Made by a program: the position numbers and the translations under genes. A stretch of 64,000 nt of DNA from Pegea sp. RAD2-039 (taxonomy: Eukaryota > Chordata > Thaliacea > Salpida > Salpidae). Below are positions 1 through 64,000 of the stretch, piece by piece. The stretch spans positions 310,001 to 374,000 of the forward strand of contig JAQGEQ010000081.1 in assembly GCA_034620365.1 (NCBI GenBank), in the 5' to 3' direction. Positions within the stretch are counted from its first letter, which is position 1, and each line of letters opens with the position of its first letter. The notes under the pieces were generated by a model. It had not been told where the DNA came from, did not search any database, and was given only the letters and a program-made list of their open reading frames with translations.

Positions 1-1700
1 AAATATACAAAATAATACACGTATAGTAATCAATAACTAAAATTTATGTAAACTTTTTGATTTAACAATTTAATACAAGAGCATTCTAATAGCATATTTT
101 TTAACTTTTATTTTGCTTTTTTTAATATTAAAATATAAATTATATCTGATTGATACTTAGCGAAATTTTGAAATAAAATTTTTTGGTTAATTTTCTAGAT
201 AGAAAAGAATAGCACTACAAAATATGAAATTAATTTTTTTTGACAATTTTCTAATTCAAGTTGTTATCAATTTATATATTATTTTTCTACTAGCTAGAAT
301 CCAATAAGTTTGCAACAACAAGCGCATTCGTTAAATTATCAACAAAAGTAAACTTTGAAGGTAAATAATAAATATTCTAAATTCTTTTTGTTGAATTTCC
401 TAAAAAAAAATTTTTCTAAGGAGGAAAAAAAAACATAGTTGAAAACTGACAGCTATAACTGTTGTTTGTTTTGACTTTTATAGCTTTTTGAATAAAAAAA
501 TGATTTGTTCATCATGGAAACTGATCTACAAAATAAGCTTTTGCTTCGTATTGATTACTTATGTTTAAATCAAGAACAAACTTAACGCAAAGAAATATGT
601 TTTGAAATGATTTTTCAGTTTAAGAAGTCAAATGAAAAATAAAAAAACTAACGTAAGGTTGACAGCGACAACTAGCGACTGTTCAAGCTTACAAATAATT
701 CGACAAAAGTTTTTAAAACTAAATATATTAAACTAATATAACAAACAAACAACTGGTTTTGTTTTCTTATTAATAAAAATTTGAATAGAAAGTTGAATCA
801 ACTTAGGCTACTAAATTATTTGCTGCTATGATCTATTAAATTCAAACCATTAAAATAATTTTCCGCAGGCAATAGCTGTAAAATTTTACTAATTTCTTAA
901 GTAATTTTTGTTAAATTTAAAATGTACTCTTACTCAGCAAAAGTATTATAATTTTATAATAATTTTATAATACAACTGTTTTAAATACTTTATTCAAATT
1001 TGTTCAAGTATATCTTTGACTTGTAATTCATTAATTAGATATAATATATCTGTCAGTAATACGATTGTCATTACAAAAGTAAGCAGTTAAACAGTCTAAA
1101 TTCGATTCTATAAGAGATAAGTGCCGCAGTTTAATATCGAATCGTACTTAGTAAAAATACCATTGTTTTAAAATAGTTTTTCACAATGAGAAATAAAGTA
1201 CGAACAGCGACAGCTAGCAGTTATTGTGATTTACAAATAACTTGTTGGATTTTTAAGTAACAAAAAAAATTAAACTAAACCAAAAACAAACAACTCGCTT
1301 TGTTTTAATATCACCGAATTTTTGTATAGAAAATCAAATCAGCTTTTAAATTATTTGCTGATATTTAATGTTAATTTAAAGCGATTAAATTAATTTTCCA
1401 AACGTAGTAGACGTAAACGTTTGCCAATTTCTTCAATAGTTCTTTTTAAATTTAAAATACACACTTAGTCAGCAAAAATTATATTTTAGAAAAGTTAGTA
1501 AGTAAAAAAAGTTGAAATTAGCCAAAGGCTTTGAGCTCTGAAAAATTAATTTATAACGATCTCAAGGTTTTACCAGCTTACACCACAAACAGTAGATTAT
1601 AAGAAACTTTTATATAGCTATATACTGAGTGAAGAAGAATAAGTACATCTATCCAATTCAAATAAAGTGCTAAATAACTATTTATTTTGAAGTTGAATGA
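1..1700 (+). repeat. module run: alpha to epsilon, with two delta cores
   Basis: The first 340 bases nearly match 13069-13390. The alpha tag GACAGCTATAACTGTTG is near 447, gamma near 1070, delta cores at 661-684 and 1203-1228, and epsilon (AGCCAAAGGCTTTGAGC) near 1520. Two cores 540 bp apart indicate an internal duplication. No coding frame is supported. Confidence 0.8.
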
Positions 1701-2540
1701 ATTTCAACAAACTTTAATCAATATTACCAAGCAGTGTATCAACTACTACTGTTTATCTTCCACATGGCTTCCTCATATAATATTCGAACGTAAAAAATAG
1801 GTTTATTATCATTTTTTAAAGAAATTAGATCAAATTTGACTTTTTAAAGCTTATATGGACTCTCTATAGGATCTTTTTAAACAGATTGTCAATTTTGTTA
1901 TAATAAATATAGATTACGAATTGAAAAAAAATAACAACTTTTTAACGTTTGTTTTGGATTATTAGCAGCTTATTTAGCTGTTTAGAATTTGTATTAAAAG
2001 TAAATATATTATTAGATGATACTTTAAATGAAATTGCTTGTTTCTAAGTTTAAAATGATTATCATTTAAGCTTAATTTTTCATGACCCTATCTACTTTTT
2101 TCAGAATTTACTTAGACTTAGTGTTATTTATAACCATTTGTATGGCAATTAATTTTTTATTATTAGAAATTTACTTTTTTCATGAAAATTCTTTACAATT
2201 ACTAGTTGTAACTTAATTGTCTAAAAAGTATTCATAAAATAATCAAAAATTTTTCATTTTCTCCATCAAATGAGCTTAGTTTTAAATTTATACGAATTTA
2301 TTTATTATTATGTTTGTTTGGATCAACATTACTTAGACGTAGTCGTTAATCAAAAAGAAAGTCGTTTTTAAATGCAAACTTCACCCCAATTTTTATTAAA
2401 TGTTTCAATATTCTGCATTATTTAACTTTATTTATCATAAAATAGAACGGAATTTATTTATGATTCAAAATTCATTTCTTGAAAAGATTTTTAAACTTTT
2501 ATTTTGAGAAAAAAATCAGATTTTGTAAAAACAACTAAAT

Positions 2541-2611
2541 CTACCTCGGTGGGAATCCAACTCGCCCTTGCAGCGTGGTAGGCGAGAAATCTACCATTGA
2601 ACCACAAATGC
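2541..2611 (-). repeat. tRNA-like (Gly-type) element, copy 1
   Basis: Minus strand is 71 nt, begins GCATTTGTGGTTCAATGG like a tRNA-Gly 5' half, and has CTACCAC where the anticodon loop would be plus a B-box-like GTTGGATTCC. The D stem is mostly kept. The acceptor ends do not pair, and the anticodon and T stems carry mismatches, so a functional tRNA is unlikely. It reads as the head of a tRNA-derived SINE or a tRNA pseudogene. It is flanked by repeat modules that were duplicated with it. Confidence 0.6.
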
Positions 2612-3260
2612 TGTCGAATGACAAAAATTTTTAATAGTACAAATCATATCAGAACTTTGTGCATAAACAAACAAATCAAGCAAAAAATTTGTTAAATTTG
2701 TAGAATTATTGTAACTTGTATAATTTATCTGTGATAGAACTATTTATTTCAGTTTGTTAAGTAATCGCTAATTTAATACCTTAATAACTTTGAAATCTGA
2801 TTTATTATAATTCAAAGAAAAGTCAAAGATTGAAAAATTGTTTATCGAGCGTGGTTTCAAAAGCATTATCTTAAAATTCTTTTAAAAATTCAAGAACAGC
2901 ATTTTTTTTTCTTTAAGTTTTATATAAGTTGAAAAAATAAACAAAAACAACTAGCGAAAGAAATACAATTTAGAAAGACAAGCACCAGACAACAAGTACA
3001 AAAAGACAATTCCTTCACTTTCACCAATTACAAATCTCGTTAGAAGCGACTTTATTGATACTTAATTATCAACAAAACCAACAATCTGTTGAATAGGTAG
3101 CTTTTAATTTAACTGAAATGATCAGCTTTTAAAAAATAATGAAACAACATTTGGTAGGTTTGATGTCAATTGAAAAAAATCAAGCCTTAGTAAGCGACTT
3201 CAATAATAATTGAAATTCATCAAAACCACCAATTTATTGGAAAAATATGCTTTTAAATTC

Positions 3261-3379
3261 AACTGAATGTATCAGTTTCTAAATGAATTCGTTAACACAG
3301 AAAGAAATCAGATTATATCACTTGAGAAACATAATCTTATATATAAACCTGTTTTAGTCTCATATTTCCGGGTTAAAAC
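3261..3379 (+). ncRNA. P-B cassette a (candidate structured non-coding element)
   Basis: Palindrome AACTGAatgtaTCAGTT at 3261-3277, a 73-nt spacer, then the B hairpin at 3351-3379 with arms GTTTTAGTCT and GGGTTAAAAC (10 of 10 pairs counting G-U). Spacer positions 3302-3323 differ almost wholly from cassette l, although both sides of the spacer match it. A 67-aa open frame overlaps but is not conserved as protein. That this is transcribed is inference. Confidence 0.4.
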
Positions 3380-4705
3380 AGCAAAAAGTGAAGTTCTTAA
3401 AAAAAAACATTTAAAAATAAACTTGTTATTAATTCGCATTAATTTTTTTAGACTCAATTATAGTTTTTGATGTATACTTAAAAAAAGAGAAACTGTAATT
3501 TCTTAGTAAATGTTGTATGTAAAAAGTAATATTTGTTTCCTATAAAAAAGTTTGAAAAGAATGTATTTGTTAAAGAGAAGTAAATGTAATGAAGTACTTC
3601 TTGTCTTATTAGAGTTGAAATTAGATGTTGAGTAGTAAATTCACTTTTAACGAGTAAGTTTATGCGGTGAGCTCACATTACATCCCAAAGAATGCAGCTG
3701 GTAAAGCATTTCATTGTTTAAATATGTATAAAATGAAATTGCATAACAGCTTAAGGATTTTCTTTAAGTAAATTTAATTTTTCAAAATTATTTAATACTT
3801 ACTATTTATAAAAACACATTTTCAATTAGCTTCACTAGGATTTGCATATTTATGATAGCATAAACGATCAAAATAATTTTACGGCGCAATAGCTGTAAAC
3901 TTTGCTAATTTCATCAGTAACTTTAATTGAATTTAAAATGTACAAGTGTTCAGCAAAAATATCATATTTTTATACGTTAAAAAATAAAAGAAAGTGGAAA
4001 TTATCCAAGGGTATTGAGTTCTGAATAGATGATTATTAACGAATTCAATTTTTTACCAGTTTACACCACAAACGCTAGAATATAAGAAGCTTTTATATAA
4101 TAATAAACTGAAACAAAGCTCCATTTCTAATGAAGGAATATATTTAAACTAATTTGGAGTTGAATAAATTTCAACAAACTTCAATCAATATTAACAAGGT
4201 GAAATATAGTCTTAATGCCATATTTAACATTTAGATTTCTAAAACACCATTTTTGATACAACTTCTCGATTATAATTTATTATTGAATAACATTTTGAAA
4301 TCTATTTTTTATCCAAGTATACATAAAAGCAAATTGCAATTTTGATTAAGCAATAAAACAATTTAAACAAAAAATATAGAATTATCTAGAAAACTAGCAA
4401 ACAAACTTTTTAATGTACTGATGATAATATTTAGAATATTTTATTGTGTAAACATCTTTGAGGGCAGGTAACACTTCCCCTTAATAATATACTTTAGTTA
4501 TACCTTACTAACAAAAGAACATACTTTTGAAGTTACTTACTTTGTAATAATCGATCTTTTCATAGTTGAAAGAAATGCTAAAATATCAAATATTGATTGA
4601 CAAACGCTGTGTTAAAAGCATTTTCTTAAAATTATTTAAAATTCAAATGATATAATTGAAAATCATCCAAACCAATAATCTATACAACTGTGTATTTTCA
4701 TTGTT

Positions 4706-4817
4706 AACTGAATATATCAGTTTCCAAATAGGCCTGTCACAGTTTAAATTGTCTGTCAACTGGAAACGATAACCTCATAAATAAGCCTGTTTTAGTTTCA
4801 TATTTGTGGGTCGGAAC
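4706..4817 (+). ncRNA. P-B cassette b
   Basis: Palindrome with loop ATATA, spacer 66 nt (the shortest). Hairpin arms GTTTTAGTTT and GGGTCGGAAC keep 9 of 10 pairs, because several A-U pairs became G-U. The spacer holds GTCAACTGG, which could alternatively pair with the 3' arm of the palindrome. Confidence 0.35.
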
Positions 4818-6094
4818 AGAAAAAAAGTAAAGGCCATAAAAACCAAACAGAAAAATTTAATTTCTTAATTATTTGTCGTGTTTTTTTTAATTATAAGGTT
4901 TTACCACTTAACACTACAAACAGTAGATTATACAAAGCTTTTATATAATTATATGCTGATTACAAGAATTAGAACAAAATTCACAGACGAATGTTGGCCT
5001 ATATCTTGGGTTAATTTGAAGTTGAATGAAATTCATACTCCTCTATAGATATTAACAAGCAGTGTATCAAGTACTACTTTTTATCTTGCACTCGGTTCCC
5101 TTATATAATGTTCAAACGCAAAAAATTTGAAATGTATTCAACCTTTATATTATTACGTTTAAAGAAAGATATAGCTTAAACGACTTTTCAAAGCTTAGGT
5201 TAACTCTCATTAGGCTTTTTGAAACAAAAAATCGATTTTGTAATAGTATATAGACATAAGAATTTAAATATAATTAACAACTTAATGTCTGTTTTGGATT
5301 AAGAGTAGCTTATTTAATTCTTGTGAATCACGAAATTCGATAATTTTTTATTCTACTTTTAAAAACAGTTATCAAAATAAATAGATTTAATATAAATACA
5401 TAATCTTCCTCATTATAAAGAAAAGGAATTCGACATCAATTTCATGTTAACAAATTATGCTGCTGTAGAAATTGAAATATTAATAAATATATTATTAGAA
5501 AACATTTTAAATAAAAATTTTTGCTTCTATGTTCGGAATGACAAAACATTTAAGAAGTTTAGAAGTTTTCTTTGAACTCAAAATTTGTTTAAATACTTTT
5601 CTGATTTTTCAAAATTTATTTTATCCTTCTTGACTTAGGTAGAACTTCAAAATAAAGCTGGTAAAATTTAGTTACAATCCAAGAAATTGGATCATCTAAT
5701 ATTAGTCTTCTTCATGTATGCTTATTACTACCCAAAAGATTTTTGTAGTCTAATTTATTTATTTATTTAATTTAGTTAATTATTAGTCTAATGAAAAACA
5801 AAACAATCAAAAATTGTTTGTCCAACGCGGTGTATGAAAAGCATGTTCTTAAAATTCTATTATAAGTTCAAGAACAGCGTTTTTTGACTAAATAGAAGCA
5901 TCACTTAAAAGCCACACAAATAATTTAATAATATTTAAACGTTGTGTCTGTATGTTTTATGTATGTTGAAAATAAAAACGAAAACAAATACCAAAAAGAC
6001 AATTCTTGCATTTTAAGCAGAGGCTAAGTTCAATAGAAAACAGCTTTATTGATAACCAACAATAACAACAATCTGTAATTTTCTATTTTAATTC

Positions 6095-6221
6095 AACTGA
6101 AAATATCAGTTTCCAAATTTTAGGAGAATTTAAATTAGTAGATTTTAGCTACAGCTTGAAAGAAAAAAAAAACCAACCTTATAATTAATCCTGTTTTAGT
6201 CTCAAATTTGTGGGTTTAGAC
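6095..6221 (+). ncRNA. P-B cassette c
   Basis: Palindrome with loop AAATA, spacer 81 nt (the longest, with an A-run near 6170). Hairpin arms GTTTTAGTCT and GGGTTTAGAC keep 9 of 10 pairs. Confidence 0.35.
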
Positions 6222-6842
6222 AGAGAAAAGTAAAGGTCATGAAAACAAAACAACGAAATTAACTTTTACATAATCCAAAACAATTCCTTATATTTAGCTA
6301 TTTGTTTTGAAGTTGTTTTTGCTAAAAGTGCTTTGTATAGGTTTTGGTCTAAGATATTTTTAGTAAAGTTTTAACGATGTTTTTTCAACACTTTGATTTC
6401 AACTCTCTACTGTTTTGAAAAAGCTCTAAATTAATTTTTCTCTAGCTAAATTAATTTTTCTAAATTTCTCTTAAGAGACAATAGAAAATTTAATTTAATT
6501 TTCTAAACATTTTAGAATAATGAAGTTCGTATAATTTATCCTTAACAGAACTCTTTTTATTAAGCTATCTATTTTGCTGCTTTCTGCGAACTGTAGAATG
6601 ATTAAACATTTAAACAAATCAATGATTACGTTGTAAAATCTATTCACATTGTTTACATTATAAAACTTTATTACGCAACAAGATTACTATAAAGACATGA
6701 TTATTCATTATTACCATCGATAAAATTTTACTACAGATAAAGTCAACTACAGATTCTTTCGATAAATCTAAAATGTCAAAGAGATTTTCTATAGTAACTT
6801 CAAACTGGCTTTTCTCAGATGTGAATACGAAGTTATTTTTGA

Positions 6843-7290
6843 AAAAGTTTTATTTTGAAACTGACTACTTGTATAAATTCTATGGTGTATAAATATGGTG
6901 ATATCAGAAAAATCGAATCTGTTCAGGCAAAATTTACGAGATTGGTTTGCAGGAAACTTAATATCAAATACGAGAGTTATAAGCATCGTCTCAGCTTCTT
7001 CAATCTAGATACTTTGGAAATCCGAAGAATTAAATACGACCTTATTCTGATTTTTAAAATTATTCACAACCTAATTGATCTTCAGTTTGATGACTTTTTC
7101 TCCATTAGTCCCTCCTTCAAGTTATATCAACTTAGAAGACATAAATTACATCTTAAAGAGCCCACTCCACCAGCAACGTTAACCAGATTAAGTTTTTTTC
7201 TCATACCGTACAATCAGTACATGGAACAATCTGCCATCAGAGATTGTCATGTCAAAATCACTTATGCTGTTCAATATAAAAAAATATTTG
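6843..7290 (+). pseudogene. LINE (CR1/Jockey/L2-like) reverse-transcriptase C-terminal relic, frameshifted
   Basis: Reading from 6843, the frame gives the region C-terminal to the reverse-transcriptase palm in CR1/Jockey-type ORF2 proteins: DIRKIESVQAKFTRLV, then YKHRLSFFNLDTLEIRRIKY, then DLILIFKIIHNL, then LRRHKLHLK. At the T7 run ending about 7199 the frame must shift. The neighbouring frame then continues with SYRTISTWNNLPSEIV and LMLFNIKKIF, the W-N-x-LP signature that ends this family. The first in-frame ATG is internal and a stop lies just upstream at 6840-6842, so the element is truncated at its 5' side as well as frameshifted. No palm-domain motif was seen upstream on this strand. 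After about 7290 the sequence passes into the iota-side repeat module. A 170-aa open frame here is only the unshifted part. Confidence 0.8.
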
Positions 7291-8966
7291 TTTGCAATAC
7301 TAGAGTTAGAAAAGAATGTATTGTTCAAATAGAAGTAAATGTAATGAAAAACTCGTTGTCTTATTAGAGTTGAAAATAGATGTGAAGTAGTAACTTCAAT
7401 TTTAACAAGTTAATTGATGTGGTGAGCTCATATTACATCGCAAGGGATGCAGCTGGTAAAGCATTTCAATGTTTAAATAACTGTATAATGAAATTGCGTG
7501 AAATTTTAAAGAGATTTTTTTAATAAAATTAATTTGTTAAAATTTTGTATTAAATACTCTTCATAAAAAATCTTATTTTTGCTTCACTAGCATTAGCGAT
7601 ATTTACCATAAAGTCACCCGTAAAAGTTGACAGATTCCAAAATGACATAAATATAAGCAACAAGAACGTACGTTGAATGCGTTGATGTTAAAAATTTTTA
7701 AGTCAAGTAGTCTCAATCTTTGTCTTATGTCTCAATAGTTTGTGGTTCTCAACAAAAATAATTTTTAAATTTTATAAGTAATTTTTCTAAGGACAATATA
7801 TATAATATAACCTCAAAATTATACATTCTAAAATTAAATCTTGAGATTTTATGAACTTTATCTTTTAAAATACAATACTTATACTATTTTAGTTTGTCTC
7901 TAATATAACTAGAAAGCAAGTTACAAACTATATAAAGAAACTCACATTTACTGTTTTTTTTTAAATAAATGAATAAAATAAGGTGAATATACTAAAGTTA
8001 AATTAACTTTAACAAAAAATAACAACATTAAAAACAACATAAAAATTTACAACTATCCCAAGTATCAAGAGTGAAAATTAGTTTTCTTAGTATGACTATT
8101 CTTTAAATAATGTTATTTGAAAGTATTATTATCTTTAACAAACAATAATCAGTAGATGAACATAACTGTAATTTCTCTGCTACAATTTCTTTTAAATGTT
8201 TATTTCGAAAATTTTCTAACTGAAGAAAGTAGAATAATATATTCTATATAGCAAATGTATTTAAATTAGTCATAATCATCTAAACTGAGAAAGAAATTTC
8301 ATTTCAATAAAAAATATTTTCTAATGCTTCACTGGCATCAACGTTATTTACCATATAATCACCCGTAAGAAAAAATGGGTTCCAAATATAAAAACTTTTT
8401 AGATGGTTGCATCTACGCATATTGAGTTGAATCTCAAACCTTATATAAAAAGTGGTCTCAATCTTATGTTTGTGGGGCTGAAAAACATAGCTTAAAAGTT
8501 GTAATGACTAATTTTTAAATGAAAATAATAAAAAATTCTCAAAGCATTTTCAATAATGACACTGATAATAATATTTTTTATATATTTCTATGTATTGGAT
8601 GTTTATATTGTTAAAATTGTATAATTTGTTAACTTTATTTTCTAAATTAATATTCTAATAAGTTTACACTTTCAGTAAATTATGTAGAAATTATTTTCCA
8701 TTTTTCGCAGTTCAGAAAAAATATTCAATAAAAAATTTAAGAATAAATAAAAATAATATAATATTTTAATAATATAGATCCTTAACAACCTCCAGTGTTT
8801 TTTAGCTTGATATTTTCGCTTATGTTTCTACTTTCATTAGAAAAACTATTTATATAATTTATAAGTTGAAACTTGTTCAACCCCAAAATAATAATTAATG
8901 ATAACGTTAAAAATAACAATTGAATATTAGGAAAAATTTTGTTATACTCATCTTATATATTATTGC

Positions 8967-8995
8967 ATTTTAATCTAATGTTTGTGAGTTAAAGT
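8967..8995 (+). repeat. B-hairpin relative, second subfamily
   Basis: Aligned on TTTGTG, the outermost G-C pair of the cassette hairpin is A-T here, and the G-U at pair 7/23 is A-U. Related copies lie at 38407-38435, 48536-48564, 51734-51762 and 55118-55146 (the last with more damage). No P palindrome precedes them. Confidence 0.5.
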
Positions 8996-9340
8996 TTTAA
9001 AATGTTTACTTACTGCAAATTTTGGTAGATCTTTTAATTTTGAAATTATGCAATTTTTGCATAATTTTATTATTCAGAAATTCCTTATCTTTCTTACTAC
9101 AGTCCTACTAATTTTATGTTTTAGTTGTGAAATTTAAAAATTTAAAATTCTGGTCTTAAAATGGTTTGTCAGAATGAGAAATCGAATTAAAAAAATATAT
9201 ATTTTTACCAACAGCGACAGCTAGCGGATGTTGTGATTTACAAATAACTTGTTTGATTTTTAAGAAGCAAAAAAAGATTCTTTAAAAAGATCATCTTTAT
9301 TTTTATTATTATTATTCTTAGTATAGCTATTATTATAGTC

Positions 9341-9459
9341 AACTGATTATATCAGTCTCAAATGTTAAACGGAAGATGGGAAACTTCAAATAACCTGTCA
9401 ACTGGTAAAGCTAACCTTATTAATAAGGCTGTTTTAGTCCCAAATTTGTGGGTTGAAAA
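9341..9459 (+). ncRNA. P-B cassette d
   Basis: Palindrome AACTGA/TCAGTC, spacer 73 nt. Hairpin arm GTTTTAGTCC turns the innermost U-G pair into C-G; the outermost pair is lost; 9 of 10 pairs remain. Confidence 0.35.
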
Positions 9460-9969
9460 TGAAAAAAGTAAAAGTCATGAAAAACAACATTAAAAATAAT
9501 ATGTTTTATTTATTTGTTTGATTTTTTGATATTGAATTAAAGTTTTGATTTTATTTAAAAAACAAAGAAACCACAATCTTTAGTAAATTTTGTATGTAGA
9601 AAAATATTTTTTTGCAAAACTAAAGTTAGAAAAGAATGTATTTGTTAAGGAGAAGTATAAGTAATAAAAAACTTGTTGTCTTAATAGAGTTGAAATCAGA
9701 TGTGAAGTAGTAACTTAAATTTTAACGAGTTAATTGATTGGGGTCAACCCATATTATATCGCAAGAGATACAGATAGTAAAGCATTTCATTGTTTAAATA
9801 AATATGAAATGAAATTGCTTAAAAGTTTAAGGATCTTTTTAAGTAAATTTAAATTGTTGGAGTTATGTAATACTTACTATTTATAAAAAACGTTTCTATT
9901 TAGCTTCACTAGGATTAGCAATATTTATCTTTAAGTCAGCCGTAAAAAAAACGGGTTACGAAATAAAAA

Positions 9970-11427
9970 GAACAACACAAACTAGAATGTGAATTCAATT
10001 TTGATGCAAACACAAATCATTAATGACAGAAGTTGTTCATGACAAGTGTAATAATTTTAATAATTTGTTTTAAATACTTTATTGAACTTTGTTTAAATGT
10101 ATCCTTGACTCGTAATATATTAACAAGGTTATATTTGTCATTAATACAATTGTCAGCACAAAATTTAGCAGATAAACAGTCTAAAACCTTTTCTATAAGA
10201 GCTAAGTAGCACCCATTAATATTTAATAGCACTTAACAAATTATTCTTGCTTTAAAATGTATTTTCAGAATTAGAAAAAAAAGTTAAAATCAAGTACCAA
10301 CAGCGTCAGCTAGCGATTGGTGTGATTTACAAACAAAATGTTGGATTTTTAAGAAACAAAAAACTAAACCAAAAAACAAACATCCCTTGATTTTGTTATT
10401 AGCGAGCAATTGTATAGAAGATCATATCAGCCCTTTAATTATTTGCTGCAATGTTCTGTTATGCTAAAACGATTAAAATACTCTTCCACGTGCAATAGTT
10501 GTAAAACTTTGCTAACTTCTGTAATGAACGTTTTAAAAATTAAAATGTACACTTACTCTGCAAAAATTATAATTTTAAAAAGTTGAAAAATTAAAATAAA
10601 GTTCAAAATAGCCAAGGGTATTAATCTCTGAGAAATGATTATTAACAAATTAAATTTTTTTACAAGTCTACACCACAAACACTAGACTATAAGATTCTTT
10701 TAAATAATAGTATACTCGAAACGTAACACATATGTACGGTTGGTTATATCAGGCAATCTTTTATTAATTTGAAGTTGAATAAGTTTCAACAAATTTTAAT
10801 CAATATTACCAAGTAGAAATATGGTTACAATTCTATAGTTTTAATTTTAAACATTTTCCAGCTCAACTTGGTTTTCAATTTCTGGATAATAATTTTTACT
10901 GGCGAAAATTTAATTAGTTGACAACGCACTTATTAGATTATGTACAAAAGTAAGCCTTATAGTTTGTAAGCCTTTTTTGGTCCCCTTAAACAAAAAATTG
11001 TTTCTAAAGGATGAAAAATGTTCAGTTGTAAGCTGACAACTGTAACTGTTGTCTGTTTTGACTTATATAGTTTCTTGAACAATAAAATGATTTGATTATA
11101 TATCTACATATATATGTATATTATAGAAACTGATTCAAACATTAAAATATATACTTCCCATTCTTTTCATATGCTTAAATCAAAAACAATTTTGACGCTT
11201 ACAATTCATTAATAACAGAAGTTTTTCATGAAAATTGTAATAATATTATTAATCTGTTTTTATTAGTTTAATAAATTTGTTGAAACATATTTTTGGTATG
11301 TAGTAGATTAATAAGAATTAGTTTATTTGTCAGTAATAAGATTGTCAGTACAAAAGTAGGCTGTTAAATAGTTAAAAACCAATTCTCTAATGGCTAGTGC
11401 CACATTTTAACATCAATTGTATTTAAG
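9970..11427 (+). repeat. duplicated block D3, copy 1
   Basis: Collinear and highly similar to 39539-40995, containing beta, gamma, a delta core of the GCGTCAGC variant, epsilon and alpha. The two copies part after ATTTAAG: here a second gamma tract follows; in the other copy a different alpha-to-delta run follows. The 70-codon open frame on the minus strand is repeat sequence, not a gene. Confidence 0.9.
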
Positions 11428-13068
11428 ATTTAATTTATTTGTCAATAATAAGACTGTCAGTAAAAAAATAAGGAATTAAACAGTCTAAAATTAATTCATT
11501 AAGAGTTAAGTGCCACATTTAGTATCGAATCATACTAAAGAAAAAAATTCTGGTCTTAAAATGGTTGGTCAGAATGAGAAATCGAATTAAAAAAATATAT
11601 ATTTTTACCAACAGCGACAGCTAGTGGATGTTGTGATTTACAAATAACTTGTTTGATTTTTAAGAAGCAAAGAAAGATTAAACTAAACCAAAAACAAACA
11701 ACTCGCTTGATTTTGTTATTACTGAACGTTTGTAGAGAAAATCAAATCATCCTTTAAATTATTTGCTGATATTTTATGTTAAATTAAATCGATTAAAATA
11801 ATTTTCAACACGTAGTAGATGTAACCTTTTGCCAATTTCTTCAATAGTTCCTTTTTAATTTAAAATACACACTTAGTCAGCAAAATTTATATTTTAGAAA
11901 AGTTAGTGAGTAAACATAGGTTGAAACTAGCCAAGGGCTTTGAGCTCTGAAAAATTAATTTATAACGATTTCAAGGTTTTACCAGTTTACAACACAAACA
12001 GTAGAATATAAGAAACTTATAAATAGCTTTATACTGACTTAAAGAGATTAGGTATAACGGTCTGATTCGAATGATTGACTAAATATCATATTAATTTGAA
12101 GTTGAATGAATTTTAACAAACTGTAATCAATATTACCAAGCAGTGTATCAACTGCTACCTTTTAACTTGCATATGGTTTTCTGGTATAATTTTCAAACGC
12201 AAAAAATAGATTGTTATAGTTTATATAAGAAACTGGACCATACTTGACTTCCTAAAGCTTAGATTAACTCTCTATGGGATTTTTTAAACCGAAAATCGAT
12301 TTTGTAAAAGTACCTATAGATTAAGAATTGAAAAAAAATTAACGTATTAGCGATTGATTTGGATTATTAGCAGCTTATTTAGCTGTTTAGAATTTGTATT
12401 ATTAGTATATATATTATTAGATGATATTTTAAATGAAATTGCTTGTTTCTAAGTTTAAAATGATTATCATTGAGGTTTAAATAACCTCAATACAATAACT
12501 ACCAAAAAAAAATTTTCTAATATTTTATACACTCACAGTACTTGTTAACCTAATTAAAAACCGGCTTTAACAATAATTGATCATCAACAAAATCAAAAAA
12601 CTGTAGAATGTCTGTGTTTTTAAATTCAACTGAATATATCAGTTTCAAAATGTTAGAAAAAAGACAAGAACTTTGTAAGACTTTTATATATGAAAGATAT
12701 TGACCTTATAAATAAGCCAGATTTAGTCTCATATTTGTGGGTTAAAACAGAAAAAAGTAACGTTCTTGAAAACAAATTTTTAGAAATGAAGCTCCTTATT
12801 TATTCATTATATATTTTAAAATAGAATTATCTTAATTTTAAGTTGAAACAGAGAAAAGTAGATTTCATGATAACAAAAGACAAAGATAAGTTTTATATAA
12901 ATGACAGCAATATTTTTCCTGATTTGATTTGAATTATTTTCACTAAAAGTGCTTTGTATAGTTGTGAACTGCAATGCAGTCCTAAATGCATTCCAATGGT
13001 TTTTAAACGAGATTAGGATTTTTTGATTTTAGTTTCATTATAATTAATTTATTTTGATAATTTAATAA
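11427..13068 (+). repeat. duplicated block D4, copy 1, then cassette e
   Basis: 11430-12471 is similar to 18630-19685 (gamma, delta, epsilon, zeta). At about 12472 the copies split, and this one jumps to the tract that also starts near 15450 (ACACTCACAGTAC..TTAACC), followed by cassette e. 12955-13020 contains GTGAACTGCAATGCAGTC, also present near 28620 and 52020. Confidence 0.8.
12628..12748 (+). ncRNA. P-B cassette e
   Basis: Palindrome with loop ATATA, spacer 75 nt. Hairpin arms GATTTAGTCT and GGGTTAAAAC (9 of 10 pairs). The nearest relative is cassette h, with differences concentrated in the middle of the spacer. Confidence 0.35.
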
Positions 13069-16000
13069 ATATCCAAAATAATACACGTATAGTAATCAAT
13101 AACTAAAATTTATGTAAACTTTTTGAATTAACAATTTAATACAAGAGCATTCTAATAGCATAATTTTTAACTTTTATTTTGCTTTTTTTAATATTAAAAT
13201 ATAAATTATATCTGATTGATGCTTAGCGAAATTTTGAAATAAAATTTTTTGGTTAATTTTCTAGATAGAAAAGAATAGCACTACAAAATATGAAATTAAT
13301 TTTTTTTGACAATTTTCTAATTCAAGTTGTTATCAATTTATAGATTATTTTTCTACTAGCTAGAATCCAATAAGTTTGCAACAACTAGCGTATTTGCTAA
13401 TTTATCAACAAAAGTAAACTTTGAAGATAAATTATAAAGATTCTAAAACTTTTTGTTGAATTTCGTAAACAAAAAACTTTTTCTAACGGAAGAAAAAAAA
13501 CATAGTTGATAACTGACAGCTATAACTGTTGTTTGTTTTGACTTATATAGATTTTTGAATAAGAAAATGATTTATTCTTTATGGAAACTGATCTAAAAAT
13601 TGAACTTTTGCTTCCTATTGATTTATTATGTTTAAATCAAAAACAATCTTGAAGCACACAAATCATTAATAACAGAAGTTGTTCATGACAATTGTAATAG
13701 TATTATTAATTTGTTTTAGATGCTTTATTGAACTTTGCTCAAGTATATCGTTGACTGGCAATTTTTTAACACGATTGTCACTACAAAAGTAAGCAGTTAA
13801 ACAGTCTAGAATTAATTCTATAGAAGCTAAATGCAACAGTTTAATATCGAATTGTACTTAACAAAAATACCATTGTTTTAAAATAGTTTTTGAGAATAAG
13901 AAATAAAAAATAGTTAAAAAAAAGTACCAACAGCGACAACTAGCGGATGCTGTGATATACAAATAACTGGTTTGATTTTTAAGAAACAAAACAAGTTAAA
14001 CCAAGCTAAAAACAAACAACTCGCTTTGTTTTAATATCACCGAACATTTGTATAGAAAATAAAATCAGCCCTTAAATTTTTTGCCGATATTTAATGCTAA
14101 ATTAAAGCGATTAAAATAATTTCCCACAAGTAGTAGATGTAAACTTTTGCCAATTTCTTCAATAATTCTTTTTTAATTTAAAATACAAACTTAGTCAGCA
14201 AAATTTATATTTTAAAAAAGTTAGTAAGTAAAAGAAGTTGAAATTACCCAAGGGCTTTGAGCTCTGAAAAATCAATTTATAACGATTTCAAGGTTTTCTC
14301 AGTATACACCACAAACAGAAGTTTATAAGAAGCTCTTTTATAGTTATATACGGAGTGGAGGAGATTTGGTGCATCGTTCCGTTTCAGTCGATTGAACTGA
14401 TAACAGATTAATTAGAAGTTGAATGAATTTCAACAAACTTTAATCAATATTACCGAACAGTGTATCAACTACTACTGTTTATCTTGCACATGGTTTCCTC
14501 ATCTAATATTCAAACGCAAAAAAATGGTAAAATGTATTCCACATTTGTAGTTTCATTCATAAAAGAATTTAAACCATACCTGATTTTTTAAAGCTTAGAT
14601 TGACTCTCTATGGGATTCTTTTAAATAGAAAGTAGATTTTGTAATAGTAAATAGAGATTAAGATCTGAAAAAAAAAACTTATTATCGTTTGTTTTGATTA
14701 TAAGTAGCTTATTTAGCTGTTTTGAAATTTTTATTATTAGTTAATATATTATTAGATGATATTCTAAATGAAATTGCTTGTTTCTAAGTTTAAAATGGTT
14801 ATCATTTAAGTTTAATTTTCATGACCCTATCTACTTTTTTCAGAATTTAGTTAGACTTACTGTTATTTATAACCATTTGTTTGGCAATTAATTTTTTTAT
14901 TATTAGAAATCTATTTTTTCCATAGAAATTCTTCAACATTACTATTTGTAACTTAATTGTCTGAAAAGTATTCATAAAATAATCAAATCTTTCTCATTTT
15001 TTCACAAAATGAGCTTAATTGTTAATTTATAAACATTTATTTATTATTATGTTTGTTTGGATCAACATTACTTAGACGTAGTAGTTAATCAAAATGTAAA
15101 TCATATTTAAATATAAACATCAACTTAGTGTTTATAAAATTTTTATATATTCTGCATTAAGTAAATTTATTAAGCATAAAATAGAGCGGAATTAATTTAT
15201 GATTCAAAATTCATTTCTGGAAAAGAACTTTCAAACTTTTGTTTTTAGAAAAAATTAGATTGTGTATAAATATACATAAATTAAATAAATTTGATTAAAA
15301 ATTCTATTAAAGCGTTTTTCGACTAAATAAAAAATATCTTTTATAAGAATCACAAAGAATCTAATAATATCATAAAATCTCATCTTTCGATACATATATG
15401 TTAAAAAGATGAACAAATAGAACCACCGGAAAATAAAATATTCAGACTTTTTTACACTCACAGTATTTGTTAACCTATTTAAAAACCGGCTTTAATAATA
15501 ATTGATAATCAACAAAATCAACAATGTTTAGAATGTCTGTGTTTTTAAATTCAACTGAATATATCATTTTCAAAATGTTAGTATTAGGAAAAGTGCTTTT
15601 TAAAACTGGTTTACATGGAAAGTAAAATTCTTAAAACAAATTTTTAGAAATAAAGTTTCTTATTTTTTCATTATATATTTTAAAATAGAATTGTCATAAT
15701 TGTAAGTTGAAACAGAGAAAGGTAAATCTCATGAGAACATAAGACAAAAATAAGTTTTATATAAATGACAAAATTATTTTTCTTGATTTGTTTTGAATTA
15801 TTTTCACTAAAAGTGCTTTGTACAGTTTTTATTTTAAGAAATATTTTCCAAGGTTTTATTAATATTCTCGTCAACGCTTTGATTTCAAAAATCAGGTTTT
15901 TTGCAAAAGTTTAAATCTAATTTTAAGCAAATAGTCAAAGTTTTCGATAGTACAATTTTACACAATGTATATTTGAGATGTTTTTCGTTCAACTAAATTA

Positions 16001-16400
16001 AGTTGGCGAATTAAAGAAATGCTGCAACGAATTATAATACTTAAAGAAAGCTGTTTATAGTATACAAAAGTAAATATAAGTTATAATAAATAGTTAAACA
16101 TTGTAGAACAAATATTACACAAGTTTCTGTAATTTCCTTACAACCATTTAGTTATCTAGTTTGCTTTTTTTTGCAAACAGTAATTTTATGTTAAACAATT
16201 TTAAGATGTTGTAAACAAAACAATTAGCATGTCGAAAACTTCTTTCTTATTTTTCAATGTACAAAACTTTATTCCTTAGCAGAAATTAAACAAAGACGCC
16301 ATTATTTATTTTTTATAGGATTTAAGGATTTTATTAAAGATAAAGTCTTTTATAATAGTTCTTAGAGGTTTTAAATCGAAATTAGTATTTTTATTTGAAG
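13069..16400 (+). repeat. segmental duplication D1, copy A
   Basis: Matches 28727-32050 with only sporadic differences from about 13260 to 16150 (for example a 6-base indel near 13560). Short open frames such as 15255-15461 and 15680-15874 are repeated exactly in the partner, but so is the non-coding sequence, so this gives no evidence of selection on protein. Beyond 16400 similarity continues at a clearly lower level. Confidence 0.95.
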
Positions 16401-17434
16401 TGTAATTAACTAATTTTGATAATTTAAAAATTATACTTTTGTTCGAAAATCTTAACTTATATTAATCAATAACAAACATTTATAAAGACTTTTTAATGTA
16501 ATAATTTAGAACAGCAGCCATCTATTAACACAGTATCAGGTCCTTAATTTGCGTTTATTGGCCATTAAAATATAAATTATATCTGATTGAGTTTAGCAAC
16601 TTCTTAGAATAAAATTTCATTGTTAATTTTCTACACAGATAATCATAGCACAAAAAGTATTAAATGAGTATAATTTTGTCCGGAATTTTCCAATTTAAAT
16701 TGTTTTCAAATTCTAGATTATGTTTCTTACTAGCGAAAATCAAATAAGTTTTTAACATATAGCGGATTTTTTAAATTATCAACAAAAGTCATTTTTAAAT
16801 TTAAAGTATAAAGTTTCTAAAAATTTCTTTTTGGGTTTCATAAACAAAAACTTTTCCTAACGAAAGAAACTATTTGTTTGAAAATAGACAGATATAACTG
16901 TTGTCTGTTTTGGCTTAGACAACTTCTTGAATGAGAAAATGATCGGTGTCTATCTTAGAAACTGATCTAAACTTTAAAACTTTTGCTTCGTATTCATTGC
17001 TTGATTTTGGTTAGGTTCAGTTTTTATAACAAATGTTATTTTGAATTATATTTTGTAATCAAATATACTTAAAAGTAAATTGCAATTTCTATAAAAGAAT
17101 ACAAACATCAGATAAAACAAGAAGTTATTACTAGATTTACTGAGTTAAGATGAAATGTAGTAAAAAATTAATACTTTAAAGCAAGTAGAAAGGTTTAGAG
17201 TTATCAAAAAAGTGTTTCTACAAAATAAAATATTTTGATTAGTTTAAAATTATCTTTCTTATTTTTTTGCTACTTGTGCTAAAACACAAAAGCGAGCAAA
17301 ATTATAAATCCAAATGGTATTTTATTTTCAAATAGAATTTGTTTTTTAATTTGTTAAGAAATTGATGAATTAAAGGTCTGAAATTAGAATTTCACCAAAA
17401 CTGACATGCTTTTAAATAATTATGCTTTTAATTC

Positions 17435-17552
17435 AACTGAATGTATCAGTTTCCAAATTCCATTTTCAAGAATCGAGTGATAGAAAATGTCAGTTGAATA
17501 AATCCAGCCTTATTAGTAAAGCTGTTTCAATCTTATGTTTGTGGGTTAAAAC
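17435..17552 (+). ncRNA. P-B cassette f
   Basis: Palindrome with loop ATGTA, spacer 72 nt. Hairpin arms GTTTCAATCT and GGGTTAAAAC (9 of 10), where a G-U pair is replaced by A-U. Confidence 0.35.
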
Positions 17553-17599
17553 GAAAAAAAGTAAACTTGATGAAAGAAAAACAAAATATTAAAAATAAA

Positions 17600-17644
17600 T
17601 TAATAATAGTATTAGTAATAACATTAATAATAATAATAATAATT
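17600..17644 (+). repeat. imperfect AAT microsatellite
   Basis: Runs of TAATAATAG and ATTAATAATAATAATAAT directly after cassette f. Confidence 0.8.
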
Positions 17645-18061
17645 ATGTAGTAATTTTCATCCATATTATTTTTGATCTTGAATTGTAGTTTTCGATTTAT
17701 ACTTAAAAATAAAGAAAAAATAATTTTTTAGTAGATTATATAAGTGAAAATTGATATCTGTCTACAATATTAATAATTGAAAAGAATGTATGTGTTAAAG
17801 AGAAACCAATGTAATCAAATACTCCTTGTCTGAATAGAGTTAAAATTAGATACAGAAAAGCATAGAGCAAACAATAATAAAATTACTTTTTTTAACCATT
17901 TTCCAATTAAAGTTGGTATCAATTTATAATTTATATTTTTACTAGCTAAAATCAAATAAGTTTGCAACAACTAGCGTATTTGCCAATTTATCAACAAAAG
18001 TAAACTTTGAAGGTAAATTATAAAGATTGTAAAATTTTTTGTTGAATTTCTTAAACAAAAG

Positions 18062-18630
18062 ATTTTTTCTAACGGAAGAAAAAAACATAGTTGAAAACTG
18101 GCAGCTATAACTGTTGTTTGTTTTGACTTTTATAGCTTTTCTAAATAAGAAAATGATTTGTTCATCATGGAAAGTAATCTAAAAGATAATCTATTGCTTC
18201 GTATTCATTTCTTATGTTTATAAATAAAAACAATCTTAAAGCAGACTAATCATTAATGACAGAAATTGTTCATGACAATTGTAATAGTATTTTTAACTTG
18301 TTTTAGAAACTTTATTAAATTTATTGAATTCGTTTAACAAACATTTATTTCGAACGGAAGAAAAATACATAGTTCATAACTGACAGCTATAACTTCTGTC
18401 TGTTTTGACTTTTATAGCTTTTTGAATGAGAAAATGATTTGTTCATCATGGAAAGTGATCTAAAAGATAAACTTTTGCTTCGTATTGATTTATTATGTTT
18501 ATATCAAGAACAAACGTGACGCACACAAATCATTAATGACAGAAGTTGTTCATGACAATTGTAATAGTATTATTAACTTGTTTTAGAAACTTTATTAAAT
18601 TTGTTCAAGTATATCTTTGACATGTAATTC
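18062..18630 (+). repeat. tandem duplication of the alpha-beta module
   Basis: The alpha tag (CAGCTATAACT) occurs near 18100 and 18384, and beta (GTTCATGACAATTGTAATAG) near 18268 and 18550, so a unit of about 280 bp is present twice. The second alpha reads CTTCTGTC where most copies read GTTGTTTG. Confidence 0.75.
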
Positions 18631-20160
18631 ATTAATAAGATTTAATTTATTTGTCAATAATAAGATTGTCAGTACAAAAGTAAGGGGTTAAAGAGTCTAA
18701 AATTAATTCTATGAGAGCTAAGTGCCACAGTTTAATATCGAATCGTACTAAAGAAAAAAATTCTGGTCTTAAAATGGTTTGTCAGAATGAGAAATCGAAT
18801 TAAAAAAATATATATTTTACCAACAGCGACAGCTAGCGGATGTTGTGATTTACAAATAACTTGTCTGATTTTTAAGAAACAAAAAAAGATTAAACTAAAC
18901 GAATAGCAAACATCTCGCTTGAACTCGTTATTACCGAACGTTTGTATAAAAAATCAAATCGGCGTTTAAATTAATTGCTGATATTTTATGTTAAATTAAT
19001 GCAATTAAAATAATTTTCCACACGTAGTAGATGTAACCTTTTGCCAATTTCTTCAATAGTTCCCTTTTAATTTAAAATACACATTTAGTCAGCAAAATTT
19101 ATATTTTAGAATAGTTAGTGAGTAAACAAAAGTTGAAACTAGCCAAGGACTTTGATCTCTGAAAAATTAATTTATAACGATTTCAAGGTTTTACCAGTTT
19201 ACACCACAAACAGTAGATTATAAGAAGATTATAAATAGCTTTATACTGACTGAAAGAGATTAGGTACAACGTTCTGATTTGTTTGATTGACTAAATATCA
19301 TATTAATTTGAAGTTGAATGAATTTCAACAAAACTGTAATCAATATTACCAAGCAGTGTATCAACTGCTACCTTTTAACTTGCATATGGTTTCCTGGTAT
19401 AATTTTCAAACGCAAAAAATAGGCTGTTATCGTTTATAAAAGAAACTAGACCATACTTAACTTTTTAAAGCTTAGATTAACTCTCTATAGGATTTTTTAA
19501 ACCGAAAATCGATTTTATAAAAGTAAATAGAGATTGAGAATTGAAAAAAAAATTAACGTATTAGCGATTCGTTTGGATTATAAGTAGCTTGCTTGGCTGT
19601 TTTGAAATTTTTATTATTAGTTAATATATTATTAGATGATATTTTAAATGAAATTGCTTGTTTCTAAGTTTAAAATGATTATCATTTAGGTTTAATTTTT
19701 TATGACCTTATCAACTTTTTTTAGAATTTACTTAGACTTAGTGTTATTTATAACCATTTGTATGACAATTAATTTTTTTATTATTAGTAAATTTACTTTT
19801 TTCATGAAAATTCTTCAACATTACTATTTGTAACTTAATTGTCTGAAAAGTATTCACAAAATAAACAAATCTTTCTCATTTTTCCACAAAATGAGCTTAA
19901 TTGTTAATTTATAAACATTTATTTATTATTATGTTTGTTTGGATCAACATTACTTAGACGTAGTCGTTAATCAAGAAGAAAACCTTTTTAAATGCAAACA
20001 TTAACCCAATATTTAATAAAAATTTCAATATTCGGCATTATCTTAATATAATTAGCATAAAATAGAGCGGAATTTACTTATGATTCAAAATTCATTTCTG
20101 GAAAAGAGTTTTAATCTTTTATTTTTAGAAAAAATTCAGATTTTGTAAACATAACTAAAT

Positions 20161-20231
20161 CTACCTCGGTGGGAATCCAACTCGCCCTTGCAGCTTGGTA
20201 GGCGTGAAATCTACCACTGAACCACAAATGC
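20161..20231 (-). repeat. tRNA-like (Gly-type) element, copy 2
   Basis: Same 71-nt element with substitutions in the anticodon-loop side (CTTGG for CGTGG) and in the D-arm side. Flanks match those of the copies at 2.5 and 47.3 kb. Confidence 0.6.
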
Positions 20232-20780
20232 TGTCGAATGACAAAATTTTTTAATAGTACAAATTATATCAGAACTTTGTACATAAACAAACAAATCAAG
20301 CAAAAAATTTGTTAAATTTGTAGAATTATTGCAACTTGTATTATTTTTCTGTGATAGAACTATTTATTTCAGTTAGTTAAGTAATCACTATTTTAATAAA
20401 CTAATAACTTTATAAAATCTGATTTTTTTAATTTAAAGAAAAGTCAAAAGACCAAACATTATCTTTCGAACGTGGTTTCAAAGCATTTTTGTAAAATTCA
20501 AGAACAGCAATTTTTTCTGCTTTAAGTTTTATGTAGGTGTAAAAAATAAACATAAACAAATACCGAAAGAAAGACAATTCAGAATGACAAGCACCAGACA
20601 ACAAGTACAATAAGACAATTCCTTCACTTTTACCAATTACTAATCTCGTTAGAAGCGACTTTGACAAGATTTGGTAGCTTTAATATCAACTGAAAAAAGT
20701 GAGACCTTAGTAAGCGACTTCCCTAATAATTAAAATTCATCAAAACAAACATTCTGTTGAAAAACTATGCATTTAAATTC

Positions 20781-20900
20781 AACTGAATGTATCAGTTTCT
20801 AAATGAATTCATGATAAGAGAAATGATACACGTAAGGTCAACTTGGGAAACATAATTATTTATATTAACCTGTTTTTGTCTCATATTTGTGGGTTAAAAC
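20781..20900 (+). ncRNA. P-B cassette g
   Basis: Palindrome with loop ATGTA, spacer 74 nt. Hairpin arms GTTTTTGTCT and GGGTTAAAAC (9 of 10). Spacer ends resemble cassettes a, l and m; its middle does not. Confidence 0.35.
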
Positions 20901-21597
20901 AGAAAAAAGTAAAGTTCTTAAAAAAACATTTAAAAATAAAGTTTTTAGTTATTCGTATTATTTTTTTAGATTCAATTATAGTTTTTGATTTATACTTACA
21001 AACCAAAAAAACTACAATTTCTTAGTAAATGTTATATGTAAAAAGTAATACCTGTTTCTTTTACTCAAGTTAGAAAAGAATGTATTTGTTATAGAGAAGT
21101 GAATGTAATGAAGTACTTCTTGTCTTATTAGAGTTGAAATTAGATGTTGAGTAGTAAATTCACTTTTAACGAGTAAGTTTATGGGGTGAGCTCACATTAC
21201 ATCGCAATGGTTGGAGCTGGTAAAGCACTTCATTGTTTAAAAAAGTATAAAATAAAATTGCGTAAGAGTAAAAGGTTTTTTTTAAGTAATAATATTTTGT
21301 CAAAATTATGTAATACTTACTATTTATAAAAACACATTTCCATTTATCTTCACTAGGATTAGCATATTTATGATAATATAAACAATGAAAATAAGTTTCC
21401 ACGCGCAATAGCTGTAGAATTTTGCTAATTTCATCAATAATTTTTATTAAATTTAAAAAGTACTCTTACTCAGTACAAATATTATATTTTTTATGTGTTA
21501 AAAAATAAAATAAAGTTGAAATCATCCAAGGGTATTGAGTTCGGATAAGATGATTATTAACGAATTCAATTTTTTACCAGTTTACACCACAAACTTT

Positions 21598-21625
21598 ATT
21601 ATACAAACACTATTATACAAACACT
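21598..21625 (+). repeat. 14-bp tandem duplication
   Basis: ATTATACAAACACT twice in a row; the second block copy has it once. Confidence 0.85.
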
Positions 21626-22656
21626 ATACTCCATTTCTCATAATTGAATAGCTTTGAACGAATTTGGAGTTGAATAAATTTCAATAAACTTCAATTAAAA
21701 TTTCCAAGAAGATATATGGTCATAATGCTAAATTTAATTTTTTTAATCTCAATTTGATATTCAACTTCTGGATTAAAACTTTTTATTAAATAATATTTTG
21801 AAACTTAATTAGTAACCAAATATATTTAAAAGCAACTTTTAAAGTGACTTTTTAAAGCTTAGATTAACTCTCTTTAGGATTTTTTTTAACAAAAAGTCGA
21901 TTTTGTAATAGTAAATAGCCATAAAATTTTATATAAAAATTAACAACTTAATGTCTGTTTTATATTAAGGGTATCGTATTTGACTTTTGTGAATCACGAA
22001 ATTTGGTAATTTTTTTATTTTACTTATAAAAACAGACACAAAAATAATTAAGTTTATTAAAATACATAATCTTCCTCATTATAAACAACAAAAATTCAAC
22101 ATCAATTTTGTGCTAGCAAGTATAGCTGTTATAAAATTTAAATGATTAATAAATATATTATTAGAAAACATATAATATAAAAATTTTTGCTTCTATGTTT
22201 GGAATGACAAAACATTTAAGAAGTTTAGAAGTTTTCTTTTAACTCGAAATTTGTTTAAATACTTTTCTGACTTTTCAAAAATTTATCTTATCTTTCTTGA
22301 CTTAGGTAGAGCTCCATAATGAGGCTGGTAAATTTTAGATTTGAAATCAAAAAAATTGGATCATCTTATATTAAACTTCTTTAGGTATCTCTATTACTAA
22401 CCAAAATATTTTCTGTGTGAACTTACTTTGTAAAATTTTATCTTATCATAGTCTAATGGAAAACAAAACGATCAAACATTGTTTGTACATACCGCTGTCA
22501 AAAGTATTTTTAAAAATTCTTTTAAAAGCTCAGGAACAAAAAGTGAAGGAACTAACCACACATCTTTAAAAAAAGTAATCTTCAGAATCATTGAAATATA
22601 ATTTGAATAAATCGTTTACGGATTTTAATCAAATTGGCGTTTTATGAATAAGAATG

Positions 22657-22662
22657 TTTATT
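22657..22662 (-). promoter_or_regulatory. candidate polyadenylation signal of zinc-finger gene 1
   Basis: AATAAA on the minus strand about 100 nt past the stop codon. It is conserved at the same distance in the second copy. In DNA this A+T-rich the hexamer is common, so position and conservation are the only support. Confidence 0.4.
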
Positions 22663-22761
22663 TAAAAAAAAGTTATTCACGAAAAATTCTAATCAAGTTT
22701 GACTCTTATACGTACTTTCATGACAAAATAGATGTGTTTTGATTGAAATTGTGCAAATGAT

Positions 22762-23376
22762 CTATTTAACAGATTTAATAAAGTGAGTTTTTTCATGACG
22801 ATTGACAGTTGACTTCTCAGAAAATCTTTTTCCACATACATCACACTGGAATGGCTTTTCACCGGTGTGAGTTCTTTCATGAATACCAATAGTTGACTTC
22901 CGAGTAAACCTTTTTCCACACACCTCACACTGGAATGGCCTTTCACCAGTGTGAGTTCTTTCATGGCTATCCATAGTTGACTTCAGAGAAAATCTTTTTC
23001 TACATACATCACACTGGAATGGCCTTTCACCGGTGTGAGTTCTTTCATGATTAGCAAGAGATGATTTTTGAGAAAAGCATCGCAGGCAAACAGCACACTC
23101 GAAAGGCTTTTCACCGGTGTGAATTCTTTCATGAGACTTCAGATTTGATTCAAACTTAAATCTTTTCTCACATACAAAACATTCAAACGTTGCCTTTGCA
23201 CTACCCTGAGATGATAATATTTTCTTGTTAGTTTTGTTTCCTTCTCGCTTAGTTTGCAAATTAGACTTGTCAGTAGTCTTCATACGATACCACATCAATC
23301 TCTGTTTAGGATATTCAACATTTAAGTTTGATGATTTTCTTTCCTGGTTAATTGCATTGTTTTGTCTCTCATCCAT
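22762..23376 (-). CDS. C2H2 zinc-finger protein, five fingers (paralogue 1)
   Basis: Open frame of 204 aa without introns. Five tandem C2H2 fingers occupy about residues 64-199, each of the form C-x2-C-x12-H-x3-H, joined by HTGEKPF or HTGERPF linkers. Such arrays normally bind DNA in the nucleus. Predicted helix contacts (-1,2,3,6) are F/S/N/S, Q/S/S/N, L/S/T/S, R/S/T/I and E/S/T/R. The first 63 residues are basic and polar, contain the string RLMWYRMKTT, and match no domain I know (no KRAB, SCAN or BTB seen). The start is the ATG encoding MDERQNN: an in-frame stop lies just upstream and the same start is conserved in the second copy. Two fingers carry HTGERPF linkers where the paralogue has HTGEKPF. 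Target and function are unknown; an upstream non-coding exon cannot be excluded. Confidence 0.85.
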   Translation of the reverse strand: MDERQNNAINQERKSSNLNVEYPKQRLMWYRMKTTDKSNLQTKREGNKTNKKILSSQGSAKATFECFVCEKRFKFESNLKSHERIHTGEKPFECAVCLRCFSQKSSLANHERTHTGERPFQCDVCRKRFSLKSTMDSHERTHTGERPFQCEVCGKRFTRKSTIGIHERTHTGEKPFQCDVCGKRFSEKSTVNRHEKTHFIKSVK

Positions 23377-24965
23377 ATTAAAGAAAACGTAATTTTTTTA
23401 AATCCTTATGTTCTTTTAAGGGGAAAACTGAAAGTTTTTCCTATGAACAAGATTTTTTTGAAAGTTCAAAAACTATTAAATTTAAAAACAGTTTAATACA
23501 TAAGTAGGCTTATTCTTTAATTGTTTTTTTTAACAATATGTTGCAAGTTTGTAAAGTTATTTTAATAACAACAATAAAAAATCTTTTAAGAATTTTACTA
23601 AATAGTTAAATGTTAATCAACTAATAACAAACAAAAGTAAAACTAATACAAAATAAACACAAATTAAACAATGATAGAGTATAGTTTGCACTCTGTTTTC
23701 AAAAGTAAATCTTCTCACTGGAAAGTCAAAGAAAGCTTTTAACAATATCTATAAATAAGGAAAATCTTTTCAACACGTTTATATTTTTACTTTCTTGAAT
23801 TGATAATTTGATTTGATTTTTGTGAATGTTTTCTGCTGTAAAATCATTTGTAATCTAGCTTATAGCTTATTTTGATTTACTTCTGTGAAACAACAATTCT
23901 CATTTTTTTTCAAAAATTTTTCCATATCAATAAGCAAGCGATATACATATTGCTTGGGATAAATTATTATATCTGTATTATAAATAAACTGGAACGTTTT
24001 GGTTTGAATACTTAACATCTTTTATGAAAGTAAAAACTATAATGTATAAATATACAATTAGCGAGACATTACACTCCAGTATACCGATAAATCCCGCAAA
24101 CAGACTTCAAACAAATTCTCTTAAAGTCAATTGAGTAATCTCAGTCCTTAGTTAATGTTTTCAACAGAAATAACTTTTAAATTTTACTGGGAAATTTCTT
24201 ACGGACAATACATGTAATATAATATTAAGATTATTCTTCCTAAAAATGTTATTTTAAGATTTTCTAAACTTTCTCTTTCAATACACAATACAATTAAGAT
24301 TATATTTTTTTTTATTCATAACCTTAAACTTATTCAAATAGAATGTTTTATCTCTAATATAACCAGAAAGGAAATTGCAAACTATATTAAGAAACTCACA
24401 TTAAACTTTTTTTTATTAAGAAAAGAGATGAATATATTAAATGTAAGTTACCTCTATTAAAAAAGAATGAAATTCAATATAACATAAAAGCTTACAACTA
24501 TCCCAAGTAATCGAAGTAAAACATAATTTTCTTAATTTGAATTTTGTTTAAATAATGTTATTTGAAAGCGTTTCTGTCTGTAATAAACAACAATCAGTAG
24601 TCGAACATTTTGTCAGTTAAGCTGTTGAACAAAATCTCTAGAAATATCTTGTAAAACAATAATCCGAAATTCTTTATCTACTGATAATTCAAAATTATAT
24701 AATAGTACATACAAATCAAAGATAACAGAAGCTGTTTATGACAAGTGTAATAATATTATTAACTTATTACTAAAAACTTTTAATCTTTTACAAACAGTCA
24801 GTACAAAACTAGGTAATTAAGTAGTCTAAATTGAATTCTATCATTGCTAAGCGCAAGAACCTGTTATTAAACTGTTGTGAGAAAATGTCCATCTTGTAAT
24901 ACAAAAACAATTTATCAATAAAAGAAATTAAAAAAAAGGGAAAAATAATAATGTTTCAGTGAACT

Positions 24966-24994
24966 ATTAACAGCAACAACTAGCAATTGTTAAT
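24966..24994 (+). repeat. delta core with compensatory stem change
   Basis: Arms ATTAACA (24966-24972) and TGTTAAT (24988-24994) pair perfectly over 7 bp, whereas the family consensus is CAACA/TGTTG. The C-G pair has become T-A on both sides. Confidence 0.55.
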
Positions 24995-27291
24995 GCTTAA
25001 AAATGTTTGCTTGTATTTTGAGAAAGAAAATATTTTAAATTTAAAAATACAAAAACCAAATCTGCTTGTTTTGCTGTTAACAAACATGTGTAAGGAAAAT
25101 CATTCATCATAAGCCCTTAAACTAAATGCTGCTTTTTTTTGTTAAATTAAAACAATTAAAATAATTTCGACTCACAGTAGGTGTACAATTTTGCTATTTT
25201 TTTGAATAAATAATTTAAAATTTATAATATAAACCTACTCAACACAAATCTATGTCTTAGAAAAGTTAGTATGTACAACAAGCATTGAAATTAGCCAAGG
25301 GCATTGAGCTCTATACACAGTATTACTAAAAAACTCAGTTTTGTCCAAAGAAAATATGTTATGATAAACTATTTTATGTTTGGACTCATAGGTAAACCCA
25401 GGCTCAAGGGCTTGATCTTGGGTTAATTTGAAGTTGAATAAAAGTAAGCAAACTTTTTGATTTTTCAGAATAAGAAATTAAATAAAAAAAAGGTAAATAA
25501 AGTGCCAACAGCGACAGCTGGCGGATGTTGTGAATTACAAATGATTTGTTTGAATAAAATGTTAGAAATAAAATAAATTAAACTAAGCCAAGGACAAACA
25601 ACTTGTTTGGTTAAAATTGTTATGTTGACTTATTTCAGTAGAGTATTTATGGGATTAACACAAAGAATAATTAATTTTACTAAAAGCAGAAAATATATGT
25701 TTTTAGTTGTAATTTTTTTTTCACTTAATATCAAAATAAAAAATATATTTGATGATGATTGAATAACAAGAATTCTTTATTTTCAATTTTTGGATTATAG
25801 TTTTTACTAGCAAAAATGAAAAGTGTTTTAATATCTCAATTATAGCACATTTGTTGAATTATCTACAAAAGGTACACTTTAATGGTAAACAATATATTTC
25901 GTAAAACTGCTTTCGCTTGAGTTCTAAACAAATATTTGTTTTTAATAATAGACATAATTAATCGAAAAAAATTGACGCAAATCATTAGTAATAGAAGTTT
26001 TTCATGACAAGCGCAATGATATTATTAATTTGTTTTTGAAAATATATTCAAAATTAAAAATCTATATTTTTGAAATGGAATACAATACTGAGATTTAATT
26101 TATTTTTCAATAATACCATTGTCAGTTAAAAAGTCTAAAATCCAATTTTTAAGAGCTAACTTCCAGAGATCAATAACGAATTTTACTTAAGAAAAATATT
26201 CTGGTTTTGAAATAATATTTCAGAATAATTGTTCTGATCGACATTACTTTAGATTTAGCCGTTAATCAAAATGTAAATCATATTTAAATAGAAACTTCAA
26301 CCCAATATTTATAAAATTATTATGTATTCTTTGTTATTTAAATTTGTTTAGCATAAATTATAGCGGAATTTATTTTAGATTCAAAATTCATTTCTGGAAA
26401 AGAATTTTTAAACTTTTATTTTTATAAAAAATTAGATTATGTATACATAAAATAAATAAATTTGATGAAAATTCTGTTAAAGCGTTTTTCGACTAAATAA
26501 AAAATAGGTTTTATAAGGATAACGAAGAGTCTAAAAATATCATAAAATCTGATCTCTTACTACATGTATGTTAAAAAGATGAACAATTACAACCACCAGA
26601 AAAAAATATTCAGACTTTTTTACACTCAAAGTACTTGTTAACCTAATTAGAAACCGGCTTTATTAATAATTGATAATCAACAAAATTAACAATGTTTAGA
26701 ATGTCTGTGTTTTTAAATTCAACTGAATATATCAGTTTCAAAATGTTGAATGCGTTGATGTTAAAATCTTCTAAGTCAAATAGTCTCAATCTTTGTCTCA
26801 TGTCTCAATAGTTTGTGGTTCTCAACAAAAATAATTTTTAAATTTTATAAGGAATTTTTTTAAAGACAATAAAAGTAATATAATATTACAAATTACACTT
26901 TATAAATGTAAATTATAAAATTTTATAAACTTTCTATTCTAAAACAAAATACCTTTACGATTTTAGTTTGTCTCTAATATAAGAAGAAAGCAAATTACAA
27001 ACTATACGAAGAAACTCACAATTGTTCATGACAATTGTAGTAGTTTTATTAATTTGTTTTAAATACTTTATTAAACTTTGTTCAAGTATATCTTTGGCTG
27101 GTAATTTATTAATGAGCTTTAATTCATTTGTCAGTAATACGATTATCAGTACAAACGTAAGCAGTTAAACAGTCTAAAATCAATTTTATAAGAGCTAAGT
27201 GCTACAGTCATATCGAATCGTAAATAAAAAAATTTATTTGTTCTAAAATAGCTTTTCAGATTGAGAAATAAAAAAAAAGTTAAAATAAAGT

Positions 27292-27325
27292 ACCAACAGC
27301 GACAGCTAGCGACTGTTGTGATTTA
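27292..27325 (+). repeat. delta core, best-paired consensus-like copy
   Basis: CAACAG (27294-27299) and CTGTTG (27313-27318) form a 6-bp stem around GCGACAGCTAGCGA. The other copies, all on the + strand, start near 661, 1203, 9207, 10296, 11607, 13926, 18829, 24966, 25504, 29578, 34629, 35098, 39863, 41071, 43467, 45956, 50616, 53017, 56139 and 56630. The copies at 25504, 35098, 43467 and 56630 share GCTGGC in place of GCTAGC and form a subfamily. Confidence 0.7.
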
Positions 27326-28286
27326 CAGATAACTTGTTTGATTTTTAGAAACAAAATAAATTAAACTGAACCAAAACCAAAACCAAAAGCAAGCAACTTT
27401 TTTGGTTTTGTTATTATCGAACATTTGAAAAGAAAATCAAATCAAGTAAAGATGTTAAATAATTTTCTAATATATTTTGTTAAATTAAAACAAATAAATA
27501 AGTTTTCCACGAAAAGTAGGTGCAAAACTGTGCTAACTTCTTCAATAAGAAGTTTTAAAAACTAAAAATGCAGACATACTCAGCAAAAATTAAATTTTAG
27601 AAAAACTAAAAAGTTTTAGATTTTTCCTAGAATACTTATTGAAGGTAATACAGCTTACAATGAATCTTCAATTCAATTGAAGACATCTTTAATTTCTAAA
27701 TTCTTTATACTAACTCAATAAATAAGCTTTCATAAACATTTTAAGGAACTTAAGTGTTAATTTCAAAACATTTATTTGTTATTATATTTTTTGTGAACAA
27801 CATTACTTTTGACGTAGTCTTTAATCAAAATGTAAATCATATTTAAATAGAAACTTCTAACCAATATTAATCAAATTTTTATATATTCTGCATTATTTAA
27901 CTTTATTTAGCATAAATTAGAGCAAAATTTATTTCTGATTCAAAATTCATTTCTGGAATAGAATTTTTAAACTTTTATTTTTAGAAATAATTAAATTGTG
28001 TATAAATATAGATAAAATAAATAAATATGCTTAAAAATTCTCTTAAAATGTTTTTCGACTAATTAAAAATTATATTTTATAAGGATCACAAAGAATCTAG
28101 TAATAACATAAAATCTGATCTCTTGCTTCATGTATGTTAAAAAGATGAACAAATACAACCTCCAGAAACAATTATTCAGACATTTTTACACTCAAAGTAC
28201 TTGTTAACCTAATTAGAAACTGGCTTTAACAATAATTTATAATCAACAAAATCAACAATCTGTAGAATGACTGTGTTTTTAAATTC

Positions 28287-28407
28287 AACTGATTTTATCA
28301 GTTTCAAAATGTTAGAATCATGACAAGATTTTTCTAAGACTTGTCTGTTTGAAAGATATTTACCTTATAATTAACCCAGTTTTAGTCTCATATTTGTGGG
28401 TTCAAAC
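28287..28407 (+). ncRNA. P-B cassette h
   Basis: Palindrome with loop TTTTA, spacer 75 nt. Hairpin arms GTTTTAGTCT and GGGTTCAAAC (9 of 10). Confidence 0.35.
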
Positions 28408-28726
28408 ATAAAAAATAAAGTTCTTGAAAAAATTTTAGAAATAAAGTTTCTTATTTATTCATCATATGTTTTAAAATAGAATTATCTTAATTATAAGTTG
28501 AATTAGAGAAAAGTAAATTACATGAAAACAAAAAACAAAAATAAGTTTTAAGTGGCAACCATACCTTATTTTTAATGGTTTGTTTTGAAGTTATTTTCAC
28601 TAAAAGTGCTTTGTACAGTTGTGAACTGCGACACAATCCTAAATACATTGCAATGGTGTCATAATCGAAATTAGGATTTTTTGATTTTATTTTCATTATA
28701 ATTAACTTATTTTGATAATTTAATAA

Positions 28727-31700
28727 ATCCACAAAATAATACACCTATAGTAATCAATAATTAAAATTTATGTAAACTTTTTGACTTAAAAATTTAATAC
28801 AAGAGCATTCTAATAGCATATTTCTTAACTTTTATTTTGCTTTTTTTAATATTAAAATATAAATTATATCTGATTAATGCTTAGCGAAATTTTGAAATAA
28901 AATTTTTTGGTTAATTCTCTAGATAGAAAAGAATAGAACTACAAAATATGAAATTAATTTTTTTTGACAATTTTCTAATTCAAGTTGTTATCAATTTATA
29001 GATTATTTTTCTACTAGCTAAAATCCAATAAGTTTGCAACAACTAGCGTATTTGCTAATTTATCAACAAAAGTAAACTTTGAAGATAAATTATAAAGATT
29101 CTAAAACTTTTTGTTGAATTTCGTAAACAAAAAACTTTTTCTAACGGAAGAAAAAAAACATAGTTGATAACTGACAGCTATAACTGTTGTTTGTTTTGAC
29201 TTATATAGATTTTTGAAAATGATTTATTCTTTATGGAAACTGATCTAAAAATTGAACTTTTGCTTCCTATTGATTTATTATGTTTAAATCAAAAACAATC
29301 TTGAAGCACACAAATCATTAATAACAGAAGTTGTTCATGACAATTGTAATAGTATTATTAATTTGTTTTAGATGCTTTATTGAACTTTGCTCAAGTATAT
29401 CGTTGACTGGCAATTTTTTAACACGATTGTCACTACAAAAGTAAGCAGTTAAACAGTCTAGAATTAATTCTATAGAAGCTAAATGCAACAGTTTAATATC
29501 GAATTGTACTTAACAAAAATACCATTGTTTTAAAATAGTTTTTGAGAATAAGAAATAAAAAATAGTTAAAAAAAAGTACCAACAGCGACAACTAGCGGAT
29601 GCTGTGAAATACAAATAACTGGTTTGATTTTTAAGAAACAAAACAAGTTAAACCAAGCCAAAAACAAACAACTCGCTTTGTTTTAATATCACCGAACATT
29701 TGTATAGAAAATAAAATCAGACCTTAAATTTTTTGCTGATATTTAATGCTAAATTAAAGCGATTAAAATAATTTCCCACAAGTAGTAGATGTAAACTTTT
29801 GCCAATTTCTTCAATAATTCTTTTTTAATTTAAAATACAAACTTAGTCAGCAAAATTTATATTTTAAAAAAGTTAGTAAGTAAAAGAAGTTGAAATTACC
29901 CAAGGGCTTTGAGCTCTGAAAAATCAATTTATAACGATTTCAAGGTTTTCTCAGTATACACCACAAACAGAAGTTTATAAGAAGCTCTTTTATAGTTATA
30001 TACGGAGTGGAGGAGATTTGGTGCATCGTTCCGTTTCAGTCGATTGAACTGATAACAGATTAATTAGAAGTTGAATGAATTTCAACAAACTTTAATCAAT
30101 ATTACCGAACAGTGTATCAACTACTACTGTTTATCTTGCACATGGTTTCCTCATCTAATATTCAAACGCAAAAAAATGGTAAAATGTATTCCACATTTGT
30201 AGTTTCATTCATAAAAGAATTTAAACCATACCTGATTTTTTAAAGCTTAGATTGACTCTCTATGGGATTCTTTTAAATAGAAAGTAGATTTTGTAATAGT
30301 AAATAGAGATTAAGATCTGAAAAAAAAACTTATTATCGCTTGTTTTGATTATAAGTAGCTTATTTAACTGTTTTGAAATTTTTATTATTAGTTAATATAT
30401 TATTAGATGATATTCTAAATGAAATTGCTTGTTTCTAAGTTTAAAATGGTTATCATTTAAGTTTAATTTTCATGACCCTATCTACTTTTTTCAGAATTTA
30501 GTTAGACTTACTGTTATTTATAACTATTTGTTTGGCAATTAATTTTTTTATTATTAGAAATCTATTTTTTCCATAGAAATTCTTCAACATTACTATTTGT
30601 AACTTAATTGTCTGAAAAGTATTCATAAAATAATCAAATCTTTCTCATTTTTTCACAAAATGAGCTTAATTGTTAATTTATAAACATTTATTTATTATTA
30701 TGTTTGTTTGGATCAACATTACTTAGACGTAGTAGTTAATCAAAATGTAAATCATATTTAAATATAAACATCAACTTAGTGTTTATAAAATTTTTATATA
30801 TTCTGCATTAAGTAAATTTATTAAGCATAAAATAGAGCGGAATTAATTTATGATTCAAAATTCATTTCTGGAAAAGAACTTTCAAACTTTTGTTTTTAGA
30901 AAAAATTAGATTGTGTATAAATATACATAAATTAAATAAATTTGATTAAAAATTCTATTAAAGCGTTTTTCGACTAAATAAAAAATATCTTTTATAAGAA
31001 TCACAAAGAATCTAATAATATCATAAAATCTCATCTTTCGATACATATATGTTAAAAAGATGAACAAATAGAACCACCGGAAAATAAAATATTCAGACTT
31101 TTTTACACTCACAGTATTTGTTAACCTATTTAAAAACCGGCTTTAATAATAATTGATAATCAACAAAATCAACAATGTTTAGAATGTCTGTGTTTTTAAA
31201 TTCAACTGAATATATCATTTTCAAAATGTTAGTATTAGGAAAAGTGCTTTTTAAAACTGGTTTACATGGAAAGTAAAATTCTTAAAACAAATTTTTAGAA
31301 ATAAAGTTTCTTATTTTTTCATTATATATTTTAAAATAGAATTGTCATAATTGTAAGTTGAAACAGAGAAAGGTAAATCTCATGAGAACATAAGACAAAA
31401 ATAAGTTTTATATAAATGACAAAATTATTTTTCTTGATTTGTTTTGAATTATTTTCACTAAAAGTGCTTTGTACAGTTTTTATTTTAAGAAATATTTTCC
31501 AAGGTTTTATTAATATTCTCGTCAACGCTTTGATTTCAAAAATCAGGTTTTTTGCAAAAGTTTAAATCTAATTTTAAGCAAATAGTCAAAGTTTTCGATA
31601 GTACAATTTTACACAATGTATATTTGAGATGTTTTTCTTTCAACTAAATTAAGTTGGCGAATTAAAGAAATGCTGCAACGAATTATAATACTTAAAGAAA

Positions 31701-32050
31701 GCTTTTTATAGTATACAAAAGTAAATATAAGTTATAATAAATAGTTAAACATTGTAGAACAAATATTACACAAGTTTCTGTAATTTCCTTACAACCATTT
31801 AGTTATCTAGGTTGCGTTTTTTTGCACAAAGTACTTTTATGTCAAACAATTTTAAGATGTTTTAAACAAAACAATTAGCATGTCGAAAACTTCTTTCTTA
31901 TTTTTCAATGTACAAAACTTTATTCCTTAGCAGAAATTAAACAAAGACGCCATTATTTATTTTTTATAGGATTTAAGGATTTTATTAATGATAAAGTCTT
32001 TTATCATAGTTCTTAGAGGTTTTAAATCGAAATTAGTATTTTTATTTGAA
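28727..32050 (+). repeat. segmental duplication D1, copy B
   Basis: Partner of 13069-16400, about 15.65 kb downstream in the same orientation. The first 150-200 bases differ more than the interior, so the near-identity starts inside the homologous tract, as expected of recent duplication or gene conversion. Confidence 0.95.
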
Positions 32051-33025
32051 GTGTAATTAACTTAGTTTGATAATTTAAAAATTCTACTTTTGTTCGAAAA
32101 TTTTAACTTATAATAATCAATAACAAACATTAATAAAGACTTTTAAATGTAATAATTTAAAACAACAGCCGTCTTCAAACAATATGCCCCTATTTTGCTT
32201 TTATTCGCCATTAAAATATAAGTTATATCTGATTGTGCTTAGCAACTTTCTAGAACAAAATTTGATGGTTAATTTTCTATGCAGATAATCATAGCACAAA
32301 GAATATTTAATGAATATAATTTTGTCAACAATTTTCTAATCTAACTTGTTTTTAAAATCTAAATAATGTTTTTTACCATCGAAAATCAATTGAGTTTTTA
32401 ACATGTAGCAGATTTATTTGCGTTTTTTTGCAAACAGTACTTTTATTTCAAACAATTTTAAGATGTTTTAAAAAAAAGCTTGTCAAAAACTTCTTTCTTA
32501 TTGTTTACAGTACAAAACTTAATTCCTTAGAATAAATTCAACAAAGACACCATTATTTATTTTTACAGGATTTCAGGATTTTATTAAAGATAAAATCTTT
32601 TATCATAGTTGTTAGAGGTTTTAAATCGAAATTGGCATTTTTTTCTTTTATTTTCAGTGAAATTAACTTAGTTTAATAATTTAAAAATGTACTTTTGTTC
32701 AAAGAAGTTGACATATATTAATCAATTACAAACATTTATAAAGACTTTTTAACGTAAAAGTTTAAAACAGCAGCCGACTTAAAATGCAATTTTAATATCT
32801 TTACTTTGCTTTTATTGACCGTTGAAATATAAATTATATCTGATTGAGTTTAGCAACTTCTTAGAATAAAATTTAATTGTTAATTTTCTACACAGATAAT
32901 CATAGCACAAAAAGTATTAAATAAATATAATTTTGTCCGGAATTTTCCAATTTAAATTGTTTTCATATTCTAGAATATGTTTCTTACTAGCGAAAATCAA
33001 ATAAGTTTTTCACATATAGCGGATT
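31814..33025 (+). repeat. tandem 606-bp duplication
   Basis: GCGTTTTTTTGCA at 31814 recurs at 32420, and ATCTGATTG..TTAGCAAC near 32230 recurs near 32840, giving a unit of about 606-610 bp. D1 copy A has a single unit at the equivalent place (from about 16160). Confidence 0.8.
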
Positions 33026-35840
33026 TGTTAAATTATCAACAAAAGTCAACTTTCAAAGTAAATTATAAAGTTTCTACAAATTTCTTTTCGGGTTTCATAA
33101 ACAAAATCCTTTCCTAACGGAAGAAAAATATTTAGTTGAAAATCGACAGATATAACTGTTGTCTGTTTTGGCTTATACAACTTCTTGAATGAGAAAATGA
33201 TCGGTGTCTATCTTAGAAACTGATCTAAACATTAAAATGTATGCTTCATATTCATTGCTTGATTTTGGTTAGTTTCAGTTTTTATAACAAATGCTATTTT
33301 GAATTATATTTTGTAATCAAATATACTTAAGAGTAAATTGCAATTTCTATAAAAGAATACAAACATAAGATAAAACAAGAAGTTATTACTAGATTTATTG
33401 AGTTAAGATGAAATGTACTAAAAAATTATTAAATTAAAGCAAGTAGAAAGGTTTAGAGTTATCAAAAAAGTATTTCTACAAAATAAAATATCTTGATTAG
33501 TTTAAAATTACCTTTCTCATTTTTTTGCTAATTGTGCTAAAACAGAAAAGCAAGCAAAATTATAAATCCAAATGGTATTTTATTTTCAAATAGAATTTGG
33601 TTTTTAATTTGTTAAGAAAGTAATGAATTAAAGGTCTAAAATTTGAATTTCACCAAAACCAACATGCTTTTAAAAGAATACACTTTTAATTCAACTGAAT
33701 GTTTCAGTTTCTAAATTTGCTCATAATACTCATTCATATCAACCTTTCTTTCAACTTGTAAAAATAATCTTATTAATAAGCCTGCTTTAGTCTCACATTT
33801 GTGGGATAAAACAGAAAAAAATAAAGTTACGATAAATGCAAAATATGTTTTTTTTAGTAATATAATTATTTTTAAAATTTGTTAAGAAACTGATGAAACA
33901 GAAATCTGAAATTTATAATTATAAATACAAAACTTATGTGTTATGTTGTATAAAGTATAGTAAGATGTCATTATTCAGTTTATTTACTGATTTTTATCAT
34001 TTTATTAGAATTATAATCTTTTATAGTAGTTTCTATCGGTTTTTGATAGAAAGTAGCGTTTCTGTTTTTTGTTTGCAATATAAACAACTTACTTCAATAA
34101 ATTGAAGAAATCTACTAATTTGTTTGACAAAAGAAAACAAAAATTAACTAATTACAAATTTCTGAGAAAAAGAAATTTGTTTATGTAATAAATTTATTGA
34201 GCAATTTTTCATAAATCTGTAAATATCATAGTCTAAAAAAGTAAAAAAAAACAGTTGACTAAATAAAAATAAATCTTATAAGCAATAGAGAAAATTACAA
34301 GGTATGAAAAAATCGTGTCTGACTTATATAGCTTCTTGAATGAGAAAATGATTTGTTTATCATACAAACTGATGTAAACAATAAAAGTTTCTCTTGATTT
34401 TGGTTTCTTTTGTTTAAATCTAAAGCAATTTTGAAGAACACAAATCATTAATGACAGACGCTGTTGAAGACAGGCGAAATAATGTTATTATTTCCTTTTA
34501 TATACTTTATCAAATTATCCTAATTGCAACAGTTTGTTATCAAATTTTATATAGGAAAATTATATCTGTTTAAAAATGACTTACCAGTATAAGAAGTCAA
34601 ATGAAGGATAGATAACTTAACGTAAAGTCAACAGCAACAAATAGCGACTGTTTAAGTTCTCAAATAATTTGATAGAAGTTGAAAAAAATTTATTAAACTA
34701 AAATGACAACAACCAACTCGTTTTGCTATGTTGTTAACAAACATTTGTATGGGAAATCGAATCAACTTAAGCTAGTAGATGATTTGCTGCTTATAATTTA
34801 TAGCGATTAAAATAATTTTCCACACGCAAAAGGTGTAACAATTTGCTAACTTCTTTAATAAATTGTTTTAAATTTAAAATGTAGACTTACGATAAGATAA
34901 GAAATTAAATAATTTTAACTTACATAAATGATTTTATACATAATTTATGTTAGCAAATTTAGCATTAAAATTTCTTAACAAGATTTAATTTAATTGTCAG
35001 TAATACAATTTTCAGTACAAAACTTAGCAACAACTGTAAAGCAGCAACTTTTGTTTTTCAGAACAAGAAATTGAATAAAAAAAAGATAAAATAAAATGCC
35101 AACAGCGACAGCTGGCGGATGTTGTGAATAATTTGTTTGAATAAAATTTTAGAAATACAATAAATTAAACTAAGCCAATGACATACAACTCGTTTATTTA
35201 AAATAGTTATGTTGACTTATTTCAGTACAAAATTTATGGGGTTAACGTAAACGAAAGTTGATTTTTCTAATAGCAGAAAATATATGTTTTTAAATTTAAT
35301 TTTTCTTTCACTTAATATCAAAATAAAAAATGTATTTGATTGATGATTGAAGAACAAAAATTCTTGATTTTCAATTTCTGAATTATAGTGTTTACTAGTA
35401 AAAATGAAAAATGTTTTTGTATCTCATTTATAGCGCATTTTTGAGTTATCTACAAAAGGTACACTTTAAAGGTAAACAATATATTTTGTAAAACTGTTTT
35501 TGTTCTATTTCAACACAAAAATCTGTTTTGAGTAATGGAAATAATTGATCAAAAATTGACATTGGTAGCTGTTATCTATTTTGACTTATCTAGCTTCTTG
35601 AATGAGAAATGAATCGTATAATTCATAAAAAGTGATCTAAAAAGTAACAGTTTTCTTGTAAATTATTTCTTATGTTAAAATAAAAAAGTTGACGCAAATC
35701 ATTAATAACAGAAGTTGTTCATGACAAACACATTGATATTAGTAATTTGGACAGGTTCCAAAAGAACAAGACAACACCAACATGAATGAAAATTCTGAAA
35801 TTTATAATTGTATATAAGAAACGTTTAATCTTATGCATAA
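33025..35840 (+). repeat. module run with cassette i and duplicated block D6, copy 1
   Basis: 33965-35760 is similar to 55430-57280 and holds two delta cores (34629 and 35098, the second GCTGGC type) and an alpha-like tract. 33893-34105 and 34233-34448 are open by chance. Confidence 0.75.
33693..33812 (+). ncRNA. P-B cassette i
   Basis: Palindrome with loop ATGTT, spacer 74 nt with a largely private middle. Hairpin arms GCTTTAGTCT and GGGATAAAAC keep 8 of 10 pairs. Confidence 0.3.
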
Positions 35841-38800
35841 AATAGAACGATAATAAAATTATAACGAGTGAAATTATGGGGTGAGCTCATATTACATCGC
35901 AAGGGATGCAGCTGGTAAAGTATTTCATTGTTCAAATAAGTATAAAATGAAATTGCATAAGAAAATTAAAGATTTTTTTGTAAGTAAATTTAATTTTTCA
36001 AAATTTTGTAATACTTACTATTTATAAAAACACATTTCCATTTAGCTTCACTAGGATTAGCATATTTATGATAGCATAAATGATGAAAATAATTTTCCGC
36101 GCGCAATAGCTGTAAAATTTTGCTAATTTCATAAGTAATTTTAATTAAATTTAAAATGTACTCTTACTCAGCAAATAATATTACAATTGTTACAATTTAA
36201 AAGATATAAGAAAGTTGAAATTATCCAAGGGTATTGAATTTTTAAAAGATGATTAATAACGAATTCAATTTTATACCAGTTTACACCACAAACACTAGAT
36301 TATAACAAGCTTGTATATAATAGAAAACTGAAACAAATCTCTATTTCAAATAAATGAATAGCTTTGAATTAGTTTATAGTTGAATAAACTTAAACAAACT
36401 TTAATCAATATTGCCAAGAGGAAATAATGGCATAATACTTAATTTAAAATTTATTTTAATATTCATTTTCTGGATTATTCTTTATTATTATATAATATTT
36501 CGAAACTTGTTTTGTAACCAAATATACTTAAACGTATGTTGCAATTTCAATTAAATAATAAATAATTTTAAACAACAAATTTAGAATTATCTAGAGACTA
36601 AATGGATAATTAGACAAACATTTTGTAAAATACGTTTTCGCTTTTAAAATTTATTTAAATTTTCCTGATAACATATTATAGTATTATCAACATCACTATG
36701 TTTATATGACTCAATATAACAAAAATTCAAAAATGTTCAGAATTTTTATTTCCTTTTTGAATGCTTTTATTGTGAAAGTTTTTGTAAATTAAAAACTAGG
36801 AAGAAGTATAAATAATAGCATTAATTCCCGATACATTGACTTACAAAGTATCCAACTTACCTTAAAGATGAAGAATAATCATTACAATAAAGGTTTCTAA
36901 TACTTTATGTCGTCATAAAATTGAAATAATTGATTAAATAAATTTTAAAAAGTTTGCAAGTACAACAAAAAAGTATTAAATTTATGTAGTAAACATCAAA
37001 AACTGTTTTTTTTTTGCATCAGTGTCAAAAGTATTTTACTAAAGTTGTTTAATAACTCGGTTGAACCGATTTTTGACTAGAAAAAAAAATATCTCTTCCA
37101 TGTCTTGGATGAAACAAAAGTAATATTATCGTAAAATTAAAAGTATATGTCTCATGTGAGTAAAAAAAAGGAAAGTAACCACAAGAAATACATATGGATA
37201 AGATAAGATCTGGATAAGATAAAAAAGCTAAACATAGTCTCATATTTGTGGGTTAAAACAGAGAAAGATAAAGTCATGAAAACCAACGTTAAAAAATTAA
37301 TTTTCTTTATTATTCATCTTGATTTTTTATATTCAATTATAGTTTTTGATTCATACATTAGAATAAAAGAAACTACATTTTTTTTGTAAATGCTGTATGT
37401 AAAAAGTAATATTTGTTTGAAATGCTAAGGTTTGAAAAGAATTTATTTGTTAAAGAAAAGTATACGTAATAAAGTACTTCTTGTCTTATTAAAGTTGAAA
37501 TTAGATGTTAAGTAGTATATTCACTTTTAACGAATGAATTTATGGCGTGAGCTCATATTACATCGCAAGGGATGCAGCTGGTAAAGCATTTTATTGTTTA
37601 AATAAGTATAAAATGAAATTGTTAAAAGTTTAAAGATTTTTTTTAAGTAAATTTAATTTGTTGAAATTATGTAATACTTACTTAAGAAACCAAAGGAAAG
37701 TAAAATAATAAGTGAAAGAGAAAACTAAATTGCAGCACCTAAAAACATCAACAGTAATTTATCTACGTTAGTTATAATCATTTGAACTAAGATAGGAACT
37801 TAATTTCAAAATCTGTATTGTATAAACGTAATATGAGCTTTTAATGTATTATATTTCATTTAGATATATTCTTTGTTTTTTACATTAAGAAAACTCTGTA
37901 GACATTTTTGTATAACAATTATAAAAATGTTTTACTTTTTTAAAATCATTCAAATTTTTGTTTTACTGAAGACTATAATTTTTAAAATGATAAATACATT
38001 TATTTGAGTGTTCACTATACAAAATATGACCTATTACTGATTGAGTTTTTTAAACACTATCAACGTTTTTTAATATCTGTTCTATAAATAAAGAGGTAAA
38101 TTCAACCTAGTCAACTATTAATTGAAATTATATGTAAATAAAAAGGTTGTGTTTTAATATTATTATTTTATTATATTTTTTTATTTTGTATTTTTATTAA
38201 GATTATTATTAATATAATTTTCACAAGTGATCTTTAACAAGGCTAAGTATTTTGTAGCGTGTTATGTTTACTTTACTTTCTACTTTCATTAGAAAAAAAT
38301 TGATATAATTGCTAGGTAAACTTGTTCTACCTCAAAATTATAATAAACATTTGGAAAACGGTAACAAAATCTTTCACAACGTTATACTCATGTTACATAT
38401 TATGAAACTTTAATCTAATATTTGTGAGTTAAAATTTTAAAATCTTTACTTTTTGCAAAATTTGATATACTTTTATATTTTGAAATTATTCAATTTTTGA
38501 TTGATTTTATTATTATAAAATTCCTTATTTTTATGATTACTATATTACTAAATTATGTTTTTTATTATATTGAAAAAATTTATAAAACTTATATATAAAT
38601 TTAACTTTTTAATAAACCAACAAAATTTGATGAACCGTCTTGTTTGTTTTCAGATTTAAACAGATCAATTTCATCAATTAATAAATTTCTTTGTTAATAA
38701 AATTACCTTTCCTAACTAACAAATTGTTTATGTTTAGAAGAAAACTTAGCAAAAATTTCATTTAAAAATGCATAAAAGGTTAAATGAATTTGAAATTGAA

Positions 38801-38914
38801 GTAAAAAAACATGATAAGCAATACACTTTAAATAAATTCTAACAACATTTTCTACAAATTCATACAAATATTTCACGAAAGAATATATTACCATTATTAT
38901 AGAATTTATAGACA
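35840..38914 (+). repeat. two iota tracts and A+T-rich spacer
   Basis: Iota at 35880-35930 and 37547-37590, each followed by the tract ending TAATACTTACT. An isolated B hairpin lies at 37231 and a second-subfamily hairpin at 38407. 36600-37200 and 37700-38880 show nothing recognisable beyond A+T-rich drifted modules. Confidence 0.65.
37231..37259 (+). repeat. isolated B hairpin with decayed 5' arm
   Basis: 3' half CATATTTGTGGGTTAAAAC is intact, but the 5' arm reads AACATAGTCT and pairs poorly. No P palindrome lies at the usual distance upstream. Confidence 0.4.
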
Positions 38915-39033
38915 ACTGAATATATCAGTCTCAAAATTTTAAAACGAAGGTGTATCGCTATAAAAGACTTGTCAACTGCTAAAGCTAACCGTATAAACAA
39001 GTATGGTTTTGTCTCATGATTGTGGGTTGAAAC
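38914..39033 (+). ncRNA. P-B cassette k
   Basis: Palindrome AACTGA/TCAGTC, spacer 74 nt. The 3' part of the spacer (GTCAACTG..TAAAGCTAACC) matches cassette d, while the preceding 25 nt do not. The hairpin keeps 8 of 10 pairs. Confidence 0.3.
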
Positions 39034-40995
39034 AGAAAAAAGTAAAAGTGATAAATAAAACATTTACAAACAAAGTGTTTTATTTATTCGTAATATTTTT
39101 TTTGCAATTTGCACTTAAAAACCATAGAAACCACAATTCATTAGTAAATTTGTTTGTAAAAAGTAATAATTGTTTCCAATATAAAAGTTTTAAGAAGATG
39201 TATTTGTTAAAGAGAAGTAAATGTAATGAAAAACTTTTTGTCTTAATAGAGTTGATATTAGATGAGAAGAAGTAATTTCAATTTTAACGAGTTAATTCAA
39301 GGGGTGAGTCTATATTACATTGCATATGATGGAGCTAGTAAAGCACTTCGTTGTTGAAATAACTAAAAGATGAAATTAAGTAAGAATTTAAACATACCTT
39401 TTTGTAAACTAGAAACATTTTTTGTTAAGAAATGTAATACTTACTATTTATAAATAAAAGTTTCCATTTAGCTTCACTAGGATTAGCAATATTTATCATT
39501 ATGTCACCCGTAAAAAAGGACAGGTTCTAAAATAACACCAACAACACAAACTAGAATGTGCATTCAATTTTGATTCACTAAAATCATTAATGACAGAAGT
39601 TGTTCATGACAAGTGTAATAATATTAATAATTAGTTTTAAATACTTTAGTGAACTTTGTTGAAATGTATCCTTGACTCGTAATATATTAACAAGGTTATA
39701 TTTGTCATTAATACGATTGTCAGCACAAAATTTAGCAGATAAACAGTCTACAACCTTTTCTATAAGAGCTAAGTAGCACCCATTAATATTTAATAGCACT
39801 TAACAAATTATTCTTGCTTTAAAATGTATTTTCAGAATTAGAAAAAAAAGTTAAACTCAAGTACCAACAGCGTCAGCTAGCGATTGTTGTGATTTACAAA
39901 CATATTGTTGGATTTTTAAGAAACAAAAAACTAAACCAAAAAACAAACATCCCTTGATTTTGTTATTAGCGAGCAATTGTATAGAAGATTATATCAGCCC
40001 TTAAATTATTTGCTGCAATGTTCTGTTATACTAAAACGATTGAAATACTCTTCCACGTGCAATAGTTGCGAAACTTTGCTAACTTCTGTAATGAACGTTT
40101 TAAAAATTAAAATGTACACTTTCTCTGCAAAAATTATAATTTTAAAAAGTTGAAAAATTAAAATAAAGTTAAAACTAGCCAAGGGTATTAATCTCTGAGA
40201 AATGATTATTAACAAATTCAATTTTTTTACAAGTCTACACCACAAACACTAGACTATAAGAATCTTTTAAATAATAGTATACTCGAAACGTAACACATAT
40301 GTACGGTTGGTTATATCAGGCAATCTTTTATTAATTTGAAGTTGAATAAGTTTCAACAAATTTTAATCAATATTACCAAGTAGAAATATGGTTACAATTC
40401 TATAGTTTTAATTTTAAACATTTTCCAGCTCAACTTGGTTTTCAATTTCTTGATAATAATTTTTACTGGCGAAAGTTTAATTAGTTGACAACGCACTTAT
40501 TAGATTATGTACAAAAGTAAACTTTATAGTTTCTAAACCTATTTTGGTTCCCTTAAACAAAAAATTGTTTCTAAAGGATGAAAAATGTTCAGTTGTAAGC
40601 TGACAACTGTAACTGTTGTCTGTTTTGACTTATATAGTTTCTTGAACAATAAAATGATTTGATTATATATCTACATATATTTGTATATTATAGAAACTGA
40701 TTCAAACATTAAAATATTTGCTTCCCATTCTATTCATATGCTTAAATCAAAAACAATTTTGACGCTTACAATGCATTAATGACAGAAGTTTTTCATGAAA
40801 ATTGTAATTATATTATTAATCTGTTTTTATTAGTTAAATAAATTTGTGGAAATATATTTCTGGTATGTAGTAGATTAATAAGAATTAGTTTATTTGTCAG
40901 TAATAAGATTGTCAGTACAAAAGTAGGCTGTTAAATAGTTAAAAACCAATTCTCTAATGGCTAGTGCCACATTTTAACATCAAGTTGTATTTAAG
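39033..40995 (+). repeat. iota and duplicated block D3, copy 2
   Basis: Iota variant near 39301, then 39539-40995 matching 9970-11427. The minus-strand open frame 39587-39799 differs from its counterpart by a few residues, in line with neutral drift. Confidence 0.88.
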
Positions 40996-42054
40996 AAAAG
41001 TTTTTTTGTTTTGAAATGATTTTGTTAGTTTAAGAAGTCAAATAAAAGATAACAAATTTAACGTAAGTTTATCAGCGACAACTAGCGACTGTTCAAGTTT
41101 ACAAATAATTCGACAAAAGTTTTGAAAACAAACTATATTAAACTGATATAACAACAAATAACTTGTTTAATTTTCTTATTAATAAACATTTGTATAGAAA
41201 GTTAAATCAACTTATGCTACTAAATTATTTGCTGCTATGATCTATTAAATTAAAACCATTAAAATAATTTTCCGCAGGCAATAGCTGTAAAATTTTGCTG
41301 ACTTCTTAAAAATTTTTGTTAAATTTGAAATGTATTCCTACTCAGTAAAAATATTATATTTTTTATAAGTTAAAAAGTAAAAGAAAATTGAAATTATCCC
41401 CCAAATTCAACTTTTTACCAGTTTAAACCACAAACACTAGATTATAAAAAGGTTTTATATAATAACAATCTGAAACTAAGGCCATTTACCGATGAATACT
41501 TGACTTTCTTCTAATTTGGAGTTGAATAAATTTCAACAAACATCAATTAAATTTACCAACGAGAAATATGGTAGAAATGCTACATTTTCCATTTCAATAT
41601 TTAAAACTCAAATTGATATTCAACTTCTGGATTATAATTTATTATTAAATATTACTTTAAAATTTATTTGTTTTATAAGACAACTTCTTGCTACAAGACA
41701 TTTTTTATTTATACCTAAAGATTAAAAAAATTACAACGTTTTGATAGTATAAGAAAAACTTACCAAGGAGATGTATTAAAGTTCTTAAGGATGATTTTGT
41801 ACAAAACTTTAAACAAAGAATATAAACTAAAGATACAGTTTTCAATGATTTCTCATAAATCAAAAATTCTAATTTGAATAATAGTTCGATAACAGTTAAT
41901 TTTGATTTGATTTTCTAAATCAAGTTGTTTATAACTCATTTACTATTTCTAAATTATTATCGAAATTGACAAAAACTAAAATCTCAAAATTTGGTGATAA
42001 AAGTTGTAATAATAATATTATCGTTTACTTGATACTTTTTTGATTTTGTCGAAC

Positions 42055-42090
42055 AATCATATTGAATAATCATATTGAATAATCATATTG
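42055..42090 (+). repeat. 13-bp short tandem repeat
   Basis: AATCATATTGAAT, AATCATATTGAAT, AATCATATTG. Confidence 0.85.
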
Positions 42091-42669
42091 GAAAACTTGT
42101 TTAAATTTTAGAATTATTGTAACTTGTATTATTTATCTGTGATAGAACTATTTATTTCAGTTTGTTAAATAATCGCTGTTTTAATACTTTAATAACTTTA
42201 TAAAATCTGATTTTTTTAATTTAAAGAAAAATCAAATGATCAAAAATTGTTTTTCGAACTTGGTTTCAAAAGCATTTTCTTAACGTTTTTTTCAAAATTC
42301 AAGAACAGCATTTTTTTCCTCTTTAAGTTTTATTTAAGTTGATAAAATAAACAAAAACAACTAGCGAAAGAAAGACAATTCAGTAAGACAAGCACCAGAC
42401 AACAAGCACAAAAAGACAATTCCTGCACTTTCACCAATTACTAATCTCGTTAGAAGCAACTTTATTGATAATGAATTATCAACAAAACAATAACCTGTGG
42501 AATAGATAGCTTTTAATTCAACTGAAGTTATCATCTTTTACAAAATAATGAAACAAGAATTGGTAGGTTTGATGTCAATTGATAAATTTCAGGCCATAGA
42601 AAGCGACTTCAGTAATAATTGAAATTCATCAAAACAAACAATCTGTAGGAAAATTATTCTTTTAAATTC

Positions 42670-42789
42670 AACTGAATGCATCAGTTTCTAAATGAATTCG
42701 TTTATACAGAATTGGTTTACATTATAACAACACGAGAAACATAATCTTATATATAAACCTGTTTTAGTCTCAAATTTGTGGGTTAAAAC
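42670..42789 (+). ncRNA. P-B cassette l
   Basis: Palindrome with loop ATGCA, spacer 74 nt, perfect hairpin arms at 42761-42789. The first 24 spacer bases nearly match cassette a, and from 42734 (GAGAAACATAATC) the two match again. Bases 42711-42733 between them do not. Confidence 0.4.
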
Positions 42790-45700
42790 AGAAAAAAGTA
42801 AACTTCTTAAAAATAAACATTTAAAAATGAAGTTTCTATTTATTTGTACTATTTTTTAATATTGAATAAATGTTTTCGATTTATATTTAAAAACAAAGAA
42901 ATCACAATCTTTAGTAAATTTTTTATGTAAGAAATAGCAAAACTTTGTTTGCAAAACTAAAGTTAGAAAAGAATGTATTTGTTATAGAGAAGTAAATATA
43001 ATGAAAAACTTGTTGTCTTAATGGAATTGAAATCAGATGTGAAGTAGTAACTTAAAATTTAACGAGTTAATTGAGTGGGGTCAGCCCATATTAATTTGCA
43101 AGGGATACAGCTGGTAAAGCATTTCATTGTTTATATAACTACAAAATGAAATTGCGTAAGAGTTTAAAGATTTCTTTTTATAAAGTAATTTTAATATGTT
43201 AAGTTTATGTAATACTTACTATTTATAAAAAAACATTTCCATCTAGCTTCAATAGGATTGGCAATGTTTATCTTTAATTTTTTTCTTATACATGATTTAT
43301 GTTAGCAAATTTAGCATTGTAATTTCTTAACAAGACTTAATTCATTTGTCAGTAATACAATTGTCAGTACAAAAGTAAGTAGCAACTGTAAAGCAGCAAT
43401 TTTAGTTTGTTTATATTTTGATTTTTTAGAATATGAAATTGAATACAAAAGAATATAAATAAAAATACCAACAGCAACAGCTGGCGGATGTTGTGAGTTA
43501 CAAATAAATTGTTTGATATTATAGAAATAAAATAAATTAAACTAAGCCAAAGACAAACATCTCGTTTGTTTAAAATTGTTATGCTGAATTATTTCAGTAC
43601 AATATTTATGAGGTTAACAATTTCAATTATATATTTTTCAACAATGTATATTTGAGATATTTTCTTTCAACTAAATTATTTTAGCAAAATAAAGAAATGC
43701 TGCAAAAAATATTAATACTTAAAGGAAGTTATTCATAATATACAAAAGTAAATTTAATTTATAACTAATATTTAAACATTGTAGAACAAATTTTAGAAAA
43801 GTATCTGGAATTTCCCTTTAATCATTTAGTTATCTAGTTTCCGTTTTTTTGCAAACAGTACTTTTATTTCAAACAATTTTGAGATGTTTTAAACAAAATA
43901 ATAAGCATGTCAAAAAATTCTTTTTTATTGTTTACAGTAAAAAACTTTATTCCTTAGCAGAAATTCAACAAAAACGCCATTATTAAGTTTGTTCCAGGAT
44001 TTAAGGATTTTATTAAAGTTAAAATCTTTTATCATAGTTGTTAGAGGTTTTAAATGGAGATTAGAATTTTTTATATTTTATTTGCTTTGAAATTACTTTA
44101 GTTTGATAATTAAATAAATATACTTTTCTTCTAAAAAATTGACATGTATTAATCAATAACAAACATTTATTAAGACTTTTTAACGTAAAATTTTAAAACA
44201 GCAGCCGTCTTATAACAGAGTATCAATTCCTTTTTTGCTCTAATTGACAATGAAAATATAAGTTCTATCTGATTGAGCTTAGCAACTTTTTAGAATAAAA
44301 CTTAATGGTTAGTTTTCTACAAAGATAATCATAGCACAAAAAATATTAAATGAATATAATTTGGTCAACAAATTTCCTATTCAACTTGTCTTCAATTTCC
44401 AGATTACATTTTTTACTAGCAAAAATCAAATAATTTTTTAACATATAGCGCATTCGCTAAATTTTTAACAAAAATCAACTTTCAAAGTAAATTATAAAGC
44501 TTCTAAAAATTTATTTTCGGGTTAAATAAACAAAAACTTTTTCTAACAGAAAAAATATTTAGTTGAAATTCGAAAAATAAAATTCTTGTCGGTTTTGGCT
44601 TATATAACTTCTTGAATGAGAAAATAATCTGTGTCTATCATACAAAACTGATCTAAACATTAAAACTTTAGCTTCCTATTCATTTCTTAATTTTAGTTAG
44701 TTTCAATTTTTGTATTAAATGTTATTTAAAAAAATTATTTTCTATATCAAACAAACATCTGTATAGATTGTGGTTGTCAACAAAAATAACTTTTAAATTA
44801 TAAATGGAAATTTTCTAAGGACAATGCATGTAATTTAATTTCAAAATTACACTTTCTAAATTTAAATAAAAAAATTTTATAAACTTTCTATTTTAAAACA
44901 CAATAGCTTTACTTTCAATCATTGTGTCATGTCTCAATAGTTTCAGGTTCTCAACAAAAATTATTTTTATATTATATAAGTAATCTTTCTAAGGACAATA
45001 TATATAATATAATTTCAAAATTATACTTTCTAAAATTAAATCATGAAATTTTATGAACTCTATCTTTTAAAACACAATACTTTTACGATTTTATAAAAAG
45101 TAAATTTTATAAAAATGAGCAGGAATGTACTTTCTAAAAACCCTTCAAAATTATAATTTGTATAATTTTTTAATATTGAATTAAAGTTTTTGATTATATT
45201 AAAAAAACAAAGAAACCACAATCTTTAGCATTTGTGTATGTAAAAAAATATTAATTTGCAATACTAAAGTTTCAAAAGAATGTATTTGTAAAAGAGAAGT
45301 AAATGTAAAGAAAAACTTTTTGTTCTTAATAGATTTGAAATTAGATGAGAAGTAGTAAAATCTATTTTAACGAGATAATTTAATGGGTAAGCCCATTATA
45401 GATCGCATTGGATGCAGCTAGTATAGCATTTCATTGTTTAAATAACTATAAGATAATATTAACTAAGGATTTAAAGATATATTTTTTTAAACTAGTAACA
45501 TAATTTGTTAAATAATATAAAACTTACTATTTATACAAAAAAGTTTCCATTTAGCTTCAAAAGGATTAGCAATATTTATCTTACAGTTCACCGTAAAAAA
45601 GGACGGGTTGCAAAATAAAAAGAACAACACAAACTAGAATGTGCATTCAATTTTGATGCATCTATAAATTGTTTATTACAGAAGTTGTTTTTCAAAAGTG

Positions 45701-47289
45701 TAATAATATCAATATTTATTTTATAATATTTATTTTAATAATTTATTGAACTTTGTTTAAATGTATCTTTGACTTGTAATATATTAACAAGGTGATATTT
45801 GTCATTAATGCAATTGCTAGCACAAAGTTTGGCAGTTAAACATTCTAAAATCTATTCTTTTAGAGCTAAGTAGCACAAATTAATGTTTAATCGTACTTAA
45901 AAAAATATTCTTGTTTTAAAATGGCTTTTTAGAAAAAAAAAAGTTAAAATCAAGTACAAACAGCGTCATCTAACGACTATTCTGATTTACAATTAACTTG
46001 TTTGATTTTTAAGAAACAAGAAAAATTAAACTAAACCAAAAATAAACATCCCTTGGTTTTGCTATTACCGAGCATTTGCATAGAAAATCAAATCAGCCTT
46101 TAATTTATTTGCTGATATTTTATTGTAATTAAAGCAATTCAAATAATTTTCCACACGTAGTACATGTAAACTTCTTCAAATTTCTTCAATAGTTCTTTTT
46201 TAATTTAAAATACACACTTAATCAGTAAATTTTATATTTTAGAAAATTTAGTAAGTAAAAAAAAAGTTGCAATTAGCCAAGGGCTTTGAGCTCTGAAAAA
46301 ATAATTTATAATAATTTCAAGGTTTTTTTTCGGTTACACCAGAAACAGTAGATTGTAAAAGCTTTTATATAACTATATACTGAGTGAAGGAGATTAGGTA
46401 CAGCGCTCCGATTCAGTTGAGGGTTTAAACATCACATTAATTTGAAGTTGAATGAATTTCAACAAACTTTAATCAATGTTACCAAGCAGTGTATCAACTA
46501 CTACTGTTTATCTTGCACATGGCTTCCTCATATATTATTCAAACGCAAAAAGTAGGTTATTATCGTTTATAAAAGAAATTAGAACATACTTGACTTGTTA
46601 GAGCTTAAATTAACTCTTTATAGGATTTCTTTAAACAGAAAGTCGATTTTGTAATAGTAAATAGAGATTAACTTCTGTAAATAGAATTAACTTATTAGCA
46701 TTTGTTTTGGATTATAAGTAGCTTGCTTAGCTGTTTTGAAATTTGTATTAATAGTATATATATTATAAGATAATATTTTAAACGAGACTGCTTGTTTCTA
46801 AGTTTAAAATGATTATCATTTAGGTTTACATTTTCATGACTTTATCTACTTTTTTTCATAATTTACTTAGACTTAGTGTTATTTATAAACATTTGTATGA
46901 CGATTAATGTTATTAAATGTTCTTCTTTTCATAAAAATGCTTCAAAATTACTATTTATTAACTAATTGTCTAAAAAGTATTCATAAAATAATCAAAACTT
47001 TCTCAGTTTCTCCAACAGATGAGCTTAATTGTTAATTTATAAACATTTATTTATTATTAAGTTTGTTGTGATCAACATTACTTAGACGTAGTCGTTAATC
47101 AAAAAGAAAGTCGTTTTTAAGTGCCAACTTCACCCCAATTTTTATTAAATGTTTCAATATTCTGCATTATTTAACTTTATTTATCATAAAATAGAGCGGA
47201 ATTTATTTATGATTCAAAATTCATTTCTGGAAAAGATTTTTAAACTTTTATTTTGAGAAAAAAATCAGATTTTGTAAAAACAACTAAAT

Positions 47290-47360
47290 CTACCTCGGTG
47301 GGAATCCAACTCGCCCTTGCAGCGTGGTAGGCGAGAAATCTACCATTGAACCACAAATGC
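47290..47360 (-). repeat. tRNA-like (Gly-type) element, copy 3
   Basis: Identical by eye to the copy at 2541-2611 over the 71 nt, inside a long duplicated block. Confidence 0.6.
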
Positions 47361-48009
47361 TGTCGAATGACAAAACTTTTTAATAGTACAAATTATATCA
47401 GAACTTAGTGCATAAACAAACAAATCAAGCAAAAAATTTGTTAAATTTGTAGAATTATTGTAATTTGTATTATTTATCTGTGATAGAACTATTTATTTCA
47501 GTTTGTTACTTAATCGCTAATTTAATACCTTAATAACTTTAAAACTTGATTTCTTATAATTCAAAGAAAAGTCAAAGATTGAAAAATTGTTTATCGAGCG
47601 TGGTTTCAAAAGCATTATCTTAAAATTCTTTTAGAAATTCAAGAACAGCATTTTTTTTTTCTTTAAGTTTTATATAAGTTGAAAAAATAAACAAAAACAA
47701 CTAGCGAAAGAAAGACAATTTAGAAAGACAAGCACCAGACAACAAGTACAAAAAGACAATTCCTTCACTTTTACCAATTACTAATCTCGTTAGAAGCGAC
47801 TTTATTGATAATTAATTATCAACAACACCAACCACCTAATGAATAAATAGCTTTTAATTCAACTGAATTTATCAGCTTTTAAAAAATAATGAAACAAGAT
47901 CTGGTAGCTTTGATGTCAACTGAAAAAATTCAGGCCTTGAAAAGCGACTTCAATAATAATTGAAATTCATCCGAACCAACAATTTGAAGAAAAATATGCT
48001 TTTAAATTC

Positions 48010-48128
48010 AACTGAATGTATCAGTTTCTAAATGAATTCGTTAATACAGAAAGAAATCAGATTATATCACTTGAGAAACATAATCTTATATATAAACCTG
48101 TTTTAGTCTCATATTTGCGGGTTAAAAC
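48010..48128 (+). ncRNA. P-B cassette m
   Basis: Near-identical to cassette a, being in the duplicated block 46.45-48.29 kb. Perfect hairpin arms at 48100-48128; one loop base differs (G to C next to the 3' arm). Confidence 0.4.
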
Positions 48129-48286
48129 AGCAAAAAGTGAAGTTCTTAAAAAAAAAACATTTAAAAATAAACTTGTTATTAATTCGCATTTATTTTTGTA
48201 GACTCATTTAAAGTTTTTGATGTATACTTAAAAAAAGAGAAACTGTAATTTCTTAGTAAATGTTGTATGTAAAAAGTAATATTTGT

Positions 48287-51200
48287 TTAGAATAAAAAAA
48301 GAGAAAGTTTAGAATAAAAACGAATAATATAATATTTTAATAAAATGGATCCTTAAAATCTCCTAGTGTTTGTAGCCTGATATGTTTGCTTTTGTTTCTA
48401 CTTTTATTAGAAAAAAAATTTATATAAATTATAAGTTGAAACTTGTTCAACCTCAAAATAATAATCAACGATAATATTAATGAGAACACCCGAAAATCAG
48501 GTAAAACTTGTTATAATCATGTTATATATTATTGCATTTTAATCTAAGGTTTGTGAGTTAAAATTTCAAGATGTTTACTTACTGCAAAATTTGGTAAATC
48601 TTTAATTTTGAAATTATTTATTTTTTGCAAAATTTTATTATCCAGAAATTCCTTATTTTCTTACTGCAGTCCTACTAATTTTATGTTTTAGTTGCATTGT
48701 GAAATTAAAAAAAAAACTTTTCTATAAACTAAATTTGTTATTAAAGCAATTAATTTTGAAAAACTGTCTTGTTTGTTTTCTAATGCAATTAATTTATAAA
48801 ATTTAATCTCGTCAAATAAGAACTTTCATTTTTAAAAAAATAACTTTTATCAATGACAAATTAATTATATTCAAAAGTATCTTTAGGAAAAATGTCTTTA
48901 AAAAATGCTTATAAGTTTAAATGAATTAGAAATTTAAGAAAAAAAAAACGTGAAAAACAATAAAATATATAAATAAATTCTATCTGCATTTTCTTTTCTA
49001 AGTCGATTTGTTAATAGTAGATAGAGATTAAGACCTACGCAAAAATTAATCTAAAAGCGTTTGTTTTAGATTATAGGTAGGTTATTTAATATTGTGAATC
49101 ACACAATTTCGTAATTTTTTGATTTTACTTTATTAAAATAAAAAAAAAATAAGAAAATTTAATATAAATACATAATTAATTTTAAGTTATTAAGTAAAAC
49201 TGTTTCAAAATTTGAAATATTAGTAAATATATTATTAGAAAACATTTTAAATAAAATTGCTTTTCTATGTTTACGTAATCTACTATTTACAGAATTTAGT
49301 AAATTTATTTTTAGTTATAACGAATCATATAACAACTAAAATTTAAATAAATAAGAATGAATTTACTTTGTAAAAACTCTTCAAAATTATTATTTGTATT
49401 TTGATGTTAAAACAAATTTTCTCTAAAATATTTATAAAATAATCAAAACTTTCTCATTTTTATCCAAAAATATTTTGAATTATCTCTTGTAATCAAAGAT
49501 ACTTAAAAGCAAACTGCAAATTCTAAGAAAGAATATAAACATAAGATAAAAACAAGAAGTTATTACTAGAGTTATTTAGTTTAGATGAAATGTACTAAAT
49601 AATTAATACTTTAAAGCCAGTAGAAAGGTTTACAGTTATCAAAAAAATATTTCTAAAAAATAAAATATTGTTTTTAGTTTAAATTTATCTTTCTTATTTT
49701 TTTTTCTTACTGTGCTAAAACAGGAAAAATTTAAATCCAAATGGTATTTTATTTTAAAAAAAAACATTTTTTTTAAATTTGTTAAGGATGTAATGAATTT
49801 AAGGTCTGAATTTTAAAATTTACCAAAACAAACATACTTTTAAAATATTATGCTTAAAACATAAACGTAAAAGAAATTACCAATAATCTGTAGAAAGTTT
49901 TGCTTTTACTTCAACTGAATTTATCAGTCTCCAAATCTACAACTGGTTTAGGGAATCATTGTTTAATCCATTTTACTTGCTGTTAAAAACCTACAAACAT
50001 TATAAACAGGCATGTTTTAGTTTCAAATTTGATTCATGATTCAAATATGGTTCAAAATACCAATTGCAAACTCTAAATAGACGTTTCAGTTTTATGTTTT
50101 GTTTAATAAATTAAAAACCAGGGAGAAATTATCATAATTAGACTTTTTGTGATTAGATAAAACTACATTAAAGCTTTAAGAGTTAACAACTATCCCAAAT
50201 TTATTAGTTAAAAGTGTTTTGGATACTTTGAAAAGTGATGTTTGTTATTTTAAAAATTTCATTTAAAATGTTTTTAATCTATATCAAATAATAATCAGTA
50301 GTTGAGCTCAACAAAATATTATCAGATACAAATTATTTCAAAGTTGTTTTCCAAAAGTATTGTAAAAGATTTAAAAAAAATCTAACTAGATTACTAGAAA
50401 GATATAAAAGATACAAAAAATGAATTATTCAATTGTATTGATGGTGCAATTTAAAATATTTGATTGTGCAAACTCATTTAAGGGTAGGTTACATCTGATT
50501 ACTACCAAAAAACTTACTTTGTGAAGTTATTAACTTTGCATAAAATCAGAAAAAATTCGTGTTGTAAAATACTTTTTCAGAATTAGAAATCAAACAAAAA
50601 AAGTTAAAACAAAGTACAAACAGCGACAGCTAGCGGATGCTGTGATTTACATATAACTTTATGATTTTAAGAATTTAAATTTATATGATTTTTAAGAAAT
50701 AAAATAAATTAAACTAAACCTAAAAACAAACGACTAAGGTAAAGTTAAATTAACTCTAACAAAAAATAACAACATTAAAAATAACATAAAAATTTTCAAT
50801 TATCCCAAGTATTAGGAGTGAAAATTAGTTTTCTTAGTTTGACTATTTTTTAATTAATGTTATTTGAAAGTATTATTATCTTTAACAAACAATAATCAGT
50901 AGATTAACAAAACTGAGATTTCTCTGCTACAATTTATTTTAAATGTTTCTTACGAAAATTTTCTAACAGAAGAAAGTAAATAACAAGTAACTGTTGTAGC
51001 ATTTCAGAGGAACAATAGCAAATGTATTTAAAGTAGTGATAATCATCTAAGCCGAGATAAAAAGTTCATTTCAATTAAAAATCAATTATAATGCTTCACT
51101 AGCATTAATGTTGTTTACTGTAAAATCACCTGTAAGGAGAAACAGGCCCCAAATTTAGAAACTGTCTGGATAGATCTATTTACGCAGACTGCGTCAAATG

Positions 51201-51850
51201 TCAAAGCTTATTTAAAAAGTGGTCTTAATCTTAAGTTTCTGGTGCTCAAAGAAATAGATTTAAAATCTTTTTAAGGAATTTTTAAATGACAATAAGAAAA
51301 CATTTCAAGGCATTTTCAATATTAACACTGCTAATAACATTTTTTTGAAGTATTTCTATGTATTTGATGTTTATATTGTTAAAATTATATAATTCGTAAA
51401 CTCTATTTACTAAATCAATATTCTAATAAGTTTACACTTTCAGTAAATTATGTTGAAAATATTTTTCATTTTTCGCAGTTCAGAAAAAATAACCAGTAAA
51501 AAATTTTAGAATAAAAAATTATTATAATATTTCAATAATCTAGATCCTTAGCAACTTCAAGCGTTTTGTAGCTTGATATGTTCGCTTATGTTTCTACTTT
51601 TATTAGAAAAACAATTTATATAAATTATAGGTTGGAACCATGTTCAACCTCAAAATAATAATTAATCATAATAATAATTACAATACCCAAATATCAGGTA
51701 AAACTTCGTTATACTCATGTTATATATTATTGCATTTTAATCTAAGGTTTGTGAGTTAAAATTTTAACATGTTTACTTACTGCAAACTTTGGTAAATCTT
51801 TTAATTTTGAAATTATGCAATTTTTGCAAAATATTATTATTCAAAGAAAG
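48287..51850 (+). repeat. A+T-rich modules with second-subfamily hairpins
   Basis: Hairpins at 48536 and 51734, broken cassette at 49913, delta core at 50616 (GATGCTGTG variant). 50745-51790 is collinear with 8000-9060. No gene seen. Confidence 0.65.
49913..50032 (+). ncRNA. P-B cassette, broken copy
   Basis: Palindrome AACTGA/TCAGTC is present at 49913-49929 and the 5' hairpin arm GTTTTAGTTT near 50014, but the 3' arm is replaced by unrelated sequence after about 50031. Confidence 0.3.
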
Positions 51851-53490
51851 TTTCTTATTTATTCATTATATATTTTAAAATAGAATTGTCATAATTGTAA
51901 GTTGAAACAGAGAAAGGTAAATCTCATGAGAACATAAGACAAAAATAAGTTTTATATAAATGACAAAATTATTTTTGTTGATTTGTTTTGAATTATTTTC
52001 ACTAAAAGTGCTTTGTACAGTTGTGAACTGCGATATAGTCTTAAATACATTGCAATAGTGTTTATTCGAGATAAGGATTTTTTTGATTTTATTTTCATTA
52101 TAATCCACTTATTTTGATAATTTAATAAATCTGCATAATATTACACGTATAGTACTCAATAAACAAAATTTATGTAAACTTTCTGATGTTACAGTTTAAT
52201 ACAGCAGCAGTCTAAAAAAATATTTCTTTACTTTTATTTTGCTTTTTTTTGATATTAAAATATATATTATATCTGATTGATGTTTAGCGACTTTTTTTAA
52301 CAAAATTTTTAGGTTAATTTTCTAGATAGAAAAGTTTAGCACTAAAAAATATGAAATTAATTTTTTTAATAATTTTCCAAATCAAGTTGTTATCAATTTG
52401 TAGATTATATTTTTACTAGCTAAAATCAAATAAATTTGCAAGATCTAGTGAATTTGTTAAATTATCAACAAAAGTAAACTTTGAAGGTAAATTACGAGGA
52501 TTCTAAAATTTTTTTTAGGATTTCTTAAAAAAACAATTTTCCAACGGAAGAAAAAATACATAGTTGAAAACTGACAGCTATAACTGTTGTTTGTTTTGAC
52601 TTATATAGCTTTTTTATTAGAAAATGATTTTATTCTTCATGGAAACTTATCTACAAAAGTAAATTTTTCTTTGTATTTTTTTCTTATGTTCAAAATTAAA
52701 AACAATCTTAAAGCACAGAAATCATTAATGACAGAAGATTCCTATGACAATTGTAATAGTATTATTAATTTGTTTTAGAACTTTTTAAAATTTTGTTCAA
52801 TTATATTTTTGACATGTAATTCATTAATAAGATATAATTTATCTGTCAGTAATACGATTGTCAGTACAAAAGTAAGCAGTTAAACAGTCTAAAATCAATT
52901 CTACAGTAGCTAAGTGCTAAGTGCCATAGTTTATTATTAAATCGTACTAAAGAAAAATGATCTTGTTTTAAAATGGTTTTTCAGAATGAGAAATCAAATT
53001 AAAAAAAAAATTTAGTACCAACAGCGACAGCCTGCGGATGTTGTGACTTAAAAGTAACTTGTTTTATTTTTAACAAAATAAAGTAAACTAAACCTAAAAA
53101 CAAACAACTTGCTTGATTTTGTTATTAGCAAACATTTATTTAGAAAATCAAATCTGCTATTAGGTTTTTTGCTGATATTTTTTGTTGAATTAAATCTTAT
53201 ATAAATATTTTTCTAAACGCAGTAGGTGTAAAACTTCTATTTTTTCAATAATTTTTTTTAATTTTAAATGTGAACTTAGTTAGCAAAAATTATAATTTAT
53301 AAAATTTAGTAATTAAAAAAAGGTTGAAAATAGCCAAAGGCATGTATTTTTCAACATTAAAATCTTTTCTTTGATATCAAGATCGAAAATCTATTCGATT
53401 GATGTTTACCGACATTTTTAAATAACAAGTTGACGGTTTGGTTTATACACAAAAAGCTATAGCACTGATATTACTGAAAAACAATGTACG
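51850..53490 (+). repeat. D1-related run, lower identity
   Basis: 51850-52010 matches 15655-15825. From 52130 it follows 13075 onward with more substitutions (alpha near 52573, gamma near 52860, delta at 53017). Near 52915 AAGTGCT is doubled. The run ends in a drifted copy of the GATTGATG..CGAC tract. Confidence 0.75.
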
Positions 53491-53840
53491 AAGTTTGGTT
53501 TTCAGAAATTACTGTAAAAAACAAATAGGGTGAAAGTTCCACAAGCTGTATGTTCAAGGTTTGGACTCGATAAACGTAATCGCTTACAACTATCACCTAA
53601 AAAGCTGTCACTCCTTTTCACGGTACATTAAGAAGCGTCAATGACGTCATCTGACGATAACAAGTCACGTCATGGAGTTTTGCTGAAGACGGTGCCTTTT
53701 CTGGAAACGCGTTTTGCGCTTTTAATTCCACCCGAAATCAGTCATCCAAATCGGTCATCTTGACGTCACAAAGAGCGACGATCGTTGCTTTTCTAATCAA
53801 ATCAAAACCTTAAACGGATCTGTCAAATATTATTGAGTAT
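53490..53840. other. G+C/CpG-richer island with TGACGTCA palindromes
   Basis: Visibly richer in G+C and CpG than everything around it. TGACGTCA occurs at 53642-53649 and 53761-53768, TCACGTCA near 53666, and the palindrome AAACGCGTTT at 53705-53714. A 40-codon frame from ATG 53641 to TGA 53761 is open but resembles nothing I know. Repeat modules stop near 53490 and resume by about 53890. It may be an inserted unrelated repeat or transposon remnant, or a regulatory element. TGACGTCA is the CREB/ATF consensus, but function here is unproven. Confidence 0.55.
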
Positions 53841-55430
53841 TTAGTAAGAGGGATATCAGAAGCTCTGGTTTTCATTTGAAATTAAAATTATTATGTAAAC
53901 TTATTTCAGTTGTATGATTGTCTGGTTAATACAAATAAAATTGTTTTCGCTAAAAGCGGAAAACATATTTTTTGACTTTTAAATTTCTCTTTTACATATA
54001 CATTCTATATTCAGATACAAAAAACTTTTGATTGCTAATTATCGAATTTTTAATAAAACATTTTATGGATTGTTTTCTTAACAATATTTTTTTTAAATTT
54101 AGTATTACAAACAAATATTACTTTTTACATACAGAATTTACTAAAACAATTTATTTTCGTTAGTTTTTAAGTATAAATTAACCACTATAATTCAATCTAA
54201 GAAAATAGCATGAATGAATAAGAACTTCGTTTGTAAATATTTAATATAACTATAAATTCGTCTCTTTGATAATATTTATTGTTTACTTTTAAACCTAAGT
54301 AGTTTTTAAAAATATTAGATTTTACTTCATAAACTTTATTAAAATTAAGCAAAATTGATTGTTTTGTGTAAGTAAAATGTTTTGATAAAAATAAAAAAAA
54401 TCTAACTAATGATTTTTGAGTTTTATGTTTCTATAGTAGAAAAAGATGACGCTAGACGTCGCTGAAGATAAATAATTTTGAAATCCTTGCATTGCTTCAG
54501 GCTATGTTGTTGTAAGTGACATTTAATAACGTGAAATTTAAGGTTTACTTTCAAACTTTGTTAAAATTATGAATAATTATGTTTAAATTGAAAACAAAAA
54601 CTTTCTTAACAAGTAACTTTTCGTATCAAACAAAATTAAAAATTGTATAGGAAATTATTTTTTTTATTTTAACTTTAAAGTAAATTAAAACTTTTTAACA
54701 TACATTTTTATGTAATAAAAAACTAACAAACTATCTACTATTTTACTTTGGCAGATCCTACCGTTTGAAAAATTTTTAATTTTCGTTGTATCTGAGTTTA
54801 TTTAAAAATATCAAGGAATAATTTCCATAAAAATTAGAAAAATCTTAAATAAGGTAATCAAAATTATCAAAATATTCAACAAAAAAATTTAGAATGAAAT
54901 AAAATATTATAATATTTTAGTAATCTACATCCTTAACAACTTCAAGTGTTTTGTAGCTTCATATGTTTGCTTTTGTTTCTACTTTTATCAGAAAAACAAT
55001 TTATATAATTTATAAGTTGAAACTTGTTCAACCTCAAAATAACAATAATCGATAATGATAGTAAGAACACCCAAATATCAGGTAAAATTTTGTTATACTC
55101 ATGTTATATATTATTGCATTTTAATCTAATGATTGTGAGTGAAGTTTTAAAATGTTTACTTACTGCAAAATTTGGTAAATCTTTTGATTTTAAAATTATG
55201 CGATATTTACAAGAATTCATTAACCAAAAATTCCTTATTTTTCTTACTACAGTCCTATTAATTTTATATTTTAGTTGCATTGTGAAATTTGAAAAAATTG
55301 TTATTTCAAAATATAATCTATTTCTAGTAAGAAAATTATTTTTGCATTTAAAAAAAAATACATGAAAAAAAATCTTAAATTTATAATTATATTAAAAAAA
55401 TTCATGTTTATGTAATATAAAATTCAAGGA
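53840..55430. repeat. forward module, then an inverted module
   Basis: 53880-54030 resembles the sequence downstream of the GCTGGC-type delta cores in normal orientation. 54050-54260 is the reverse complement of the tract that elsewhere follows the B hairpin (TTAAGTATAAATTAACCACT is a landmark). 54260-54880 is unassigned. 54890-55280 parallels 8740-9140. The 113-codon frame 55024-55365 lies in this A+T-rich repeat and is not supported as a gene. Confidence 0.65.
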
Positions 55431-57540
55431 GACGTCATTATCCAGTATTTACGCTGATTTTTACATTTTATTAGAATTAAATTGGTTAATAGTAGTTTTC
55501 ATCCGTTTTCATTAGAATGTAGCGTTTCTAGTTTTTGTTTGCAATATAAACAATTTACTTTGATAAATTGAAGAAATCTACTCTTTTGTTTTACAAAAGT
55601 AAACAAATATTAACTAATTACAAACTTTTGGAATGGAAACTTATTTATGTAATAAATTGATTGAGCAATATTTCATAAAGCTGTTAAAATATTGTTTGAT
55701 AAATCAATAACAGTATGGTAACTTCTGACTAGTTTTTGTTAGATGTAAATAAGAAGTTAAATTTGAAAATTGTTTATAATAGGAAAAAAAATTTAGTTGA
55801 AAATTGACAGATAGAACTTTTGTCTATTTTGACTTATATAGCTTCTTGAATGAAAAAATGATTTGTTTATCATACAAACTGATGTAAACAATAAAAGTTT
55901 CTCTTGATTTTCATTTCTTTTGTTTAAATCTAAAACAATTTTGAAGAACACAAATCATTAATAACAGACGCTGTTGAAGACAGGCAAAATAATGTTATTA
56001 GTTCCTTTTCTATACTTTATTAAATTATGCTAATTGCCGCAGTTTATTATCAGATTGTATTTAGGAAAATTATATCTGTTTAAAAGTGACTTATCAGTAT
56101 AAGAAGTCAAATGAAGGATAGTTAATTTAACGCAAGATCAACAGCAACATATAGCAACTGTTTTAGTTCTCAAATGATTTCATAGAAGTTTTTGAAACAA
56201 AAGTTATTAAACTAAAATAACAACAACCAACTCGTTTTGTTTTGTTGTTAACAAACATTTGTATAGAATATCTAATCAACTTAAGCTAGTAGATGATTTG
56301 CTACTATGTAAATTATAGCGATTAAAATGATTTTCCACACGCAAAAGGAGTAACAATTTGCTAACTTCTTTAATAAACTGTTTTAAATTTAACATCTAGA
56401 CTTACGATAAGATAAGAAATTAAATAATTTTAGTTTACATAAATGATCTTATATATGATTTATGTTAGCAAATTTAGCATTGTAATTTGTTAACAAGATT
56501 TAATTCATTTGTCAGTAATACAATTGTCAGTACAAAAGTAGGCAGCAACCGTAAAGCAGCAACATAAGTTTGTTTTTACTTTGATATTTCAGAATAAGAA
56601 ATTGAATAAAGAAGAAGATAAAATAAAATGCCAACAGCGACAGCTGGCGGATGTTGTAAATAATTTGTTCGAATAAAATGTTAGAAATAAAATAAATTAA
56701 ACTAAGCCAATGACAAACAACTCGTTTCTTGAAAATTGTTATGTTGACTTATTTCAGTACAATATTATTAGGGTTACCGCAAATGAAAATTGATTTTACT
56801 AAAAGCAGAACATATATGTTTTTAACTTTAATTATTCTTTTATTTAATATCAAAATAAAAATTATATTTGATTGATGATTGAATAACAAAAATTCTTGAT
56901 TTTCAATTTCTAAATTTTAGTTTTTACTAGCAAAATTGAAAAATATTTTTATATCTCATTTATAGTGCATTTGTTGAATTATCTACAAAAGGTACACTTT
57001 AAAGGTAAACAATATATATCGTAAAACTGTTTTTGTTTGATTTTAAAACAAAAACCTGTTTTTAGTAATAGAAATAATTAATCAAAAGTTTACATTTAAA
57101 GAATTTATCTATTTTGACTTTATATAACTTCTTGAATGAGAAATGATTCTCAAATTTCATAGAAAGTGATCTAAAACGTAACAGTTTTCTTCTAAATTAT
57201 TTCCTATGTTAAAATAAAAAAATTGCAGAAATCATTTATAACAGAAGCTGTTCATGACAAACACAATGATATTAGTAATTTGTTTTTTTAAACTTTATTA
57301 GAATTATAAATCTATATTTTTGAATTGGAGTACATTAATAGGATATGATTTATATGTCAATGAATTAATTGTTAGTTAAACAGTCTAAATTCAAATCTCT
57401 AATAGCTAAGTGCCACAGTTTAATAACAAATTGTATTTAAAAAAGTATTATTGTATTGAAATGATTTTTCAAAATAATTTTTCTGGTCGACAATAATTTA
57501 GATGTTGCCGTTAATCAAAATGTAAATCTTTTTTAAATAA
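55430..57540 (+). repeat. duplicated block D6, copy 2
   Basis: Collinear with 33965-35760: alpha-like tract, delta cores at 56139 and 56630 (second of GCTGGC type), and the downstream tract to about 57290. 57480-57690 is a short drifted copy of the 15080-15330 sequence. Confidence 0.8.
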
Positions 57541-59700
57541 AGACTTCAACTTAAAATTAATAAAATTTTTCTGGAAAAGAGTTTTTAAACTTTTATTTTT
57601 ATAAAATATTAGATTGTTTTTAAATATAGATAAAATAAATAGATTTGCTTAAAATTCGGCTAAAATGTTTTTCGACTAAATAAAAAATATATTTTAGCAT
57701 TTAGCTTATTTTGATAATTTTCTTTAAAATATTTACTCAAATTCTCTTACAAAAATGTTTAAATTTGATTAAGTAAGCGATTTGCATATTACTTGTGATA
57801 TTTTATTCTATCTGGATAAGAAAGTGATCTGAACTATAAAAGTGGCAAGACCATAGGCCCAGTATATAGATAAATTCTAACAAACCGACTTCATCAAAAC
57901 AAATTTGCCATTGACAATTCTGCAATAAAACTTGCTCTGGTGAAGATCTGCAAAAGTATGAAATAGTTGCTCTTTTGGTTTCATCTCACCTGTAGTGATG
58001 TGAGCAAGAAAATTTATGATATATTTGATCACAGCCTGATGGAGCAAATAAGATTTAAATGATCTCAATTGCAGATGTATATCCACTCAATTGGTCCAAA
58101 TTAATTCCGAAATTTGTAACGATAGACCAACGAAACAATTTCTAGTTTATATAAATCAATTGATGGACTGGATACCTCTATAAAGAAAGTTGTCACATGG
58201 GTCTCAGTGGTTGGTGATTTCGATTCTTATAAAAATGCTAGCATGCTGAATTTTGTTGCCATGAAATACACCAAAAGTCACAAAAAACTTACTTTCGACC
58301 GTGAAGACAGAAAAAACCAATGAAAAAAAATCATCAAAAATAAGGTCAATGAAACTGTGGAGAGGTTTAAAAATAAGTTAAGTCATATTTAATAAGTCGA
58401 AATTCTAGAATATTCAAGTCTTATTACCCAAGGCAATGTTTATAAATAATGCATTTAAAAATAAGTTTTCTGTATATTAAGAGATTTTAAAACTTTTCTA
58501 AATAAATATATTTAAAATAATAATATTTAAGTGGTTGGTAGAAAGTGAAAAACATATTTTCTATTAACAGAAACCTAAAAATTTTGTTTAAACCACCAAA
58601 TAATTTTCAGATAAACATAAAAGAATAAATAATCATTTATTTCTGTAAAATTTTCTTTTTATCGCCACTTAGCGGAATTATTACTATAATCTTAAAATTT
58701 GAAAATTGTTAACTTCTACAAATAACGTATGGATTATTATTACATATTTAGCTCTAATAACTTGTTTTTGTTTTTTGAAAACAATTTAGAAATGAAGACT
58801 TTTCAGCGCAGAAAGCTTTTAAGTAAACATATAAGAAGATTGTTTAAGATTAAGGAAGCGTATTGATTGGAAAAATCATCTGAATCATTTGGTGGTGAAA
58901 CTAAAAGAACAATGAAAACATCAAAAAAATTTAGAGTAAAAAATAATAAACTTTTTAATGATTGTAAAATTACATCATTTAGATTATTTTTATTACTTTA
59001 ACAATAAACTTTTGTTTACAAAATCAAAAAAATGAATATGTTATGTACTTCAACAAATGTGTTAGATGTTTACAACTTTTTAGAATTTCGCTAGAAAAAA
59101 TTATAATCTATAATTAAAAAACTAAGTTTACCAAGTTTTGGAAGATTTTTAAAATCAAAATAGAAAATTATAAACAATCTTAGAAAAATTTTTTTTTGCT
59201 CTATGGCGTTTTTGTTCTGAAAGCAAGCCATCAAATTTTATTTAAGTTACTTGGTAAGTATCAATCAAAAATATTTTGTTTTCTGATAATAAGTAATGGT
59301 CAAATTAAAGTTAAAAAGTTTGTTTTCGGCTTTTAGCGAAATCAATTTTATTTGTATTAACCTCACAAACACATAATTTAAATAAGTTAATAAATCAATT
59401 CTAATTTCCAATTAGTATTTGCCCAAATTACTTTCATGAACGACGGTGAAATAATTTTGCTATGAGTGTCATACCTGATATAATTTTATTTTTGTTTTTC
59501 GGACAACTCTAATTACCGAAAGTGAAATTATTTCCTTCATTTAAAATTTTTTTATATATATATTCCTAATTGTGCTAAAATGGGAAGAAAAGCAAAATGA
59601 TAAATTCAACATGTTTTTTATTTTTAAAATGAATGTTATTTTTAAGAGTTGTTAATAAAATTGTTAAGAAATTGATGAATTCAGGAACTTAAAACAACTT
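57540..59700. other. lower-copy region with decayed coding-like frames
   Basis: Between 57700 and 59260 I find none of the usual modules. Short frames of higher complexity lie here: 57877-58086 on the minus strand, 58126-58392 on the plus strand, and ATG 58792 to TGA 58864, after which the frame reopens. 59260-59400 is an inverted copy of the tract near 56745-56860. This is the only stretch over 1 kb that looks largely independent of the repeat family. Confidence 0.5.
58126..58392 (+). pseudogene. coding-like relic of unknown family
   Basis: Sixty-five sense codons between stops (58126-58320), then TGA, then 22 more sense codons in the same frame before TAA. The peptide is less A+T-driven than its surroundings, with segments VVTWVSVVGDFDSYKN, FVAMKYTKSHKK and, after the stop, NETVERFKNKL. 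No start codon suits and no family is recognised. A transposon or retroelement remnant is plausible; chance cannot be excluded. Confidence 0.25.
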
Positions 59701-59701
59701 A

Positions 59702-59839
59702 ATATAACTTAATATAATCTTTAATATAACTTTTTTGAACTAGTTTTGAAGAATTGCAACATAACAGCTTGATATCATCTGCATACACAAACACTCTGAC
59801 ATCATCTACTGCTACTAGTCTTCTGATGACGTCTTGGTG
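59702..59839 (-). pseudogene. non-LTR reverse-transcriptase relic with YADD motif
   Basis: Forty-six open codons on the minus strand encode VRVFVYADDIKLLCCN in the middle. YADD (59774-59785) is the catalytic motif C of reverse transcriptases, and the preceding VRVF and following IKLL are typical of non-LTR elements. Upstream, DVIRRLVAVDD leads into it; a stop closes each end, so only a splinter of the palm remains. It abuts the minisatellite. Whether it belongs to the same LINE family as the relic near 7 kb cannot be told, because the two fragments do not overlap. Confidence 0.8.
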
Positions 59840-61055
59840 CTAGTGGTTGTTGCTGGTTTCTAATGGTTTTTGCTGGCTATTAGTGGTTTTTGCTGGCTGC
59901 AAGTGGTTGTTGCTGCTTTGAAGTGGTTGTTGCTGGTTGGTAATAGTTGTGGCTGGCTGCTAATGGTTGTTGCTGCTTTGAAGTGTTTGTTACTGGTTAT
60001 TAATGGTTGTTGCTGTTTGGTAAAGATTGGTAGTGATTGTTGCTGGTTGCTAGTGGTTGTTGCTGGGTGGTATTAGTTGTTGCTGGTTGCTAGTGGTTGT
60101 TGCTGGGTGGTATTGGTTGTTACTGGTTGCTAATGGTTGTTACTGAGTGGTATTGGTTGTTGCTGGTTTCTAATGGTTTTTGCTCTCTACTAGTGGTTGT
60201 TGCTGGCTGCAAGTGGTTGTTGCTGCTTTGAAGTGGTTGTTGCTGGTTTCTAATGGTTGTTACTGGTTGGTAGTGATTGTTGCTGGGTGCTAGTGGTTGT
60301 TGCTTGGCGGTATTGGTTGTTGCTGGTTTCTAATGGTTTTTGCTGGCTACTAGTAGTTCTTGCTGGCTGCAGGTGGTTGTTGCTGCTTCGAAGTGGTTGT
60401 TGCTGGTTGCTAATGTTTGTTTCTGGCTACTAGTTGGTGTTGCTGGTTGCTAGTGGTTGTTGTTGGTTGCTAATGGCTGTTGTTGGTTGGTAGTGGTTGT
60501 TGCTAGTTGCTAATGGTTGTTGCTGGTTGCTAGTGTTTGTTGCTTGATGGTATTGGTTGTTGCTTGGTGCTATTGGTTGTTGCAGGCTGCTAGTGGTTGC
60601 TGCTGGTTGCTAGTGGTCGTTGCTCGGTGGTATTGGTTGTTGCTGGGTGTTAGTGGTTGTTGCTGGTTTCTAATGGTTGTTGCTGGCTGCAAGGGGTTGC
60701 TGCTGCTTTGAAGTGGTTGTTGCTGCTTCAAAGTGGTTGTTGCTGGTTGGTAATGGTTGTTGCTGGTTGCTATTGGTTGTTGATGGTTATTAATGGTTGT
60801 TGCTGGTTGCTAGTGGTTGTTGCGGGTTTCTAATGGCTTTTACTGGCTACTAGTGGTTGTTGCTGCCTTGAAGTGGTTGTTTCTTGTTGGTAATGGTTGT
60901 TGTTGGCTGCTAATGGCTGTTGCTTGGTGTTATTGGTTGTTGCTTGGTGGTATTGGTTGTTGCTTGGTGCTATTGGTTGTTGCAGGCTGCTAGTGGTTGC
61001 TGCTAGTTGCTATTGGTTGTTGCTTGGTGGTTTTGGTTGTTGCTGGCTGCCAGTG
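59833..61055 (+). repeat. 20-bp G/T-rich minisatellite, about 61 units
   Basis: Consensus unit TGGTTGTTGCTGGTTGCTAA, built of two related 10-bp halves. Units vary by substitutions, yet the 20-bp register holds along the whole array except for one extra 10-bp half-unit at about 60021-60030. A higher-order pattern is visible: the sub-block CTGGCTGCAAG followed by GCTGCTTTGAAG or a close variant recurs near 59893, 60203, 60363 and 60683. The + strand is rich in G and T with few C and A. Short open frames inside (for example 59870-60076 and 60517-60711) are artefacts of the repeat. The right edge joins a GGTAT sequence that begins the zinc-finger duplication block. Confidence 0.97.
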
Positions 61056-62165
61056 GTATCGAGTTCGGAATAGATGATTATTAACGAATTCAATTTTTTA
61101 CCAGTTTACACCACAAACTCTATTATACAAACACTATACTCCGTTTCTCATAATTGAATAGCTTTGAACGAATTTGGAGTTGAATAAATTTCAACAAAAT
61201 TCAATTAAAATTACCAAGGAGATATGCGGTCATAATGCTAAATTTATTTTTTTAAACTCAATTTGATATTCAACTTCTGGACTAAAACTTTGTATTAAAT
61301 AATATTTTGAAACTTCTTTAGTAACCAAATATACTTAAAAGTAACTTTTAAAGTGACTTTTTAAAGATTAGATTAACTCTCTTTAGGATTTTTTTTACAA
61401 AAAGTCGATTTTGTAATAGTAAATAGCCATAAGATTTTATATAAAAATTAACAACTTAATGTCTGTTTTATATTAAGAGTAGCTTATTTGACTTTTGTGA
61501 ATCACGAAATTTGGTAATTTTTTTATTTTACTTATAAAAACAGACACAAAAATAATTAAGTTTATTATAAATACATAATCTTCCTCATTATAAACAACAA
61601 AAATTCGACATCAATTTTGTGCCAGAAAGTTTAGCTGTTATAAAATTTAAATGATTAGTAAATATATTATTAGAAAACATATTAAATAAAAATTTTTGCT
61701 TCTATGTTTGGAATGACAAAACATTTAAGAAGTTTAGAAGTTTTCTTTTAACTCGAAATTTGTTTAAATACTTTTCTGACTTTTCAAAAATTTACCTTAT
61801 CTTTCTTGACTTAGGTAGAGCTCCATAATGAGGCTGGTAAATTTTAGATTTGATATCAAAAAAATTGGATCATCTTATATTAAATTTATTTAGGTATCTC
61901 TATTACTTACCAGAAAATTTTCTGTGTGAACTTACTTTGTAAAATTTTATCTTATCATAGTCTAATCAAAAACAAAACGATCAAACATTGTTTGTACATA
62001 CCGCTGTCAAAAGCATCTTTAAAAATTCTTTTAAAAGTTCAGGAACAAAAAGTGAAGAAACTAACCACACATCTTTAAGAAAAGTAATCTTCAGAATCGT
62101 TGAAAAATAATTTGATTAAATTGTTTACGGATTTTAATCAAATTGGCGTTTTATGAATAAGAATG

Positions 62166-62171
62166 TTTATT
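62166..62171 (-). promoter_or_regulatory. candidate polyadenylation signal of zinc-finger gene 2
   Basis: AATAAA on the minus strand about 100 nt past the stop, the counterpart of the hexamer near 22660. Confidence 0.4.
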
Positions 62172-62270
62172 TTAAAAAAAGTTATTCACGAAAAATTCTA
62201 ATCAGGTTTGACTCTTATACGTACTTTTATGACAAAATAGATGTGTTTTGATTGAAATTGTGAAAATGAT

Positions 62271-62969
62271 CTATTGAACAGATTTAATAAAATGAGTTTT
62301 TTCATGACGATTAACAGTTGACTTCTGAGAAAATCTTTTTCCACACACGCCACACTGGAATGGCTTTTCACCGGTGTGAATTCTTTCATGAATACCAATA
62401 GTTGACTTCCGAGTAAATCTTTTTCCACACACGCCACACTGGAATGGCTTTTCACCGGTGTGAGTTCTTTCATGACGATTGACAGTTGACTTCTCAGAAA
62501 ATCTTTTTCCACATACATCACACTGGAATGGCTTTTCACCGGTGTGAGTTCTTTCATGATTACCAAGAGTTGATTTTTGAGAAAAACATCGAAGGCAAAT
62601 AACACACTCGAAAGGCTTTTCACCGGTGTGAGTTCTTTCATGATTAGCAAGAGATGATTTTTGAGAAAAGCATCGAAGGCATATAATACACTGGAAGGGC
62701 TTTTCACCAGTGTGAGTTCTTTCATGAGACTTCAGAATTGATTCAAACTTAAATCTTTTCTCACATACAAAACATTCAAACTTTGCCTCTGCACTACCTT
62801 GAGATGATAATTTTTTCTTGTTAGTTTCGTTTCCTTCTCGCTTAGTTTGCAAATTATGCTGGTCAGTAGTCTTCATACGATACCACATCAGTCTTTGTTT
62901 AGGATATTCAACATTTAAGTTTGATGTTTTTCTTTTCTGGTTAATTGCATTGTTTTGTCTCTCATTCAT
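62271..62969 (-). CDS. C2H2 zinc-finger protein, six fingers (paralogue 2)
   Basis: Frame of 232 aa from the chosen start, with six C2H2 fingers from about residue 64 and HTGEKPF linkers throughout. Predicted helix contacts are F/S/I/S, Q/S/S/N, Q/S/T/N, E/S/T/R, R/S/T/I and Q/S/T/R. The frame is open 23 codons further upstream to 63038, but the ATG at 62967-62969 (MNERQNN) matches the start of the copy at 22.8 kb, where the upstream frame is closed, so the shorter start is preferred. The N-terminal 63 residues align with the paralogue with scattered substitutions. The C-terminal tail after the last histidine is FIKSVQ, against FIKSVK in the other copy. Finger number and order differ between the paralogues. 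It is likely a nuclear DNA-binding protein; the target is unknown. Confidence 0.85.
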   Translation of the reverse strand: MNERQNNAINQKRKTSNLNVEYPKQRLMWYRMKTTDQHNLQTKREGNETNKKKLSSQGSAEAKFECFVCEKRFKFESILKSHERTHTGEKPFQCIICLRCFSQKSSLANHERTHTGEKPFECVICLRCFSQKSTLGNHERTHTGEKPFQCDVCGKRFSEKSTVNRHERTHTGEKPFQCGVCGKRFTRKSTIGIHERIHTGEKPFQCGVCGKRFSQKSTVNRHEKTHFIKSVQ

Positions 62970-64000
62970 ATTAAAGAAAACGTGAATTTTTTTATAATCC
63001 CTATGTTTTTTTAAGGGGAAAACTGAAAGTTGTTCCAATGAACGAAAATTATTTGAAGGTTCACAAACTATTAAATTTAAAAACAGTTTAATACATAAGT
63101 ATGCTTATTCTTTAATTGTTTTTTTTAACAATATGTTGCGAGTTTGTAAAGTTATTCTAATAACAACAATAAAAAAATTTTTAAGCATTTTACTAAATAG
63201 TTAAATCTTAATTAAGTAATAAGAAACGAAACCATAACCTTAAAACTAATACAAGATAAACACAAATTAAACAATGATAGAGTATAGTTTGCACTCTGTT
63301 TTCAAAAGTAGATCATCTCATTTGAAGGTCAATGAAAGCTTTTAACAATATCCATAAATAAAGAAAACCTTTTCAACACGTTTACAGTTTTACTTTCCTG
63401 AATTGATAATTTGATTTGACTTTTGTGAATGTTTTCTGCTGTAAAATCATTTGTAATCTAGCTTATAGCTTTTTTTGATTTAATTCTGTGAAGCAGTAAT
63501 TCTCATTTTTTTTCAATGATTTTTTCATATCAATAAGCAAGCGATATACATATTACTTGTGATAAATTATTATATCTGGATTATAAATAAATTCGAACGT
63601 TTTGGTTTGGATACTTAACATATTTTATGAAAGTAAAAACTATGGTGTATAAAAATACAATAAGCGGGACATTACACTTCAGAGTATACAGATTAATTCT
63701 GTCAAACTGACTTCAGATCAATTCTCTCAAACTCAATTGAGTTATCTCAGTCTTTAGATAATGGTTTTCAACAGAAATAACTTTTAAATTTTACTAGTAA
63801 ATTTTGTACGGACAATACATGTAATATAATATTAAAATTATTCTTCCTAAAAATGTTATTTTAGGATTTTCTAAACTTTCTCGTTCAAAACACAATACAA
63901 TTAAGATTATAGTTTATTTTTTTATTCATAACCTTAAACTTATTCAAATAGAATGTTTTATCTCTAATATAACTAGAAAGCAAATTGCAAACTATACTAA

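Follow-up and report, generated by a model that had tools for sequence, protein, structure and literature searches.

The window analysed here, the whole 64-kb stretch of DNA, is rich in a short palindrome that a first-pass annotation had placed at one end of a cassette, with a 10-bp hairpin at the other and a variable spacer between them. The enrichment was borne out, with 26 matches at up to two mismatches against 5.95 expected, a count reached in 0 of 100 shuffles. Twelve two-module copies in a single orientation were likewise recovered, with palindromes starting at 3261, 4706, 6095, 9341, 12628, 17435, 20781, 28287, 33693, 38914, 42670 and 48010; the twelve are the copies with both the palindrome and the downstream block, the annotation having given no list of its own. 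Further palindromes in the window stand without the second block (e.g., 15553 and 31204). The spacing was upheld in outline, amounting to 64–78 nt from the palindrome to the TTTAGTCTC core in the twelve copies, and the earlier range of 66–81 nt had been measured otherwise.

A promoter matrix was built from eight U1 promoters of the same genome. With it, 25 sites in the window scored at least 15.5 bits (control maximum, 12.8), comprising 12 of family A on the minus strand, 11 of family B on the plus strand, one of family C and one other. All twelve two-module family A copies exceeded the control with this U1-only matrix, and two further matches, at 25393 and 24093, fall between 12.8 and 15 bits and are unassigned. 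The PSE-like element and TATA box revealed in this way agree with the genome's own U1 genes in both sequence and spacing. Judged by its sequence, the minus-strand "hairpin" end of the cassettes is an snRNA-type promoter, and the supposed 10-bp hairpin is better read as part of this opposite-strand element. The plus strand, previously taken as sense, is therefore replaced by the minus strand, which carries the U1-type promoter. The family A genes, identified with the U1-promoter matrix, are as follows, the first being broken down into its parts.

3261..3372, minus strand: family A gene, U1-matrix score 22.4 bits against a control maximum of 12.8
3336..3372, minus strand: PSE-like element and TATA box, snRNA-type promoter by the U1-promoter matrix, overlapping the "10-bp hairpin"
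3278..3315, minus strand: predicted 5' part of the RNA, starting at 3315 and overlapping the variable segment 3302–3323 (from U1 spacing and hypervariability)
3278..3284, minus strand: Sm-site-like ATTTAGA abutting the hairpin, not the strict consensus (from base counts before the hairpin)
3261..3277, minus strand: terminal hairpin of 6 bp with a 5-nt loop, the palindrome of the annotation (from palindrome search and pairing)
4706..4810, minus strand: family A gene, promoter through hairpin
6095..6214, minus strand: family A gene
9341..9452, minus strand: family A gene, with 13 nt in common with the antisense core on contig C147
12628..12741, minus strand: family A gene
17435..17545, minus strand: family A gene
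20781..20893, minus strand: family A gene
28287..28400, minus strand: family A gene
33693..33805, minus strand: family A gene
38914..39026, minus strand: family A gene
42670..42782, minus strand: family A gene, the annotation's comparison copy, predicted start 42725
48010..48121, minus strand: family A gene, the window's top U1-matrix match (27.4 bits)

The spacing between the two promoter elements points to the Polymerase II type, as in U1 and not U6. In 73 of 87 family A copies, and in five of the six U1 genes measured, the TATA box follows the PSE start at a distance of 27 nt; in 10 of the 87 the first TAT is at 31. The same distance is 32–34 in nine of ten U6 loci (no TATA was found in the tenth), and most family A copies accordingly do not have the spacing of a Polymerase III gene of U6 type. 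Counted from the first base of the PSE-like element, U1 RNA starts at 57 in seven of eight genes and at 58 in the remaining one; the start predicted at 3315 lies 57 nt past that base.

The other families, detected with the U1 matrix where not stated otherwise, are distributed on both strands.

1582..1708, plus strand: family B gene with U1-type promoter, variable body, AATTTGA-type site and hairpin GTTGAA-5-TTCAAC (U1 matrix and rule scan)
4065..4175, plus strand: family B gene
4913..5037, plus strand: family B gene, hairpin partly broken
10672..10790, plus strand: family B gene
11991..12117, plus strand: family B gene
14308..14434, plus strand: family B gene
19203..19329, plus strand: family B gene
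29960..30086, plus strand: family B gene
36285..36395, plus strand: family B gene, site and hairpin degenerate, the end taken from one of two differing extractions
40239..40357, plus strand: family B gene
41427..41537, plus strand: family B gene
46338..46463, plus strand: family B gene, from the rule scan, outside the best 45 U1-matrix matches
8361..8476, minus strand: family C gene with ATATTTGG-type site, a different and longer hairpin, promoter 16.8 bits
51128..51243, minus strand: family C gene whose promoter (8.4 bits) stays under the control maximum
8865..8988, minus strand: family E gene with TATTTTG-type site and hairpin GTTGAA-5-TTCAAC, its promoter (11.2 bits) under the control maximum
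48435..48557, minus strand: family E gene whose promoter (9.2 bits) stays under the control maximum
51632..51755, minus strand: family E gene with an altered hairpin, promoter 9.2 bits
55016..55139, minus strand: family E gene, promoter 9.1 bits
38392..38428, minus strand: family E-like promoter, downstream hairpin broken

The family E promoters and one of the two family C promoters thus score under the control maximum of 12.8 bits. A rule scan combining PSE, TATA, Sm-like site and hairpin, the rule having been drawn up after the families had been seen, gave 40 matches in 264 kb and none in reversed and complemented controls.

At the scale of the 105.7-Mb genome, 66 exact copies of the palindrome AACTGAATNTATCAGTT were counted (control, 1), confined to six contigs. 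Promoter copies number approximately 135 for family A (control, 0) and 127 for family B (control, 2), and among the places listed both families lie mainly on four contigs. The contigs carrying the locus total 1.14 Mb and hold about 260 promoters, on both strands, that belong to the two main families, in addition to smaller families. Window-to-window matches are overwhelmingly of one orientation (1086 plus vs 20 minus), and the cassettes, first described as dispersed, are part of a same-strand segmental-duplication array. Both the palindrome and the second block have near-perfect dyad symmetry and might be bound as DNA, which would suit plus-strand cassettes acting as a mobile element, a recombination site or a pair of protein-binding palindromes with no small RNA involved. 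We regard such plus-strand and mobile-element readings as highly improbable because the copies sit inside larger same-strand duplications on few contigs; moreover, they would make coincidences of the U1 match and its spacing, the Sm-like site and the downstream hairpin.

On the minus strand, the palindrome forms a 6-bp hairpin with a Sm-site-like AUUUNGA just ahead of it, and for this reason the predicted RNA resembles U7 or viral HSUR RNAs. Across 24 guide clusters, the seven bases ahead of the hairpin read A (23), TTT (24), any base, G (20) and A (24). The Sm-binding consensus is RAU3-6GR; its strict form is present in 29 of 87 family A, 16 of 20 family B and 0 of 21 family E copies, and the AU3-6G core in 47 of 87, 17 of 20 and 21 of 21, respectively. 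The stems of families A, B and E differ and share one shape, a 6-bp stem with a 5-nt loop. Pairing was found in 292 of 306 cells over all 51 distinct stretches of these families, and in 90 of 90 for a selection of 14 of these stretches together with one C23 relative. Between families, five of six stem pairs are changed on both sides; when covariation was tallied, as many changed pairs arose in 178 of 500 shuffles and as many pair types in 500 of 500. Folding of the predicted 5' part gave no signal (mean z 0.04). The mammalian 3' box, GTTTN0-3AAARNNAGA in the part of the source available (PMC9006982), was present at up to two mismatches in 34 of 65 family A genes against 0 of 57 downstream controls, and in 0 of 15 family B genes, 0 of 14 family E genes and 0 of 8 of the genome's own U1 flanks; this mixed result was kept out of the supporting evidence. 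The window contained no Rfam match at gathering score. Cassettes searched singly with an E limit of 2 gave 0, 2 and 3 matches, none of which came near its gathering score (best E, 0.17), and the C23 and C238 relatives had no match at E up to 0.1. A search for the cuticle family PF00379 gave no match and was uninformative.

The locally hypervariable middle described previously was recovered in families A and B, and family E, whose body is not hypervariable, showed no excess. The difference between 3302–3323 and 42711–42733 was as reported. Among 87 distinct copies, diversity per 3-nt bin is 0.24–0.40 from position 48 to hairpin minus 13, apart from one lower bin (0.18 when counted from the left anchor and 0.14 when counted from the right one), and 0.00–0.16 in the promoter and hairpin bins; these values derive from pairs with a mean flank difference of 0.14. 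In 32 copies with 420-nt flanks, bin 60–71 tops divergence among 40 bins in all three strata, and the same bin ranks first in three of three strata of family B. When pairs were selected on one flank, the family A middle diverged about 1.6–1.8 times as much as the left-out flank (0.18–0.20 vs 0.10–0.12). A first alignment, retaining 39 of 53 extracted copies after removal of 14 wrong-strand or degenerate matches, had given spacer identities of 0.40–0.50 and flank identities of 0.42–0.62, suggesting plain background drift of the spacer; this is countered by the excess in close pairs, though the test on disjoint pairs was not significant (21/38, p 0.17). Conversion, in the sense of an exchange of middles between cassettes, gains little support, 6 of 153 pairs with near-identical middles having flanks more than 25% apart.

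These measurements also bear on the possibility that the genes are snRNA-like with a free 5' part, in which promoter and 3' end are kept for transcription or particle assembly while the 5' part drifts or mutates faster near the start. Distant pairs, in which the middle is nearly saturated at about 0.50 and the flanks reach 0.40–0.47, agree with such drift, as do the disjoint pairs and the several degenerate copies with broken sites or hairpins. The close-pair excess argues against it, as does the location of that excess inside the predicted RNA in two families and not in family E, and we judge a free 5' part unlikely.

The anatomy supports the earlier idea of a guide-like small RNA: the minus-strand U1-type promoter puts the predicted start of the putative RNA inside the variable segment, and the Sm-like site and conserved hairpin come after it. 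We give roughly an even chance to the reading that the cassettes are minus-strand snRNA-type genes encoding Sm-class, guide-like RNAs that would be expressed, bound by Sm proteins and directed to targets. Spliced-leader RNA genes likewise have an snRNA-type promoter, a Sm site and a short length, and a set of them with many different leaders would account for all three features. A constant leader exon would then be expected, yet the segment that would serve as leader varies more than any other, making this the least probable of the explanations considered. ESTs of B. plicatilis contain no conserved trans-spliced leader according to the portion of the report available (PMC1925144), which bears on the host only if it is a Brachionus.

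A locus of piRNA type, like the nematode type I (21U) clusters, would instead use snRNA-derived promoters to make short capped precursors whose first ~21–28 nt are Piwi-loaded, with the hairpin serving termination. The snRNA-derived promoter, the clustering and the variable segment at the predicted start fit the nematode case as far as the available text describes it (PMC6436959), and a piece of a PIWI-like gene lies on contig C3. The available text mentions no conserved downstream Sm-like site or hairpin for 21U loci, and no fixed YRNT-like start was seen at positions 55–62 in 24 clusters, the start position being a predicted one. We consider a piRNA-type locus less likely still than genes with a free 5' part.

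For the guide-like reading, targets were sought by comparing variable segments with the genome. One of three guides searched has a match outside the array, and two have none. The match is a strong one: a sibling guide carries a 21-nt stretch with an exact antisense match in an open frame on C147, a likely exon, where chance would yield 1e-5 to 6e-5 for this particular 21-mer, which was picked after the match had been found. The target frame had no Pfam match and no credible PDB match.

In the mechanism that we propose for Sm-class guide RNAs, SNAPc and probably RNA polymerase II would be recruited by the PSE-like element and a TATA box at the U1 distance from it. Transcription would yield an RNA of ~50–70 nt, with the first 25–30 nt predicted to be single-stranded and different between copies, followed by the Sm-site-like AUUUNGA and the terminal hairpin. 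Given these last two elements, we propose that the RNA would be packaged into a small particle of the Sm class, in the manner of U7 snRNA or the HSURs. In the two main families, the 5' ends would change fast while promoter, Sm-like site and hairpin are kept, and the most likely use of the variable end would be base-pairing with other RNAs as a natural antisense guide. More tentatively, and in our view somewhat unlikely, the array could be dedicated to diversifying guides. Under selection, hundreds of U7-like Sm-class RNA genes would have their 5' antisense segments replaced, and an animal would thereby gain a large and evolvable repertoire of nuclear antisense particles, directed at chosen pre-mRNAs or mRNAs and independent of Argonaute proteins. 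If expressed, the locus would represent a new way of making families of targeting RNAs. Among the papers listed by a literature search there was no array of such kind, which does not prove its absence.

U7 snRNA is an RNA of ~60 nt with a single-stranded, target-pairing 5' end, a Sm-type site, a terminal hairpin and an snRNA-type promoter, and the predicted RNAs follow the same order, from a variable 5' end through a Sm-like site to a terminal hairpin under an snRNA-type promoter. U7 has one fixed 5' end and a Sm-site sequence of its own, whereas the array comprises many genes with differing 5' ends; the Rfam U7 model had no match in this genome, nor in control genomes. Engineered antisense U7 RNAs exist, and a locus in which the pairing end of Sm-class RNAs is multiplied and varied would be their natural counterpart. 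Flexible 5' pairing of U7 with histone genes is described in the part of the source available, as are the HSURs of Herpesvirus saimiri, RNAs of the Sm class that pair with mRNAs and miRNAs (PMC6763288); the HSURs are seven viral RNAs, whereas the array here is large, genomic and hypervariable at one end of its predicted RNAs. In Drosophila, for which the available text counts eleven Sm-class snRNA species, the LU snRNA is similarly an extra Sm-class snRNA recognised by a PSE-type promoter, a Sm site and covarying stem loops, but is described as a single gene per genome and not a diversifying array (PMC4053861). With the nematode type I piRNA clusters, which in the accessible part of their description have snRNA-derived promoters, megabase clustering and unique start sequences, the array shares the snRNA-derived upstream motif and the clustering; it differs in its Sm-like site and terminal hairpin, unmentioned in that part and here among the most conserved segments (PMC6436959). 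If the host is no nematode, the array would constitute a second use of snRNA promoters for a large guide repertoire.

The window lies on C92 (649,741 bases), a contig of the Pegea sp. genome (105.7 Mb in 387 contigs), and its matches to itself reveal a single same-strand array of duplicated segments; GC content is 24%. The sequence supports well the reading of its dispersed cassettes as clustered snRNA-type genes whose 5' ends are hypervariable and which carry Sm-like sites and terminal hairpins, the Sm site being the least supported element. The window contains 12 units of family A (the two-module cassettes, read on the minus strand as a PSE-like element, TATA, variable 5' part, Sm-like site and hairpin), 12 of family B (plus), 2 of family C and 5 of family E (both minus), some of them degenerate. 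Five open frames of at least 100 codons were present, while searches of the window found no tRNA and no Rfam match at the gathering score. The window also carries the following features:

22765-23376 and 62274-63038, minus strand: a pair of related genes encoding tandem C2H2 zinc fingers, within long duplications
21531-23134 versus 61055-62643 (94%), and 22783-24390 versus 62376-64000 (89%): the duplications holding these genes
59838-61057: minisatellite with a 20-bp unit in about 60 copies, richer in GC and strongly skewed relative to the rest of the window
11041, 34321, 40611; 39581; 35101: further conserved islands outside the recognised RNA families, some with CTTATATAG and one with GC-rich AACAGCGACAGCTGGCGGATGTTG
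6855-7367, plus strand: 170-aa open frame resembling by eye the end of a reverse transcriptase, with no match in a Pfam search

The palindrome AACTGA-5 nt-TCAGTT, which the first-pass annotation had described as repeated, indeed occurs far above chance in the window, and it was the highest-ranked island in a conservation profile of 2637 window matches to itself and to C92:1-200000. A stricter form was found 66 times in the genome, spread over six contigs (40/66 on C92), compared with a single match of the reversed control. Genome-wide searches located at least 135 family A promoters (up to three mismatches; control 0) and 127 family B promoters (control 2). Among the matches listed, both lie on C92, C134, C96 and C283, and family B also on C23 and C238; the first four contigs total 1.14 Mb at full length. 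Among these matches, family A polarity flips once per contig, at about 50-66 kb on C92 and 147-178 kb on C134, with one looser match at 96.7 kb as an exception on C92.

The second module had been described as a 10-bp hairpin. The block is real, but on the minus strand it reads CCCACAAATATGAGACTAAAACAGG followed by CTTATTTATA or TTTATATATA, an element of the U1 kind at U1 spacing, and is better taken as part of a promoter than as a hairpin. The genome holds 19 U1 matches (18 above the cut-off) and 15 U6 matches (13 above). Upstream sequences of nine U1 loci were taken and eight used, the ninth lacking the usual U1 start; the RNA starts 57 nt after the start of the PSE-like element in seven of these genes and 58 nt in one. 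A 37-position matrix built from the eight promoters identified 25 window sites of at least 15.5 bits, against a best score of 12.8 bits in about 128,000 control positions. These comprise the 12 two-module copies, 11 family B copies on the plus strand, one family C copy and one site at 59362 (plus), which has no recognised RNA 3' part; the same holds for two sites of 13.9 and 13.0 bits, also above the control maximum, located at 25393 (minus) and 24093 (plus). Family E promoters scored 9.1-11.2 bits, under that maximum, and family E is counted as a family not by matrix score but because it recurs 21 times in 264 kb and by virtue of its 3' end.

At the 3' end, the predicted start precedes the palindrome by 31-48 nt in 24 guide clusters (the guide being the variable 5' part of the predicted RNA), and the seven bases directly before the palindrome read AUUUNGA (A in 23/24, UUU in 24/24, G in 20/24 and the final A in 24/24 clusters). 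The Sm consensus is RAU3-6GR; it occurs strictly in 29/87 copies of family A, 16/20 of family B and 0/21 of family E, and its AU3-6G core in 47/87, 17/20 and 21/21, respectively. On the minus strand the palindrome forms a hairpin with a 6-bp stem and a 5-nt loop; the same shape, with stem GTTGAA/TTCAAC, recurs in families B and E and in relatives on C23 and C238, preceded by ATTTTTGG in several C23 copies, and family C has a longer hairpin. The family B relatives beyond the main array (L120-L126, on C23 and C238) are nearly identical to one another, most with the stricter Sm site ATTTTTGG. When all 51 distinct stretches of the three families A, B and E are counted, pairing holds in 292 of 306 cells of the stem. 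In 14 chosen intact stretches plus one C23 relative, both sides changed in five of the six stem pairs, and covariation and paired cells both exceeded all 500 shuffles, while the number of changed pairs did not (178/500 reached it); the covariation is one between-family difference seen many times. When 264 kb were scanned for the combination of PSE, TATA, an Sm-like site and a hairpin, with rules drawn up after the families had been seen, 40 sites were returned, compared with none in the controls of that scan.

The hypervariable middle noted in the first-pass annotation was borne out by per-site diversity. Of at least 135 family A copies, 94 distinct ones were extracted and 87 with a recognisable hairpin used. 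The variable stretch begins 48 nt after the PSE start, ends 13 nt before the hairpin and has sharp edges: in 599 pairs whose flanks diverge by 0.03-0.22 (mean 0.14), all its 3-nt bins but one differ by 0.24-0.40. The predicted start falls within this stretch. Among 32 copies with 420-nt flanks, all three strata placed the 12-nt bin 60-71 (counted from the PSE start) first in divergence among 40 bins, with 0.21 in one example where flank bins had 0.07-0.14; it also ranked first in 3/3 strata of family B (20 copies), but not in family E (21 copies). When pairs were picked by one flank, the middle differed by 0.18-0.20 versus 0.10-0.12 for the other flank and exceeded it in 182/284 and 160/221 non-independent pairs; in 38 disjoint pairs the excess (21/38) was not significant (p 0.17). 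Divergence seems to come in jumps: among pairs whose flanks are 0.05-0.10 apart, 39/68 differ by at most 0.1 at positions 57-79 and 16/68 by at least 0.3, and near-identical middles rarely occur in distant flanks (6/153).

Three guide cores were searched against both strands of the whole genome for the targets that a guide function, proposed earlier, would imply, and one matched outside the array. Two cores had places on array contigs only (17/17 and 27/27). The third had six exact array places and, at two mismatches, also matched C147:115847-115870; its reversed control matched nowhere, and 0.0003-0.002 matches with up to two mismatches are expected by chance. A sibling cassette at about 94,620 on C92 is exact to the C147 place over 21 nt, nucleotides 6 to 26 of its predicted RNA; it is the best of nine in its cluster, the others sharing at most 13 nt. 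The place lies, antisense to the guide, within an open frame covering all 86 codons of the first stretch taken there and the preceding 150 nt (GC 38-41%). Read by eye, this frame appears to stop at an intron with GT-AG borders; it gave no Pfam match. One match among three guides is a lead, not proof. Argonaute-domain matches occur at three places, the pieces on C11 and C1 being nearest to Argonaute and that on C3 to PIWI, and their presence makes it possible that the array is instead a piRNA-type locus. The most likely predicted function of the cassettes is that of natural antisense guide particles.

U1 and U6 genes share their upstream element, but for most of the genes measured the spacing of TATA differs between the two by 5-7 nt, a difference that may set the polymerase. 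TATA lies at 27 in 73/87 family A copies and in 5/6 of the measured U1 genes; in 9/10 U6 loci it is found at 32-34. This U1-like spacing suggests that family A would be transcribed by polymerase II; in land plants, spacing is known to set the polymerase (PMC9841428).
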